Shown: positions 1 to 64,000 of the stretch, piece after piece
Position numbering within the stretch: position 1 is the first letter of the stretch
Layout of the letters: each line of letters starts with the position of its first letter
Source of the DNA: an uncultured Clostridia bacterium
GTDB lineage: Bacteria > Bacillota > Clostridia > Oscillospirales > Acutalibacteraceae
DNA length: 64,000 nt
Direction: 5' to 3'
Assembly: GCA_947170465.1 (NCBI GenBank)
Contig: CAMVTS010000002.1
Location: 54,685 to 118,684 of the forward strand
Notes under the pieces: generated by a model
The model's input: only the letters and a program-made list of their open reading frames with translations
Databases searched by the model: none
What the model was told of the DNA's origin: nothing
Position numbers and translations under genes: made by a program

Positions 1-8
1 CGGCAAAA

Positions 9-1301
9 GTGTTTGAGCGCTATGATGAGCTGCCGCTTGTCTGCCACGACACCAGCCTGTTCATCAGCGAATACGGCTTCGGCTATCGCCGGTTGGTTGA
101 CTGGATTGGCAAGGATATTAACAATCTGACGGATATCGCAGAGATTCGCTCTGTTCTGGAACGAAACCGAAAAGCGCTGGAAGAATGCGCCTGCGAAGAG
201 CTGAAGAACGCACTGCTGCACTGTGCCTGTGACCCCAAAAAGGGCGTCGCCTATGCCGCTTCCATACTGAAAAGCAGCAACACAGAATCCAAGGATATGG
301 TTAGCGCCGTTAGGGGATACCTGCTGACCAACCAACACAATCTGAAATCGGCAAGGGAAGCATTCGTGCTGAAAGAGCAGGCGCTTTACCGGGCGGTCAC
401 AGCGGAAGCAAGCGGGGAATCTACCGATATCAAAACCAAACGTCAATATCAGGAAGCGCTCCGCAGCTATTTTGAAACGCAGACAAAAATACAGATATAT
501 ACAGAGATGCAAACCTTCCTGCATACATTCGAGGGTCAAATTCAAGTGCTTTACAGGGGCGTTTTCGCTCCGCTTGCGGACATGATGGATTCTCTGGCGG
601 AAACCTTCCGTTGTAATCTGTCTGAGCTTGAAGAAGTCCCGGATGTCACGTATGATTTCAGCGTTCCGCTAATTAATCTGAATGACAAAGAATTGAAAAC
701 AGAACTGGATGCGTTGCTCGCCGAGCTTGACGCGGCGGAGGTTCTCTCGCGTCTTGTCAATAGGCTGATTGCCGACGGTGCTGTCGAACAAAGGCTGCCG
801 TCTGTTGTTTCTTCTTTCTTTACCGAGCAGTTCGGCAAAATCGCCGCTATGACCATGGATGATTATATGACAATTAAATTCGGCGTTCGCGACGAGCAGC
901 AGCTGAGCAGCCTGATTAACTACCATGTGCTGCAGACGCTCACCAAAAAAGCCGCTCCCAGGATTTGCATGAATATGCTGTCCCACGGCAATGAATTCTC
1001 CTTCTGCATCGTGCCCGAACGCGCGCCTGTTGTCCTGACGGCTGCACAGAACCTGCACGACTCCTATCCGCATCCGATTATCTTGCAAAACGCCTGCGGT
1101 GACACCATTACCATAATCAGAGAGTTCCTCGGTTTTTCGCTGTACACGCTCACGGAACTTGAACACTATCTCGCAATCTACAACACCAAGATGTTGCACG
1201 GTTTACATATCTATGAAGGAACGCCTTATGACGAACGAGATTTCAGAAAACTATACAATCTGATTCCGCTGAGCCTTCTTTCCGGTTCAAAAAACGAATA
1301 G
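9..1301 (+). CDS. Tubulin-like protein, C-terminal part (5' end outside window); paralog of the next two genes
   Basis: Frame open from the left edge; the GTG at 9 is probably not the true start. Shares with the downstream paralogs 'FAPLADMMDSLAETFRCNL' (cf. FSPLLDTLNNVAETFRYNL) and 'HIYEGTPYDERDFRKLYNLIPLSLL' (cf. HIYENSPYDERDFSKLSDLIPLSLL). Confidence 0.7.
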   Translation: MFERYDELPLVCHDTSLFISEYGFGYRRLVDWIGKDINNLTDIAEIRSVLERNRKALEECACEELKNALLHCACDPKKGVAYAASILKSSNTESKDMVSAVRGYLLTNQHNLKSAREAFVLKEQALYRAVTAEASGESTDIKTKRQYQEALRSYFETQTKIQIYTEMQTFLHTFEGQIQVLYRGVFAPLADMMDSLAETFRCNLSELEEVPDVTYDFSVPLINLNDKELKTELDALLAELDAAEVLSRLVNRLIADGAVEQRLPSVVSSFFTEQFGKIAAMTMDDYMTIKFGVRDEQQLSSLINYHVLQTLTKKAAPRICMNMLSHGNEFSFCIVPERAPVVLTAAQNLHDSYPHPIILQNACGDTITIIREFLGFSLYTLTELEHYLAIYNTKMLHGLHIYEGTPYDERDFRKLYNLIPLSLLSGSKNE

Positions 1302-1384
1302 ATTCCGTTTTTTACGAAAAAAACGACGTATGAAAAGTTTTGATTAATGATAACTTTTATTTAGAAAACGGAGGGTGTTATACC

Positions 1385-4294
1385 ATGATCTATAAACACA
1401 TTTCCCTTGCCGCGGGCGGCGGCATCATCGCCCGCAACCAGCAGGCAGAACAGGAAGAGTGCGCCAATATCTTTATCGGACTCGGCGGTACCGGTATCAG
1501 CTGTCTGAGAGAGGTCAAAAAGCAGGTCTATAACAGACTGGCTCCTGATGATCCCAAGGCGGAGATTCCCACATACGACCACATCCAGTTCCTCGCCATC
1601 GACACCGACACTTGTTCCCTCGGCGATGACGGGAGTATCAGCACGCTCGACATTGCCACGGATTTTGTCGATATCAGCTGCAGTGATATCCATGCCGTCC
1701 TCGGCAACAAGGATCCCTCTCTCCAGTGGTTCAGCGACGACATCTCCATCCTTGCCGCGGAGGCAGGCGCAGGCGGCGTCAGACAGATCGGCAGGCTGCT
1801 GTTCATGATGGAGGTCAATACTGTCGTCTCGGCAATCCGGAGAAAAATCGCCAATGCCCTCGCCGGTCTGGGAGACAATTCCGTCAATATCCACATCTTC
1901 ACCGGATTGGGCGGCGGCACCGGTTCGGGCATATTCCTTGACGTCTGCTATATCCTGCAAAAGATTCTGGATGATTTGGGGATTCTGGGCAGCGCCAACA
2001 CCTGCGGCTACTTCTTCCTGCCCGACGTCAACCTGGAAAAGGTGGAAACCGACTGCGTCAAGGAGTACATCGAGATCAACGGCTTTGCCGCCATGAAAGA
2101 ACTCGACTACTGCATGAACTTCGAGAACAACGGCGGCAGCTGGGATCAGAACTACAAGACCTTTGAGGTTCACACCAACCTGCCGCCTGTCAAGCTGGCT
2201 CACCTCATCACCGCCAAGGACGAGAAGGGCAGCGTCATTCCCGACGGCTACAACTACACGATGAATGTTGTCGTCGACTATGTCATGGGATTCATGACCA
2301 AGCAGAGTGTTAACGTCTGGAACAGAGTTGCCGGCAACTTCGTTTTGAAATCACATATCGCCACCTTCAACCGCAATGTCGTAATGCTCAACAAAGAGAG
2401 AGGCGCGTGTTACCGCTATATCGTACTTGGCGCTTCTACCGCATACATCCCCTACAAGGACATCAACTCCTATCTCACGGCAAGGATCTATGAGGCGTAC
2501 CATGCCCTGCCCAACTCCTGCCATGACATCGACGAATTCCTCAACACACACGGTCTCACCTATAAAGCGCTCCTCGACGAGATCAACCGGAATGCCGGCG
2601 CGATTCCGATGCTTGAGTTAGACCCCCGCGAGCTGTACAACCAGGTGCAGGGCATTAGGCAGCCCAACATTGTCCCGCAGCTGTTCAGCTATATGCTCGG
2701 CAAACAGCCCGAGATCATCGGCAACTATGCCAAGAACAGAGAGAGTCTGGTGCAGAACACCATCGTGTCGCTGAAGAACGCGCTGGTGGAATATGCCACC
2801 AACGCAGCAAGAGGTCCCGTCTATGCTTCGCTGCTGCTGAAGAATTTCGATAAAAACGACCGCGATATGATTGCTGTTGTTGAGGGCTATCTCGCGGAGA
2901 ACGAGCGCAACAAGGCGCAGGCAGTCGCTACCCTCGAGCTCAGAGAGCAGGAGCTTGGCGCCGCGCTCAGAGAACTCCAGCACAGCAACATACTTAACCG
3001 AAGAAGAAGGGCAAGAGAGTACACTGCTGCCGTATACGCTTACTTTACCCAGCAGCTGAGGATCCAGCTCTATGTTGAGATGGGCGAATTCCTGATGGCG
3101 TTCAAACTGCAGGTGAAGGATCTGCACGATAACTTCTTCTCTCCGCTGCTCGACACGCTGAACAATGTCGCGGAAACCTTCCGGTACAACCTGGAATTTC
3201 TGAACGAGGGCAGGTACGTCAACAACGACTACGGCATCAAGCTCGTCAGTCTCGATGACGAAAATCTCAGGAAAAACCTCGACGAAGCGGTTGAAAAGTT
3301 GGATACCACCGCTATCGTCATGGACTTCATTGCCGCCCTGATCAAACAGCCCAAGAAGTGGGAGAGCAGAAACAACGAAGCCCAGATTTCGGCAATGGTT
3401 TCCGAATTTTTCGTTCAGCAGCTGACTGCCTTCACCTCCAAGAACATCGATGAATACCTGGCGACCAAGTTCAACACCAACAGCCAGCAAGCACTCGTTT
3501 CCGCGATTTATCAAAACGTCCTGCTCAAGCTCAAGGATATGGCGGCGCCCATGTTCTGGGCGAGAAAGACGATTGACGAAAAAAGCAGAAAGGGCTATTG
3601 TTCCATACCGAATACCTCCGCAGCAATCCAGGCAGCGGTCCAACAGCTCTACGTGGTTGACAACAAGATCGACGGCAGAAGCTCTGTCGTCCCCGACAGG
3701 ATTTCCATGCTCATTTTCTACTGCGGCGTGCCGATGTTCATGTTCAAGGGCATCGACCTGTACTATCCCGGCTACTCCACCAAGGAGGACATGACCGGCA
3801 AACACATTTACGAGAACAGCCCCTATGATGAGAGAGACTTCTCCAAACTGAGCGACCTGATCCCGCTCAGCCTGTTGCCCGATGATAGAATAACGCCGGA
3901 GATACAGCAGTTTATTGATGACTACCGGGAAGCGCAGGAATTTGGAATCATCTTCAAACAATCCAAACGCGTCCCTTACCCCAGCAAGTATTATCTGCGT
4001 AAGATCGACCCGGAGGATCATCGTCAAAAAACGGAAGCTGTCCAGCAGCTTATCGGTGACAACAACACGGAGAAGGCAGAGCAGTTCCTGAACGATCCGG
4101 CGAATCACGTCCTTCAGTTCGGTGAAACTATCGAGTTGCCGAACACCGGGTGCGAAGGGTATGAAGAAAGCGCTGTGCGCGACCACGTCTTTGCTTCTCC
4201 TGCCTATACTGAGCTGATGCGCGAACAGCTGGTGCTGTGTCGTCGGTTTCGGAAAAGCATTCATAGGATAACAGAATATATTTACAGATGTTGA
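1385..4294 (+). CDS. Large tubulin-like (Tubulin_2-type) GTPase
   Basis: N-terminal 'NIFIGLGGTGISCLREVKKQV' and tubulin-signature-like 'FTGLGGGTGSGIFLDV'; RBS ggaggg before ATG at 1385. Confidence 0.75.
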   Translation: MIYKHISLAAGGGIIARNQQAEQEECANIFIGLGGTGISCLREVKKQVYNRLAPDDPKAEIPTYDHIQFLAIDTDTCSLGDDGSISTLDIATDFVDISCSDIHAVLGNKDPSLQWFSDDISILAAEAGAGGVRQIGRLLFMMEVNTVVSAIRRKIANALAGLGDNSVNIHIFTGLGGGTGSGIFLDVCYILQKILDDLGILGSANTCGYFFLPDVNLEKVETDCVKEYIEINGFAAMKELDYCMNFENNGGSWDQNYKTFEVHTNLPPVKLAHLITAKDEKGSVIPDGYNYTMNVVVDYVMGFMTKQSVNVWNRVAGNFVLKSHIATFNRNVVMLNKERGACYRYIVLGASTAYIPYKDINSYLTARIYEAYHALPNSCHDIDEFLNTHGLTYKALLDEINRNAGAIPMLELDPRELYNQVQGIRQPNIVPQLFSYMLGKQPEIIGNYAKNRESLVQNTIVSLKNALVEYATNAARGPVYASLLLKNFDKNDRDMIAVVEGYLAENERNKAQAVATLELREQELGAALRELQHSNILNRRRRAREYTAAVYAYFTQQLRIQLYVEMGEFLMAFKLQVKDLHDNFFSPLLDTLNNVAETFRYNLEFLNEGRYVNNDYGIKLVSLDDENLRKNLDEAVEKLDTTAIVMDFIAALIKQPKKWESRNNEAQISAMVSEFFVQQLTAFTSKNIDEYLATKFNTNSQQALVSAIYQNVLLKLKDMAAPMFWARKTIDEKSRKGYCSIPNTSAAIQAAVQQLYVVDNKIDGRSSVVPDRISMLIFYCGVPMFMFKGIDLYYPGYSTKEDMTGKHIYENSPYDERDFSKLSDLIPLSLLPDDRITPEIQQFIDDYREAQEFGIIFKQSKRVPYPSKYYLRKIDPEDHRQKTEAVQQLIGDNNTEKAEQFLNDPANHVLQFGETIELPNTGCEGYEESAVRDHVFASPAYTELMREQLVLCRRFRKSIHRITEYIYRC

Positions 4295-4338
4295 TTAATC
4301 AATTCACATAAAAAATCTTGAAGAGGAGAAATGTTTCA

Positions 4339-7300
4339 ATGATTTACAAAAACCTATCCATCGCCGCGGGCGGCGGCATCATCGCCCACAACCAACAGGC
4401 AGAACAGGAAGAATGCGCCAACGTCTTCATCGGACTCGGCGGTACCGGTATCGACTGTCTGAGAGAAGTCAAAAAGCAAGTCTATAACAGACTTGCTCCC
4501 GACGATCCCAAGGCGGAGATCCCCAAATACGACCACATCCAGTTCCTCGCCATTGACACCGACTCTAAATCGCTCGGCGACGACAAGAGCATCAGCACGC
4601 TCGACGTCGCCACGGATTTTGTCGATATCAGCTGCAGCGATATCCACGTCGTCCTCGGCAACACCCGCGTGCTTCGCCAGGATCCTTCTCTCCAGTGGTT
4701 CAGCGACGACATCTCCATTCTTGCCGCGGAGGCAGGCGCAGGCGGCGTCAGACAGGTCGGCAGACTTCTGCTTATCCAGAACATCGATAAGATTGTTTCT
4801 GAAATCAAGAAAAAAATCACCCTTGCGATCACCGGTCTGAGAGGCAAGCCTGTCAATATCCACATTTTCACCGGTATGGGCGGCGGCACCGGCGCCGGCA
4901 CCTTCCTGGACATCTGCTATATCCTGCAAAAGATCCTCAAGGATATGGCGCTGCTGGGCAGCGCCTACACCTGCGGCTACTTCTTCCTGCCTGACGTCAA
5001 CCTGGCAAAGGTGGAGATTGACAGCGTCAAGGAGTATATCGAGATCAACGGCTTTGCCGCCATGAAAGAACTCGACTACTGCATGAACTTCGAGAACAAC
5101 GGCGGCAGCTGGGATCAGAACTACAAGACCTTTGAGGTTCACACCGACCAGCCGCCTGTCAAGCTGGCTCACCTCATCACTGCCAAGGACGAGAAGGGCA
5201 GCGTCATTCCCGACGGCTACAACTACGCCATGAACGTTGTCGTCGACTATGTCATGGAATTCATGACCAAACAGATCGTTAACGCCCAGGACAGAAATTC
5301 AGGCAACTTCGGCTTGAAATCCCATATCGCTAACTTTGACCGCATTGTTGGAATGCTGAACAAAGAGAGAGGCGCGCGCTACTACTACTGCGTACTCGGC
5401 GCTTCCAACGCTTACATTCCTTACAAGGACATCAACTCCTACCTTGCGGCAAGGATTTTTGAGGCATACGCTACCCTGCCCAACTCCTGCCACGACATCG
5501 ACGAATTCGTCAAAACACACAGTCTTGCCTATGACACACTCTGCAATGGTATCAACAAAGAAGCCGGCACGATCCCGATGTTTGAGGTGGACGCCGGCGA
5601 GCTGTACAATCAGGTGCAGGGTATTTTGGAGCCAACCGTTATCCCGCCGTTGCTTAGCTATATGCTCGGCAAAAAGCCCGAGATCATCGGCAACTACGCC
5701 AAGAACAGAGAGAGCCTGGTACAGAACACCATCGTGTCGCTGAAAAACACGCTGACGGAATATGCCACCAACCCTGCAAGAGGTCCCATCTATGCCTCGC
5801 TTCTGCTGAAAAACTTCGATAAAAACGACCGCGATATGACCGCTATTGTCGAGGGCTATATCACAGAGAACGAGAGCAGAAAGTCACAGGCGCTTGCTAC
5901 CCTCGAGCTCCGGGGGCAGGAGCTTGGCGCCGCCCTCAGAGAACTCCAGAACAGCAACAGACTTAACCGCAGAAACAGAGCAAACACGTACGCTTCCTCA
6001 GTACACGCTTACCTCACCCAGCAGCTGAGAGTTCAGTTTTTTGTTGAGATGGGCGAATTCCTGATGGCGTTCAAGCCGCAGGTGAAGGATCTGTACGATA
6101 ACTTCTTCTCTCCGCTGCTCGACACACTGAACAATGTCGCGGAGACCTTCCGCGCCAACTTTACCGCGCTCAATGAAAGCGTGCGCGTTGAAAACGACTA
6201 CGCCATCAAGATCGTCGGTCTCGACGACGAGAGCCTCAAGGAAAGCCTCAACGCAGCGGTTGACAAGCTGGATACCACCGCTATTGTCATGGACTTCATC
6301 GCCGCCCTGATCAAACAGCCCAAGAAGTGGGAGAGCAGAAACAACGAAGCCCAGATTTCGGCAATGGTTTCCGAATTTTTCGTTCAGCAGCTGACTGCCT
6401 TCACCTCCAAGAACATCGATGAATACCTGGCGACCAAGTTCAACACCAACAGCCAGCAAGCACTCGTTTCCGCGATTTATCAAAACGTCCTGCTCAAGCT
6501 CAAGGATATGGCGGCGCCCATGTTCTGGGCGAGAAAGACGATTGACGAAAAAAGCAGAAAGGGCTATTGTTCCATACCGAATACCTCCGCAGCAATCCAG
6601 GCAGCGGTCCAACAGCTCTACGTGGTTGACAACAAGATCGACGGCAGAAGCTCTGTCGTCCCCGACAGGATTTCCATGCTCATTTTCTACTGCGGCGTGC
6701 CGATGTTCATGTTCAAGGGCATCGACCTGTACTATCCCGGCTACTCCACCAAGGAGGACATGACCGGCAAGCACATTTACGAGAACAACAATTATGATAC
6801 GAGAGACTTCACCGACCTGAGCGACCTGATCCCGCTCAGCCTGATGAGCCATGAGCAGATCACACCCAAGATCCAGCAGTTCATCGACGACTACGCCAAA
6901 GCGGTTGAATACGGTATCATCTATAAGGAGCCCAAGGGCGCTGCCGGTACGCAATTTGACTACCTGCTCCGCAAGGTTGACATGGACGACTACAACGAGA
7001 AGCTGCGCAAAATGGAAAAAACCCTGAGCGAGTGGAACATAGATCGCGCAAAAAGGTTCGTCGATGATCCCGCGAACACTGCGCCTCGTTTCTCCGATTC
7101 CATCACACTGCCGAACACCGGCGCGGAAGGCTACAAGGACGACGTCGTCAAAGATCACGTCTTCGCTTCCCAGGTGCTGACAGGAGAAATGTACAAGCAG
7201 CTTGAGCTGTGCCGCACATTACAGGCTGAATTGAAGAAGATCCAGGACAAAATATGGATAGAGGAAAACGTCAAGCGCACCATTATCGCGTTCGTCAACG

Positions 7301-7698
7301 CACTGTGCACCGGCGCCGTCTATATGTCCAAGGACGACAAATACACCTTTATGTACCTCAAGGGCGACTTTGACTTCCCGGACGAGTATACTCTGACCAA
7401 CATGGACACCAAGCCCTACGGCGATATGCTCCCGATTTACAGCGCCTTCGTTCAGTTCATGAACCTCGATCAGGAGGACAAGGACGATATCGCAGAGAGA
7501 GCCAAGATAATCAAGAGAGAAAACGAGGAGGATTGTCTTGCCTTCACCAAGAAGATCAAAGACTACCTTGAAAAGAGAGTCGATCTCCTCAAGGAAATCG
7601 CGGACGAATCCTTCAAAAGCGACAGAAAGGCTATCTATGAATTCATCAAACTGGCAGTCAGCGCTATCAGAACCTTTGAGCGTTCCCTGCTGATGTAA
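4339..7698 (+). CDS. Large tubulin-like (Tubulin_2-type) GTPase, second complete paralog
   Basis: 'NVFIGLGGTGIDCLREVKKQV' and 'FTGMGGGTGAGTFLDI'; highly similar to 1385-4294, with extra C-terminal sequence; RBS aggag before ATG at 4339. Confidence 0.75.
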   Translation: MIYKNLSIAAGGGIIAHNQQAEQEECANVFIGLGGTGIDCLREVKKQVYNRLAPDDPKAEIPKYDHIQFLAIDTDSKSLGDDKSISTLDVATDFVDISCSDIHVVLGNTRVLRQDPSLQWFSDDISILAAEAGAGGVRQVGRLLLIQNIDKIVSEIKKKITLAITGLRGKPVNIHIFTGMGGGTGAGTFLDICYILQKILKDMALLGSAYTCGYFFLPDVNLAKVEIDSVKEYIEINGFAAMKELDYCMNFENNGGSWDQNYKTFEVHTDQPPVKLAHLITAKDEKGSVIPDGYNYAMNVVVDYVMEFMTKQIVNAQDRNSGNFGLKSHIANFDRIVGMLNKERGARYYYCVLGASNAYIPYKDINSYLAARIFEAYATLPNSCHDIDEFVKTHSLAYDTLCNGINKEAGTIPMFEVDAGELYNQVQGILEPTVIPPLLSYMLGKKPEIIGNYAKNRESLVQNTIVSLKNTLTEYATNPARGPIYASLLLKNFDKNDRDMTAIVEGYITENESRKSQALATLELRGQELGAALRELQNSNRLNRRNRANTYASSVHAYLTQQLRVQFFVEMGEFLMAFKPQVKDLYDNFFSPLLDTLNNVAETFRANFTALNESVRVENDYAIKIVGLDDESLKESLNAAVDKLDTTAIVMDFIAALIKQPKKWESRNNEAQISAMVSEFFVQQLTAFTSKNIDEYLATKFNTNSQQALVSAIYQNVLLKLKDMAAPMFWARKTIDEKSRKGYCSIPNTSAAIQAAVQQLYVVDNKIDGRSSVVPDRISMLIFYCGVPMFMFKGIDLYYPGYSTKEDMTGKHIYENNNYDTRDFTDLSDLIPLSLMSHEQITPKIQQFIDDYAKAVEYGIIYKEPKGAAGTQFDYLLRKVDMDDYNEKLRKMEKTLSEWNIDRAKRFVDDPANTAPRFSDSITLPNTGAEGYKDDVVKDHVFASQVLTGEMYKQLELCRTLQAELKKIQDKIWIEENVKRTIIAFVNALCTGAVYMSKDDKYTFMYLKGDFDFPDEYTLTNMDTKPYGDMLPIYSAFVQFMNLDQEDKDDIAERAKIIKRENEEDCLAFTKKIKDYLEKRVDLLKEIADESFKSDRKAIYEFIKLAVSAIRTFERSLLM

Positions 7699-7716
7699 AA
7701 CCAAAACAGTGTATCC

Positions 7717-7758
7717 CGGCTCCGGGTATTTTATCCGGAGCCGCAGGTTCCTGTTTTT
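7717..7758 (+). terminator. Intergenic hairpin plus T-run, candidate terminator or attenuator
   Basis: CGGCTCCGG-gtattttat-CCGGAGCCG (7717-7743), flanked by AAAACAG/CTGTTTTTT. Confidence 0.6.
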
Positions 7759-7799
7759 TGTATTGTAATGTAAAATTCAACATAGAAAAGGGGAAAAAC

Positions 7800-9728
7800 A
7801 TGAATACAAAGCAGATGTTAGACAACGTCGAAACTCAGATCATTGACGGCGAAAGCAGACTGGTGCAAAACGTCGGAAACCGTCCTCACTATCCTTTGAT
7901 GGTATCCTTCTACGGTTCTGCCAAGGAAGGCTGCAGTAGCTTTTTTAATACCATTTGCGGTACCTGGACAAAACAAATCTGCGACAATCTCCTTTTTTAT
8001 CGCTACTCCCGTGCCGATAATGGGCTGGTGTTCTACCGCACCGATGCAGACGAAGAGATTCCCGAGGACACGGTGTTTCAGCAGATTACCAGGGTGACAC
8101 AGACCAGAAACATTTTTGATAACTTCAGGATGTGGTGTCTGTTTAATGTCATCGACACCTCCTATCTCAGCTTTGAGGAATTTGAGGAAGCCTACAACTC
8201 TCTGGACGACCTAAAATACGTCATTGATGATACCGTTCGTTCCATGGTCATCATTATCCTGCGCGACAGCCGTGAGCGTGACCGAAAGGAGACAAATTAC
8301 CGGATTCGCGAGTTTCTGATGCAGCCGTCAGGGTATGATAGCGTGATTCTTTTTTCTAACCGGTCCAGGGGAAATAACAGCTATCCTCTTTCGCTGCTGT
8401 ACAGAGTTGTTGCCAACATTGTGCTGCTGGCTGACAACGATGCGGTCTCTCGCATTGATGACGACAATTACCGTGAGAGAGTGTCCAAGCTCTACAGCCA
8501 AACGCCCTACACCATCGCTTTTACTTCTGTGACAAAACCCACGCGGAATATCCTCTACTGCATGACGCACAAGTTTATTACCGAAATGCAGCAGCGCCGC
8601 TCCAATGCAAAAAACAAGAACACTGACCATCATATGGAATTTATGACGCTTACTGACGTCAATAACATACTAAGTATCAGCAACAACCGTCTGATACATT
8701 TCACTGGGTTTATCAACTCGGTTCGTCAGAGAATAATCAAATCCGGGCTGGACAAAGCAATTTTTCAGTATATGCCCCAGACCCAAAAGGTGCTGATCAA
8801 TGACAACATGGTCATAAACAGCACCTATGCCGGCGTAAAGGACTGCTATCTTCCGGGCGCATTGCAGATGATGGCAAGTAGTATCTGCCGCGAGGAAACA
8901 GAGAGTGCTGAGTTCCGTCAGCTCTTCGCGGAATATGAACACAAGATTAACAGCCAGCTTAACTTGCTCAACGTAGGAAACCTTACTATGGAGCGTGTCA
9001 ACACTGCTTTTTCCAATCTGCAGTCCCTTGCAAATGTCAATGACGGAGACCTGCTTCCAGTGTATTTTCAAAATCTGGTTATTGACACGTTGGTCAATCA
9101 GTTCATTTATCCCAAATGCACGGCGCTTCTCCAGAACATCTTGGACGCCGATGTGTTCCGTCAGACCGACAAGGAGGTTGACCGTTTTATTGCGGAGGTT
9201 TCCGACCGTGTTATCTCTGCAAGTTTCGACGATATCACTAGCAAGTACGGCAATTCCATGAGCGATTTCCTGAGAACCGAGGAAGGCAACGAGTATGTTT
9301 CCCGTTTCCTGAAATTAGGCAATACTTTTGATGACCTTATGCAAGTTTTGGAGGAAGCGCTTTTAGCTGCCAACGTCTACTGCAAGGGCGAAATTAACAT
9401 GCCTTTTATTGACTTTTTTGTCATGATTCTGAGACTATCTGCCAAGTACGACATGATTCCCACACTGAAAGGAATTATGGAAGGAGAAGGCGATCAGGGC
9501 GTAATGCTCCGAGGCGCGTTTCCGGTGTTGCGTGACCTGTCTGTGTTTATGCTGCACTGTTACGACGCGCAGGGAGAAAATGCCACTGAGTTTTTCAAGC
9601 TGCTCGACGAGGCCTATAAAGACGTTTCCGCCACACAGTTCTTCAACACCGGTAATGACGACGCTGTCGACCTGCTGAAGCTGTACAGGGTAGAGGGCTC
9701 TAATTTGATTTTAGGCTTGAATGTTTAA
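7800..9728 (+). CDS. Uncharacterised ~642 aa protein with degenerate P-loop-like N-terminus
   Basis: RBS aaagggg before ATG at 7800; 'MVSFYGSAKEGCSSFFNTI' sits where a Walker A would be. Confidence 0.6.
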   Translation: MNTKQMLDNVETQIIDGESRLVQNVGNRPHYPLMVSFYGSAKEGCSSFFNTICGTWTKQICDNLLFYRYSRADNGLVFYRTDADEEIPEDTVFQQITRVTQTRNIFDNFRMWCLFNVIDTSYLSFEEFEEAYNSLDDLKYVIDDTVRSMVIIILRDSRERDRKETNYRIREFLMQPSGYDSVILFSNRSRGNNSYPLSLLYRVVANIVLLADNDAVSRIDDDNYRERVSKLYSQTPYTIAFTSVTKPTRNILYCMTHKFITEMQQRRSNAKNKNTDHHMEFMTLTDVNNILSISNNRLIHFTGFINSVRQRIIKSGLDKAIFQYMPQTQKVLINDNMVINSTYAGVKDCYLPGALQMMASSICREETESAEFRQLFAEYEHKINSQLNLLNVGNLTMERVNTAFSNLQSLANVNDGDLLPVYFQNLVIDTLVNQFIYPKCTALLQNILDADVFRQTDKEVDRFIAEVSDRVISASFDDITSKYGNSMSDFLRTEEGNEYVSRFLKLGNTFDDLMQVLEEALLAANVYCKGEINMPFIDFFVMILRLSAKYDMIPTLKGIMEGEGDQGVMLRGAFPVLRDLSVFMLHCYDAQGENATEFFKLLDEAYKDVSATQFFNTGNDDAVDLLKLYRVEGSNLILGLNV

Positions 9729-9746
9729 GAAACAAGGGAGTGTTAA

Positions 9747-10418
9747 TTGAGTATGAGAGTAGAAGTTAATAAAAGCTGCGAACAATCCTTTATCATCAAT
9801 ATACAGGAAAACAACGGAATCGTCAGGTGGGAATATGAAAGCAAAAATAAGCCGGAGCTGCTTTTGATTGTCCGGACACCGTTTGAAATAACTCCTGACG
9901 CCGACGAGATTGCACAGCTGATGAGCGAGAGGGATTTTAACGGCAGCAGTGACAACATTGTAACACTTAGCGAAGATATCCGTTGCAAGTTTCTGCGGGT
10001 TGCTCCGGGCATGAGCGGTGTCTATAACGTCATTGCCGCCCCTGCAACCTACACGGTATTTGGCTGCAGACGGGACGGCGACGGTATTGTGATTTATACC
10101 GAAAGGAATAACCGGCATCATTCCTGTTGCGTACCTGCCTTGCTGGAGTATCATGTCGATATCGAGGATCTGAAAGTTAAAGTAAGAACAGGCTTGTTGA
10201 AGTCGCGCGAAGAAGCTCACCGTTTCTCCAAAATTACCGTTACCAACAATCCCAACTATATCGAAGGGGCACTGTACTATTGCTTTGAGGGAAGCAATCT
10301 GCAGTTTCCCATCAGCAAATCCATGCTCGGAAAACCGTTCTATGTTCGTTGGTACATGGGAAAAAACCAACCAATGATTCGATCTCGCTTTAAAGGATAC
10401 CGGGCTGTAAAACACTGA
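9747..10418 (+). CDS. Uncharacterised ~223 aa protein
   Basis: Co-directional, tightly spaced ORF; no family recognised. Confidence 0.55.
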   Translation: MSMRVEVNKSCEQSFIINIQENNGIVRWEYESKNKPELLLIVRTPFEITPDADEIAQLMSERDFNGSSDNIVTLSEDIRCKFLRVAPGMSGVYNVIAAPATYTVFGCRRDGDGIVIYTERNNRHHSCCVPALLEYHVDIEDLKVKVRTGLLKSREEAHRFSKITVTNNPNYIEGALYYCFEGSNLQFPISKSMLGKPFYVRWYMGKNQPMIRSRFKGYRAVKH

Positions 10419-10429
10419 GGAGGAAAACC

Positions 10430-11962
10430 ATGAAAGATCAAGAAAAGATTATCTGTCCATACTGCTTTGCAAATTTCGATCAGAGTGAAGTGTTGTTCCG
10501 CGCGGAAACGTGCTTTACAGAGGATGATATCCTGGATGATTATGATATTGAGGTTATGCCGGACGGTCCAGAAAAAGTACAGGCAAAATTCGACAACGAC
10601 TTAAAAAAAGAGTTTCTCGCCGGGGTTCATCCCAACTATGAGCAGTTCTGGAATAGATTCAACGGAACTACCGAACAGACCAGAAAAAACAGAGCCAATA
10701 TGCACGCGCAGTTTTTTGAAAACTACCAGAAGCCGATTATCAGCCCCAGAAATCCGCGTCACGTCCTGTTTGACAACATTGGTCAAACAGGTCCCAAGCT
10801 CGACAGGGACGGTTTTCTGTCGTCCGTCACCGATCACTTTGGCAAACGCACCAGCAATCGTGTCTGTCCAGTGTGCTGTAATCCGCTTCCGATGAATTAC
10901 GGTAAGTTTCCCGTGAAATTTATCTCCATTATTGGCATCACCGGCGCCGGCAAAACTGTATACTTGTCCAGCCTGCTTGACAATATGCACATTTATGCCG
11001 GCAAAATTGGCATGACGCCACTTCCGAATGACGCGGTCAATTTCTTTATTGAAACCAATAAAATCGCCAGGGACATCACCTTGCCGCAGGGCACCCCTGC
11101 CGCGAGATTCTCGCAGCCGCTATGCTATAACCTTCAGTATTATCACAGCAAAACCCTGCGAAGGGAAACCTCGACCTTTGTACTATATGATATCGCCGGT
11201 GAGAACTGTGTCGATCCGGTAGGAATTGAAAATTTCGGTCCATTTATCTCCCGTTCGGACGGTATCATCATTCTGCAGGATCCCAAGCAGTTTACCGGCA
11301 TTTACAACGAAGCCCACAGTATGATTGACACCGTGCTGCAAACCATAACCAATCTTTTCGTTGGAAAGCAATATTGCGACATCCCGTTGGCACTTTGTAT
11401 CTCCAAGGCGGATCGTTTGATGCAGGACAATCTTTTTGAGCCGGCACTTGCCGATATGCTTTCCTCAGAAGTGCGTTCTGCGCTGGATTTCAACGGCTTC
11501 TGCGCATCCGAATACAACGAGATAAGCAAAATGCTCGATGATTTCTACTATCACCAGGATCCAGCTACTCGCGAGGCACTGAAAAACAACTTCGATAACT
11601 TCAATTATTTCGCTGTATCTTCGCTCAACTGCGAGCTGAAGGATACTGGTGCCAGAAACGAAGCCACTGACGGTGAGCCGCTGCTGACGCCTACCGAAAC
11701 ACCGCGTCCGCTTCGTATTGAGGAGCCGCTGTTCTGGCTGTTCGCCAAATTCGGCTTTATCCAGAGCGACGTGCCGATTATTGAGCACGCCATCGCGGGC
11801 AGAATTGAAAGATTGAATCAGGATTTGCATCATATGCAGATGTTATACGCGGAAGTTGACAGACAACGTTTTTCGTTGACCAGAAGAAGAAGACTTAGTG
11901 AGATTGAAGAGCAGATAAAAAGTATAAAACAGGAACTTGAGGATCTCGTTCACTCAAAATAA
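10430..11962 (+). CDS. Zinc-ribbon plus P-loop GTPase-like protein (double-GTPase/DO-GTPase2-like)
   Basis: CPYCFANF and CPVCCNPLP Cys pairs; Walker A 'IIGITGAGKTVYLSSLL'; Walker-B-like 'FVLYDIAGENC'; NKxD-like 'CISKADRL'. RBS gaggagg. Confidence 0.65.
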   Translation: MKDQEKIICPYCFANFDQSEVLFRAETCFTEDDILDDYDIEVMPDGPEKVQAKFDNDLKKEFLAGVHPNYEQFWNRFNGTTEQTRKNRANMHAQFFENYQKPIISPRNPRHVLFDNIGQTGPKLDRDGFLSSVTDHFGKRTSNRVCPVCCNPLPMNYGKFPVKFISIIGITGAGKTVYLSSLLDNMHIYAGKIGMTPLPNDAVNFFIETNKIARDITLPQGTPAARFSQPLCYNLQYYHSKTLRRETSTFVLYDIAGENCVDPVGIENFGPFISRSDGIIILQDPKQFTGIYNEAHSMIDTVLQTITNLFVGKQYCDIPLALCISKADRLMQDNLFEPALADMLSSEVRSALDFNGFCASEYNEISKMLDDFYYHQDPATREALKNNFDNFNYFAVSSLNCELKDTGARNEATDGEPLLTPTETPRPLRIEEPLFWLFAKFGFIQSDVPIIEHAIAGRIERLNQDLHHMQMLYAEVDRQRFSLTRRRRLSEIEEQIKSIKQELEDLVHSK

Positions 11963-12024
11963 AAATTGCGTAAAGCCGGTTTATGAGGCATTTCACAAAT
12001 TGTATCTACTGAAAGGAGGTTACC

Positions 12025-14367
12025 ATGGGAACAATCAAACCTATGCGAGTGATCTATACAAGGATTGGAGAACAGGAGAGCTGGAGCGGTTGGAATGTCG
12101 CAGGCTTTACGCCTGACGCAACGCCGGAGGTGACGGGCAGCTGCACCAGCCGGCAGGGAAAAAACTCCTCAAGTGCCAAATTTATGTATGATCTTCTACA
12201 TCCAGCCAAGGGCGAATCAAACGAATCCGCAAAAGAGGTGTACGAATTTTTCTGCACGACAAATCCCGCCAAAAGCAACATTTTCTCTTTCACCAAGGCG
12301 ACGTTTGGTTTTTTGGACGCTTTGGGACGTCCGCAGATGAAGGCGTACAGCGTTGTGATGGCTGAGCCAGCAAACCATCTGCCGCCGTCTTGTCTTCCGA
12401 ATTTGCTGACGATTGACAAAAGATGTTTTGATGACTTTGCACTTAATCTGCCGCTGCTGGAAAGTGCAAAGGGCAAAAGCGTCAACCTCAGTGAAGTGCA
12501 GACGCAGCTGGAATCCAAAGAATATACCTGCGGGGAGGATTTTCTGACAGAAGAGATGGTTGGCAAGTTGTTTGGCAGCCGCGCTGTCTATGAGGATTTT
12601 ATCCGATGCGTATACTGGAATCTTTCCTTCAACTCCTCGTCCTCTGTCTTTGTTCAGACAGACGGTGAGCTGGACACCTGTATTAATCTGTTTCTCACGG
12701 CATTTTTCTCGGTTATCTATCCGTACCGGACAGCAATGAGCTTCCGTACCTTTGATTTTCAGGACTCCGGCAACCAACCCACGCTGGTATTCTGCCGTCA
12801 GATTCCCGAAGGCGTCCGGTACTTTGACACGCAGACCGGTGAGAATAATATTCTGAACGACAAAATAAAGAGAAAAATCAATAGAAAGGCTTTCACCTAC
12901 TATCCGGAGCATCTGGGCGAGCCTTCTGCAGAAAATTTCTTTGCGGTTCTCGACAGTAAAATGAACAGTATGGGCAGGCGGTTCTCCACGGAAATCCGCG
13001 ACCTTGAAACCGCGACGACGCTCGTGACGGATGAGTTGGATGATAATGTCAGCATGTCTGAAACGGAGCTTCTGAAAAAAATCATCAGCTATTGTGATAT
13101 GCCCACTGATGACACTATTGACGCAAAGATTGCCCTTCTCATTGAGCAGGTATTGGATGAAAATATTATGCTCAACGAGGATATCCGCAGGCACATCAAT
13201 AACCGCATGAGCGCCACCTCCTCTGACGAACTCATCAGAGCCGGTAATATCCTGACCGTCACCACGCTTCTTTCGCTTCCTCAGGAGGACGCTATCTGCC
13301 AGCTGGGCGAGCTGTATGAAAGCAGTACGCAGTATAAGGACATTGTGTCAGTTCTCATGCAAAAGGAGAATGGCGCCGATCTCGTGGATGCTTTCTATGC
13401 CAGTCTGGCAGAAGAATGTCCGGCAGAGATGGCAAAAGTGCTGATTATATTAAGCAAGATTCTTATTGCTGGCAAGTTGCCGAAGGCAATGAAGGCGATT
13501 AAGGACAAATGTTTGGAAATCGGCATCAGTATTAACAAACGGTTTATGCAGCAAAAAACTTCGATTGTTAAAGACATGGAAGACTACGAAAAATTCCTTT
13601 CGGTTACCATTCCCCGCGGAGATGAACGTGAAAGTATGCTCAAAGCCGTCAAAAGTGATTTCTGGAAGCGATTTTCAGCAACAAATTTCACCTATGACAA
13701 TCAGGCGACCTACCGCTATATGTCCTGCTCTAACCCAAGGCAGTTTCCGAAGGAAGTATTCGCAAAAAGCAATTTTTACAATTCGCTGTTTGAGGTGTTC
13801 AAGACATCAGAAAAGATGAATCCCAACACCGTCCGTTCCTTTGCCAACAAGCTCAGGGACGCCGAAAAATCGGGAATCATTGAGCCTGACGACAAGCAAC
13901 ATCTGGTCAAGGAGATGCAGCATTACTGCGTTGATTTCTGTGACACAACAAAGGGATTGGATTTCTGGATTGAACTTAGCAAGCTACGTGGTCAGCGGCA
14001 GTGGCTTCCGTTTCTTTTCCATACCGGAATCGCGATGTTTTCAGACCGGGATTTATACCGCCGTGGTCTGGAGGAGTCCGACAATATGGAGGATTACAAT
14101 TTTCTCGACGCCTATCTCCGCAGTCTGGAGGATTACGCACTGATCAACGATTCTTCAAACGTTCGTACCACGCTGGAACTCACCAGAGAGTTTAAAAAGC
14201 AAAAGGGCGGAAAGCCTGCGAAAAAGCATGTGCCATCGAGCAGAAAAACGTCTGAAATCGACATCATGAGTTACAGTAATGAACATAAAAGACAGCACCA
14301 TATTCATGAGGAAACTAAAAGTAGTAATCCAATATCCGGAATAAAAAAGTTTTTCGGAAAAAAATAA
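12025..14367 (+). CDS. GTPase-associated protein 1 (GAP1)-like protein
   Basis: N-terminus 'VIYTRIGEQESWSGWNVAGFTPDATPEV' resembles the GAP1-N type; directly downstream of the P-loop GTPase; RBS aaaggaggt. Confidence 0.5.
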   Translation: MGTIKPMRVIYTRIGEQESWSGWNVAGFTPDATPEVTGSCTSRQGKNSSSAKFMYDLLHPAKGESNESAKEVYEFFCTTNPAKSNIFSFTKATFGFLDALGRPQMKAYSVVMAEPANHLPPSCLPNLLTIDKRCFDDFALNLPLLESAKGKSVNLSEVQTQLESKEYTCGEDFLTEEMVGKLFGSRAVYEDFIRCVYWNLSFNSSSSVFVQTDGELDTCINLFLTAFFSVIYPYRTAMSFRTFDFQDSGNQPTLVFCRQIPEGVRYFDTQTGENNILNDKIKRKINRKAFTYYPEHLGEPSAENFFAVLDSKMNSMGRRFSTEIRDLETATTLVTDELDDNVSMSETELLKKIISYCDMPTDDTIDAKIALLIEQVLDENIMLNEDIRRHINNRMSATSSDELIRAGNILTVTTLLSLPQEDAICQLGELYESSTQYKDIVSVLMQKENGADLVDAFYASLAEECPAEMAKVLIILSKILIAGKLPKAMKAIKDKCLEIGISINKRFMQQKTSIVKDMEDYEKFLSVTIPRGDERESMLKAVKSDFWKRFSATNFTYDNQATYRYMSCSNPRQFPKEVFAKSNFYNSLFEVFKTSEKMNPNTVRSFANKLRDAEKSGIIEPDDKQHLVKEMQHYCVDFCDTTKGLDFWIELSKLRGQRQWLPFLFHTGIAMFSDRDLYRRGLEESDNMEDYNFLDAYLRSLEDYALINDSSNVRTTLELTREFKKQKGGKPAKKHVPSSRKTSEIDIMSYSNEHKRQHHIHEETKSSNPISGIKKFFGKK

Positions 14368-14382
14368 TTTCAGGGTAGAACA

Positions 14383-15432
14383 ATGAAAAAAATAAAACGA
14401 GAAGTTGATTACAAAAGTCTGCTTTATCCCGACAGGCTCTATGCTGGTATCGATCAGACTCTAAATACCCTACTGTCTGAAAGAACCCTGCAAATACAGA
14501 ATATCCATACGCAGCAAAATTACATGGCAATGCGTATCAACACGCCGCTAAATGCACTGACAAATGATTTTTTTAAGTCTAAATGGCGTTTGTCGATTGA
14601 GAATCCCAACTTCCAGCATTTTGTATGGCCGGTAGACCTAGTTATGCTTAACAGTCCCAAACCGATATGCTGTCTTGTATTTAAAATAGTTCCGTCAAAA
14701 GGGTTCCATTCGCTTTCCGAAATCTCTCAGCGCCCTCATACGCTGGGATTGGAAAATGAGCTGGCACGCAAAATCGCGCTTGGACTGATTGAGGCGCAAC
14801 ATTTCATTGAAGAAAAAAAATATCTTTTCTTTGGCATTGACGACGACAATATCATGGTTCGGGATGGCGGTGACGAGCTGCTGATACTGACGCACGAGTT
14901 CCTGCTGCCTGACAATCAGCTTGAGATTTACTTCACTGAAAAAGAGTACTTTTCTGAGCTGCTGGATCCCTTCCATTACCATAATGCGGAATCCATTGCC
15001 AATGGCAGGAATATCTATAAATTCGATGCTTTGTCAGAATATATTGCCTTTTTATCCCTGTTGTTCAGACTTTTGATTGGCATCTATCCCTTTGAGGGAC
15101 CGTATATGGCGGAGTATGAGTATAACACCTCCAGCGCGGACAACGTCAACTGGATTACGCGCTATCTGCAGAACCCTGTGTTTGTTTTCGATTTGCAAGA
15201 CAAGAGCAACTCTCTGACAATGCTCAATAAGTACCAGATAAACTGTGAAAGATGGGACAAGCTCGGCAACAATCTGCAGACTATGTTTTTGGATACATTC
15301 GGAAGCGATGGTATTGTCAGGCGTGTAGACACAGAGCACCGTTATACGGCGCAAGAGTGGCAACACGCAATTGAGGAGCTATTCTTCAAAGAGGATATCC
15401 GGCATTACGTTACGACGGTTCAGGAGAGTTGA
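14383..15432 (+). CDS. Protein-kinase-fold protein, probable pseudokinase
   Basis: 'LGLIEAQHFIEEKKYLFFGIDDDNIMV' aligns to the catalytic-loop region; 'IAFLSLLFRLLIGIYPFEGP' matches the kinase C-lobe LLFRLLtG.hPFEG pattern. Confidence 0.5.
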   Translation: MKKIKREVDYKSLLYPDRLYAGIDQTLNTLLSERTLQIQNIHTQQNYMAMRINTPLNALTNDFFKSKWRLSIENPNFQHFVWPVDLVMLNSPKPICCLVFKIVPSKGFHSLSEISQRPHTLGLENELARKIALGLIEAQHFIEEKKYLFFGIDDDNIMVRDGGDELLILTHEFLLPDNQLEIYFTEKEYFSELLDPFHYHNAESIANGRNIYKFDALSEYIAFLSLLFRLLIGIYPFEGPYMAEYEYNTSSADNVNWITRYLQNPVFVFDLQDKSNSLTMLNKYQINCERWDKLGNNLQTMFLDTFGSDGIVRRVDTEHRYTAQEWQHAIEELFFKEDIRHYVTTVQES

Positions 15433-15492
15433 GCGCAACGTCATGATGATATTCACGAAAGCTGAACTATAACGAAAAGGAGAGTTGAAAAA

Positions 15493-16560
15493 ATGTTTGG
15501 TGAAGCTAGACTTGTCAGCATGAAATGCCCGGATTGCGGCGACCATTTGGTTCCGCACCGTGAGATGCCCGGATTCTGGTACAGCCCAAGCTGCGGAGGA
15601 ACCTACGTAAAAGATAACAGCGGCAATCTATTCAAGGTCGAAATTTCCGGCAAAGTCGAAACCTTTGTCGGCGATACAGAGCGCGAACGTCACGCTGAAA
15701 ACGCAAAGCGGCTCCTCGATTTGGACCAGTACATACGCGCTAAGTCGGAATTTGACTATCTGATTGATAATTTTCCGGAAGACTACCGCGGTTGGCTCGG
15801 TTCTTACATGATTCCCTTCGCAATTTACGCGCATACCAGCAAATGGCATAGAGAGTTTTCAGGATTATTAAGCAGCGCTGTCCGGTTGAACCGCGAAGCT
15901 ACGCTGAACCATCTGGAGCGCTTCTTCAAAATTTACGGCGCGCACATCCGTTTGAAAGATGACAAGCGCACATCACTGGATTTGGCTTTTAATCCTTTAA
16001 AGGCTCGGACCCTTGATGATTTTACCAGCTGGTTGCTGTTTGACGGTTTATCAACTTTCCTGGAGCTTGAACACCAACCGCTGACAGCACTCTTGTATCA
16101 GCTATCTTCTGAATACTACGAGCAGATGATAGAAGGCAAGATTCTTCCGGTTTATTATAACAGATTACCCGAAAATCTGAACAAAGACGCGTTTATATCG
16201 TGTGAGAATATTACAGCAGAATCCAACGAGCTGGTTTTTCTTTTTTCGAGCTTCGGCTGTACAATCAAAACCAGAAAGCGCTACAAAGAATCCAAGGATT
16301 TTGATATTGTTGTTATTTCGCCGTTCGACACAAAAAATGAAATAACATTAAGCTCGAATCGCGTAAGTCATTCATTTACCTTATTTGGAAAATGGCTGTA
16401 TCTACAAGGAGAAAGCAGGTTCATCCTCTTGCCGCGCAGCCTTACCCAAAGTGACGTATGGCGATTCGGCGGTCGTTGTCCTTATTGCGGAAGTAACTTC
16501 AAGGGCATTTTTACCAAGGTTTGCCCCAATCCGCAGTGCGGCAGACCAAAAGATTACTAA
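15493..16560 (+). CDS. Uncharacterised protein with N- and C-terminal zinc ribbons
   Basis: N-term 'MKCPDCGDHLVP...YSPSCGGTYV'; C-term 'RCPYCGSNFKGIFTKVCPNPQCGRP'. Confidence 0.6.
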   Translation: MFGEARLVSMKCPDCGDHLVPHREMPGFWYSPSCGGTYVKDNSGNLFKVEISGKVETFVGDTERERHAENAKRLLDLDQYIRAKSEFDYLIDNFPEDYRGWLGSYMIPFAIYAHTSKWHREFSGLLSSAVRLNREATLNHLERFFKIYGAHIRLKDDKRTSLDLAFNPLKARTLDDFTSWLLFDGLSTFLELEHQPLTALLYQLSSEYYEQMIEGKILPVYYNRLPENLNKDAFISCENITAESNELVFLFSSFGCTIKTRKRYKESKDFDIVVISPFDTKNEITLSSNRVSHSFTLFGKWLYLQGESRFILLPRSLTQSDVWRFGGRCPYCGSNFKGIFTKVCPNPQCGRPKDY

Positions 16561-16608
16561 ACAAAGCAGATACCGGCGTATTTGCTTCTGCTTTCAAGGA
16601 GATTTCGC

Positions 16609-17928
16609 ATGATTTGTAGAAATTGTGGTAAAGAAAACGCTGACGGCGTAAAATACTGCTTTTACTGCGGTGAAGACATGACTGCTCCGCCTCCTCCGGA
16701 GCCAGAGCCGGAGCCGCAGTCAGTGGTACCTGAGAAGCAGGTGATGCCTGTCGCGAAGCCGAAAAAGAATATTAAGCTGATTGCCGCCATCATCACCGTG
16801 TCTGCGCTGGCATTTATCGGCGGCATCGTGGCGATTGTGCTCAGCATGAACAGCCACGTCGCGCCCGTGAAGCCGTCAATCGCTGCCACTGGTGCCGCGG
16901 ACGTGTCGCAGCAATCAGAGGTTTCAGCAACAGAAGCGCCCAAAACGGACGCTCCCAAAAAGATCTACGCCAATATCAACACGGTCAAAACCGCTTTGGG
17001 TGACAGCGACCTCGAGCAGCTGCAGAGCACGCTGAAAGCCAAGAGCAGCGCAACCTCCGTCAATGTCAAGCTGATGCTGGACAACAGCCTGTCCTCTGGC
17101 GACGTACAGAAAAAAGCCGAAAGCGCCTGTAAAACCGAATGTGGCGACAACGGTATTCTTCTCACCGTAAACGACAAGACTTACGCGCTGGGCATCAGTG
17201 CTTCGGGAAAGGGTGGTGATTTTCTTCCCGAGAACCTTCGCCAGAAAATCTTGAAAGATGTGGCAATCAAATCTGGCGGCTCCGCTGTCAGCATAGTTTC
17301 CGACGTGCTCAGTGCGATTCCCAACAACAAGAAGGACGCTGATTTGTACCGATTCAAACGTCGCGACGGCTCAGAGCAGATTGTATATGCCAACAGCAGC
17401 AGCGGCACCTTGACCTTGCTGGAATGGGACGGCTATACGCCAAAAAAATTGTTCCAGACGAATACCGTCTACTTCGGAAAGGACGGACTGACTGACTCTC
17501 CGAGAGAAGGTCTGTCCGCTACACCAAAAGGTGAGTTCCGGCTTGGCTTTGCCTTTTCGACACAGTCGCTCAGCACCAAGCTTGATACCATGACGATTAC
17601 CGACGGAACTGTTTGGGTTGATGATCCGGATTCGGATTATTACAATACGGTTCAGCACGGTTCCACCTCGAACCCGCCTTTGTGGTCGAGCGCAGAGAAC
17701 ACCTACAGCATCTTTTCCAGTGGAAGAAACTACGCATGTATTCTTATTGAGCACAATGGCGACGGCTTTACCAAAGGCGTCAGTTCAAAGGGCTCCTGCA
17801 TGTATTTGTCAGGCAAAAACCAAGATGTCGGTACCAGCTACGGTGACGTCAATATTACTGCCTCCGATATGCGCAAGCTTCTTTCTTATCTTGACAGAAA
17901 CAAAAATCCCTATATCTTTATTAGTTGA
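16609..17928 (+). CDS. Membrane-anchored zinc-ribbon protein with degenerate L,D-transpeptidase-like C-terminal domain
   Basis: 'MICRNCGKENADGVKYCFYCGEDM'; TM 'LIAAIITVSALAFIGGIVAIVL'; C-terminus aligns with the next gene (WVDDPDS...W.SAE...NYA..I) but lacks its His and Cys. Confidence 0.55.
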   Translation: MICRNCGKENADGVKYCFYCGEDMTAPPPPEPEPEPQSVVPEKQVMPVAKPKKNIKLIAAIITVSALAFIGGIVAIVLSMNSHVAPVKPSIAATGAADVSQQSEVSATEAPKTDAPKKIYANINTVKTALGDSDLEQLQSTLKAKSSATSVNVKLMLDNSLSSGDVQKKAESACKTECGDNGILLTVNDKTYALGISASGKGGDFLPENLRQKILKDVAIKSGGSAVSIVSDVLSAIPNNKKDADLYRFKRRDGSEQIVYANSSSGTLTLLEWDGYTPKKLFQTNTVYFGKDGLTDSPREGLSATPKGEFRLGFAFSTQSLSTKLDTMTITDGTVWVDDPDSDYYNTVQHGSTSNPPLWSSAENTYSIFSSGRNYACILIEHNGDGFTKGVSSKGSCMYLSGKNQDVGTSYGDVNITASDMRKLLSYLDRNKNPYIFIS

Positions 17929-17938
17929 GCACAGAAAT

Positions 17939-18862
17939 ATGAATCATTTCAAAGAATCGCCTACCCGTCAGCCGGATTCCGGAGCGCCCAAAAAGAAAAA
18001 ACCGCCGGTTGTTGCCGTTATTGTACTGTCAGCCGCAGCACTGCTGATTGCCGGCTGTATCGTGGCGCTGATTGTCATTAACATGCCGTCAGAAGATAAT
18101 CGGAATGTTTCTGCGACGCAGAATATCACTGCAGCCACAACGCTCAGTGTTCCGGTCACGTCCGCTGCCTCCGGTCAGACAGTGCCTTCCGCTTCATCTG
18201 AGGCCAATAACACGTTGGAGCCGTCCGCGAATGATTCTGTTGAATCTGCCGCTCCGACAGCGCCGCAGACATTAGCAGAAGCCGTTGAGGCGGTCGGATT
18301 AACGTTGGAGGATTTGCCCGGAAAGCAGATAGTAGTGGTCGATTCAATTAATACTAGCGCCATTATCACCTTCTACGAAAAAAAGGATAACGCATGGGAA
18401 CAGCTGGAGGACATGACCGTCTTATCTGCCTATGTCGGCAGACAGGGCGTCAGTGAAGCCGTCAGCGAATATGAAGCCTATACTCCCCTCGGCATCTACG
18501 CCCTGGGAACATGCTTCGGCATCAACGAAAATCCCGGAACCGTTATGCCTTATTTTCAGGTGACGCCGGAAAGCTACTGGGTTGATGACCCGGATTCCGC
18601 ATTTTATAACCGCCATGTGGAAGGTACGGAGAACGCAGACTGGAAATCTGCCGAGCATCTGATCGATTATAAGCCGTCCTATAACTATGCGGTTGAAATC
18701 AGGTACAATGTTGATCCCGTTGTTCCGGGAAAAGGCTCTGCCTTCTTCTTGCACGTCGGTAGTGCGCCTACTGCCGGCTGCGTTGCCATGCCGGAGGAAA
18801 ATATAATTCAACTTCTTCGCTGGCTCGATTCAGAAAAAGATCCTCATATCATTTTAAAGTGA
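17939..18862 (+). CDS. Membrane-anchored L,D-transpeptidase (YkuD-like)
   Basis: ATG at 17939, in frame with the longer track ORF from 17618; TM 'VVAVIVLSAAALLIAGCIVALIVI'; catalytic-like 'FFLHVGSAPTAGCVAMPEENI'. Confidence 0.65.
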   Translation: MNHFKESPTRQPDSGAPKKKKPPVVAVIVLSAAALLIAGCIVALIVINMPSEDNRNVSATQNITAATTLSVPVTSAASGQTVPSASSEANNTLEPSANDSVESAAPTAPQTLAEAVEAVGLTLEDLPGKQIVVVDSINTSAIITFYEKKDNAWEQLEDMTVLSAYVGRQGVSEAVSEYEAYTPLGIYALGTCFGINENPGTVMPYFQVTPESYWVDDPDSAFYNRHVEGTENADWKSAEHLIDYKPSYNYAVEIRYNVDPVVPGKGSAFFLHVGSAPTAGCVAMPEENIIQLLRWLDSEKDPHIILK

Positions 18863-19196
18863 TATCGCCTGTTGTTTGTAAAAGTGAGTACAGCAAAAAA
18901 ACAGGTTCGAATCCGTATCAATTTCATAAACCTGAATCTGTGAAAACCAAAATACAAAAATGACTAACAAAGCGCTTAGCAAGGCGCAAATCAGCAGCCA
19001 AATTTTCAACCAAAGGGTGGGATAAAATCTTTTAGATTACACCGTTTTATGCTATAATGGAAGCAATAAAATCGACATCTGTTTTAAAGTCTTTTATCAA
19101 AGAATAGTATGAGAAAGTATGATAGGCTGTTCTTGCCAAGGCGTGTGATGTATCTTGGCACAAACGACAAAGATACCAAAAAAAGACATATAAAAT

Positions 19197-19222
19197 CAGG
19201 GACTGCATTGTTGCAGTCCCTG
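19197..19222 (-). terminator. Hairpin terminator for the antiporter fragment
   Basis: CAGGGACTGC-attgtt-GCAGTCCCTG, 10-bp perfect stem. Confidence 0.6.
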
Positions 19223-19240
19223 TTGTTAATTAACGGGCGG

Positions 19241-19520
19241 TTATGCCCTGTTATGGATTGAGCGGTCAATTCTTTTATAGACCGGCTTGAGCGTCAGTCC
19301 TTGAATGACGGTCGTGAAGAATACGATTGCATAGGTGCCGCCCAGAATGATGTGGTAAATTTCCTCCGGTATCATCTCCTTGGCGCTCATGGCAAGGGCA
19401 ACGGACAGTCCGCCGCGCAAGCCGCCCCAGGTGAACAGCGTGATAAAGTTAAACCGGCTGAAACCGTCGGGAATTTTGCCCATTATCAGCGAGGAAAGCG
19501 ACAGGCTGCTCACTCTTGCG
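19241..19520 (-). pseudogene. Na+/H+ antiporter (CPA1-type), C-terminal fragment
   Basis: 'FITLFTWGGLRGGLSVALAMSAKEMIPEEIYHIILGGTYAIVFFTTVIQGLTLKPVYKR'; N-terminal majority absent. Confidence 0.7.
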
Positions 19521-19529
19521 ATAGACGAT

Positions 19530-20135
19530 CTGCCTCTGAAACATTTAATTCGCAATCCCTATGTTTTATGTTTCAATTATACAGAGTTTATTGAATCTGA
19601 ATATGGAGTTTCTCACGATAAAGTATGCTATATTCACGGTTGCCGTCAGAATAAAAACCAGCCATTGATCCTCGGTCATTTAGAGGGCGCTGCTGATGAT
19701 ATGTACGATTTTCAAGATATTCGTTTGCCGAGACGGAAGAATCCACTGGTTCAAATAGCGAGGGATAATATCATTAATAAGATTGTAGATTGCGATCAAT
19801 CACTTACAAAGCATTGTGATGAAATCATCTCTAAAAACGGCTGTTTTTTTGATAAGCTTGGAAATATCGATAATATCATTATCGTCGGCCATTCTTTGGC
19901 TGATGTAGACAGAGAGTATTTTCGTGAAATTATCCGCCGTAATAAAAATTGCAAGCAGTTAAAATGGTATTTTGGATGCTACGGCATCGGAGACTTGCGG
20001 CAAGTCAGCAGCTTTATCGAAGATTTGAATATTCCGAAAGAGAATACTTGCATTTTCAGAACGGATTTATTGAACTTGCGGTTTCGCCAATCAGCTGTGC
20101 AACCTGTCAAACAAGTTCCAAAGAAAAAAAGTTAG
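19530..20135 (+). pseudogene. AbiH-like (abortive infection) C-terminal fragment
   Basis: 'YVLCFNYTEFIESEYG...VCYIHGCRQNKNQPLILGH...NIIIVGHSLADVDREYF'; the N-terminal portion of the track ORF is antisense to the antiporter fragment. Confidence 0.6.
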
Positions 20136-20599
20136 AACATTATGTCATTCAGCTGATAAACAATTGCTTGTAAAAGCAGACGGCAACAGAATGTCGATAT
20201 TAAATTCCAATGAAGATGTATTGCTTTCGCATTTATTCATACAATCACCGAGATATGCTTTCCTTGACGAATCTGAACAATATTTGATTGTTGTTCTAAA
20301 AGGTCAGCTCAGCGGAATATTTGTCTATCGTAAATGTGAGACAACATGGGAACTGATAGATGAGCTTCCGTCCGGAGATCATCCCATCATCAACCGGAGG
20401 CTGAAAAAAGTATTCTTGGATCAACATCTTCTGACATTCGTTTATAACAACAGAGTAAGAACATATGATTTATCCACGGGCAATTTGATTAAAAATGAAA
20501 GTTCGAGGGGCGCAAAAGACAAGGCGTTTGCAGGAACAAAGATTACTCGATATTTCAATAATTAATATATGATTTACTATGCGATAATTCTTTTATAGC

Positions 20600-21475
20600 T
20601 AACGTACCGCAAGACAAGTTAATGAGTTATGTCGGACGAGTCATTCACGACGGAGATACGGAATCCTTAATCAGAAGGTATCTGAAAGCTGGAGTAATGG
20701 TAAAGGGCAAATACGAATCAACAAAAGTCGGCACACCACAAGGCGGAAATCTGTCACCGTTACTGAGCAATATTATGCTCAATGAGCTTGACAAAGAGCT
20801 TGAAAGGCGAGAGTTACGCTTCACAAGATATGCAGATGATTGTGTAATAGTGGTAAAGAGCGAAGCTGCAGCAAAGAGAGTAATGTACACTGTAACAAGT
20901 TGGATTGAAAGAAAACTCGGCTTAAAGGTAAACGCAACAAAAACGCATATCACGAAGCCGACAAAAATCAAATACTTGGGTTTTGGATTCTGGAAATCCA
21001 AAGAGGGTTGGAGAGCAAGACCACACCAAGACTCCGTTGCAAAGTATAAGAGAAAAATCAAGAAACTATGCAAGAGAAGTTGGAGCGTAAGTCTGACACA
21101 CCGTATTGAAAAGCTTAACGCTGTTACAAGAGGCTGGAGTAACTACTTTGCGCTCGGTGACATGAAAACCGCTATGACAAAGGTAGATGAACATCTTAGG
21201 GTGCAAACGATTGTCATCATCTGGAAACAGTGGAAGGTGCCAAAGAAACGGGAATGGGGATTAAGAAAACTCGGAGTGTCACCCAATATGGCTCACAAAG
21301 TGAGCGGAATGGGAAATAGGTACATTGCTGTAGCCAACAACCGCACGATTAAGTGGGCAATCACAAAAGAAAAACTGACCAAGCGAGGCTTAGTCAGTCC
21401 TTTAGATTACTATCTTAATCAGCATACTTTGAAATTAAATTGAACCGCCGTATGCCGAACGGCACGTACGGTGGT
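20600..21475 (+). mobile_element. 5'-truncated group II intron: RT/maturase fragment plus domain V
   Basis: RT 'VGTPQGGNLSPLLSNIMLNELDKEL...FTRYADDCVIV' begins mid-domain at VPQDKLMSYV; domain-V-like hairpin gaaccgccgtatgccgaacggcacgtacggtggt at 21442-21475. Confidence 0.7.
20622..21443 (+). pseudogene. ltrA: Group II intron reverse transcriptase/maturase, N-terminally truncated
   Basis: YADD and maturase motifs present; N-terminal RT blocks missing. Confidence 0.7.
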
Positions 21476-23303
21476 GTGCTGTGAAAGGCGCATAGGAGAT
21501 GATGGTAGGTCCATCGACAGGGACTGAATCAGGCAGACCTGTCAAACAACCTTCGTCTGCTTCGGTAAAGAGCCGAGGTAGTAAGCACAGAAGGAAAAAG
21601 CTGTACAAAACGGCTATGTATGATATACAAAGACGAACGCAAGTGAACCCTTGAAGAAGTGCCGATAGCGTGAGTTTCGTCAAAACCTGTTTCTCAACAC
21701 TAAGCAGGGAAAAGAACGGAATAAGCCTGAGTTTGACCGTTCGGCGAACGGCATTAAGAGGGCGTGAGTGTATGTCAGGCTCTTATGCGAAACACAGGAA
21801 CCTGAACGGTTATGATAAGTGAAAACGCACAAGCAACAGAAATGCAAGGCGGAAATAGCGATGAGCCGTGCAGGGGCGGAGATACCCGCAGTAGTGAAGA
21901 AGCGGTTGTAATGACCGTGGAGCAAAGGGGGATCCGTATTCAACTCAGAATATATGGAACAACCGATAGGGAGGATTTCATAGAAATGGGGAAACCGTTT
22001 AACATTTCCAAACAGGCAGTATATGAAGCCTACAAAAGAGTAAAAGCCAACAGAGGAAGCGCAGGAGTCGATAATGTAACCATAGAAGACTTTGAAGTTA
22101 ACCTCGGCGATAACTTGTACAAAATCTGGAACAGAATGAGCTCGGGAAGTTATTTTCCTCAACCCGTCAAACTGGTGGAAATACCGAAGAAGTCAGGCGG
22201 AAAAAGAGGACTCGGAATCCCGACAGTCAGTGACAGAATAGCGCAAATGACGGCGAAGCTGTACATTGAACCAAGATTAGAACAGATTTTTCACGATGAT
22301 TCATATGGCTACAGACCTAACAAAAGCGCAATTGAAGCGATAGGGCAGGCGAGAAAGAGATGTTGGAGATATGATTATGTCATCGAATTCGACATCAAAG
22401 GCTTGTTTGACAATATTGACCACGCATTGCTGATGAAAGCGGTTAAGAAGCACATTCAGGAAAAGTGGCTGATTCTCTACATCAAAAGATGGCTGAGAGC
22501 GCCGTTCGTGACAGCAGACGGAGAAATAAAAGAAAGAACAAGCGGAACTCCGCAGGGAGGAGTCATCAGTCCTGTTCTGGCTAATCTGTTTTTGCACTAT
22601 GTCTTTGACAGATGGATGGAGATATATTCACCTAAAACTCCGTTTGAGAGATACGCCGACGACGCAGTCGTGCATTGCAGGACTGAGCAAGAGGCAAATC
22701 TTACCTTGCAAAAGCTGAACAGAAGATTTAACGAATGCGGATTGGAACTGCACCCCGATAAAACTAAGGTGGTTTACTGTAAGGATAAAGACAGACCGAA
22801 GAACTATGCTGTGACAGAGTTTGACTTTTTGGGATATACCTTCAAGGGAATATGGATTAAAGACAGACTCGGGAGATTACAGCAGAATTTTCTGCCCTTT
22901 GTGAGCAAGAGATCCGCAAAAAGCTTCAGAGATAAGATAAAATCGTTTGAACTGCACAAGAAAACAGGAAGCAAAATAGAAATGATAGCCGAGCTGATAA
23001 ATCCAATGGTTCGCGGCTGGCTGAACTATTTCATGAGCTACTGCAAATCTGCGGTAAAGTACACGATGAAATGTCTGAACGACAGGCTGTGCCGATGGTC
23101 GATGCGCAAATACAAACGCTTTAGAGGACATAAAATGCGAGCAAAAGAATGGCTTGGTGGACTTGCAAAAAGAGAGCCCAATATGTTTGCGCACTGGGCT
23201 CTCGGTTGGAAACCTTAACGGGAATACGAGGAGCCGTGTGAAGTGAGAGCTTCACGCACGGTTCTGTGAGAGCCTTGCGGTGAAACTCCACTTGGCTACT
23301 CGA
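21476..23303 (+). mobile_element. Group II intron, apparently full length (5' boundary approximate)
   Basis: Structured leader, complete RT ORF, domain V gagccgtgtgaagtgagagcttcacgcacggttc (23230-23263), then domain-VI-like agagccttgcggtgaaactccacttggctactc. Confidence 0.65.
21812..23218 (+). CDS. ltrA: Group II intron-encoded reverse transcriptase/maturase (start may be 21986)
   Basis: 'YGYRPNKSAIEAI', 'SGTPQGGVISPVLANLFLHYVFD', 'FERYADDAVVHC', maturase 'GWLNYF'. Confidence 0.85.
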   Translation: MISENAQATEMQGGNSDEPCRGGDTRSSEEAVVMTVEQRGIRIQLRIYGTTDREDFIEMGKPFNISKQAVYEAYKRVKANRGSAGVDNVTIEDFEVNLGDNLYKIWNRMSSGSYFPQPVKLVEIPKKSGGKRGLGIPTVSDRIAQMTAKLYIEPRLEQIFHDDSYGYRPNKSAIEAIGQARKRCWRYDYVIEFDIKGLFDNIDHALLMKAVKKHIQEKWLILYIKRWLRAPFVTADGEIKERTSGTPQGGVISPVLANLFLHYVFDRWMEIYSPKTPFERYADDAVVHCRTEQEANLTLQKLNRRFNECGLELHPDKTKVVYCKDKDRPKNYAVTEFDFLGYTFKGIWIKDRLGRLQQNFLPFVSKRSAKSFRDKIKSFELHKKTGSKIEMIAELINPMVRGWLNYFMSYCKSAVKYTMKCLNDRLCRWSMRKYKRFRGHKMRAKEWLGGLAKREPNMFAHWALGWKP

Positions 23304-23337
23304 CTGAGAGGATAGAAAAAATCTACCCTACTCGATC

Positions 23338-23529
23338 CTATTTTTGATTATCTCTTTCCATCGTCTCTTTAACAGCTCGATAGATAAACGCATTCACGGA
23401 TTCGCCCATTTTTTCTGCGTGTTTTTTTAGTATTTCGCGTTCGCCTTTAGGGACGCGAAATCTAACTTCATCAAGTTTTTCGGTTATATATTTTTTGCTT
23501 GCTTTGCGCTGAGATTCATTGGTTGCCAT
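23338..23529 (-). CDS. Small ribbon-helix-helix (Arc-like) DNA-binding protein
   Basis: 'EVRFRVPKGEREILKKHAEKMGESVNAFIYRAVKETMERD'. Confidence 0.6.
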   Translation of the reverse strand: MATNESQRKASKKYITEKLDEVRFRVPKGEREILKKHAEKMGESVNAFIYRAVKETMERDNQK

Positions 23530-23599
23530 TCTCTCATCTCCATTCCTTTAATATCATAATACTTGTTTTCGTTTTTTTCAAGGAAAAATAAAAAAGTTC

Positions 23600-23628
23600 T
23601 TGACATATGAGCCCATATATGATATAAT
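23600..23628 (+). promoter_or_regulatory. Consensus sigma-A promoter
   Basis: TTGACA (23600-23605), 17-nt spacer, TATAAT (23623-23628). Confidence 0.8.
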
Positions 23629-23634
23629 TATTTC

Positions 23635-23855
23635 AGAAAAAAGAAATAACGGCAGCATGTAAGAGTTGGCGCTCTTATATGCCTGCGCAGGTGGTTGCAG
23701 CACCTACACAACGGATAAATCCGCACCGCTGATATAAGTATACCTATTGTTGCGTAAAAAAGCAATAGGCAAATTGCTGAAATATTCAGGGAGTGGAATA
23801 GTCCGTCAGTCATCAGATATGATACCGTGTAGGGAATACCCACACGGTTTTTCTT
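23635..23855 (+). ncRNA. Candidate structured RNA (~220 nt) between promoter and terminator, upstream of xis/int
   Basis: Hairpins gcatgtaagag/ctcttatatgc, aggtg/cacct, cctattg/caatagg; terminal hairpin CCGTGTaGGGaataCCCACACGG followed by TTTTTcTTTTT; no convincing ORF. Confidence 0.55.
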
Positions 23856-23887
23856 TTTCCTAATACTATCTTTAGGAGGTCATTCTG

Positions 23888-24124
23888 ATGACGAAAAGCA
23901 CAAATGAAAAAAGACATGAAATGGGAGAAAACTATCTTACCGTTTCCGAGGTAATGCGTTATCTCAAAATCAGCCGTTCCGGCGCTTACGCGCTCACGCA
24001 TCGCAAGGATTTCCCTGTATGCCTGATTGGCGGTACGATTCGCATTCCGGAATCCTTGTTCCTTATCTGGCTCAAAAAGCAGACCTATGTTCCGGCATCA
24101 ATTGCTGAGAACGTCAGCGCGTAA
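23888..24124 (+). CDS. Excisionase-type helix-turn-helix protein
   Basis: 'LTVSEVMRYLKISRSGAYALTHRKDFPVCLIGGTIRIPESLFLIWL'; RBS aggaggt. Confidence 0.7.
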   Translation: MTKSTNEKRHEMGENYLTVSEVMRYLKISRSGAYALTHRKDFPVCLIGGTIRIPESLFLIWLKKQTYVPASIAENVSA

Positions 24125-24139
24125 GGAGGTGCTGATACG

Positions 24140-25252
24140 ATGGCTAAGAAGCGCGGAAAAGGCGAAGGTTCTGTACAGAAGCTGAAAAACGGTCAGTGGC
24201 GCGGCTTGATCATGGACGGCTACACCGACGAAGGCAGGAGAAATATGGTGAGCTTTTCTGCACCGACGAAATCGGAGGTTATGCAAAAGATTCGCCAATA
24301 CTGGACAGACAAAGAAAACCATCTGCACATTGACCGCAAGATGCTTTTCAAAGATTTTGCAGAAGAATGGTACAAAGATCTGAAAGGACAGGTAGAAGAA
24401 TCAACCTACGCAGGCTATCGCTACACCCTGAATATTCTGGAGGATTACTTCGGCAAAATTAAGCTGGTGGATTTGATCCCCTTGGATATCAACAAGTTCT
24501 ATCGTGAAATGAGAGCTCGCTACTCTGACTCATATCTCCGCAAGTTCCGGACGATGCTGATTCAGATTTACGACTTTGCCGACGACAACGGGCTTGTCAG
24601 CAGAAATCCGGCGAGACATTCCATGTCGATCAAAGCATCTCAGTTTCAGCAGAATCTGAAAGATGCCTTCAGCGAAGCAGAAACGGAGATTCTCCTCAGA
24701 GATCTTCCAAACAGCATGATGGGAAACAGTATCCGCCTGCTGCTTGGCACAGGCATGCGCGTACAGGAGCTTTTAGCGCTGACTAAGGACGATATCGCAC
24801 CGGACGGCTCTACGATACGCATCAATAAGGCGGTGCAGACGGTAAACGGAAAGTCAAAACTCGGCCCTCCGAAAAGCAAGCGGAGTTACCGTACCATTCC
24901 TGTTCCGAACAAATATATACCCTATGCGCTGTATATTCGCTCTCACGGTGAACAGCCTTTCCTTTGGACGCTGTCATATAAAAGTGCGCTGTGCGGCGTT
25001 AAAACCTTCAGAAACAAGTACAAGTGTGTACTCGACAATATTGCCGGTGTTCGATCTTTATGTCCGCACTGCTGCCGACATACCTATATTACGCGTCTGC
25101 AGGCAAAGGGCGTACCTATGGAGACAATCTCTCGACTTGCCGGTCATGGGAAAATTGAGATAACAGACGGTTATCTCCATACGTCTATCGATACCCTTGC
25201 GCAGGCAGTTGAAACGCTCAACGATGATCTGGAGGAGAAACAGCATGAGTGA
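24140..25252 (+). CDS. Tyrosine recombinase/integrase (Tn916-type architecture)
   Basis: 'LLLGTGMRVQELLALTKDDI', 'CPHCCRHTYITRLQAKGVPMETISRLAGHGKIEITDGYLH'. Confidence 0.85.
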   Translation: MAKKRGKGEGSVQKLKNGQWRGLIMDGYTDEGRRNMVSFSAPTKSEVMQKIRQYWTDKENHLHIDRKMLFKDFAEEWYKDLKGQVEESTYAGYRYTLNILEDYFGKIKLVDLIPLDINKFYREMRARYSDSYLRKFRTMLIQIYDFADDNGLVSRNPARHSMSIKASQFQQNLKDAFSEAETEILLRDLPNSMMGNSIRLLLGTGMRVQELLALTKDDIAPDGSTIRINKAVQTVNGKSKLGPPKSKRSYRTIPVPNKYIPYALYIRSHGEQPFLWTLSYKSALCGVKTFRNKYKCVLDNIAGVRSLCPHCCRHTYITRLQAKGVPMETISRLAGHGKIEITDGYLHTSIDTLAQAVETLNDDLEEKQHE

Positions 25253-26753
25253 AAAAAGAAGAGGAGATTATATGCTCAATGCTATGAAGAAAATTCACCT
25301 GTCCGGAGACAGTTTCACCGATATGGTGACGCTGTTCAATCATTGCAAGGGATATTCCGATAATGCGATTCTGCAAGAGGATTTAATGTATTTGTGTACA
25401 AACGGATCGCTTGTGCTTGACAGTGGAAAGGTGAGTTCAGGTTATATAGCTTCATGCGAGCAGACAGCGGCAAAGTATCTGGCAGAGATTCTGCAAAACA
25501 ACTTGATTGAAAGCCCTGCTCCGTTAAAATCTGTCAAGGTTAATGGAATTGAACTTTGCGCCGAACAAAGACGTGCCATTTCTATCTCATTGTCTCACCG
25601 ACTGTCGTTGATTCTCGGTGGAGCGGGAACAGGTAAATCGACGCTGATACGAGGAATCATCAATACATACAATCAATCTGCAGGATCTTATGTTGCCGTT
25701 GCACCCACAGGCAAAGCAGCTGTGAATTTGCGTATCAAGAGTGGAGTGCGGAGCATGACGGTACACAGCTTACTTGGGCTCGGTATCGAAACGACAGAAG
25801 ACAGAGTGGATTGGAGTTCGATCGGGCTGATCATTGTTGATGAAGCAGGCATGTTGACGATCGAAATGCTGTCCAGTATGCTGGAACACTGCAGAAAAGA
25901 TTGCCGAATCATCCTGATCGGCGACGCCAATCAGCTTCAATCCGTCGGAGCAGGCAATGTAATCTCCGACCTGATGAAGCTGAACTTCCCGGTGACTCAG
26001 TTATTACAGAATCACCGTCAGCAAGACAAGACATCCGCCTTGTCGCAGAACATTCAAAACTTCTCATGGTTCAGCGGATTAGAAGATTTTCAGTTTGACA
26101 ACAGCTTCGTGCTGATGGATATGCCGGAATACCGTATGCAGAAATATATCTGCGAAGAAGCAGCAAAGCGTTATTCCAATAACGAGAGCTTCCAACTGCT
26201 TTCGCCTGTCAATCGCAGCGGCAATCTTTCCGTGAGCAGTCTGAACAATGCCTTGCATGCGGCGGTCAATCCGTGCGCTGACAAATCGGAGATCATTGAC
26301 AACGGAAATGATTTGATGTGGAACGGTGACAGAATTCTTGTGATTCAAAACAATCACTCACTCGGATATTGTAACGGAGATATTGGCAGACTGCGCATGT
26401 ACCCCGAAGAGAGTCCGTTAAATCTTGCAGCGCTTGATTTTGAGGACGGGAGAACCGGCTATTTGCCCACCGTCGATCAATTCAACGATCTGAGGCTGGG
26501 ATATGCGATCACGGTTCACAAGAGCCAGGGAGGAGAATATGATTCAGTGATTTTGCCGCTGTGTGAATACAATCGAAATATGCTGACAAGAAATTTGTTA
26601 TATACCGCTATATCCCGAGCGAAAAAGCAGGTAATTCTCGTTGGCAAGCCGAAAATGCTTGACTTTGCGGTTCGTAATTATCCTAAGAAGCGCCATTCAT
26701 CTCTTGTGCAGAAAACACTTCAATTCATGAAAAATCGTATATCCGCGGCATAA
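25245..26753 (+). CDS. RecD-like ATP-dependent DNA helicase
   Basis: Walker A 'LILGGAGTGKSTLIRG', 'IVDEAGML', 'ILIGDANQLQSVGAGNV', 'GYAITVHKSQGGEYDSVILPL'; overlaps the int stop. Confidence 0.8.
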   Translation: MSEKRRGDYMLNAMKKIHLSGDSFTDMVTLFNHCKGYSDNAILQEDLMYLCTNGSLVLDSGKVSSGYIASCEQTAAKYLAEILQNNLIESPAPLKSVKVNGIELCAEQRRAISISLSHRLSLILGGAGTGKSTLIRGIINTYNQSAGSYVAVAPTGKAAVNLRIKSGVRSMTVHSLLGLGIETTEDRVDWSSIGLIIVDEAGMLTIEMLSSMLEHCRKDCRIILIGDANQLQSVGAGNVISDLMKLNFPVTQLLQNHRQQDKTSALSQNIQNFSWFSGLEDFQFDNSFVLMDMPEYRMQKYICEEAAKRYSNNESFQLLSPVNRSGNLSVSSLNNALHAAVNPCADKSEIIDNGNDLMWNGDRILVIQNNHSLGYCNGDIGRLRMYPEESPLNLAALDFEDGRTGYLPTVDQFNDLRLGYAITVHKSQGGEYDSVILPLCEYNRNMLTRNLLYTAISRAKKQVILVGKPKMLDFAVRNYPKKRHSSLVQKTLQFMKNRISAA

Positions 26754-26754
26754 C

Positions 26755-26847
26755 AAAAAAGGACAGGTATGATGTCCCAACCCCGAAAATTAGTTCTTAG
26801 GTCTAACTTTCGGGGGTCGGGACAAAGATTCATTCCTGCCCTTTTTT
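26755..26847. terminator. Large inverted repeat, bidirectional terminator candidate between convergent genes
   Basis: AAAAAAGGACAGG...GTCCCaaCCCCGAAA...TTTCGGGGgtcGGGAC...CCTGCCCTTTTTT. Confidence 0.65.
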
Positions 26848-28278
26848 CTGTTTTTTCACGCTGCCTTTTTTGGAAGCGTATTCATGGTGAACGGCTCTTA
26901 ATACGCTTGTTGTTCTGTCGTTGTTTCCTCTTTTTGTCATCGTACCAAAAGCGGTGAATTCAACCACAGGATTCTTTGATGAGGACTTTATCGAAATCGT
27001 TATACTTTCTCCGGGCGCTTCCGAATTGACATTGAGCATGGCAACGCCGGGGCCAAAGCCGGAGGGGATTTTGACGACTTGTTTGTAGGGATTGTCAAAG
27101 CTCAGTTCTGTTCCGGGTGAAACTACTTTGATTGTGTCGGATGAATAGCGTGTATTGAATAGCGGCCTGTTGTCCATTTTTAGCTTGATGGGATATAATT
27201 TGTCGTAATTTGAATAGTAATTTCTGATTTCAAAATTAGACTCAATTTTATGCCCCATGATGTACTCAATTTCATTCTGTTTGAGTCCGAGAATCTGTAG
27301 CATAGTGGCGAAATTCCGGCGGAACAAATAGGCGGTGGCTTCCTTTTCTACAATACTATCGTCCTTGTAAAGAGAGTCGTCGATGAATTTGAGAACATCT
27401 TCTTCAACCTTCGCCTTCCCAAGTACGTACTTTCCTGTCCTCGACAAATCCGGCGTGGTGCAAATGGTTTTAAAGTCATTGCCACGGCAGGCGATTGTCA
27501 GACTGTTAACATCAAAATGCTCGTTTTCTGAACAGTATTCAGCATAAGCAGCGGATTCAAGAATAAACTCTTTTCGCTTGTCAAGAAGTTTTTTCAGTGT
27601 GTCCGGAATAGGAATGAGCCTGAATGTGTTCTTTGTTTTTCCGCCTGTTTGCAACTGCTTTTTTTGTACTGTGTTGGTAACGCGAAGGGCATAGAAATCA
27701 TCCTGTCCGTTCATTTTAACGATGTCTGAAAATCTAGCGCCGCATGCTTCGGCGTTCCTCAGACCGAGACCGAACATCAAAGCGACTCCAAAATATTCAC
27801 CTTCCTGTTCGTAATCTCGCATGACCGCTTCAAACACACTTTTTTCAGCGAGCGGCTTCAATGACTTTTGCAGACTGACGTTTTCATGAACGAATCGGTC
27901 TTCTTCTTTCCATTCTTGGTTGATTCTTTCTTTCGTACCCCAAAACAGAGAGAATTTACAAACGCCGATAAAGACAAGATACTTGTACAGACTGCGCAAA
28001 TTCGCGTAAAATGTCTTAATCGTATCTTCACTGTACGAATGTTTTACGGTTTTGTTGTCTGTATAATAGCCTTCTTCCTTGATGGCGGTCAAAGCGTTCT
28101 CAAAATCATCCAGACTATAGTCCAAAAACGGCTTGTCGTCAAGGTATTCGCCGAGTTTTTCGAAATTTGTCTGATATGCGGATTTTGTTTTATCCTGCCA
28201 GCGAAAGTACGATTCCATGTCGTGCTTGACATCGTAGTAGATTTCTAACAACTTCATATCCCTATATTTACTATTCAT
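26830..28278 (-). CDS. Tyrosine-recombinase-like protein with C-terminal beta-rich extension
   Basis: 'LMFGLGLRNAEACGARFSDIV' and 'YLFRRNFATMLQILGLKQNEIEYIMGHKIESNFEIRNYYS'; ATG at 28278 directly follows the upstream stop. Confidence 0.6.
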   Translation of the reverse strand: MNSKYRDMKLLEIYYDVKHDMESYFRWQDKTKSAYQTNFEKLGEYLDDKPFLDYSLDDFENALTAIKEEGYYTDNKTVKHSYSEDTIKTFYANLRSLYKYLVFIGVCKFSLFWGTKERINQEWKEEDRFVHENVSLQKSLKPLAEKSVFEAVMRDYEQEGEYFGVALMFGLGLRNAEACGARFSDIVKMNGQDDFYALRVTNTVQKKQLQTGGKTKNTFRLIPIPDTLKKLLDKRKEFILESAAYAEYCSENEHFDVNSLTIACRGNDFKTICTTPDLSRTGKYVLGKAKVEEDVLKFIDDSLYKDDSIVEKEATAYLFRRNFATMLQILGLKQNEIEYIMGHKIESNFEIRNYYSNYDKLYPIKLKMDNRPLFNTRYSSDTIKVVSPGTELSFDNPYKQVVKIPSGFGPGVAMLNVNSEAPGESITISIKSSSKNPVVEFTAFGTMTKRGNNDRTTSVLRAVHHEYASKKGSVKKQKKGQE

Positions 28279-28279
28279 G

Positions 28280-31200
28280 TCATTTCTCCTCGTAAACCGT
28301 AGCGGTTCCTGTGATACCTCTGTTTCCGGCAACCGTAATCTCGATAGCAGACGAACACTTTTCCTTTACAGATAACTGTATTTGCGCTGATACGCACCCG
28401 GAATTGTAGGGAAGGAAGGTGATATTTCTGCTTTTTACATCGCTTTGGGTTGTTCCTGTTTTCATCAGCGGCTTACCTTCCCAGTCGGTATAAAGTGAAC
28501 ACCAATCATTTAACTTCGAGACAAGCTTCATCTGCAAAAACGGATGTGTGTAATCGCAGTAGTGCTTGGAGAACGTGTCGTGCGGTACTGAACCGAGAAT
28601 ATACGCTACTTCACCCTGCGTCATCATGGCATCATTCAGTGCATGAAACTTAAAATTTGAAACAAAAAAGTCACCGTTATATCGGCTGAGGTCATGTTTC
28701 CCGGCTCCGTCGGTTTCAGAAAAGAATACTAAGTTTTCTGGAATCTTAGCACCCTCTTTTAAAGCTTTATTGGCGTTGAGTCGCAGCTTGTTTGGAGTGC
28801 AATAGTCCGTGTAATTTTCATTGCCGGCGGACACGATGGGGAAATCCATCAGTGAAGCGAAAGGAACACTAAACTTTTTTTGAATTCTCGCTCGTTGCGC
28901 GATCATCAAATCACTGAGAAGTGTCGGAAGCGGGACAATACGATACTTAAACTGGCTTGATAATTCTTCTTCTTTTAGATTTTTGTAGTTCCTTTGCTTG
29001 GTAACTTTCAAGTGAAAGCAGTCGGAATATTCGGTTTTGCAGAAATCCTCCCAAGTTAGCATACTGACTTCCGGATTTGTCATTCCGGTAAAGAGCCTGA
29101 TCATTGTTCCCAAATACGCAGGCTTTTCCGGAATGTGTTTTACAAGCCAACTGATTAACCTTTTTTCTTCCTCAAAGGTCAGCGTCTTTTTGGTAAGGGC
29201 ATCGCGCAGTTCCGCTTTTGTCTGTGCTTTCTTTTTTCCAGCTTCAATAGAGGCGAAAATCGGATGCCTGCCGTCATTCATCACCACATTTTTGACAGCA
29301 CAATTCAGTATGATCTCAAGCTGACGGTACAGCTTTTCGACGTCAATCTTCACAGAAGCAGTTAACTCAGAAATTACCCTTTCAAAGTCATCTTGCGTGG
29401 CTTCATTCAGGATCAACGAGCCCAATGATGTCCGGGATAATGCATGATAGCAGAAGTTGAAATCAAATGTATTCGCGTAACTCTTTATCGCGTCAGCAAA
29501 AGCAAACGAAAAAGAGAATAAACTGATATTTGTCAGTCGACCTTCCTTCAATGCGAGTTGGATTTCCTTTGCGGCTTCTACGCGGAGCTTTTCAAATTTT
29601 TCGCTGAATGGAAAATCTTCCATGATTTTCTCTGATAAGCTGTCATCATCTTTCGCGCTGATTGTTACTCTGCTCTCATCTATTTTTTTGCCGTAGTCTT
29701 TTTTGCCAGACTTCTTTTTGGAAGGCGAAAGATACTTTGCAAAAAAGCACTTAGCCTGCTTGCCTTTTCCGTGGTCAGTTACCGTGTAATAAACATTGAA
29801 GTCCGGTGCAAAACTCACCTGTTGTGCTTTGTTATAGGTAGCCTTTTCTTTCAGAGAGTTTTGCTTTGTGTATGCATCAAAAAAATCAATCGCTTCACCG
29901 GCGTAGGGTCTGCTGCACTGAAGCGCTGCCTCGGTTGGAATTGTTAAGAAGTACAAACCGTAAGCGCTCTTTTTGCGGTTAGCGTTCCCACCGTGGATAT
30001 TTTTGTCGATCTCCAAGAGCCGGAGGGGAATCCGGTTAGATGGTTCTTTCACGCCAAACTCAACTAAACATTTCTTCCGCGGATTATATCCGAAAAGAAT
30101 GGAGGGGAGATATGTCACGCTTTTTACGTCGGCTCCGGATAAAATGTCGCGCCGAAAAGCCTCGATTTCTTTGTCTTCAAAGAACTTATGCGGCAGCACA
30201 CAAAGCAGCTTGTTTTGAGTGTCAATGGATTTGCTTAACCGCACTAAATCCTCGTATTTAGGCGCGGTCTTATTGTAAAACGTCAACGCCAAATCAAACT
30301 CATTGATTCCGTCAGTTGAATTCACGATTTGTAAATCATAATCGGTTGGCTGATTTGAATAATACAGTTTTTTTGAGATTAAATTGTTTTCACAGAGCTT
30401 TTGGTTCAGGCAATCGACAATGCTTGTATCATAAAGGACAACGGTGGTTTCGAGGTTCTTTGTTCGGAAATCAGAAAGCCACTTCAGTAAAAAAGAATAA
30501 CTCGGTTGCACCAAAACGACCTTGCGCACGTCAGAATAGAGTATCCTATTCGCGTTTTCCTCAAATAGGATACCATCCTCTGCTTTGCTGTCCTTGCCGT
30601 TATCATAATTCTCTATTAGAAAATTCAAGGCAGGCATTTCGCCCAGCTTTTGCGTGTCCTTCACTAAGCTGGTGTGGTTAGCCATGTAAAAATCGAGCAT
30701 AGCAGCGTCTTCGCTTCTCGGCTTTGATGATTTGATAAGGGTGGGTTTTCCTCTTTCGTATACGCGTTTATATTTGCTCTCGCTCGCGTGATTGATGACA
30801 GCATAAGAAGTTTGCAGCAATGTCAGTTTATCATAAATATCCGCATGATTCGATAAATTATCTCTGAAAAGCGTGTTTACAAGATAACTTTTAAATGCTT
30901 TGACTACATTAGCTTTTCCTGACTCGCGTGCATATAAAAACGCGCAGATGATTTCGATGACTTTTCTTTCCGGTGAGTGATTTCTGCCGCCGGGAAAGTT
31001 GCTGAGATAGGCAATCACCGTTGCAATAGAGGGGAAGGCTTCCGGAAGGAAATACATCATCAAAAAATCCAGCGAACAGCCGCTGAGAGCCTTTAAGACA
31101 GCGGAAAAATCCGCTTTCCATTTTCCTTCATCAGAAGAGAAGAAGACGGTGTTTTCAAACAGCACGTTCAAAAAACGAGGCTTTGTTTCATCAAAATTCT

Positions 31201-31897
31201 TAAAGGTAAAGACTGCTTGTGGCGATTCAAATTTCTCGATCCGGTCAAAGCCATCTCTCAACTTTTCGATCGTTTTCTGCCGGCACTCACAATCCCGATA
31301 GTCCCTGTACAGAATAGCATATAGTAAGATCAAGGATCGCTTATGGGAAGTGTTGATCCCGAGCCTTAACAATGCTTCGTTGATTTTTTGCTGATCAAAT
31401 TCCGGGAAAACGGCAGCGATAGCTGGCGACGCATAAAAATCTCTCCATATATCACAGAATAATTCGAATGAAAGAACAGGTGAGTCTTTTAAATGAAACT
31501 GCATTTTTTTGAATTGAAACCACAAGCACTCGTTGGGATATCGCTCCATCAAATAACAAAGTAAATAAAGGAGCCTCAGCAAAAAGCACTGGCTTAGTGC
31601 ATCCGAAGGCATCGCCGGAAAGAACGAACGCAACCTTGAATAAGGTTTGGCGACACCAAAATACCCGGGGAGATAAATATCAAAAAACACATCCGGTTCT
31701 ATATCTGCAATATACCGATAGAGCATAGCTTCAGAATCGGTGTGTAATTTGAATTCTTTTTTTGGTTTTAAATAATTTCTTCGATAAGCCACGTATTGTT
31801 TAGCTTTCGCTAAAGCCGAATCGGCACCAATCTTCGAAAGCAGTCCGTTGAGTTCAATAACGCTTGGCAAATTGCTGTTGAGTCTGTTCTTTTCCAT
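28280..31897 (-). CDS. 1205-aa multidomain protein with Rossmann/methyltransferase-like middle and degenerate tyrosine-recombinase-like C-terminal region
   Basis: Middle 'GILFEENANRILYSDVRKVVLVQPSYSFLLKWL...FDLALTF'; C-terminal 'LFTGMTNPEVSMLTWEDFC' and 'EVAYILGSVPHDTFSKHYCDYTHP' match recombinase box spacing. Confidence 0.5.
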   Translation of the reverse strand: MEKNRLNSNLPSVIELNGLLSKIGADSALAKAKQYVAYRRNYLKPKKEFKLHTDSEAMLYRYIADIEPDVFFDIYLPGYFGVAKPYSRLRSFFPAMPSDALSQCFLLRLLYLLCYLMERYPNECLWFQFKKMQFHLKDSPVLSFELFCDIWRDFYASPAIAAVFPEFDQQKINEALLRLGINTSHKRSLILLYAILYRDYRDCECRQKTIEKLRDGFDRIEKFESPQAVFTFKNFDETKPRFLNVLFENTVFFSSDEGKWKADFSAVLKALSGCSLDFLMMYFLPEAFPSIATVIAYLSNFPGGRNHSPERKVIEIICAFLYARESGKANVVKAFKSYLVNTLFRDNLSNHADIYDKLTLLQTSYAVINHASESKYKRVYERGKPTLIKSSKPRSEDAAMLDFYMANHTSLVKDTQKLGEMPALNFLIENYDNGKDSKAEDGILFEENANRILYSDVRKVVLVQPSYSFLLKWLSDFRTKNLETTVVLYDTSIVDCLNQKLCENNLISKKLYYSNQPTDYDLQIVNSTDGINEFDLALTFYNKTAPKYEDLVRLSKSIDTQNKLLCVLPHKFFEDKEIEAFRRDILSGADVKSVTYLPSILFGYNPRKKCLVEFGVKEPSNRIPLRLLEIDKNIHGGNANRKKSAYGLYFLTIPTEAALQCSRPYAGEAIDFFDAYTKQNSLKEKATYNKAQQVSFAPDFNVYYTVTDHGKGKQAKCFFAKYLSPSKKKSGKKDYGKKIDESRVTISAKDDDSLSEKIMEDFPFSEKFEKLRVEAAKEIQLALKEGRLTNISLFSFSFAFADAIKSYANTFDFNFCYHALSRTSLGSLILNEATQDDFERVISELTASVKIDVEKLYRQLEIILNCAVKNVVMNDGRHPIFASIEAGKKKAQTKAELRDALTKKTLTFEEEKRLISWLVKHIPEKPAYLGTMIRLFTGMTNPEVSMLTWEDFCKTEYSDCFHLKVTKQRNYKNLKEEELSSQFKYRIVPLPTLLSDLMIAQRARIQKKFSVPFASLMDFPIVSAGNENYTDYCTPNKLRLNANKALKEGAKIPENLVFFSETDGAGKHDLSRYNGDFFVSNFKFHALNDAMMTQGEVAYILGSVPHDTFSKHYCDYTHPFLQMKLVSKLNDWCSLYTDWEGKPLMKTGTTQSDVKSRNITFLPYNSGCVSAQIQLSVKEKCSSAIEITVAGNRGITGTATVYEEK

Positions 31898-32151
31898 ATT
31901 GAAGTATTCTCCAGAACAAAAGATAATTCATTGAGCGCTTCAAAATTTGAGAACGCCAAGAATGCGCACATTTAAGTGAAATTTACAACATAATTATATT
32001 AAATATTTGCGCAAATGTCAACAACTAATATCAAAGTCAACTGTGACATTTCAGGTGATAACAACCACGCTTTCATTTCCAACGAGGAGCTTGGCAGAAT
32101 CGTTTCCCATGGCGGATATTTCCAAAGCAGAATAAATGGCACACCAAAAAA

Positions 32152-32400
32152 GTGAGACGGTTGGCGCTAACTAATATTGGTTTTCTGATCGTTGAATTTC
32201 AAGTAACAAATAGTAGCGTTGATATAGTTACTGACTCACCCACACTTTCTATAAGCGCTGAATACGGCAATGTCAATGAAACGGTTGAAGCAAAGGTGAT
32301 CATTGAAAACAATCCTTCTATTACGGCATTGCGTATCAGTGTAGCTTATTCTTCCGACAATCTTGAACTATTAGAAATCAACAACGGCGGAGAGTTTTAG
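32152..32400 (+). pseudogene. Cohesin-like domain fragment
   Basis: 'VNETVEAKVIIENNPSITALRISVAYSSDNLELLEINNG' resembles the start of a cohesin domain, then stops. Confidence 0.4.
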
Positions 32401-32448
32401 GAAGCCATCACTCACAGTCAAACCTTAACCAGTCCTATTATAAAAATA

Positions 32449-32474
32449 AACAGCCGCACGAGAGCGGCTGTTTG
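32449..32474. terminator. Hairpin terminator candidate
   Basis: AACAGCCGC-acgaga-GCGGCTGTT. Confidence 0.5.
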
Positions 32475-32821
32475 CAAAAGAATACGTTGTCAAATATTCG
32501 ATACCTCGGCTGCAGGGTGTAATCCGGAAATAACCCCTTCAACGGGTGGTTTTGATTAGAAAAGCTCGGTGTTCCGTTCGGCAACAAACAATCCTAGCAC
32601 GTTATCCGCAATATAAAACCAAAGACCAAGGTCTGATGCTTTGGAAGCAGGACTGGGGCAGAGGAATATTTGGGTTTAAAGTCATTCATCCGCACCGCTT
32701 GCAAAAATGGATTTGATGCTTATCACGCTGGTAATAAGGCTTTATCGGGTCAGATCAATCAAGTTTTTAGGTCGGGTGCTGAATTATTACAAGTAATTCT
32801 ATTGATAATTGTTGTTGCGTT

Positions 32822-35800
32822 TTACTCAGCAACAAAGTAAATGTTGTTTTTCTTTGCGTATGTTTCGGCATAGCTGCCTTTTTGACCGTGTATGGTCAGT
32901 TCTGTGCAGCCGTAAAATGCATTCTCTCCGATTGCTGTCACGCTGTTGGGGATAGTAATGCCTGTCAGCCTTGTGCAGCCAAAAAATGCACCCTCTCCGA
33001 TTTCTGTCACGCTATCGGGGATAGTAATACCTGTCAGTCCTGTACAGCCGGAAAATGCTAAGCCTCCGATATGTGTCACACTGTCGGGAATAGTAATGCC
33101 GGTCAGCCCTGTGCAGAGGGAAAATGCAGAACCTCCGATTTTTGTCACGCTGTCGGGGATGGTAATGTCTGTTAGTCCTGTGCACTCGGAGAATGCACTC
33201 CATCCGATTTCTGTCACGCTGCCGGGGATAGTAATGCCTGTCAGTCCTGTGCATCTTTCAAATGCAGACCATCCGATTTCAGTCACGCTGTCGGGGATCG
33301 TGTACGTTCCCGTTCTGCCGAACGGATAGAAAATGATAACTATTTTCTCTTCGTTAAATAAGACGCCGTCAATTGATGCATAACAGGGATTGTTGTCACC
33401 GACATTTATGCGTTTTAGTCTTGTGCAAGACTGAAATATATCCCGAAATATATTTTCGGTAAAATTGATGAAAACTCCGAATTTTGTCACACTGTCAGGA
33501 ATACTAATGTCGGTCAGTCCTGTGCAACCTTCAAATGCAGACCGTCCGATTTCTTTCACACTGTTGGGGATAGTAATGTTGGTCAGTCCTGTGCATCTTT
33601 CAAATGCAGACCATCCGATTTCTTTCACACTGTTGGGGATAGTAATGTTGGTCAGTCCTGTGCAACCGGAAAATGCCCACTCTCCGATTTTTGTCACGCT
33701 GTCAGGAATTGTGTACGCGCCTGTTCTGCCGGCAGGATATGAAATGATAACTGTTTTCTCTTTGTTAAATAAGACGCCGTCAATTGATGAATAATAGGGA
33801 TTGTTGTCACCGACATTTATGTCGGTCAGTCCTGTGCAGTCCAAAAATGCAAACAACCCGATTTCTGTTACGCTGTCGGGGATAGTAATGTCGGTCAGTC
33901 CTTTGCAACCGGAAAAAGCAAACTCTCCGATTCTTGTCACACTGTCGGGGATAGTAATGCCTGTCAGCCCTGTGCAGTCGAAAAATGCAAACGAGTCGAT
34001 TGTTGTCTCTCCGTCTCTGATCCTGACATAGCCATGGATGATACTGTATCTCACGTTTGCCGCATCGGCTAACTTTTTGATCATGTCCGGATATGCGCTG
34101 CTGTTTCTGTTTTTATACACATCTTGAAGGTTTTGATAGTATTCGTCCGAAAAGAGAGCACATACCTCCCGAATAAGCTCGCTGCAAAGATACGCTTTCT
34201 CACTCCGTGTTTTTCCTGCTGTCAGGTTTGACAGGTATTGCTGCAAATAAGGATAAATTGCCGGATAATAAAACAACTCTTCATACGGGTTGATACCTTT
34301 GCGGCAAAGAAATCCTGATTCTGTTTGTTCTCCGTATTCGATACCGTCGCAGCCCCGTTCCAACATTCCGGATAAAAGCAAAGTGGCGGCTCTCGGCTGA
34401 TGGTTGACGAACTGTGAGACAGCTCGGCAAAGCGTGTCATAATCAGGTGTTTTTGCATTCTGCAATTCATCAATCAGCGGTTCTATATATGTCTTGCTGT
34501 CTTCGCTTTCACGGTCGATCAAACAGAGCAGGGCTTCTGTAACCCCTTTCCAATAATCTGTATTGTTTTTCAGGGAAGAAATGGCATCCACCTCAAGCGG
34601 AGATCGTTCTTTCTTCACCTTTGATCTCATCATGAAAAGCAGATAATACGCCGCATAAGTCGACGCCAGAAATTCATGGCGAAAGCCGTTTTCATCAAAC
34701 AGCTTGCTGTTTTCAAAAAACGCGCTGCATTGATTCAAAAGCTTGCGGTCATCCCTGTCACTAACGTCTAAATGGTAAATACTTTCAGCCAGATCATGGG
34801 GCGTTTGCATACTTGCATGGGGAGTTTTTCCCATATCACGCTGCTGATAGAAAAAACAGGAAACTGCGCCAAGAATTTCCTTGATATTCTTTTTGTTGAC
34901 AGGTCTATAATCCTGCTTTTTTAAGTCACGCTCAACAACATCGTCAATCACACGGCTGATGGCATCAAAACGGGTTTCCGGTAATTCCTGACCGTTGGTG
35001 TATGTGCTGAAAATAGCAAAAAGCATGAACGGATTGCGGGAAATGGAACGATAATCCGAAACAGCCGTTTCTTTATTGCGGAGTGCCTGTAAAAATGTAT
35101 TTTTGATATCGCTGTCAACCTTCTTTACCTTGGCAAGATTGGAAATATAAAGCTCCTGCTGACTTTCATCAAAATCCTTGACAGAATATTTTCGGACAAC
35201 AGATTGGTTATTATTGCCGATGGAAAAATCAGCTTCGCCGGAAAGCAGTCTTTGTCCGGGACGGGAGGTAAAGAGAAAATAGGCAGATTGATTATTTTGA
35301 ATGTAGAGATGTTTGTAGATGGCGTCAACCAAAGCGTCCATATGATCAGGAGGTATTTCGTCCATCGCATCAAAAATATAAAGCGGTTTGCCAAAACGCA
35401 GTACTGCATCCAGCGCCGGTCGGCTGAGGCCGGCTTTTTCAGCAAGCTCATTCAGGAATGTATCGCATGACGACATTGCATCCCTGTCAATGTTTTTACA
35501 TTCAAAATACAGTGGGAAAAATAACTCACGGGAAAGACCGTTTTGCTTCGCTTGTGAAGCAAGCTGTATGGTGAGGTGGCGAACAAAAGAAGATTTTCCC
35601 TGACCGGCATCACCAACGATCACAGCAAGTTTTTCGTTTTCAAGATCAGTCAGAATCGTTTTTTCCTCGGCATTGGTCGGTGAAGTGTTTTCTTTTCGCT
35701 CTTTTTCTGTCGGATGACGCAGAAATGAAAGCGGCACATAAGAATTTCCAAGCGTCAGCCCGCTGTCGTCAAAGTCGCCGAAAATGCGGATAGGGTCAAG

Positions 35801-36376
35801 TCTTTCCGCAAGAGCATCCAGATACTTTTTGAAGAAAGTGATATCGCTTTCCGCACTGCAAAAGGTATCAAAGACGATCGAACAGAGACGCTCGGTTATT
35901 TTGCTGATTTGTTCCGCATTGACCTCACTGATCGTCACCCCGTTCTGTGAACAAAGGTGCTTTTGCAGAATGGTTATCTCTTTTTCGGTATAGCTCAGGT
36001 TCAGAACCCTTTGTGCTGCTGCTCTTGCTTCATCATTGGAAACGGTTTTTGTATTCCCTTCAACCCCACAGAAAATCGGAACTATTTTTTTGCCGGCAGA
36101 AACAGCGGCAGCGTATTCAAGCAAACAAAAATCCTTGTCTTCATCTCTGCCGCCCTCTTTACCAAATTGTAAGTAGCTTTGGGTTACAACAGGCATAAAT
36201 ATATCAGCGGATTGGACGCCTTCTTGCAATTTGTTGATGAAATTTCCGCTGCGAAGCTCTCTGGTATCCCAAAACGCTGTCAGACCGGTTGTCTGTTCAA
36301 TAACATTTACAACCTCCTTGAAATCATCATCGCTTTTGCTATCACCCCATCGATAGCTGATAAAAATATGGTTCAT
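32822..36376 (-). CDS. TIR-NACHT-LRR (bacterial NLR-like) protein
   Basis: TIR 'HIFISYRWGD...FWDTRELRSG...CLLEYAAAVSAGKKIVPIFC'; NACHT 'LAVIVGDAGQGKSSFVRHL' and 'KPLYIFDAMDEIP'; C-terminal BspA-type LRRs 'CTGLTGITIPDSVTEIGxxAF'. RBS aaaggagat. Confidence 0.85.
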   Translation of the reverse strand: MNHIFISYRWGDSKSDDDFKEVVNVIEQTTGLTAFWDTRELRSGNFINKLQEGVQSADIFMPVVTQSYLQFGKEGGRDEDKDFCLLEYAAAVSAGKKIVPIFCGVEGNTKTVSNDEARAAAQRVLNLSYTEKEITILQKHLCSQNGVTISEVNAEQISKITERLCSIVFDTFCSAESDITFFKKYLDALAERLDPIRIFGDFDDSGLTLGNSYVPLSFLRHPTEKERKENTSPTNAEEKTILTDLENEKLAVIVGDAGQGKSSFVRHLTIQLASQAKQNGLSRELFFPLYFECKNIDRDAMSSCDTFLNELAEKAGLSRPALDAVLRFGKPLYIFDAMDEIPPDHMDALVDAIYKHLYIQNNQSAYFLFTSRPGQRLLSGEADFSIGNNNQSVVRKYSVKDFDESQQELYISNLAKVKKVDSDIKNTFLQALRNKETAVSDYRSISRNPFMLFAIFSTYTNGQELPETRFDAISRVIDDVVERDLKKQDYRPVNKKNIKEILGAVSCFFYQQRDMGKTPHASMQTPHDLAESIYHLDVSDRDDRKLLNQCSAFFENSKLFDENGFRHEFLASTYAAYYLLFMMRSKVKKERSPLEVDAISSLKNNTDYWKGVTEALLCLIDRESEDSKTYIEPLIDELQNAKTPDYDTLCRAVSQFVNHQPRAATLLLSGMLERGCDGIEYGEQTESGFLCRKGINPYEELFYYPAIYPYLQQYLSNLTAGKTRSEKAYLCSELIREVCALFSDEYYQNLQDVYKNRNSSAYPDMIKKLADAANVRYSIIHGYVRIRDGETTIDSFAFFDCTGLTGITIPDSVTRIGEFAFSGCKGLTDITIPDSVTEIGLFAFLDCTGLTDINVGDNNPYYSSIDGVLFNKEKTVIISYPAGRTGAYTIPDSVTKIGEWAFSGCTGLTNITIPNSVKEIGWSAFERCTGLTNITIPNSVKEIGRSAFEGCTGLTDISIPDSVTKFGVFINFTENIFRDIFQSCTRLKRINVGDNNPCYASIDGVLFNEEKIVIIFYPFGRTGTYTIPDSVTEIGWSAFERCTGLTGITIPGSVTEIGWSAFSECTGLTDITIPDSVTKIGGSAFSLCTGLTGITIPDSVTHIGGLAFSGCTGLTGITIPDSVTEIGEGAFFGCTRLTGITIPNSVTAIGENAFYGCTELTIHGQKGSYAETYAKKNNIYFVAE
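32890..34005 (-). repeat. Tandem 69-bp (23-aa) LRR-coding repeats inside the TIR-NACHT gene
   Basis: Repeated CTGLTxITIPxSVxxIGxxAF units; adjacent copies 33512-33580 and 33581-33649 differ at 3 of 69 positions by eye. Confidence 0.85.
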
Positions 36377-36826
36377 TGCAAGATCTCCTTTAGCTGCATT
36401 TTTGCAGTAAATGCTTGTTTTATTATATCATTTGTTTTGACTATTTTCAACAAAGAAACTGTATATTGTTGGGAAAAATCATTCATTCGTCTAGCGCAGA
36501 CATTACCTTTGTTTCTATAGGATCAACTTTACATATACCGGGAGATATTAAAAACAGGACTTCTATTTTACTGTGGAAGCCCTGATTTTCTTAGGTAGAC
36601 AACATTAGTGGGGAAATTATCAGCTATACAATCCGGATGATTCTCAATAGTGCAGAATACAAATAATGTTTATTGATCCACGATTTATCTTGTTTTTACG
36701 GCATAATTATGGTAGAATAAAACTAATTATGAATTATCAATAAAACTGACACAATAAACGTGCTTTTTCGATGCAAAATCAATGATGATGCGCTAAAAAT
36801 GTCACATCCTCACGATAAAATATGTA

Positions 36827-37453
36827 TTGAAGAAGAAAAACGAGGTAATCATGGAAACGAGAAACTATTCTGCCGGCATTATTTCCCAGTCCTTTTGGTT
36901 CAATGAATTTAAGCAGTACCTAAAGCTGATATATGAGAAATACGATACAGAAGAAATTAAAGCATTGGTAATAGACAACAATCTGTTTGGCGCTCCCAAT
37001 GAGCGCCGTGCGCGTAGAATTTACGGCTATATTTCCAACAGAGCCGCCTGCGCAGAGGAACCCTTGCAAGAACTATTCTTTTCCTCTGACCTTGAAACAC
37101 AAAAAATGATTAATCTGATTTGTGTGATTCGACGCGACAAACTGTTTTTTGAGTTCCTGTATGAGGTTTACCGTGAGAAAATCATTGTCGGTGAAACCTG
37201 TTTGTCCGTTTCTGATGCCAATATCTTCTTCAATTATAAAGAATCACAGGAGGATTTGATTGCCGGATGGACGGACGCGACAAAGCGGAGGCTTCAATCT
37301 GCATACTTCAATTTTATGACAGAATCAAATCTTTTGCGCAGTGATGGGAAGAAATACATGATTACACCACATCTTTTAGATATTGCGCTGGAACGATATC
37401 TTCAGGCAAAGGGCGAGACGGCAATCATCAAAGCGATAACCGGAGAGGTATGA
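36827..37453 (+). CDS. brxA: BrxA, DUF1819 family (start may be 36851)
   Basis: Size, 'NYSAGIISQSFWFNEFKQYLKL' and first position of the canonical BREX-1 order. Confidence 0.8.
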   Translation: MKKKNEVIMETRNYSAGIISQSFWFNEFKQYLKLIYEKYDTEEIKALVIDNNLFGAPNERRARRIYGYISNRAACAEEPLQELFFSSDLETQKMINLICVIRRDKLFFEFLYEVYREKIIVGETCLSVSDANIFFNYKESQEDLIAGWTDATKRRLQSAYFNFMTESNLLRSDGKKYMITPHLLDIALERYLQAKGETAIIKAITGEV

Positions 37454-38031
37454 GCATGAGTAATTTAAGTGACCGCCTGGATTTGGCGGAGAAAAGAATC
37501 AGAGAACCTAAATTCAGAGAAAACAGGGGATTGGCAAATGAAGTTGGATATTATATCTTTGATTATCCTGCTGAAGATGAGCTATATGTGAGAGAACGCA
37601 TCCGCTACATGCAGAAGCACAGTCAGGATAGTGCAGATGAGTACAAAATCGTAGTGTATGATTTATATGACATCATGATAGAATTACTGCAGAATAAGCA
37701 TTATCTCGAAAAAAGCTATGCTATCGAAAAAAAGAAAGGCTTTCAAAAAGTGAGCACGGCAGTATCAAACTTTCTGAAGGTCAATTCCACGGATGGAATG
37801 ATTGTCAATTATATCAGGGAGCACACGCCTGAAAAGGCAATCATATTGTTAACCGGAATCGGAAAATGTTATCCCATTATTCGCTCGCATACGGTACTGA
37901 ATAATCTCCATCTGGTCATTGATAAAATCCCTGTGGTTATGTTTTATCCGGGAAAGTTTGACGGGCAGGAGCTGAAATTGTTTAACGAGATAAAAGACGA
38001 TAATTATTATCGGGCTTTCAGGTTAGAGTAG
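37450..38031 (+). CDS. brxB: BrxB, DUF1788 family
   Basis: Overlaps the brxA stop; 'ILLTGIGKCYPIIRSHTVLNNLH...PVVMFYPGKFDGQELKLF'. Confidence 0.85.
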   Translation: MSMSNLSDRLDLAEKRIREPKFRENRGLANEVGYYIFDYPAEDELYVRERIRYMQKHSQDSADEYKIVVYDLYDIMIELLQNKHYLEKSYAIEKKKGFQKVSTAVSNFLKVNSTDGMIVNYIREHTPEKAIILLTGIGKCYPIIRSHTVLNNLHLVIDKIPVVMFYPGKFDGQELKLFNEIKDDNYYRAFRLE

Positions 38032-38044
38032 GCAGGAGGACACT

Positions 38045-41000
38045 ATGATAATTAAAAATATATTTGCCAAGCCGATTGATCGTCCCTTAAAAGGCGTCAT
38101 CAAGGTAGGTCAGGCAGAGGATGAGAATATCAGGCAGGAACTTGAAGAGTATGTCGTAACCAAGGAGCTGCAAAAACATTTTGCAACCTTTTTCTCCAAT
38201 TATAAGAGAGGAATCACCGGCAGAACAGATAAAATGGGTGTGTGGATTTCCGGCTTCTTTGGAAGCGGTAAATCTCACTTTCTGAAAATCATCTCCTATA
38301 TTTTGGAGAATAAGACAGTAGACGGAATACCTGCTATTGAGTATTTTGAGAGAGACAGGAAGATAGCGGACAGCATGGTGCTTGCTGACATGAAGCTCGC
38401 CGCCAATACGCCCTCTACCGTTATTCTTTTCAACATTGATTCCAAAAGTGAGAGTACAGGTAAAAAAGATAAGGAAGCAATCCTGTCTGTTTTCTTAAAG
38501 GTATTCAACGAAAAACTCGGCTTTTGCGGTGCATATCCTCACGTTGCAGACTTGGAGCGCCGGTTGACCGAGGAAGGAAAATATGAGGAGTTTCAGGCTA
38601 AATTTGAAGAAATCAGCGGCGATTCCTGGATGGAAGAACGTACTGCCATTGATTTTATTCAGGACGAGCTGGTAGAAACGCTTGTAGCCATTGACTTTAT
38701 GAGCGAGGAAGCCGCACAGCGCTGGTGCGACAAGGCAACCGAGCCTTATGCCCTCAGCATAGGACGTTTCTCCGAGCTGATAAAAAAGTATATAGACAGT
38801 CAGGGCGGAAACCATCATGTGATTTTCCTTGTTGATGAAATCGGACAGTACGTAGGTGATGATTCCGATCTGATGTTGAATCTGCAGACCGTTACGGAGG
38901 ATTTAGGAACAGCCTGTGGCGGCAAGGCTTGGGTGATAGTCACCAGCCAGCAGGACATTGATTCCATCACCAAGGTAAGAGGAGATGATTTTTCAAAGAT
39001 TCAGGGGCGCTTTGATACACGCCTTTCTCTGTCCTCTGCAGATGTAGCGGAGGTCATTCGCAAGAGAATACTGGAAAAGAACGAAACAGGAAAAACCTCT
39101 CTGTCCGTCTTATATGACAATAAAGCCACCGTTATCAAAAACCTGATTCTGTTTAATGACGATGCAGAAAAGAAATTATACAGCGGCAGAGAAGATTTTG
39201 CCGTCACCTATCCCTTTGTTCCGTATCAGTTTAATCTGTTAGGCGCTGTACTGACAGCCGTACGTACATACGGCGCTTCCGGAAAGCACCTTGCAGACGG
39301 TGAGCGTTCCATGCTTGCCTTGTTCAAAGAAAGCGCAGTGTGCCTCGCTAACAAGGAGATAGGAGCAGTTGTGCCGTTTTACATGTTCTACGGTGCATTA
39401 GAGGAGTTTATCGACCACTCCCACCGTGGTGTTATCGCAAAGGCGTTATATAACGAAAAGCTCAATCCCGATCATGCAAACGAATGCTTTGACGTCAATG
39501 TACTCAAAGTGCTGTTTATGATTAAATATGTCAAGGAAATCAAAGCAACTGTGGAGAATATCACAAGCCTGATGGTTTCCGACATCAACGAAGACAGAAT
39601 AGAATTACAGCAGAAGGTTGAAAATGCCCTGAAGCGGCTTATCAAGCAGACGCTGGTACAAAAAAGCGCAGGTGACATCTATGTGTTCCTCACAAATGAA
39701 GAGCAGGAAATCAACCGCGCGATAGAAAACCAGAACATTGAGCAATCAGAAATCACCGCCAAGGTTTCGGAATTGATTTTTGAGGGATTATTCCGGGACA
39801 ACAAGTACCGTGCGCCGCAGCTCAAAGGACGATACACCTTTGGCTTCAACCGGTTTGTGGACAGCAAACCGCACAAGACAAATCAGAGCTTTGCCATGAC
39901 CTTGAAAATTCTGACGCCGAACAGCGATGAGCTTGCCGACGAAACAACGCTGCGCATGATGACGGGACAGCATTCCGCTGTGTTGGTGGTCTTGCCTGAC
40001 GATACCGCATTTCTCGAAGAAATCGCAACGGCAATCAGAATTGAGAAGTTTCTGACCACCGAGGCAAGCAAAGCGGCAACGAAATACGAGCAGATAAAAG
40101 CCAACAAGCGCATAGAACTCCGGGAGCATCGGGAACAGTCGAGAGTATTCCTTGAAGAAGCGATGAAAGCGGCAGCCATCTATGTCAACGGTGACAAGCT
40201 GCAAACCGGCGCAAAGGATATAACCGCACGCATCAATGAGGCGTTAGGCAAGCTGGCGGCAGTGGTATACAACAAATTATACTATATCGACACGCCTGTT
40301 TCCGACAGCGATATCAGGGCGGTACTGCACGACAACGGACAACAGCTCACGTTGGGCGACGCCAAAGCGGAGGTCAACAAGCTCGCCCAGAATGAAGTGT
40401 CAGATTACATAGCGCGCAATTCAACGCGACACGTGAAAACCTCTATGAAAACCATTATGGAACGCTTCATGGCGCCTCCATACGGCTTTATCGAAGCAGA
40501 TGTGCAGTGGCTCGTTGCCAAGCTGTTCAAGGACGGAGAAATCAGCTTCTACGTCAATAATGAGATGGTGTCACTGATTTCCAAGAGCGCAGACGAGATT
40601 TATCGTTATATCACGCGCAAAGAGAACCTTGAAAAGCTGATGACCGAAAAGCGCGTCAGGGCAAACGACAAACAGAAAAAGGCAGTCCGGACGGTCATGA
40701 AGGATTTGCTGAACTATACCTGTCCGAGCGACGATGACGACACCGTGATGAATGAATTCATGAAGCGAGCCGCCAATCTGAAAACCGAGCTCGAAAAGCA
40801 CGAAATCAGGTATCACAATCAGCCGTTTTATCCCTGCCACATGGTGATAACCGACGGTAAAAGGCTCCTGATAGACGTGTTGGATTGCAAATATCCGACG
40901 GAGTTCTTCCCGCTTGTCGAACAGCTGCAGGACGATCTTCTCGACTTTGCCGAGGACTATGAGCCTGTCAAAAAATTCTTTGCCGGTCAGCAGAGAGAAA

Positions 41001-41635
41001 TCTGGGACACCTCTCTCAGACTCATGAAGATTTACGACGAGAGCAAAACCTATATTGTAGATGAATCTGTAGAATCAGCCGTTTCCGCTATCAAGGCGAT
41101 TTTGCAGAAGCCGAATCCGTTCGGTGATATATTCAAACTGCCCGACCTCAATGACAGATTCCGCAAAGCCTATATGGTATTGGTAAAGGCGGAGCAAAAG
41201 CCGGTACTCGAAGCGATACAGGAAGCACGCGCAAGAGTTTTTGACGAACTGAACAGCAGCCATTGCAAGGACCAGTTCTCTCAGAGAGTATTGCGTGACT
41301 TTGATGAGCTCAATGATAGGGCGACCCGGTGCAACAATGTGGCGACGCTCAAAAACATCCGTCACGAAGCAGAGGCGCTGAAAATGCGTTACCTCAACGC
41401 CATCAGTGATGAAGAGGAGAAAATCCTTGCACAGCAGGCAGCGAAGGAGCAGACAGCCGACACACCATCAGCGCCAAGGCAGAAAAGACGTAAGACCATC
41501 AGCGTCAGAACGCTGACCTCACAGACCACATGGCGCATAGAGAGCGAAGCGGACATCAGAAGCTATCTGAATGAACTGGAAAAGAAGCTCAAAGGCGAGC
41601 TGGAGGATAACACAATTATAAATGTTGAATTCTAA
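38045..41635 (+). CDS. brxC: BREX P-loop ATPase BrxC
   Basis: '[23 protein letters not shown]'; 1196 aa; '[16 protein letters not shown]'; locus order. Confidence 0.9.
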   Translation: [1196 protein letters not shown]

Positions 41636-41655
41636 AACGGAAGTGAAAAATTAAT

Positions 41656-43356
41656 ATGCATTTTTTCTTGGATACAAATTATAAGGAATCAAATAATATT
41701 TTGATTCTATCTAAATTGATTGAGAATTGGGAAAATGAGATCGTTGAATTCAAAGAAGCAAATAATGATTATAAACAAGATAAAATCGGGCAGTACTTTT
41801 CTGCAATTAGTAATGAAGCTAATTTGAAGGGAGTTCAATGCGGATGGTTGGTATTTGGTGTCCGTAATAAAGACCGTAAAATTATCGGAACTGATTATAG
41901 AGAAACCAAAGGCTTGGATAGATTAAAGCAGGAGATTTCTGATAATACCACCGGCGGGATTACTTTCGTAGAGATATATGAAGTATATCCAGAAGTTGAC
42001 GGGCAAAAAATGAGAGTCATTATGTTTCAAATACCTGCAGCTGCCACAGGTATTCCGACAGGTTGGAAGAATCATTTTTACGGTCGTAACGGTGAATCCC
42101 TAAGCGCTCTTTCAATGAATGAGCAAGACAGAATACGCGAACAAGAGAAAAAAGATTGGTCTAAGCAAATTGTCGAGGGTGTTACGATTGAACATCTTGA
42201 TAAGGAAGCAATTGCCTTAGCGCGAGAGAAGTATAAAGAAAAGATGAAACGTCCTCATATTATTGAAGAAGTAGATGAGATGACGGATGAGGAGTTCCTT
42301 ACAAAAATCAAATTAATCATTAATGGTCAGGTTACTAATGCAGCGATGCTTTTACTCGGTAACGAAGATTATGATGTTTATTTTGGTGCAGTACCGGAAG
42401 CGTCTTGGAGACTTTATGATTCAAAAGATGATGTCAAAGATTATGAGATCTTCAAAATTCCATATATTACCCTTAGTGATAGAATTTTTGCGAAAATCAG
42501 AAACCTTACATATCGCTATATGCCCAATCAAATGACATTGTTTCCAACAGAAACCATGCAATACGACACATGGCTTTTGCGCGAGCTGCTAAACAACTGC
42601 ATTGCCCACTCTGATTATACGATCGGCGGCAGGATTTATCTGAATGAACGTGAAGATGAATTAACTTTTACTAATCCGGGTACCTTCCTTCCAGGGAGTA
42701 TTGAGGTAGCTTTACGAAAAAACTATAACTCGCCTTTCTATCGCAATCAATTGTTAGCAGAAACTATGGTAAAGTTCAATATGATTGACACTCAATCTAT
42801 GGGTATTCGCAAAGTGTATAAAATTCAGCAAGAAAAGTATTTTCCGATGCCTGATTATGATTTTTCGGTTTTTCAACAGGTTGGTGTAACGGTTTACGGT
42901 AAAGTTATTGACGAAAACTATACTAAGGTTTTATTTGAAAACCCGGATTTTGACCTTGAAACAGTGTTTTTGATCGACAGAGTGCAAAAGCATAAGTCTA
43001 TCAGCAAAGACGCTATTAAGTATTTACGAAAATTAGGTGTTGTGGAAGGAAAAGCATCTAATCTGTATGTTTCGGCAAAAGTCGCAGAGAGTATAGATGA
43101 AAAGGGACGGTATGTCAAGAATAAGGCGTTTGATAATGAGGCATACGAAAAGTGGATCATCAGCTATCTGAAGACATATAAGAAAGGCAAGAAGGCAGAT
43201 TTTATTGATTTATTAAGTGATAAGCTATCTGATTCTCTCAGCGAAAAGCAAAAAGAGTATAAGGTAAGAAACCTTTTGACTAAAATGAAAAAGAAGGGTA
43301 TCATTACCACTGATTCGCCTAATAAGGTATTAGCTAATTGGATATTAGTTGAGTAA
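41656..43356 (+). CDS. Schlafen/AlbA_2-type ATP-binding protein (putative regulator)
   Basis: 'NEIVEFKEANNDYKQDKIGQYFSAISNEANLKGVQCGWLVFGVRNKDRKIIGTDYR'; 'LLRELLNNCIAHSDYTIGGRIYLNEREDELTFTNPG'. Confidence 0.75.
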   Translation: MHFFLDTNYKESNNILILSKLIENWENEIVEFKEANNDYKQDKIGQYFSAISNEANLKGVQCGWLVFGVRNKDRKIIGTDYRETKGLDRLKQEISDNTTGGITFVEIYEVYPEVDGQKMRVIMFQIPAAATGIPTGWKNHFYGRNGESLSALSMNEQDRIREQEKKDWSKQIVEGVTIEHLDKEAIALAREKYKEKMKRPHIIEEVDEMTDEEFLTKIKLIINGQVTNAAMLLLGNEDYDVYFGAVPEASWRLYDSKDDVKDYEIFKIPYITLSDRIFAKIRNLTYRYMPNQMTLFPTETMQYDTWLLRELLNNCIAHSDYTIGGRIYLNEREDELTFTNPGTFLPGSIEVALRKNYNSPFYRNQLLAETMVKFNMIDTQSMGIRKVYKIQQEKYFPMPDYDFSVFQQVGVTVYGKVIDENYTKVLFENPDFDLETVFLIDRVQKHKSISKDAIKYLRKLGVVEGKASNLYVSAKVAESIDEKGRYVKNKAFDNEAYEKWIISYLKTYKKGKKADFIDLLSDKLSDSLSEKQKEYKVRNLLTKMKKKGIITTDSPNKVLANWILVE

Positions 43357-43466
43357 TTTTAACTAATAGTTAAGCTGATTATTTAACTAATCACCCTTCA
43401 AAAACCGCATCAATACTGGATTTTTGATTGGTTACATAGAATTAAAGTTAAAAATTTTTAACTAAT
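43357..43466. promoter_or_regulatory. Palindrome-rich region upstream of pglX
   Basis: TTTAACTAAT at 43358-43367, 43382-43391 and 43457-43466; palindromes TTAACTA-a-TAGTTAA (43359-43373) and AGTTAAAAATTTTTAACT (43446-43463). Confidence 0.6.
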
Positions 43467-43482
43467 TTCCGGAGGAAAAACG

Positions 43483-46400
43483 ATGAACAAAACAGCGATA
43501 AAAAACTTTGCTATATGGGCAAGAAATAAGCTGAGAGCAGACATTATACTCAAAGCAGGCTTGCTTGGCATTACCGACAAAGAGATTTCCAATCCGTTGC
43601 CGCAGTCCACGGACGACTTACAGTTATTTGATATTGGCACAAGTCAGCCTGTTCGCTTGGAGGGTAAAACCGCCATCGACCAGAGGAAATCCCTTGTTGC
43701 TGCTATCAGAGCCAAGAATCTGAAACACGCAGAAGCATTTGACGCTGTTATTGAGGAGGTTGCCTACACTTGGTTTAACCGCCTTATCGCCGTGCGCTTT
43801 ATGGAAGTCAATGACTATCTTCCAAGCCGTGTCCGTGTGCTTTCCTCCGAGAATCCTGCCAAAGCCGAGCCGGACTTTGTTACCAATCCCTTTGATACCG
43901 ACCTTGAATTTACCGAGGACGAAATCAACCTGATCGACAATCTCAAAGACAACAATAAGTCAGACGAGCTGTTCCAATTCTTGTTTATCAAGCAATGCAA
44001 CAAGCTCAATGAGATACTCCCCGAACTTTTTGAAAAGACAAACGACTATACAGAGCTGCTTCTGAATGTCAGCTTTACCGATAAGGACGGCGTAGTATAT
44101 CATCTTGTACACGATATTTCTGAGGACGATTTCAATGTTGAAAAGCAAGGTCAGGTTGAGATTATCGGTTGGCTGTATCAGTATTATAACACCGAGCCGA
44201 AGGACAAAGTGTTTGGTCGTCCTTCCGGTCAAAAGATACGCAAAGAGGACGTTCCGGCGGCTACCCAGCTCTTTACTCCTGATTGGATCGTCCGCTATAT
44301 GGTAGAAAACTCCCTCGGACGAATCGCTATCCATAATCTGAAATACGGCGATTGGGACGACACCGAGAGAGCGAAGATTGATACTTTCAAATCCAAGTGG
44401 AAGTATTATCTTGAAGAAGCGGAGCAAAGCCCCGAAATAGTAGAGCGTTTCCGTATGGAAGAAAGCCATAAGTACAATAAGGGCGACGTGCCACCTTATG
44501 TTAATTCCACTTTCCTTGATCCTTGTATGGGAAGCGGACATATCCTTGTGTACGCCTTTGATGTGTTTATGGACATCTATACAGCGCAGGGTTATACCGA
44601 GCGTGACGCTGCACAGCGTATTGTAGAGAAGAATCTGTACGGCTTGGAGCTTGATGACCGCGCTGCACAACTTGCGTACTTTGCCGTGATGATGAAGGCT
44701 CGTTCCTATGACCGGCGATTCTTAACCCGTGGAATTCGTCCCAATCTCTGCTCTATTCAGGAAAGCAACGGATTAAATGAGGAAGATTTAGAATTATTCG
44801 GTGATCTTGAGCCTGCGGCGAGGCGTTTTGTCAAAGAGTATATCGATGCAAAAGAATACGGCAGTATTCTCAACCCAAATATCGACAAAGCGGAATTTGA
44901 ACAGGTCAAAGAAAAGTATTTTGAAATAGAGCAGGCATATTATGATAACGTTTTTGACACCACAAAACGTAAGGGTTTGCACAAGCTGTTTCCTGCCTTG
45001 ATTTTACAGACGGAAATTATGTTAAAAAAATACGATGTTGTTTGCACCAATCCGCCTTATATGGGCGGTAGCGGTATGAGTGCGAAGCTCAGTGCCTTTG
45101 TTAAGAAGAACTATCCCGACAGCAAGGCGGATTTGTTCTCTGTTTTTATTGAAAAAGGAAATAATTGGGTAGTTAGAAATGGATATAATTCAATGGTAAC
45201 AATGCAAAGTTGGATGTTTTTATCCAGCTTTGAGAAAATGCGCAAAAGTATTCTTGCTACCAAAACCATCATTGATTTAATGCATATGGAAAATATGGTA
45301 ATGGGAATTGCATTTGGCACTGCGGTTACTGTATTTAAGAATACGAGAATTACAAATTATAAAGGCACATATACACATATCAAATTGCAGGACATAATCA
45401 AAGATAAAAAAACTGAGAATACAAGACCGAAAGAATTTCCAAATTACAATAACCGTTATGCAGAGGTCAGTACAGACAACTTCTCTAAAATTCCAAGCTC
45501 GCCGATTGCTTATTGGGTAAGTCAAAGCATAATAGAGGTATTTGAAAATGATACATTAGGAAAACTTGCATATCCGTGTCAGGGAATGGCTACAACTAAT
45601 AATGATAAATTTCTTCGGTTATGGTCTGAAGTTGATATTAATAAAGTTTTATTCAATGGAACATCTGAAGAAGATACCTGCAGGGGATATAAGTGGTTTC
45701 CATATAACAAAGGCGGAAGTTTTAGAAAATGGTATGGAAATAATTATTTATTGGTTAACTTCAAAAACAAGGGAAAAGAAATCTGTGACTATATTGATAA
45801 ACATTCAAAAGTAAACCATAAAGGACGAGTTATTAATAGAAATTGTTATTTTAAAGAGTGTTTTACTTGGAGTGCATTGACTCAAGGGAGCTTTTCTTGT
45901 AGATATAGTCCGAATGGCTATATATTTGACACAAAAGGTTCATCGTGCTTTTGTCAAGACGGTATGCTGTTTTATTATATGGCATTGACTAACTCAGTTG
46001 TAAACGTTGAGCTAATGAAGATATTAGCACCAACATTAGATTTTAATTGCGGCACAATAGCCAAAATTCCAGTTGTTTGTGATAAAACACAACAAGGTGT
46101 TATAGATACAACTGTAGAAGATTGTATTCAGAGATGTAAAGATGAGTGGGATTCCTTTGAAATATCTTGGGATTTTGAAGAACACCCATTTGCCCGCTGG
46201 TCAAAAGGACTTTGGGACTGTACAAACATTGCTGCTTCTATGGACTATTTCTACGGCGGTCATCCCGAAGTAAGTTGTCCGATTGAACTTTGTTATATGC
46301 TGTGGCAAGGTGAATGCAATGACCGTTTCAACAAATTGAAAGCCAATGAAGAAGAACTCAACAGAATCTTCATCGACATCTACGGATTGCAGGACGAGCT

Positions 46401-47184
46401 GACACCCGAAGTGGAGGACAAGGACGTTACTGTCCGCAAGGCAGATTTGCAGCGTGATATGCGCAGCTTCATTTCCTACGCTATCGGCTGTATGTTTGGA
46501 CGTTATTCCCTTGATACAGAGGGACTTGCCTATGCAGGCGGCGAATGGGATAGCGAGAAATATAAGACCTTCATTCCCGATGAAGATAACTGTATTCCGA
46601 TTACCGATACCGCATACTTTGAGGACGATATTGTAGGTCGTTTCTGCGAATTTGTTAAGGTAGTGTACGGCGAGGATACGTTGGAAGCAAACCTCGAATT
46701 TATAGCAAAAGCTCTCGGCAATAAGGGCAATACCAGCCGTGATATTATTCGCAACTACTTCCTCAATGACTTTTTCAAGGATCATTGCAAGATTTATCAG
46801 AAGCGCCCGATCTATTGGCTCTTTGATAGCGGTAAGCAAAACGGATTTAAGGCACTTGTCTATATGCACCGCTGGAACGCCGACACCATCGGCAATATGC
46901 GTGTTGAATACCTGCACCGGATCCAGCGCACCTACGAAAAAGAAATCGAGCGTGAGCAGGACACTATAGACAACACGACCAACAACCGTGACCGTGCTGC
47001 CGCCACAAAGCGCAAGGAAAAGCTCCAAAAGCAGCTCAAGGAAGCAAAGGACTACGATGCAAAGGTAGCCCACCTTGCCTTGTCCCGTCCCGACATCGAC
47101 CTCGACGACGGCGTAAAGGTCAACTACGAAAAAGTCCAGACTGCACAGGACGGAAAGAAATTACAAATTTTAGCGAAGGTGTAG
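43483..47184 (+). CDS. pglX: BREX adenine-specific DNA methyltransferase PglX
   Basis: 'FLDPCMGSGHILVYAFDVFM' and 'VVCTNPPYMGGSGM'; 1233 aa; locus position. Confidence 0.92.
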   Translation: MNKTAIKNFAIWARNKLRADIILKAGLLGITDKEISNPLPQSTDDLQLFDIGTSQPVRLEGKTAIDQRKSLVAAIRAKNLKHAEAFDAVIEEVAYTWFNRLIAVRFMEVNDYLPSRVRVLSSENPAKAEPDFVTNPFDTDLEFTEDEINLIDNLKDNNKSDELFQFLFIKQCNKLNEILPELFEKTNDYTELLLNVSFTDKDGVVYHLVHDISEDDFNVEKQGQVEIIGWLYQYYNTEPKDKVFGRPSGQKIRKEDVPAATQLFTPDWIVRYMVENSLGRIAIHNLKYGDWDDTERAKIDTFKSKWKYYLEEAEQSPEIVERFRMEESHKYNKGDVPPYVNSTFLDPCMGSGHILVYAFDVFMDIYTAQGYTERDAAQRIVEKNLYGLELDDRAAQLAYFAVMMKARSYDRRFLTRGIRPNLCSIQESNGLNEEDLELFGDLEPAARRFVKEYIDAKEYGSILNPNIDKAEFEQVKEKYFEIEQAYYDNVFDTTKRKGLHKLFPALILQTEIMLKKYDVVCTNPPYMGGSGMSAKLSAFVKKNYPDSKADLFSVFIEKGNNWVVRNGYNSMVTMQSWMFLSSFEKMRKSILATKTIIDLMHMENMVMGIAFGTAVTVFKNTRITNYKGTYTHIKLQDIIKDKKTENTRPKEFPNYNNRYAEVSTDNFSKIPSSPIAYWVSQSIIEVFENDTLGKLAYPCQGMATTNNDKFLRLWSEVDINKVLFNGTSEEDTCRGYKWFPYNKGGSFRKWYGNNYLLVNFKNKGKEICDYIDKHSKVNHKGRVINRNCYFKECFTWSALTQGSFSCRYSPNGYIFDTKGSSCFCQDGMLFYYMALTNSVVNVELMKILAPTLDFNCGTIAKIPVVCDKTQQGVIDTTVEDCIQRCKDEWDSFEISWDFEEHPFARWSKGLWDCTNIAASMDYFYGGHPEVSCPIELCYMLWQGECNDRFNKLKANEEELNRIFIDIYGLQDELTPEVEDKDVTVRKADLQRDMRSFISYAIGCMFGRYSLDTEGLAYAGGEWDSEKYKTFIPDEDNCIPITDTAYFEDDIVGRFCEFVKVVYGEDTLEANLEFIAKALGNKGNTSRDIIRNYFLNDFFKDHCKIYQKRPIYWLFDSGKQNGFKALVYMHRWNADTIGNMRVEYLHRIQRTYEKEIEREQDTIDNTTNNRDRAAATKRKEKLQKQLKEAKDYDAKVAHLALSRPDIDLDDGVKVNYEKVQTAQDGKKLQILAKV

Positions 47185-47194
47185 TGAATAGGCT

Positions 47195-47692
47195 ATGATT
47201 GAATATAAATACTTATCTAACACACAAAAAAATACACTTGGATATGGAGAATTAGATGAACTTGATAAAAATGATATTCTAAATTCAATTTTGCAGAAGT
47301 ACAAAGATGCAGGCATTATGATTGAAGGAGAGAACGTTAATCTTTATGTTATTATAGATGATGTTTGGTTTGACTTTGATGTTGCATTACTCAAATCAAA
47401 TGAGGATATTATAGTATTATTATCAGATGTTATCCCTCCGCAATCGGCTGTTAACTATGATTACTATCAAAGTATAAAATACTTTTTCCGTACGGCTGAA
47501 AAAGGACACGAATATAACCCGCACATTCACGCACAATATGACAACCAGAAGATTTCTATATATTTAAATGATTATCATATTGACGGGAAAATGAGCAATC
47601 CTGCTAAACAAAATCAGGCTGTGAAATATGTTAAGCGCCATCATCAAGCAATTTTAAAAAAATGGAACGAGATAATGGAGAAACAGAGTTGA
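47195..47692 (+). CDS. DUF4160-like small protein inside the BREX operon
   Basis: 'HEYNPHIHAQYDNQKISIYLNDYHIDGKMSNPAKQNQAVKYVKRHHQAILKKWNEI'. Confidence 0.6.
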   Translation: MIEYKYLSNTQKNTLGYGELDELDKNDILNSILQKYKDAGIMIEGENVNLYVIIDDVWFDFDVALLKSNEDIIVLLSDVIPPQSAVNYDYYQSIKYFFRTAEKGHEYNPHIHAQYDNQKISIYLNDYHIDGKMSNPAKQNQAVKYVKRHHQAILKKWNEIMEKQS

Positions 47693-47742
47693 CAACGTAT
47701 ATTCTCTCTCCAGATGATTTTATTAGTGTGAAGTGAATCTAT

Positions 47743-50262
47743 ATGGCAGAATTAAATCTAAAACAAATAACAGCTAAGCTAAATTCTCAGCTTCGAGGTG
47801 ACGTCCGCAAACTCGTATTTTGGTACGACGAAAACGGCGAATTTGCCGAGGATATTGATACACTGGAGCTGGATAACGCAGAAGTCCTGCACTTAGAAAA
47901 GGACAATCAATTCTATATCAAGCACTTTTTGGAATGTGAGGACACCACCACGCATTACCTTGTGTATGCTCCTTTTCCGAAGCCGGATATAAAGGAGAAT
48001 CACTTGGAGGACACTTTGCGTTATTCCAAGCGTTTCTATGCTGATCGTGCTTCCCTGATCACGCTGGATTTGGGCTATGATGAAAAGCTCAAGGACGTTT
48101 TTCAGGAATATAATAAATTCTTTGCAGGTAAACAGCGCAGACAGAAGTTTTACGACCTTGAAATCGAAGCTACCACAAAGGCAGATATTGAGATCGGCAT
48201 AATGAGCGTTCTTTGCAAGCTCAAAACCTCTAACTTTGATGAGGTTGTCAGAGCTATGCTGACAGAGGACGGGTTTGACGAAAACAAGTATCTCGCTGAG
48301 TTTGAGAGGTATGGCGTTGATAAGGCTTTTTGGGAGCAGGCTAATGAGCATTTCGGTTATTCAGATCCGAAGCCTACTCTTGAAAAGTTTACTATGACGA
48401 TGTTCGTTACATACCTTTCTAAAACGGTTTATGGCGAGTTGCCGCAGCCGTGGAAGTCTTTTGTTGCATATAAGTCCACAAATAACGTCACGGTCTATCT
48501 CGATAACCTGATGAACAGTTACCTTTACGGACAGCGTTTTGATGAAATATCAGAGGTAGTATATAACGCCCTCAACGCCGACAAGGTACTCCGCAAAATG
48601 GAGCCTTCCGATATTGTGGACTGCCATTTGTTTGCCGGAATAGATGACATCATGATTGACTGGCTGACAGAACGCCTTGAAAATGAGGACACAGCCGCAA
48701 AGCTCAACGGTAAGAGTATAACTGAGATTTGCGAGAAGCGCCGCAGAGAGCATTTCGGAAATAAGAAAAGCGCTGAGTATTATGTGATTGAAAATGCTTG
48801 GCACTTGCTTTCCTACGGCGTATATGTGCCTGTTTCGGGTATCAACAACGTGGTAAAAAAATATCAGGACGAGCTGTTTCAGGCGGATAGACGTTACAGA
48901 TATTTCTACTATCACTATGATAAGATAGAGGATACACGAAGATTTGAAAAGCTCCGTCAGCTTGTAGAAAATGTTTATACAAACGATTACCTCAATGGTA
49001 TTTGCATAAATTGGAACAGAGAATTGAAGGCAGCAGGCGGAATGACAAATCTCCCGAAGCAAATTCAATTTTATGATAAGTATATCCGCACGGCTAAAGA
49101 GAGAACAGTAGTTATTATTTCCGACGCTTTGCGTTATGAGGTTGGTTACAGCCTGTTCCGCAAGCTCAAAGCTGATGAAAAATGCAAGGTGAAGATTGAG
49201 CCTATGCAGAGTGTTGTGCCGTCATACACCCGTTTGGGTATGGCTGCATTACTTCCTCATAGAACGCTGGAAATGACGGACGATTTTGAAGTCCTTGTTG
49301 ACGGCAAAGGCTGTAACGATACTGCGCATCGTGAGCCGATATTGCAGTCATACAAGCCCAATAGCCGTGCTGTTCGGTATGATGACTTGAAAAATATGAG
49401 CGTTGCACAGCTCCGAGAAGTATTTACCAATCAGGAAGTTGTGTATGTCTATCATAATCAGGTTGACGCTCGTGGCGACAAGCCCAATACTGAGAACGAA
49501 GTATTTACAGCTTGCGAAGAAGCGATTGAAGAAATCGCTGCTTTAATCAGAAGATTAACGGTCAGCGCAAACACGGTACATTTTATCGTTACGGCTGATC
49601 ACGGCTTTATCTACAAGCGTGATAAGCTCACTGAAAGCGATAAAATAGGAAACGTCACAGGCTCAAAGGTGTATAAAGCAAAGAGATATATCGTTGCAAA
49701 AGACGCTGTTGTAACCGAAGGCGTTGAAAGCCTTCCGTTATCTACCGTGCTGAATAATGACGATGATAAGGTTGTCAGCTTCCCGATGGCAAGCGACATA
49801 TTCAAAGCCGCTGGCGGCGGTATGAATTTCGTACACGGCGGCAGCTCACCGCAGGAAATGCTGATACCTCTCATTGATGTTAGAACAGAAAAAGGACACA
49901 AGGAAACAACGAGCGCTGTTATTTCGCTTGTGAGCCTGTCTAATAAGATAACCAATCTTATTTTCTCGCTTGACTTTATTCAGAATGAGCCTGTCGGCAG
50001 CGTTGTCAAGGAAGCAACCTATCGTATTTGCTTTGTCAACGAAAACGGCGAAAAGATTTCAAATGAGATTTTGCATACTGCGGATAACAAGAGCGCGGAA
50101 GCAGCCAACAGAATATTTAAGCTCCGATTCAATCTTCGCAACAGACAGTACAGCCGGAGCGACAAGTATTATCTGTTGATCGTGGATGACAAGAAGGATT
50201 TGGAAGTGCTGCGTCACGAAGTAATGATTGACATTACATTTGCCGGTGACTTTGGTTTTTAA
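47743..50262 (+). CDS. pglZ: BREX alkaline-phosphatase-superfamily protein PglZ
   Basis: 'TVVIISDALRYEVGYSLFRKLKADEKCKVKIEPMQSVVPSYTRLGMAALLPH', 'VHFIVTADHGFIYKRD'. Confidence 0.92.
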   Translation: MAELNLKQITAKLNSQLRGDVRKLVFWYDENGEFAEDIDTLELDNAEVLHLEKDNQFYIKHFLECEDTTTHYLVYAPFPKPDIKENHLEDTLRYSKRFYADRASLITLDLGYDEKLKDVFQEYNKFFAGKQRRQKFYDLEIEATTKADIEIGIMSVLCKLKTSNFDEVVRAMLTEDGFDENKYLAEFERYGVDKAFWEQANEHFGYSDPKPTLEKFTMTMFVTYLSKTVYGELPQPWKSFVAYKSTNNVTVYLDNLMNSYLYGQRFDEISEVVYNALNADKVLRKMEPSDIVDCHLFAGIDDIMIDWLTERLENEDTAAKLNGKSITEICEKRRREHFGNKKSAEYYVIENAWHLLSYGVYVPVSGINNVVKKYQDELFQADRRYRYFYYHYDKIEDTRRFEKLRQLVENVYTNDYLNGICINWNRELKAAGGMTNLPKQIQFYDKYIRTAKERTVVIISDALRYEVGYSLFRKLKADEKCKVKIEPMQSVVPSYTRLGMAALLPHRTLEMTDDFEVLVDGKGCNDTAHREPILQSYKPNSRAVRYDDLKNMSVAQLREVFTNQEVVYVYHNQVDARGDKPNTENEVFTACEEAIEEIAALIRRLTVSANTVHFIVTADHGFIYKRDKLTESDKIGNVTGSKVYKAKRYIVAKDAVVTEGVESLPLSTVLNNDDDKVVSFPMASDIFKAAGGGMNFVHGGSSPQEMLIPLIDVRTEKGHKETTSAVISLVSLSNKITNLIFSLDFIQNEPVGSVVKEATYRICFVNENGEKISNEILHTADNKSAEAANRIFKLRFNLRNRQYSRSDKYYLLIVDDKKDLEVLRHEVMIDITFAGDFGF

Positions 50263-50311
50263 TCCAATCTCTCAGACATAGAAACAGCAATCATCATATG
50301 GAGGAATAACA

Positions 50312-53212
50312 ATGTCAGATTTAGGAGAAAGCATGGTTTTTGCAGCTATTATGACCCTGCTTGACGAGCTGAAAGAACAGGAAGAGCGTAATACACAACG
50401 AGATATCGCCTATGAACGGCAAAAGTATTCTCAGTATGATGACAACAAAACAAAAAAGATTGTAATCAAGAGATACAAGGATAATGCTCTGCAACTCTTT
50501 GATGATATGATCCGTCAAGCTGATAAGAAATCCGGTACATGTTCCGACTTAGGCGCTGTTGAATTTCTTAATATGCTTCTTGAAGCTGTAATGTTTTTCT
50601 GCATTGATTCGGAATATTATTCAAAACGCCAGAAAGCCAAAGCTATTGAATACTTAACAGAGCTTACCGATGTAAAAGGCATTTGTTCCGAGAGTGATGG
50701 TAATTATATCTTTGATGAAGAAAACAGAGCCGATATAGAAGATATTTTTAGTAAAGGCATTTTAATTGGCACAAGGTTAATCTGTCAGGGTTCCATCACT
50801 TCTGAAATTCCAAATTGTTTAGTTGATATTATCAACTCAATTTGTCAACTGCTATTAGGTTTAGAAGTGCTACTGAATGAAGAGCTTCCGTCGGGCGGAT
50901 GGGACGGCAGGAAGATGGGATACTATCTTATAGAGAAAACCATTCAATCTACAACAGAAATGATGAACGAAAAATGGGCAGAAATGTCACCGGATGAACA
51001 GAAGGAAGCGGATTATAATCGGTGGTTAAGCGAACAATCACAAACCACCTCTGTCCATACAGCGGAAGATGGCTATACAAAGACAAGTTCAGAGGAGAAA
51101 GCTGTCACAACGGTTGAAAGTCCTTTTGAATCACACACAAATGATTGGAGCTATTTACTGATGAATGAGTATGAAGATTCAAGAACAGCAATTAACGATA
51201 AGTTAAGAACTTGTTTTGATGGCAAAATTGTCCGCAAAGACCTGACGAAGAAAATCAAGGAAGGTGCAAACGTACCTGTTTATGTCCTTGAATTCTTGCT
51301 TGGACAATACTGCAGCTCAGATGATGAAGCAGTTATTTCGGAAGGTCTCGGCAATGTAAAAAGAATATTAGCAGATAATTATGTCCGTCCTGATGAGGCG
51401 CAGAAGATTATGTCTTTGCTCCGTCAGCGCGGCAGCTTCACGGTTATTGACAAGCTGACGGTACATCTCAACATTAAGAACGATACTTACGAAGCAGAGT
51501 TCATGAATCTCGGATTAAAAAATATTCCGATTCCGGAAAACTATCCCTCAGATTTTGATCGCCTGCTCTGCGGTGGAATCTGGTGCATTATTGGGCTTGA
51601 TTATGAGTATAACGAAGAAGAACGCTCCAAGCCGCCTGTGAAAATTCGCAAGCTTACGCCAATCCAAATGCCGCATATAGATATTCAGGAGTTAAAGGAA
51701 GGTCGTAAAGCCTTTACAAAAGACGAGTGGATTTCTGTCATGCTCCGTTCCACAGGCATGGAGCCTGACCGCTTAACGGAGCGCGAAAAATGGCTGTTGC
51801 TTGCTCGCATGATTCCTCTTGTAGAGAACAATTATAATTTGTGCGAACTCGGACCAAGAAGCACAGGCAAGTCGCATATTTACAAAGAGGTATCCCCAAA
51901 CAGTATTCTTGTTTCGGGAGGACAGACAACCGTTGCCAACCTGTTCTATAATATGGGAAGAAAGCAGGTCGGACTTGTCGGCGTCTGGGATTGCGTCGCG
52001 TTTGATGAGGTTGCCGGAATAAAGTTTAAGGATAAAGACGGCATTCAGATTATGAAGGACTATATGAACTCAGGCTCCTTCGCAAGAGGTAAAGATGAGA
52101 TTTCCGCTTCCGCTTCAATGGCTTTCGTCGGAAACATCAATCAAAGCGTAGAAGTTCTTCTGAAAACATCAAGCCTTTTTGCACCGTTTCCTCCGGAGAT
52201 GGGATTGGATACCGCTTTCCTTGACCGCATGCACTGTTATTTGCCCGGCTGGGAGATTCCGAAATTTAGACCGGAACACTTCACCAATGACTACGGCTTT
52301 ATTACAGATTACCTCGCGGAGTTTATTCGTGAACTGCGCAAGGAACAGTACGGTGACGCGCTAGATAAGTATTTCCGCTTGGGTACAAACCTCAATCAAA
52401 GAGATACCGTCGCTGTCAGAAAAACTGTCGGCGGCATGATCAAGCTCCTATATCCTGACGGAGAGTTTACAAAGGAACAGGTAGAAGAAATCCTGAAATT
52501 TGCGCTTGAAATGCGACGCAGAGTGAAAGAGCAGCTCAAGAAGCTCGGCGGTATGGAATTTTATGATGTAAACTTTTCGTACATTGATAACGAAACATTT
52601 GAGGAGCATTATGTTTCTGTTCCCGAACAGGGAGGCGGCAAGCTGATTCCCGAGGGAATGGGCAATCCTGGGCAGGTCTATACGGTAGCTCCTGCAAAAT
52701 CGGGAATGATAGGCGTTTTCCGTCTGGAATCTCAGATGATGCCGGGCAACGGCAAACTGGAAAGAACCGGCATCGGCAATGATTCAGGCAGCAAGGAAGC
52801 TGCCAACACAGCCTTCAACTATCTAAAAGCAAATTCAAACAGAATCAGCGCTAGTATCAGTACGACAACGAAGAATTATATTATCAATTATCAGGATTTG
52901 CAGGGTATTGGTATGACCGATAAATTAACCCTGCCAACCTTGATTGCGTTGTGCTCTATCGCTCTCGGAAAGCCAACGGTAAGCAGCTTAGCCGTTCTGG
53001 GAGATATCAGCATTGCAGGAACACTGATTAAGGTTGAAAACCTTGCAAGCACACTTCAGGTTTGCCTTGACAGCGGAGCAAAGAAGGTATTATTACCGAT
53101 TACGGCGGCAGCAGATTTAAGCTCGGTACCATCCGAGCTGATTGGTTGCTTTAATATCATCTTCTATCAAAGCCCGGAGGATGCTGTTTTCAAGGCGTTG
53201 GGTGTGGAATGA
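50312..53212 (+). CDS. brxL: BREX Lon-protease-like protein BrxL
   Basis: 'NLCELGPRSTGKSHIYKEVSPNSILVSGGQTTVANLFYNMGRKQVGLVGVWDCVAFDEVAG'; Lon-like C-terminus. Confidence 0.92.
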   Translation: MSDLGESMVFAAIMTLLDELKEQEERNTQRDIAYERQKYSQYDDNKTKKIVIKRYKDNALQLFDDMIRQADKKSGTCSDLGAVEFLNMLLEAVMFFCIDSEYYSKRQKAKAIEYLTELTDVKGICSESDGNYIFDEENRADIEDIFSKGILIGTRLICQGSITSEIPNCLVDIINSICQLLLGLEVLLNEELPSGGWDGRKMGYYLIEKTIQSTTEMMNEKWAEMSPDEQKEADYNRWLSEQSQTTSVHTAEDGYTKTSSEEKAVTTVESPFESHTNDWSYLLMNEYEDSRTAINDKLRTCFDGKIVRKDLTKKIKEGANVPVYVLEFLLGQYCSSDDEAVISEGLGNVKRILADNYVRPDEAQKIMSLLRQRGSFTVIDKLTVHLNIKNDTYEAEFMNLGLKNIPIPENYPSDFDRLLCGGIWCIIGLDYEYNEEERSKPPVKIRKLTPIQMPHIDIQELKEGRKAFTKDEWISVMLRSTGMEPDRLTEREKWLLLARMIPLVENNYNLCELGPRSTGKSHIYKEVSPNSILVSGGQTTVANLFYNMGRKQVGLVGVWDCVAFDEVAGIKFKDKDGIQIMKDYMNSGSFARGKDEISASASMAFVGNINQSVEVLLKTSSLFAPFPPEMGLDTAFLDRMHCYLPGWEIPKFRPEHFTNDYGFITDYLAEFIRELRKEQYGDALDKYFRLGTNLNQRDTVAVRKTVGGMIKLLYPDGEFTKEQVEEILKFALEMRRRVKEQLKKLGGMEFYDVNFSYIDNETFEEHYVSVPEQGGGKLIPEGMGNPGQVYTVAPAKSGMIGVFRLESQMMPGNGKLERTGIGNDSGSKEAANTAFNYLKANSNRISASISTTTKNYIINYQDLQGIGMTDKLTLPTLIALCSIALGKPTVSSLAVLGDISIAGTLIKVENLASTLQVCLDSGAKKVLLPITAAADLSSVPSELIGCFNIIFYQSPEDAVFKALGVE

Positions 53213-53284
53213 AATGGCTATGATTTCACCCAGAGTCATTGACGTGGATGATAACGGAAAAACAAGATAAAGGAGAATTACAAC

Positions 53285-53677
53285 ATGAGCAGAGTAAATG
53301 ACTTTTTATCGGAAGCAGGCGTGTTCTTTTTAGCGACAACTGATGGCAATCAGCCAAAAATTCGTCCTCTCGGCGCACACATGGAGGTCGACGGTAAAAT
53401 TATTTTTGGTGTGGGAGATTTTAAAAGCGTTTATAAGCAGATGAAGAAAAATCCGCTTGTAGAGATTGTTGCATGTAAGGCTGACGGTCACTGGCTTCGC
53501 TACACAGGCAAAGCGGTTTTTGAAACGGATTACAGCTACGCCGAGCAGATGATTAAAGGAGCAGGGTTGGAAGCTATCTACAACGAGCAGACAGGAAACA
53601 AACTGATGACCTTCCACTTAGAGGAAGCGACGGCTGTCGATATCGCGGTTATGGGAGAAGGAGAGAGTCTTCTCTAA
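53285..53677 (+). CDS. Pyridoxamine 5'-phosphate oxidase family protein
   Basis: 'GVFFLATTDGNQPKIRPLGAHMEVDGKIIFGVGDFKSVYKQMKKNPLVEIVA'. Confidence 0.8.
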   Translation: MSRVNDFLSEAGVFFLATTDGNQPKIRPLGAHMEVDGKIIFGVGDFKSVYKQMKKNPLVEIVACKADGHWLRYTGKAVFETDYSYAEQMIKGAGLEAIYNEQTGNKLMTFHLEEATAVDIAVMGEGESLL

Positions 53678-53703
53678 AACCATACAATCCAATAACAATA
53701 GAG

Positions 53704-53748
53704 AAGCACCAATCGACTATGCTTAGCCGGTTGGTGCTTTCGTTTTAC
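53704..53748 (+). terminator. Terminator hairpin
   Basis: AAGCACCAA ... TTGGTGCTT followed by a T-rich tract. Confidence 0.6.
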
Positions 53749-53958
53749 GTCTAAAAATCACTCTTAATGGAATTGATAATTATTATTGATATGGGTACTG
53801 TCAAGAATTATGCGCAAAAAAGATTGCAGAATCTGTGAATGAAGATCAACCGGCAAGGAAAGAGTCGTCCAATAACGCTTCCAAATGCTTCATGTTCATA
53901 TACTTTTTGTTGCCCCACTGAGTGCCGGCAACGTGTCTGAGACGGGCACAGACGAGCA

Positions 53959-54258
53959 TCAGTGCTTAGTTGCCGTCTTCTCCAGCTTCATTTGTCTAAG
54001 TTCTTCTACAACAAGCTTTGCCTTTTCACGGGAGGCTTTCTTGCTTTCCTGAGCATGAATCGCCTTGAGCATTTTAGCTACAAATTTCACCTTGGACTTA
54101 GGCACAACGCTGAATACGTTGCGGTAGAAGTTGACAACACATCTCTGGTATTTGGCGTCGGGAAACACTTCTCCTACCGCTTCCAACATACCGAGACACT
54201 TGTCGCCTACGATGAGTTTCATACCATCTACAGCAGCTAAAGCGGAAATGCTTGCCAT
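53959..54258 (-). pseudogene. IS256/mutator-type transposase, internal fragment
   Basis: 'LAAVDGMKLIVGDKCLGMLEAVGEVFPDAKYQRCVVNFYRNVFSVVPKSK'. Confidence 0.75.
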
Positions 54259-54389
54259 GTTCTCGGAAGAACCCGATGACGAGCATGAGTGGTCGGAGCA
54301 AGACCTTTAGGAACAGATGAGAAAAATTATTCTGAAATACAGTTAAAAAAGCGGTCGTTCTAACGGAAGCTTCTGCGGGACGACCGACA

Positions 54390-54512
54390 CCCTTGACAGA
54401 ACCTGAAAGAAATGCTATGGCGTCATTGCCGACGGTGACGAACTCAAGAACAGCTCAGTCAGGTTCACCGTCGGGCGACAATTGTAGCATTTCTTTCAGA
54501 ACCCGTCAAGGG
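54390..54512. repeat. ~123-bp imperfect palindrome
   Basis: Arms CCCTTGAC..CTGAAAGAAATGCTA / TAGCATTTCTTTCAG..GTCAAGGG with inner CCGACGGTGA / TCACCGTCGG. Confidence 0.7.
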
Positions 54513-54709
54513 CAAGCCGCCTGTGGCGGTGGCTCCGTTTTGCCTCCGGCTCGGAATCTAAGAACAGCTTTTTTCGATGGGCGGATTCAGCAGGTGCGTT
54601 CCGGACGCGAATCGCTGCGTTCCTCGTTGCGTATCGGTGCGGTCATTGAAGCGAATTGATGTTTTCCTTGGAGCGGATTGGTGCGGTTATTGGGGCGGAA
54701 TAATCACCT

Positions 54710-55026
54710 TTTCAGAACGCTGGGACAAGAAATATCCTAAAATCTCGCAGTCTTGGAGGAATAATTGGGCTAATCTAAGCACCTACTTCAAGTTCCCGCA
54801 AGAGGTAAGACGGCTGATTTATACCACTAATACCATTGAGGGCTTCAACCGTTAGCTTAGGAAAGTGACAAAATCCAAGTCTGTTTTTCCTATTGATGAC
54901 AGCCTGCTTAAAATGCTCTATCTGGCTATGATGGATATTACGAAAAAGCGGACCGGTCGGCGTCAGGACTGGAGTGTAATCTACGCTCAGATGGCGATTT
55001 TCTTCGGAGACCGAATCCCCGAATAA
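54710..55026 (+). pseudogene. IS256-type transposase C-terminal fragment with in-frame stop
   Basis: 'WRNNWANLSTYFKFPQEVRRLIYTTNTIEGFNR*LRKVTKSKSVFPIDDSLLKMLYLAMMDITKKRTGRRQDWSVIYAQMAIFFGDRI'. Confidence 0.75.
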
Positions 55027-55189
55027 CAGAAAACGGCTCGCACGTCAAGGGTAAAATGAACGGCGGCAGAAGCCGCCGCCCTTGACATGCAACCCGTTTC
55101 CCGTTTATACTGTTGTCAAGGGGCTTACGCCCCGAAATAATATTTTTGCTTTGTTTTACACCGCTATTTAGTGTTTACACAGAATTTGG

Positions 55190-55320
55190 GATACACCCCA
55201 GGCAAATTCCAGCCTTTCCTTACTGTCCTTCTCCGCGAGCTTCATGAGGGTGACGCAATTCTTGTAACCCTGTTCCGGAGAGCTTCCGCTTTTCAAGAAG
55301 CAATCTATAACAGATTCAGT
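55190..55320 (-). pseudogene. Possible IS21 (IstA)-type transposase C-terminal remnant
   Basis: Reverse-strand reading 'VIDCFLKSGSSPEQGYKNCVTLMKLAEKDSKERLEFAWG'. Confidence 0.4.
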
Positions 55321-55960
55321 TGAATCGCCAACTTTTTCCCATACTCTGAAATCGTCGGCATTTTATCGCAGATACCTCCGGTGCATTTCGGGCATGTGTT
55401 CCGGCTTTACGACCGGCTGTGTTCGGAAGGCTGCTAATACCCAGTTCAAAAGTTCGGTTGTAAACTGCTGGAATTTGTATGAAATGTATCGCATTTTGAT
55501 GATCTGTCACTGCGAAATAGGGGTTTTCTATGAGCATTACTTTTTTGGTTAGGCTCCCTTCGCTAGAATTGAGGCAATCTCCGGATAAATGAGTGGCGCA
55601 CTGCGGTTATGAGAGTGGCAAGGGTGCGTTTTTCGGAGCGGGATACACTTAAGACAAAAAATCCATTTTCGGTAGGATAGGGTAGGGGAAGTGATCATCA
55701 ACCTTTTCCACATGAATATGCCAAGTTTGCGCATAAAACAAAAAAACAATAAATAAATAATACAAAAAAATTAGCGCAAAATTCATTTAGAATTACTTTT
55801 GTATTGATAGAATTAGAGTTGAATTTGTTTCAAAAAATAGAACCAAAGTCAAAATAATAAGAAAAAATATGCAATTATTGCACAGAAAATCTGATAAATA
55901 AGTCTTTCTGTAGTATAATATATCCATGTTTTTCGTGCGTTTCACAATTTCCAGATTCGG

Positions 55961-56011
55961 GCGTGACTGGCAGTCAAGAGGTCACGGGTTCGAGCCCCGT
56001 TATCTCCACCA
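55961..56011 (+). other. tRNA-3'-end-like sequence (T-arm, acceptor strand, CCA); no matching 5' half
   Basis: AGGTC-ACGGG-TTCGAGC-CCCGT-TATCTCC-ACCA; no GGAGATA upstream. Confidence 0.5.
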
Positions 56012-56053
56012 CAAAAGTCTCGTTTGTATATGCAAACGGGACTTTTTCCTTTT
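56012..56053 (+). terminator. Terminator after the tRNA-like remnant
   Basis: AAAAGTCTCGTTTG-tatat-GCAAACGGGACTTTTT. Confidence 0.7.
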
Positions 56054-56123
56054 ACGCCTTTTCCGAATAACTCACCTTTTAATGAGAATATAAAGGAAAC
56101 GGCGTTTTTCTATGCTCCGCAGC

Positions 56124-57929
56124 TTATTGTAACAGGAAGATATTATCCGTAGAAGATGAATTAATCACTTTCTTTCTGCGAATGGAGTCTTTATGGAGTA
56201 TTATCGGGCAAAAAGAATTGCCCCCAGCAGTTGGGGGCATTGTGACTTTAAGCGTTACCAAAATTGTCTCGTTTGATACATCCACACGTTCAATATACTG
56301 TGACAGTATAAACTTTGTTGTTACAATACTCTTTGGATTGCTCATATATTCTTTTAATTCGTCTATCAGTTTTCTTATATCTTTCTCTGTTACGGTGTAT
56401 TCACTTTTTTGCGCTTCAAAATGCTTGATATAGGTTTCTGCTCTGACGATATTATCCTCATATTCCTTCAGCTTTTCTGTCAGGGTTTTGTTGATACCTG
56501 TTTGAGCGATTGCTTCTACCAGATTTTCTCGCTGTGCTTTTAGTGTTCTGAGATTATTCTTAACTTCTTTACACTCATTGGAGAGGATAGAATTGTCATT
56601 GAGCTTTTGATTGACCTTTTCGGTGATAGATTTGATGTTATCATCATTGAAAAAATACTGCTTGAATTTCTCAATAACAAAGTTGTCTAATTTACTGCAC
56701 CTGATTTCTTTACAGTTACAAGTGTGTTTATTCGTTCTGCTGCTGCAGCGATATCCTGTTGACCGTATTCCGTATCTGTCTTGTCTGCAATTTCCGTGCA
56801 TTTTTGCTCCGCATTCAGCACAATAAAGCAAGCCTGTAAGAAGATAGGGATGTTTAGCATTGGTATAACTGCACCTTGTAGCCTTCTTTACAGCATTTGC
56901 TCTATTCCACAGACTTTCGGAAACGATGGCAGGACAGCCGTTTTCTATGCGTATGATTTCATCATCATTCTTGAAACGGTGATTGTTTCGCTTGTTTTGA
57001 TGATTGGCTTTACTGCGCTTGTTAAAGATATATGTACCCTTATAACGTTCATTGTGTAATAGGTCATACAAGCTGTTTTTGCCAAAGGACTTTCCTTTTT
57101 TCGTCTTATATCCGAGAAGATTTAGCTTGTTGATAATTGCTCCGTAGCCTTCGCCATCGGCTGTCATTTCAAAAATCATCCTGACAGCTTCTGCTTCTTT
57201 TTCGTTGATGATTAGCTTCTTGTCCTTGTCAACATCATAGCCTAATGGTGGAATACCGCCAGTCCATTTGCATTGATAAGCGTTTTCTCTAAGACCCTTC
57301 ATGACCTCTGTTGCAAGGTTATCAATGTAGTATTGATTCATTACCGACATCAGGTTAAACATGAAATTACCGTTAGGGGTATCTGAAAAACCTTCGTTTA
57401 ACGAAAATACCTGTAAGCCGTAATCTTCAATCAGCCTTTTATACTTGATACTGTCCTCAATGTTTCTCGATAGTCTGTCCAGCTTATGCACGATAATCAT
57501 ATCAAAATCAGGGTTGTTCTGTACATTTGCTATCATTCTTTGAAATTCGGGACGGTCAGCCGTTTTACCTGATTTGGCTTCATCACAATACCAGTCAATA
57601 CCTTCTGCGGTTTTTAGCAGATAAAGTATTAATGAGCCACGATTAACAGAAATAGATAAAACATCCTCAACATAATCACGAGCTAATAAAACCATTGCAA
57701 ATTTTGATAAAACCCTATCAGCAATCGAGTTTTCACAAGCGCTGAAATACTTTTGACGGAACTCCGAGATTAAATATGCTTTCAAATTCTCATAATCGTC
57801 AATAATTTGAAACAGCCCTTTAGAAGTTAAGTATTCTAAAAATGGTTCACCTGCTAAAGCATAATTCACGATTATTGTTGATTTGATTCGTTCTGAATTC
57901 TCCGCTGATGTTGTCAAATTAGCGGTCAA
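56124..57929 (-). CDS. Large serine-recombinase-like ORF lacking the N-terminal catalytic segment, with a foreign N-terminus
   Basis: 'WYCDEAKSGKTADRPEFQRMIANVQNNPDFDMIIVHKLDRLSRN', recombinase and zinc-ribbon domains; no N-terminal YxRVS-like motif. Confidence 0.65.
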   Translation of the reverse strand: MTANLTTSAENSERIKSTIIVNYALAGEPFLEYLTSKGLFQIIDDYENLKAYLISEFRQKYFSACENSIADRVLSKFAMVLLARDYVEDVLSISVNRGSLILYLLKTAEGIDWYCDEAKSGKTADRPEFQRMIANVQNNPDFDMIIVHKLDRLSRNIEDSIKYKRLIEDYGLQVFSLNEGFSDTPNGNFMFNLMSVMNQYYIDNLATEVMKGLRENAYQCKWTGGIPPLGYDVDKDKKLIINEKEAEAVRMIFEMTADGEGYGAIINKLNLLGYKTKKGKSFGKNSLYDLLHNERYKGTYIFNKRSKANHQNKRNNHRFKNDDEIIRIENGCPAIVSESLWNRANAVKKATRCSYTNAKHPYLLTGLLYCAECGAKMHGNCRQDRYGIRSTGYRCSSRTNKHTCNCKEIRCSKLDNFVIEKFKQYFFNDDNIKSITEKVNQKLNDNSILSNECKEVKNNLRTLKAQRENLVEAIAQTGINKTLTEKLKEYEDNIVRAETYIKHFEAQKSEYTVTEKDIRKLIDELKEYMSNPKSIVTTKFILSQYIERVDVSNETILVTLKVTMPPTAGGNSFCPIILHKDSIRRKKVINSSSTDNIFLLQ

Positions 57930-59410
57930 TTCAAAAACCCTTTCTCATTTATCAGATTCAGCAGCGTTTTCAGTTCTTCAAGCGAGTAGATTTCCTTTTC
58001 CTTTTCGCAGGTCTTGACGGTTTTAACCTTCGTGCAGGGGTTGTCCGTAATCAATCCGCAGGTGCGCGCGTAGCTGAGTACGTCGGAGATAAAGGTGACG
58101 TAGTGCTTTTGCGTTTTCTGAGACAGCCCTCCGCCCGTGTGCTTGTTCACGCCTTTCTTTGCAAGGCTCGTGATGAATTTCTGAATCTGGCGGTAGTTCA
58201 GCACGTCCACATAGATGTTGCCGATTGCCTTGTAGGTGCGCTCGCGCATGGTTTTGATTCGGATGATGGTCGCAGGCTTCATTTCGTGCGTGGTTTCCAT
58301 CAGCTCAATCCATTCCTCTGCCAGCGGCTCGAACCGCACACGCTTTGCCGTCAGTGATGCGTCGTCGTCCAAGCCCATCTCAACACGCCTGAGATGCTCG
58401 GCGTATTCCTGCTTGGTTTTCTCCTCAAAGAGAACCGCCTGACGGTTCAGCTCCGCCTTGATTTGCCGTTCGGTCATGCCGGGCTTCGGCTTGAAGGTCA
58501 TGGATTTGGTGATTTGCTTGTAGGTTTCGTCATAGCCCAAGCTGACCTTGATACGGTAGGCCGCGCCCGATTTTGTCATCATTCGCTTCAGAGAATTGGC
58601 TTTGATTTCTCTGCCAGTATATTGATTGTATCGTTCAATGAAGTCAGAATTACTTCCGGAGAAGAAAAAGATTTCCTTCATCATCTCAATGAGCTTCTGC
58701 ATTTCATCTGGCAGCAGCATTTCGGGGTTGTCCGAGCTGTCGGAAACGAAATTCCAAACACAGTTATCCTTGTCAAAGCAAAGTTCAATCTCTCTGTCCT
58801 CAATGTCGCGCCCTGAGCAGTACAGCGTAGCGTTTGTAGAACAGCGCTTGCTCTTGTCGAGAACAAACATCGTGTCCACACCACCGGCAAGTCCGTTTGT
58901 ACCCGACAGCATATTGAACGGGTCGCTGTCACCCTGCTTGCGAAGATGGTGAACAAGGAGAATAGTGATTTTCAATTCCTCCGCAAGCTTTTTGAGAATT
59001 TCAACCTCGTTGTAATCGTTCGCATAGCTGACTTCGCTTCCTGTGTTACGAATCATCTGGAACGTATCAATGACAATCAAAGCCGTACCCGGATGGTCGG
59101 CAACAAAACTTTTGATTTGTTCTTCAAGACCTTCGCTGATTTTAAAACTGAACGTAGTAAAGAAAACATTTGGAGCCTCGTCTGTAACGGAAAGTAACCT
59201 CTCCTGCAGTCTGCTCGCTGTATCTTCAAGACTTACATAGAGGGTTGTCCCTTGCACAGTAGAAAAATTCCAAATCTTTTCTCCCTTTGCAATGCGAACA
59301 CACCAGTCAAGCATCAGCCAAGACTTGCCGACCTTCGGTGCGCCGCCGATGATAGCAAGTCCTTGCGGCAACAAATCTTTAATCACAAATTTTGTCGCTG
59401 GCAAGTCCAT
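57926..59410 (-). CDS. Chimeric ORF: RepA-like AAA ATPase fused to the N-terminal part of a tyrosine integrase
   Basis: 'LAIIGGAPKVGKSWLMLDWCVRIA...LIVIDTFQMIR...ILLVHHLRK', then 'MTFKPKPGMTERQIKAELNRQAVLFEEKTKQ...FEPLAEEWIEL'; integrase catalytic region absent. Confidence 0.65.
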   Translation of the reverse strand: MDLPATKFVIKDLLPQGLAIIGGAPKVGKSWLMLDWCVRIAKGEKIWNFSTVQGTTLYVSLEDTASRLQERLLSVTDEAPNVFFTTFSFKISEGLEEQIKSFVADHPGTALIVIDTFQMIRNTGSEVSYANDYNEVEILKKLAEELKITILLVHHLRKQGDSDPFNMLSGTNGLAGGVDTMFVLDKSKRCSTNATLYCSGRDIEDREIELCFDKDNCVWNFVSDSSDNPEMLLPDEMQKLIEMMKEIFFFSGSNSDFIERYNQYTGREIKANSLKRMMTKSGAAYRIKVSLGYDETYKQITKSMTFKPKPGMTERQIKAELNRQAVLFEEKTKQEYAEHLRRVEMGLDDDASLTAKRVRFEPLAEEWIELMETTHEMKPATIIRIKTMRERTYKAIGNIYVDVLNYRQIQKFITSLAKKGVNKHTGGGLSQKTQKHYVTFISDVLSYARTCGLITDNPCTKVKTVKTCEKEKEIYSLEELKTLLNLINEKGFLN

Positions 59411-59546
59411 ATCAAGAAGCGTATCTCCGTCAATGGAGTTGAATGTTTTTCTGATGTCTAAATCATAAATGTCGTAGTCAGATATATGACTTCACCTCGT
59501 TTTTATAAAGTTCAGAACGTTCTTACAATTTTTATTATAGCGAGTC

Positions 59547-59630
59547 TTGACAAAGTTTCAATAGTTTTGTACAATATAAATCGTACTCAGTTAGATTGTT
59601 GATTTGACGCAAAATTTGGATTGTACAAAA
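59547..59630 (+). promoter_or_regulatory. Promoter with candidate inverted operator pair
   Basis: TTGACA (59547-59552), 17 nt, TACAAT (59570-59575); TTTTGTACAAT at 59565-59575 and its reverse complement ATTGTACAAAA at 59620-59630. Confidence 0.6.
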
Positions 59631-59642
59631 CGAGGTATCAAA

Positions 59643-60986
59643 ATGGATTTAAGAAATTATCAGTTATCTGAATATGAAGAGTATTTACTGGAACGAACCG
59701 GAACAGAGAATGTTGCGTTTACTGATGGTATGGTTTATGTTACATATCATAGGGATAACAACTCGACCGAGCTGATGAAATCTAATGACGATGAATTTAT
59801 CATGCTTTGCATGAACGAAAAAGAACAGGTATGTTCCTTACAGGAGCACAAAAATGATGATGATTCGGAATGGCTTGATTGTATTCGGTTTCCGGTTGAC
59901 TCAACCGAAAGAGATGAATTTGAAAAGATGTTTTATCATCACAATCTCGATATTGAACCACAGCCGAAAAATAACCCGCTCAGCGGAAGCAAGGTTACTC
60001 TGCCGTTGGGTGAAGCGTTGTTTGAATTTGTTTATGCAGATTTCGACTCGCTGTACGAGGAGGTCAAAGTATGCCTTTGCTTGTATAAAGATATTGATTT
60101 ACCAAATGCTGATAATGAAGTACAGGAGATGATTAATCGTTATCGAATCTACCGCAACTATAAGTGGTTGATTAATCACTTGGCGTTTGGCTCAACCGCT
60201 TCCGCGTTGTTTCCGCCTGCTATTACGCAGGATGCGGATTTGGCGGCGGCTATGCTTGACTATTATAAATACCTGATAATGCTGCAAAAGGAATACCGTG
60301 ATATTTTGGAGTTCTGTTTTGAAACGAAGTATTATTCTGAAGTGTTGAGCGATATGACGCCTTCCGCGCGGTATTATCTTTACAGGAAGATAAACAACAT
60401 GCCGCCCTTCGTTGAGTTCAACGAAGAACAGCGGTTGATAATGGGAGACAAAAAGGCTCAGGCGGATTATGATTTTTCAGCGTTTTCTGATTTTGCGCAG
60501 GAACATGGTATAGATACAACCACACTAATATATTTTCATAACTTCAATCATAATCCGGTTCTCCGTTACCGCTGTGAGAGCCTGCATGAATTCTTGGAGC
60601 TTGAGCTTAGCAAGCTGCTTGAATACGACATCAAATTAAAGTGTTGCGAACGCTGCGGACAGTGGTTTACCTACAAGGGCAACTATGACGCGCGATACTG
60701 CAACCGGATTCATTTAGGCGAATTGCGTTCCTGCCGTGACCTCGCTGCCGAGGAGAACTATAAGCTGAAAATGGAAAAGAACGAAGCTTTGCCAATCTAC
60801 AGAAAATACTATCGCCGTTACTACGCTCGCGTAAAAGTTGACCAAATCAAGAAAAATGATTTCAAAAAATGGAAGTATAAGGCGCTTGTCAAGCGTGACG
60901 AATGTTCTGCCGGAAATATAACTACCGAGGAGTACATCGACTGGCTCGAAGGCTGTTTCCCCAACAGAAAGAGGAAGGATAAATGA
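59643..60986 (+). CDS. DUF6076-like protein with C-terminal zinc-binding motif
   Basis: 'KCCERCGQWFTYKGNYDARYCNRIHLGELRSCRDLAAEENYK'. Confidence 0.6.
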   Translation: MDLRNYQLSEYEEYLLERTGTENVAFTDGMVYVTYHRDNNSTELMKSNDDEFIMLCMNEKEQVCSLQEHKNDDDSEWLDCIRFPVDSTERDEFEKMFYHHNLDIEPQPKNNPLSGSKVTLPLGEALFEFVYADFDSLYEEVKVCLCLYKDIDLPNADNEVQEMINRYRIYRNYKWLINHLAFGSTASALFPPAITQDADLAAAMLDYYKYLIMLQKEYRDILEFCFETKYYSEVLSDMTPSARYYLYRKINNMPPFVEFNEEQRLIMGDKKAQADYDFSAFSDFAQEHGIDTTTLIYFHNFNHNPVLRYRCESLHEFLELELSKLLEYDIKLKCCERCGQWFTYKGNYDARYCNRIHLGELRSCRDLAAEENYKLKMEKNEALPIYRKYYRRYYARVKVDQIKKNDFKKWKYKALVKRDECSAGNITTEEYIDWLEGCFPNRKRKDK

Positions 60987-61300
60987 ATTCCGTATTCTTT
61001 GATTACAGCGTATCAGATTTTGAAAAATCAAATGAAAGAAAAGTAAAACCCACTTGCAATTTTTGATTATGTAAGGTACTATACAAACGCTTCACGCGGC
61101 TCGTTGTTATAACAAATAACACATAGCTTCAGTACTGCGACACAATCAAAAAGCACAAGCTTAGAATCTCTATGAACTCTGAGCTTGTGCTTTTTTGCGT
61201 CCACAAACCGCGACAAATCGGTTGTGTGGGCTTTGTTTCGTGACTTCGGGTACAATGCGGACATTTTATTCGCGCGCGACGCGTGGCAAAATCTCGTGCG

Positions 61301-61570
61301 TTAGGTTTTGCCGCTCATAGCTTCAACCATCAGCCTGACAGCTAATGAAAAACCCCGGCAAAACGCGTCGCGTTCACCGAGGTTCATTATCTCTGTGTGG
61401 TTGTCTTTGATTTTTTCGAGTATAGCTTTTTGCTGCTCTGTCAGAGTAGCGGACAGTTCTTGTTCGTGTCTAATTACCAGCTTAGAGGTTGCGTCATACT
61501 CACTGCCGCGCTCCACTTCATATTCATGCGGAGCAATGTTGCCGTAGTAGAGATTTTCAAGCGTAGTCAT
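61301..61570 (-). CDS. DUF6809-like small protein
   Basis: 'MTTLENLYYGNIAPHEYEVERGSEY...DAFCRGFSLAVRLMVEAM'. Confidence 0.5.
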   Translation of the reverse strand: MTTLENLYYGNIAPHEYEVERGSEYDATSKLVIRHEQELSATLTEQQKAILEKIKDNHTEIMNLGERDAFCRGFSLAVRLMVEAMSGKT

Positions 61571-61704
61571 TGTGTGCGCCTCCTTTCAAGCAACACACAA
61601 TACTACAGAACCTGCGGAAAGTCCAGAAATATTTTGTATTTTTATCTGTTCTTTCCGGATAAAGTGTGATAGAATAAAAACAGAAATCACTCGGAGGTCG
61701 TACT

Positions 61705-63954
61705 ATGAGCAAGAATCAATTTGACTCGATAGCATTTTATGAAGAGTTTGCGGATAAGCTGCTTGCATATAAGGACAATCGGCAGGAGCTGATTGAAAAA
61801 ATAAAGCAGGTTTATGAGGTTACAGGGATAAAACTGCCGACACTTGAACGCAATGAAAACGGTGATAATGAGATTGTAGATATTGACCCGTTTACTACAT
61901 TTGGTCTTTTTAATAAACAAATCACAGATGTAAACAGAATAAGGATAATCAAAGAAATCAAAGAATTGTTTTCTATCAACTCTGATGTACCCACTAGCTT
62001 TGACGGTATCCCCGTGTTGAACAATCAGATGGCTACATTCTATTGGTTTGGCAACGGTCGTGGTGAACACGATATTGATAATCTTTGGGATGTTTTCGAT
62101 TATGCTATCGCACTTTCAAGGTCAGACTCACCTGAACTCAGAGAGAAGTTTTCCGATTCATTTAATACTTCCCTTTCCCAGAAGGGCGTAAAGTGGAATT
62201 TGTCAATGGGCTTATACTGGATTCGTCCCAACAGATTTTTGAATTTGGATTCTCGAAACAGATGGTTTATCATAAACAACGACAGCTTGCCTGAGTCTGT
62301 TGTTGCAAAGGTGAAGAATTTGAAATCTATGCCCGAAGCCGACGAGTATCTTGCTATATGTGACGACTGCCTTTCTTATATTTTTTCCGATAATTCTCCC
62401 TATGATTCACTTTCCGCTTTATCTTTTAGCGCTTGGAATGTTTCCAAACAGGATGACGGATATGAAAAACTGACGGAAGATTCATCAGCAAACTCCGGCG
62501 CTAAATTCCTGCGTTGGTTCAGACCTCTTTTGCAGGCGCTCAAAGATTTAGGCGGCTCTGCTACTCCTAAAGAGGCACGAAATAAAATTATCGAAAACGA
62601 AAAGCTGACCGAGGAAGAAACAAGCGCGGTCATTGGCAAAACGCAAACGCCTGAATTTAACAATGACGTTGCTTGGGCAAGGCAGTACCTTGTCAGAGGC
62701 GGTTATTTGGATAACAGCACTCGTGGTGTTTGGAAACTCACCGAAAACGGTTGGACTGTTGATATGACAGACGAATTGGCGTCAGAGATATTCAAGACGA
62801 TTGTTAAAGAAAACCAACAAGATAAAGAAGATAAAGGCTCAGCTCTCGCTGACGAAGATGTAAATACAAAGCGTTATTGGATCTACTCGCCAGGTTATAA
62901 TGCTTCAAAGTGGAGTGAATGTACCGAGAAAGGAATTATGCTCATCGATTGGGGTAAAATCGGTGATTTGACACGCTTCACTTCAAAATCGGAAATGAAA
63001 GCTGCTATGCAGGACACCTACGATGATAATATGTCATACCGCAATGCAGCACTTGCCACTTGGCAATTTGTCTATGAGATGAAACCGGGCGATATTGTTT
63101 TTGCAAAGCAAGGTAAGTATAAAATAATCGGTCGCGGTGTTGTTGAATCCGGTTATATATTTGATGACAGCAGTGAAGATGATTATAACAATACCCGTAA
63201 AGTAAAGTGGACAGACATCGGTGAATGGGAGCATCCCGGTCAGGCAGTTACGAAAATGCTGACCGATATTACCCAATATACGGAATATGTTGAAAAGCTC
63301 AATGCGATGTTTGATACAGAAGATTATGACGATGATATTGACATCGAGGAAGAACCGCTGAACACTTATTCCAAAGAGAACTTCCTTGCAGACGTATATA
63401 TCAGCGAAAAACAGTATGATACTTTAGAAGGACTGCTCCGAAAGAAATTGAACGTCATTTTGCAGGGTGCTCCGGGTGTCGGTAAAACATACGCCGCAAA
63501 GCGTCTTGCCTATTCAATGATGGGCGTTAAGGATCCCGAACGTGTGCAGCTTGTTCAATTTCATCAAAGCTATTCCTATGAGGATTTTGTCGAGGGCTTT
63601 CGTCCGTCAAGCACAGGAATGAATTTTGAAATTAAGAAGGGCGCATTTTACAACTTCTGCAAAAAAGCGTCCGATGATAAAGAAAACGAGTATTTCTTTA
63701 TCATTGATGAAATCAACCGTGGTAACCTCAGTAAGATTTTCGGCGAGTTGTTTATGCTGATTGAAGCCGATAAGCGTGGCAATGATATTCAGTTGCTCTA
63801 CTCTTCGGACAAGTTTTCCGTTCCGAAAAACGTCTACATTATCGGTATGATGAATACAGCCGACAGAAGCCTGGCGATGATTGACTATGCGCTCCGCAGG
63901 CGTTTTGCGTTTTTTGAAATGAAGCCCGCGTTTGAATCAGAGGGCTTTAGATAA
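61705..63954 (+). CDS. McrB-like AAA+ protein with EVE/PUA-like domain, possibly 3'-truncated
   Basis: 'NVILQGAPGVGKTYAAKRLAYSMMG...FHQSYSYEDFVEGFRP...FFIIDEINRGNLSKIFGELFMLIE...VYIIGMMNTADRSLAMIDYALRRRFAFFEMKP'; EVE-like 'YWIYSPGYNASKW...MKPGDIVFAKQGKYKIIGRGVV'. Confidence 0.75.
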   Translation: MSKNQFDSIAFYEEFADKLLAYKDNRQELIEKIKQVYEVTGIKLPTLERNENGDNEIVDIDPFTTFGLFNKQITDVNRIRIIKEIKELFSINSDVPTSFDGIPVLNNQMATFYWFGNGRGEHDIDNLWDVFDYAIALSRSDSPELREKFSDSFNTSLSQKGVKWNLSMGLYWIRPNRFLNLDSRNRWFIINNDSLPESVVAKVKNLKSMPEADEYLAICDDCLSYIFSDNSPYDSLSALSFSAWNVSKQDDGYEKLTEDSSANSGAKFLRWFRPLLQALKDLGGSATPKEARNKIIENEKLTEEETSAVIGKTQTPEFNNDVAWARQYLVRGGYLDNSTRGVWKLTENGWTVDMTDELASEIFKTIVKENQQDKEDKGSALADEDVNTKRYWIYSPGYNASKWSECTEKGIMLIDWGKIGDLTRFTSKSEMKAAMQDTYDDNMSYRNAALATWQFVYEMKPGDIVFAKQGKYKIIGRGVVESGYIFDDSSEDDYNNTRKVKWTDIGEWEHPGQAVTKMLTDITQYTEYVEKLNAMFDTEDYDDDIDIEEEPLNTYSKENFLADVYISEKQYDTLEGLLRKKLNVILQGAPGVGKTYAAKRLAYSMMGVKDPERVQLVQFHQSYSYEDFVEGFRPSSTGMNFEIKKGAFYNFCKKASDDKENEYFFIIDEINRGNLSKIFGELFMLIEADKRGNDIQLLYSSDKFSVPKNVYIIGMMNTADRSLAMIDYALRRRFAFFEMKPAFESEGFR

Positions 63955-64000
63955 TATGAAGTGACCCCTGACTTGCAAAACGTGGATTTATCTGTCATAC

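Follow-up and report, generated by a model that had tools for sequence, protein, structure and literature searches.

Conflict systems built on GAP1-N2 and DO-GTPase proteins have been described by computational prediction, with a tubulin theme in Firmicutes (Kaur 2020, PMC7159879). These systems follow a pattern in which a constant core is combined with variable effectors. The firmicute subtype bears two tubulin-domain genes, two vWA genes (one YtkA-fused, the other a TM protein with an extracellular vWA) and an FNIII-repeat component. Active kinases are tied in that work to a separate actinobacterial theme, and its main text contains none of the words 'YkuD', 'transpeptidase' or 'pseudokinase'. 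Loci combining FtsZl1, vWA, GTPase and kinase genes have been given a predicted role in membrane remodelling (Makarova & Koonin 2010, PMC2875224). Systems of the DO-GTPase/GAP1/tubulin kind are common throughout Firmicutes, and our literature search found no experimental work on them or on the FtsZl1-locus systems.

The gene cluster addressed here comes from a gut-type bacterium and is, to judge from its sequence, a clostridial form of the GAP1-N2/DO-GTPase/tubulin class of conflict systems, a class that overlaps the FtsZl1 loci of PMC2875224. As in PMC7159879, a zinc-ribbon DO-GTPase with a Walker B Glu is followed by a GAP1-N2 protein with GAP1-M, and is accompanied by tubulin-domain proteins and a membrane vWA protein with an extracellular vWA, in a constant core with variable components. 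Unlike the published firmicute subtype, the core here is adjoined by one vWA gene in place of two, the two-vWA arrangement being a trait of that subtype and not of the whole GAP1-N2 class. The present locus also differs in its standing pseudokinase, its three Tubulin_2 copies together with P3, and an L,D-transpeptidase pair as its tail. With the loci of PMC2875224 it shares PF13809 tubulins with GGGTG loops, a MIDAS vWA, a diverged GTPase and a kinase-fold gene. However, the kinase-fold protein is catalytically dead here, OmpA is absent, and the GAP1, zinc-ribbon and LDT genes of the present cluster are not described in that work. A first-pass annotation made from the letters alone had known no precedent for this composition. 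This does not hold, as the core is already in print as the GAP1-N2/tubulin theme of Firmicutes, and the sole features new relative to that paper are the pseudokinase and the LDT tail.

Layout of the operon and recurrence of its core

The window is the whole stretch of 64,000 nt that was analysed, and L004 denotes the DNA upstream of it on the same contig, numbered in its own coordinates. An operon-like unit extends over both, with the genes vWA, TubA, TubB, TubC, P3, P4, DO-GTPase, GAP1, PK, ZR8, LDTd and LDT in that order, all on the + strand and with intergenic gaps of about 10-101 nt. The starts of TubB, TubC, LDTd and LDT were re-read by eye. The tightly spaced, same-strand cluster first proposed is thereby retained, except that the operon begins outside the window, whose edge cuts the first tubulin. 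The first gene (L004:16885-18855) encodes a vWA protein (VWA PF00092, E 4e-13) with a DSTDS MIDAS-like motif, a signal peptide, an extracellular vWA, one C-terminal TM helix and a cytosolic tail. Terminator-like sites were no more frequent than in shuffles, so the promoter and terminator scan gives no evidence on transcript ends. The core yielded no useful names against NCBIfam, and PADLOC models gave no meaningful match for nine operon proteins and the vWA protein.

The P-loop GTPase, GAP1-like and kinase-fold proteins of the first-pass annotation were all borne out. The GTPase (10430..11962, +) scores 32.7 bits with PF19993, DO-GTPase2, for which the cut-off is 27, and carries a CxxC...CxxC zinc ribbon, the Walker A motif GITGAGKT, the Walker B motif YDIAGE with its Glu, and SKxD. 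Nearly all of 71 homologues keep YDIAGE, GK[ST], [TSN]KxD and the CxxC pairs. The GAP1 protein of the N2 type (12025..14367, +, 780 aa) has no domain match on its own and was assigned through aligned homologues, with GAP1-M found in 12 of 25, GAP1-N2 in 6 of 25, and a best E of 1e-6. The kinase fold of PK (14383..15432, +) was recovered by comparing its family profile with PDB kinases (E 8.5e-12). In the alignment, the beta3 Lys is replaced by Arg, the HRD Asp by Gly and the DFG Asp by Thr, and PK thus departs from an active kinase at all three positions and is a pseudokinase. Some relatives retain one of the three residues.

The order vWA-tubulin(s)-P3-P4-DO-GTPase-GAP1-PK recurs in Clostridia, in Lactococcus hodotermopsidis and in a few Actinobacteria (Atopobiaceae, Bifidobacterium), and the core is colinear in more than 25 distant loci. 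As this order is kept over distant genomes, the core is not a chance grouping. The co-occurrence expected at the outset is found for the core in distant genomes, though the tail genes join it only here and in one further genome. Paenibacillus, Bacillus and Brevibacillus carry the order vWA-tubulin (~1129 aa)-motif-less protein (~790 aa)-second vWA-protein of ~212 aa-DO-GTPase-GAP1, which agrees with the published firmicute tubulin theme (PMC7159879). A second vWA gene is present in Bacilli and some Clostridia, and the single one at this locus is of the TM type. The presence of the core is patchy, since GAP1 turned up in 2 of the 59 relatives searched (own genome counted) and the DO-GTPase gene in 2 of the 150 genomes of the genus.

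Tubulins, P3 and P4

TubA (796 aa, +, from L004:18896 to window position 1301, with 1..1301 inside the window), TubB (1385..4294, +) and TubC (4339..7698, +) all match Tubulin_2 (PF13809, E 1e-36 to 4e-59). The three tubulin-like proteins first listed are therefore confirmed, and the GGGTGSG-type motif credited to them is not general, as the T4 loop of TubA is degenerate (GLSGNLGSG). An intact GGGTG[SA]G loop is carried only by the two complete tubulins, TubB and TubC, with T1 (GLGGTG) and T4 (GGGTGSG) intact in the former and T1 and T4 (GGGTGAG) in the latter. TubC is a paralogue of TubB, the two sharing a stretch of DNA that is 99-100% identical. The features of FtsZl1 proteins are present, namely a Tubulin_2 domain, a GGGTG(S/T)G loop, a long C-terminal part, and vWA and GTPase neighbours.

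The gene list of the first-pass annotation lacked P3 (7800..9728, +, 642 aa) and P4 (9747..10418, +). P3 is motif-less and tubulin-related, being a homologue of the motif-less second 'tubulin' of the Bacilli systems. By hhalign, P3 aligns with this Bacilli protein of about 790 aa at 99.2% probability and the latter with true tubulins at about 90%, while P3 itself gave no significant alignment to tubulins by sequence. The loops GLGGTG and [GS]GGTG[SA]G are kept in full-length tubulins, but are missing from P3 and the ~790-aa proteins; GGTG is absent from all 33 P3 homologues examined, and P3 is without GTP-binding loops. AF2 modelled P3 with confidence (pLDDT 87), and the model's Foldseek matches in the PDB are mostly to tubulin, CetZ and TubZ, with a probability of up to 0.99, but with E above 0.001 and low TM. 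Because these matches are weak and the comparison against a viral library was ambiguous, the tubulin fold of P3 is likely, not proven. With moderate confidence, P3 can be regarded as a putative degenerate tubulin partner. P3 was also considered as a P-loop GTPase, which was ruled out by its lack of a Walker A motif, its Bacilli homology and its Foldseek PDB matches, mostly to tubulins.

P4 is a small core protein lying directly 5' of the GTPase gene, where Bacilli loci have the ~212-aa protein. It is beta-rich in appearance, co-located with the core and without a Pfam match; an FNIII-repeat component is a published Firmicute feature.

The transpeptidase tail

Behind PK lie ZR8 (15493..16560, +), a cytosolic protein with zinc ribbons at its N- and C-terminus; LDTd (16609..17928, +), in which a zinc ribbon, a TM helix, a domain at residues 121-245 and a pseudo-L,D-transpeptidase domain follow one another; and LDT (17939..18862, +), a TM-anchored YkuD L,D-transpeptidase. 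The three zinc-ribbon proteins noticed at first are thus accounted for by the GTPase, ZR8 and LDTd. Two membrane-anchored L,D-transpeptidase-like proteins had also been named; both do have a single N-terminal TM helix, with their LDT domains extracytoplasmic, although LDTd has lost both catalytic residues. LDT matches PF03734 (E 1.9e-7), keeps the catalytic His and the TAGC Cys, and is an L,D-transpeptidase with an apparently intact active site; phmmer against the PDB gave no match for it. In both LDTd orthologues, here and in L059, the His position is not His and the Cys position is Asp. The LDTd model is well folded over the 121-245 domain, which has a weak TPM match, and poor across the transpeptidase domain (pLDDT 50). 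The same genome contains 3 further YkuD genes, and L,D-transpeptidases have housekeeping roles too.

In 20 or more relatives, two membrane proteins are encoded after PK, of which one is Sel1-like and has TM helices at its C-terminus and the other is polytopic. Only in the window and in L059 (Ruminococcaceae bacterium P7) are these two genes missing, with ZR8-LDTd-LDT in their place, and ZR8 occurs within these loci in the same two genomes only. ZR8 was tried as a diverged Sel1/TM protein, and the profile comparison gave nothing. In a tree of P3, DO-GTPase and GAP1, the window genome and L059 are sisters (support 0.975) and the next branch, L060, carries the usual membrane pair after PK; the LDT tail is on this basis a derived replacement, made once on the tree. 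A near-constant core with a tail replaced once is the constant-core/variable-effector pattern of Kaur et al. (PMC7159879).

The functional system could instead end at the pseudokinase, with ZR8 and the LDTd-LDT pair as mere downstream neighbours, and a mechanistic link between tail and core could be absent. LDT pairs are indeed found without the core system in many family genomes, and the three tail genes accompany the core in two genomes only. Yet L059, a separate genome with another upstream neighbourhood, has the same three genes in the same order after the core, the gaps are short (10-60 nt), and the three genes fill the slot held by two other membrane genes in the relatives. We consider a chance neighbourhood unlikely, and a tail belonging to the system is preferred.

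Of 300 genomes of the family that were searched, 26 encode relatives of the LDTd transpeptidase domain, and in most of the cases read the relative is the leading gene of a tandem LDT pair. In at least 5 of 15 loci read, the LDT pair is directly preceded by a gene for a PP2C phosphatase (L233, L234, L236, L242, L246), and in L234 a Ser/Thr kinase gene stands between PP2C and the pair; the PP2Cs of L236 and L246 and the kinase of L234 were checked against the PDB, and the remaining PP2Cs were read by eye. These two-gene modules resemble the present one in setting a pseudo-LDT next to an LDT whose His and Cys are intact. They differ in that their first partners lack the His and mostly keep the Cys (12 of the 15 read), whereas LDTd has lost both, and in their upstream switch, which is often PP2C there and DO-GTPase/GAP1/tubulin here. 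Because other members of the family have pairs of this kind, often behind PP2C, the pseudo-LDT/LDT pair is older than its use behind the core and looks like a portable or exchangeable output module. It may be the output of other switches too, and the final component of such machines would seem to be interchangeable.

Proposed working and the genomic island

A surface or envelope event would be sensed by the membrane vWA protein, which would signal to a DO-GTPase-GAP1 switch. This switch would control the GTP-dependent assembly of tubulins, comprising the GTP-binding TubB and TubC and the motif-poor TubA and P3, with the pseudokinase as an adaptor in the assembly. The cytosolic zinc ribbons of ZR8 and LDTd would couple the assembly to the extracytoplasmic pseudo-LDT, which may recruit or hold its partner LDT. 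Once released, LDT would cross-link or otherwise alter the local peptidoglycan, with the most likely purpose of blocking phage infection or spread, or of killing the infected cell. Such an envelope-coupled switch assembly fits because the vWA is extracellular, the tubulins, GTPase, GAP1 and pseudokinase are cytosolic, and the LDT domains are extracytoplasmic. The first-pass idea of a cytoskeletal or signalling assembly acting on the envelope agrees with this anatomy, sensing and wall action being steps that we infer. A clostridial conflict-system variant, in which a vWA-sensed and GTP-switched tubulin assembly alters the cell wall, most probably in phage defence, is our tentative reading, with slightly less than an even chance of being right. 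What the sequence itself establishes is narrower, namely the parts and the order they keep, their topology, which catalytic sites are intact and which degenerate, the exchange of the tail, and the setting on an island with BREX.

The same parts could form a non-defensive envelope or morphology machine engaged in membrane remodelling, with the LDT pair as its normal wall-building output. The vWA/FtsZl1/GTPase/kinase composition was predicted for this very role (PMC2875224), an outside-facing vWA and LDT would suit it, and the Bacilli form has a near-identical order in most Paenibacillus and Bacillus loci read. L,D-transpeptidases also remodel the wall in growing cells. Such a machine is, however, disfavoured by the absence of the system from 148 of 150 genus genomes, by its carriage on a tRNA-bounded island with BREX, and by the non-enzymatic membrane proteins that most close relatives have where LDT stands here; it is possible, if rather improbable.

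As for the wall-altering conflict system, the locus offers an assayable enzymatic output (wall cross-linking), natural versions with and without that output, and a setting within a defence island, and this combination opens the conflict hypothesis to direct tests. A more specific proposal is that signals pass from the vWA receptor through GTP-switched tubulins and the pseudo-LDT to LDT as an anti-phage output, the pair being portable behind DO-GTPase/GAP1/tubulin or PP2C/kinase switches. This is put forward as a speculative possibility, against which we would wager; if true, the recurrence of a pseudo-LDT/LDT pair after switches of several types would define an effector module for the cell wall of a new kind.

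An island of about 64 kb, bounded by tRNA-Ala, contains the cluster. The tRNA-Ala gene (L004:11919-11994) is immediately 3' of thiN, and a 53-bp direct repeat of its 3' end (98%) forms an att-like right boundary at 55961..56013 (+). Two congeners have ordinary genes after this tRNA-Ala, as at an empty site, and the GC content falls from 0.53-0.57 before the tRNA-Ala to 0.40-0.51 after it. Besides the cluster, the interval enclosed by the repeats holds an AbiH fragment, recombinases, a TIR-domain protein and a complete set of the anti-phage BREX system (BrxA, BrxB, BrxC, PglX, PglZ, BrxL). Membership of the class of Kaur 2020 and this BREX-bearing island support the biological-conflict link made in the first pass. 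The co-residence of cluster and BREX is seen in one genome, and the flanks of 20 relatives hold few clear defence genes (an AbiE pair, PDC-S23 and PDC-S05), too few to claim defence enrichment.

Residence on an integrated element, together with the plasmid segregation performed by other bacterial tubulins, would also agree with tubulins that serve the mobile element itself, through TubZ-like DNA segregation or phage-nucleus-like positioning. We regard this as very improbable: the match is to Tubulin_2 of the FtsZl1 family and not to TubZ, many Bacilli and Clostridia carry the core on large chromosomal contigs, neither a TubR-like gene nor a centromere repeat was noticed next to it, and the model leaves GAP1, vWA and LDT without a role. 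The island may have been built up from several elements, and the tRNA-Ala 3' end is partially repeated once more at L004:12568-12677.

Genes upstream of the core, and a near-identical stretch in TubB and TubC

Directly 5' of the vWA gene, the upstream DNA of the same contig (L004:13909-16534) encodes a C39-like lipoprotein and a pair of proteins that each combine a zinc ribbon, a TM segment and PASTA, their ends being of YARHG or SH3 type. The pair and the lipoprotein are not kept beside the core in the sister locus of genome P7 (L059). Within the core, about 450 bp of TubB (window about 3311-3760) is 99-100% identical in DNA to the matching part of TubC, whereas the parts flanking this stretch are 75-91% identical. 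Either the two genes underwent gene conversion recently or the near-identity is an effect of the assembly.

AbiH, TIR and BREX genes in the window

Immediately 3' of the cluster is an AbiH fragment, comprising the C-terminal part only (window 19380-20135) and adjoined by group II intron ORFs. On the minus strand, window 32822-36376 encodes a TIR-domain protein of 1184 aa (PF13676, E 2e-8), in which reading by eye showed leucine-rich repeats of the BspA type as well as a stretch resembling a P-loop/NACHT domain. The protein is NLR-like, and it had no match in PADLOC. A complete BREX system occupies window 36827-53212, with BrxA, BrxB, BrxC, PglX, PglZ, BrxL and one more gene at 41656, and is located with the cluster inside one tRNA-Ala-bounded interval.

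L,D-transpeptidase pairs and tubulins at other loci

PP2C immediately precedes pseudo-LDT/LDT gene pairs at L233, L234, L236, L242 and L246, one of which also has a Ser/Thr kinase; the pair behind PP2C is possibly a general wall-output module. At L239 and L240, LDT pairs stand beside three genes in a row, one ATPase-like, one helicase-like and one more, a set that seems to resemble a defence operon. Elsewhere in the window's own genome (G000:C70, L248), the gene immediately 3' of one for a secreted YkuD protein encodes a TIR protein.

Genome P7 carries three more Tubulin_2 genes 3' of its LDT tail (G453:C60:53735-68024). A second, distant locus type (L039-L047, L049, L050, L052, L055, L056), in which no DO-GTPase match was recognised, is ordered as a vWA-like protein, a ~1200-aa tubulin, a ~660-aa protein and a 1400-1900-aa protein.
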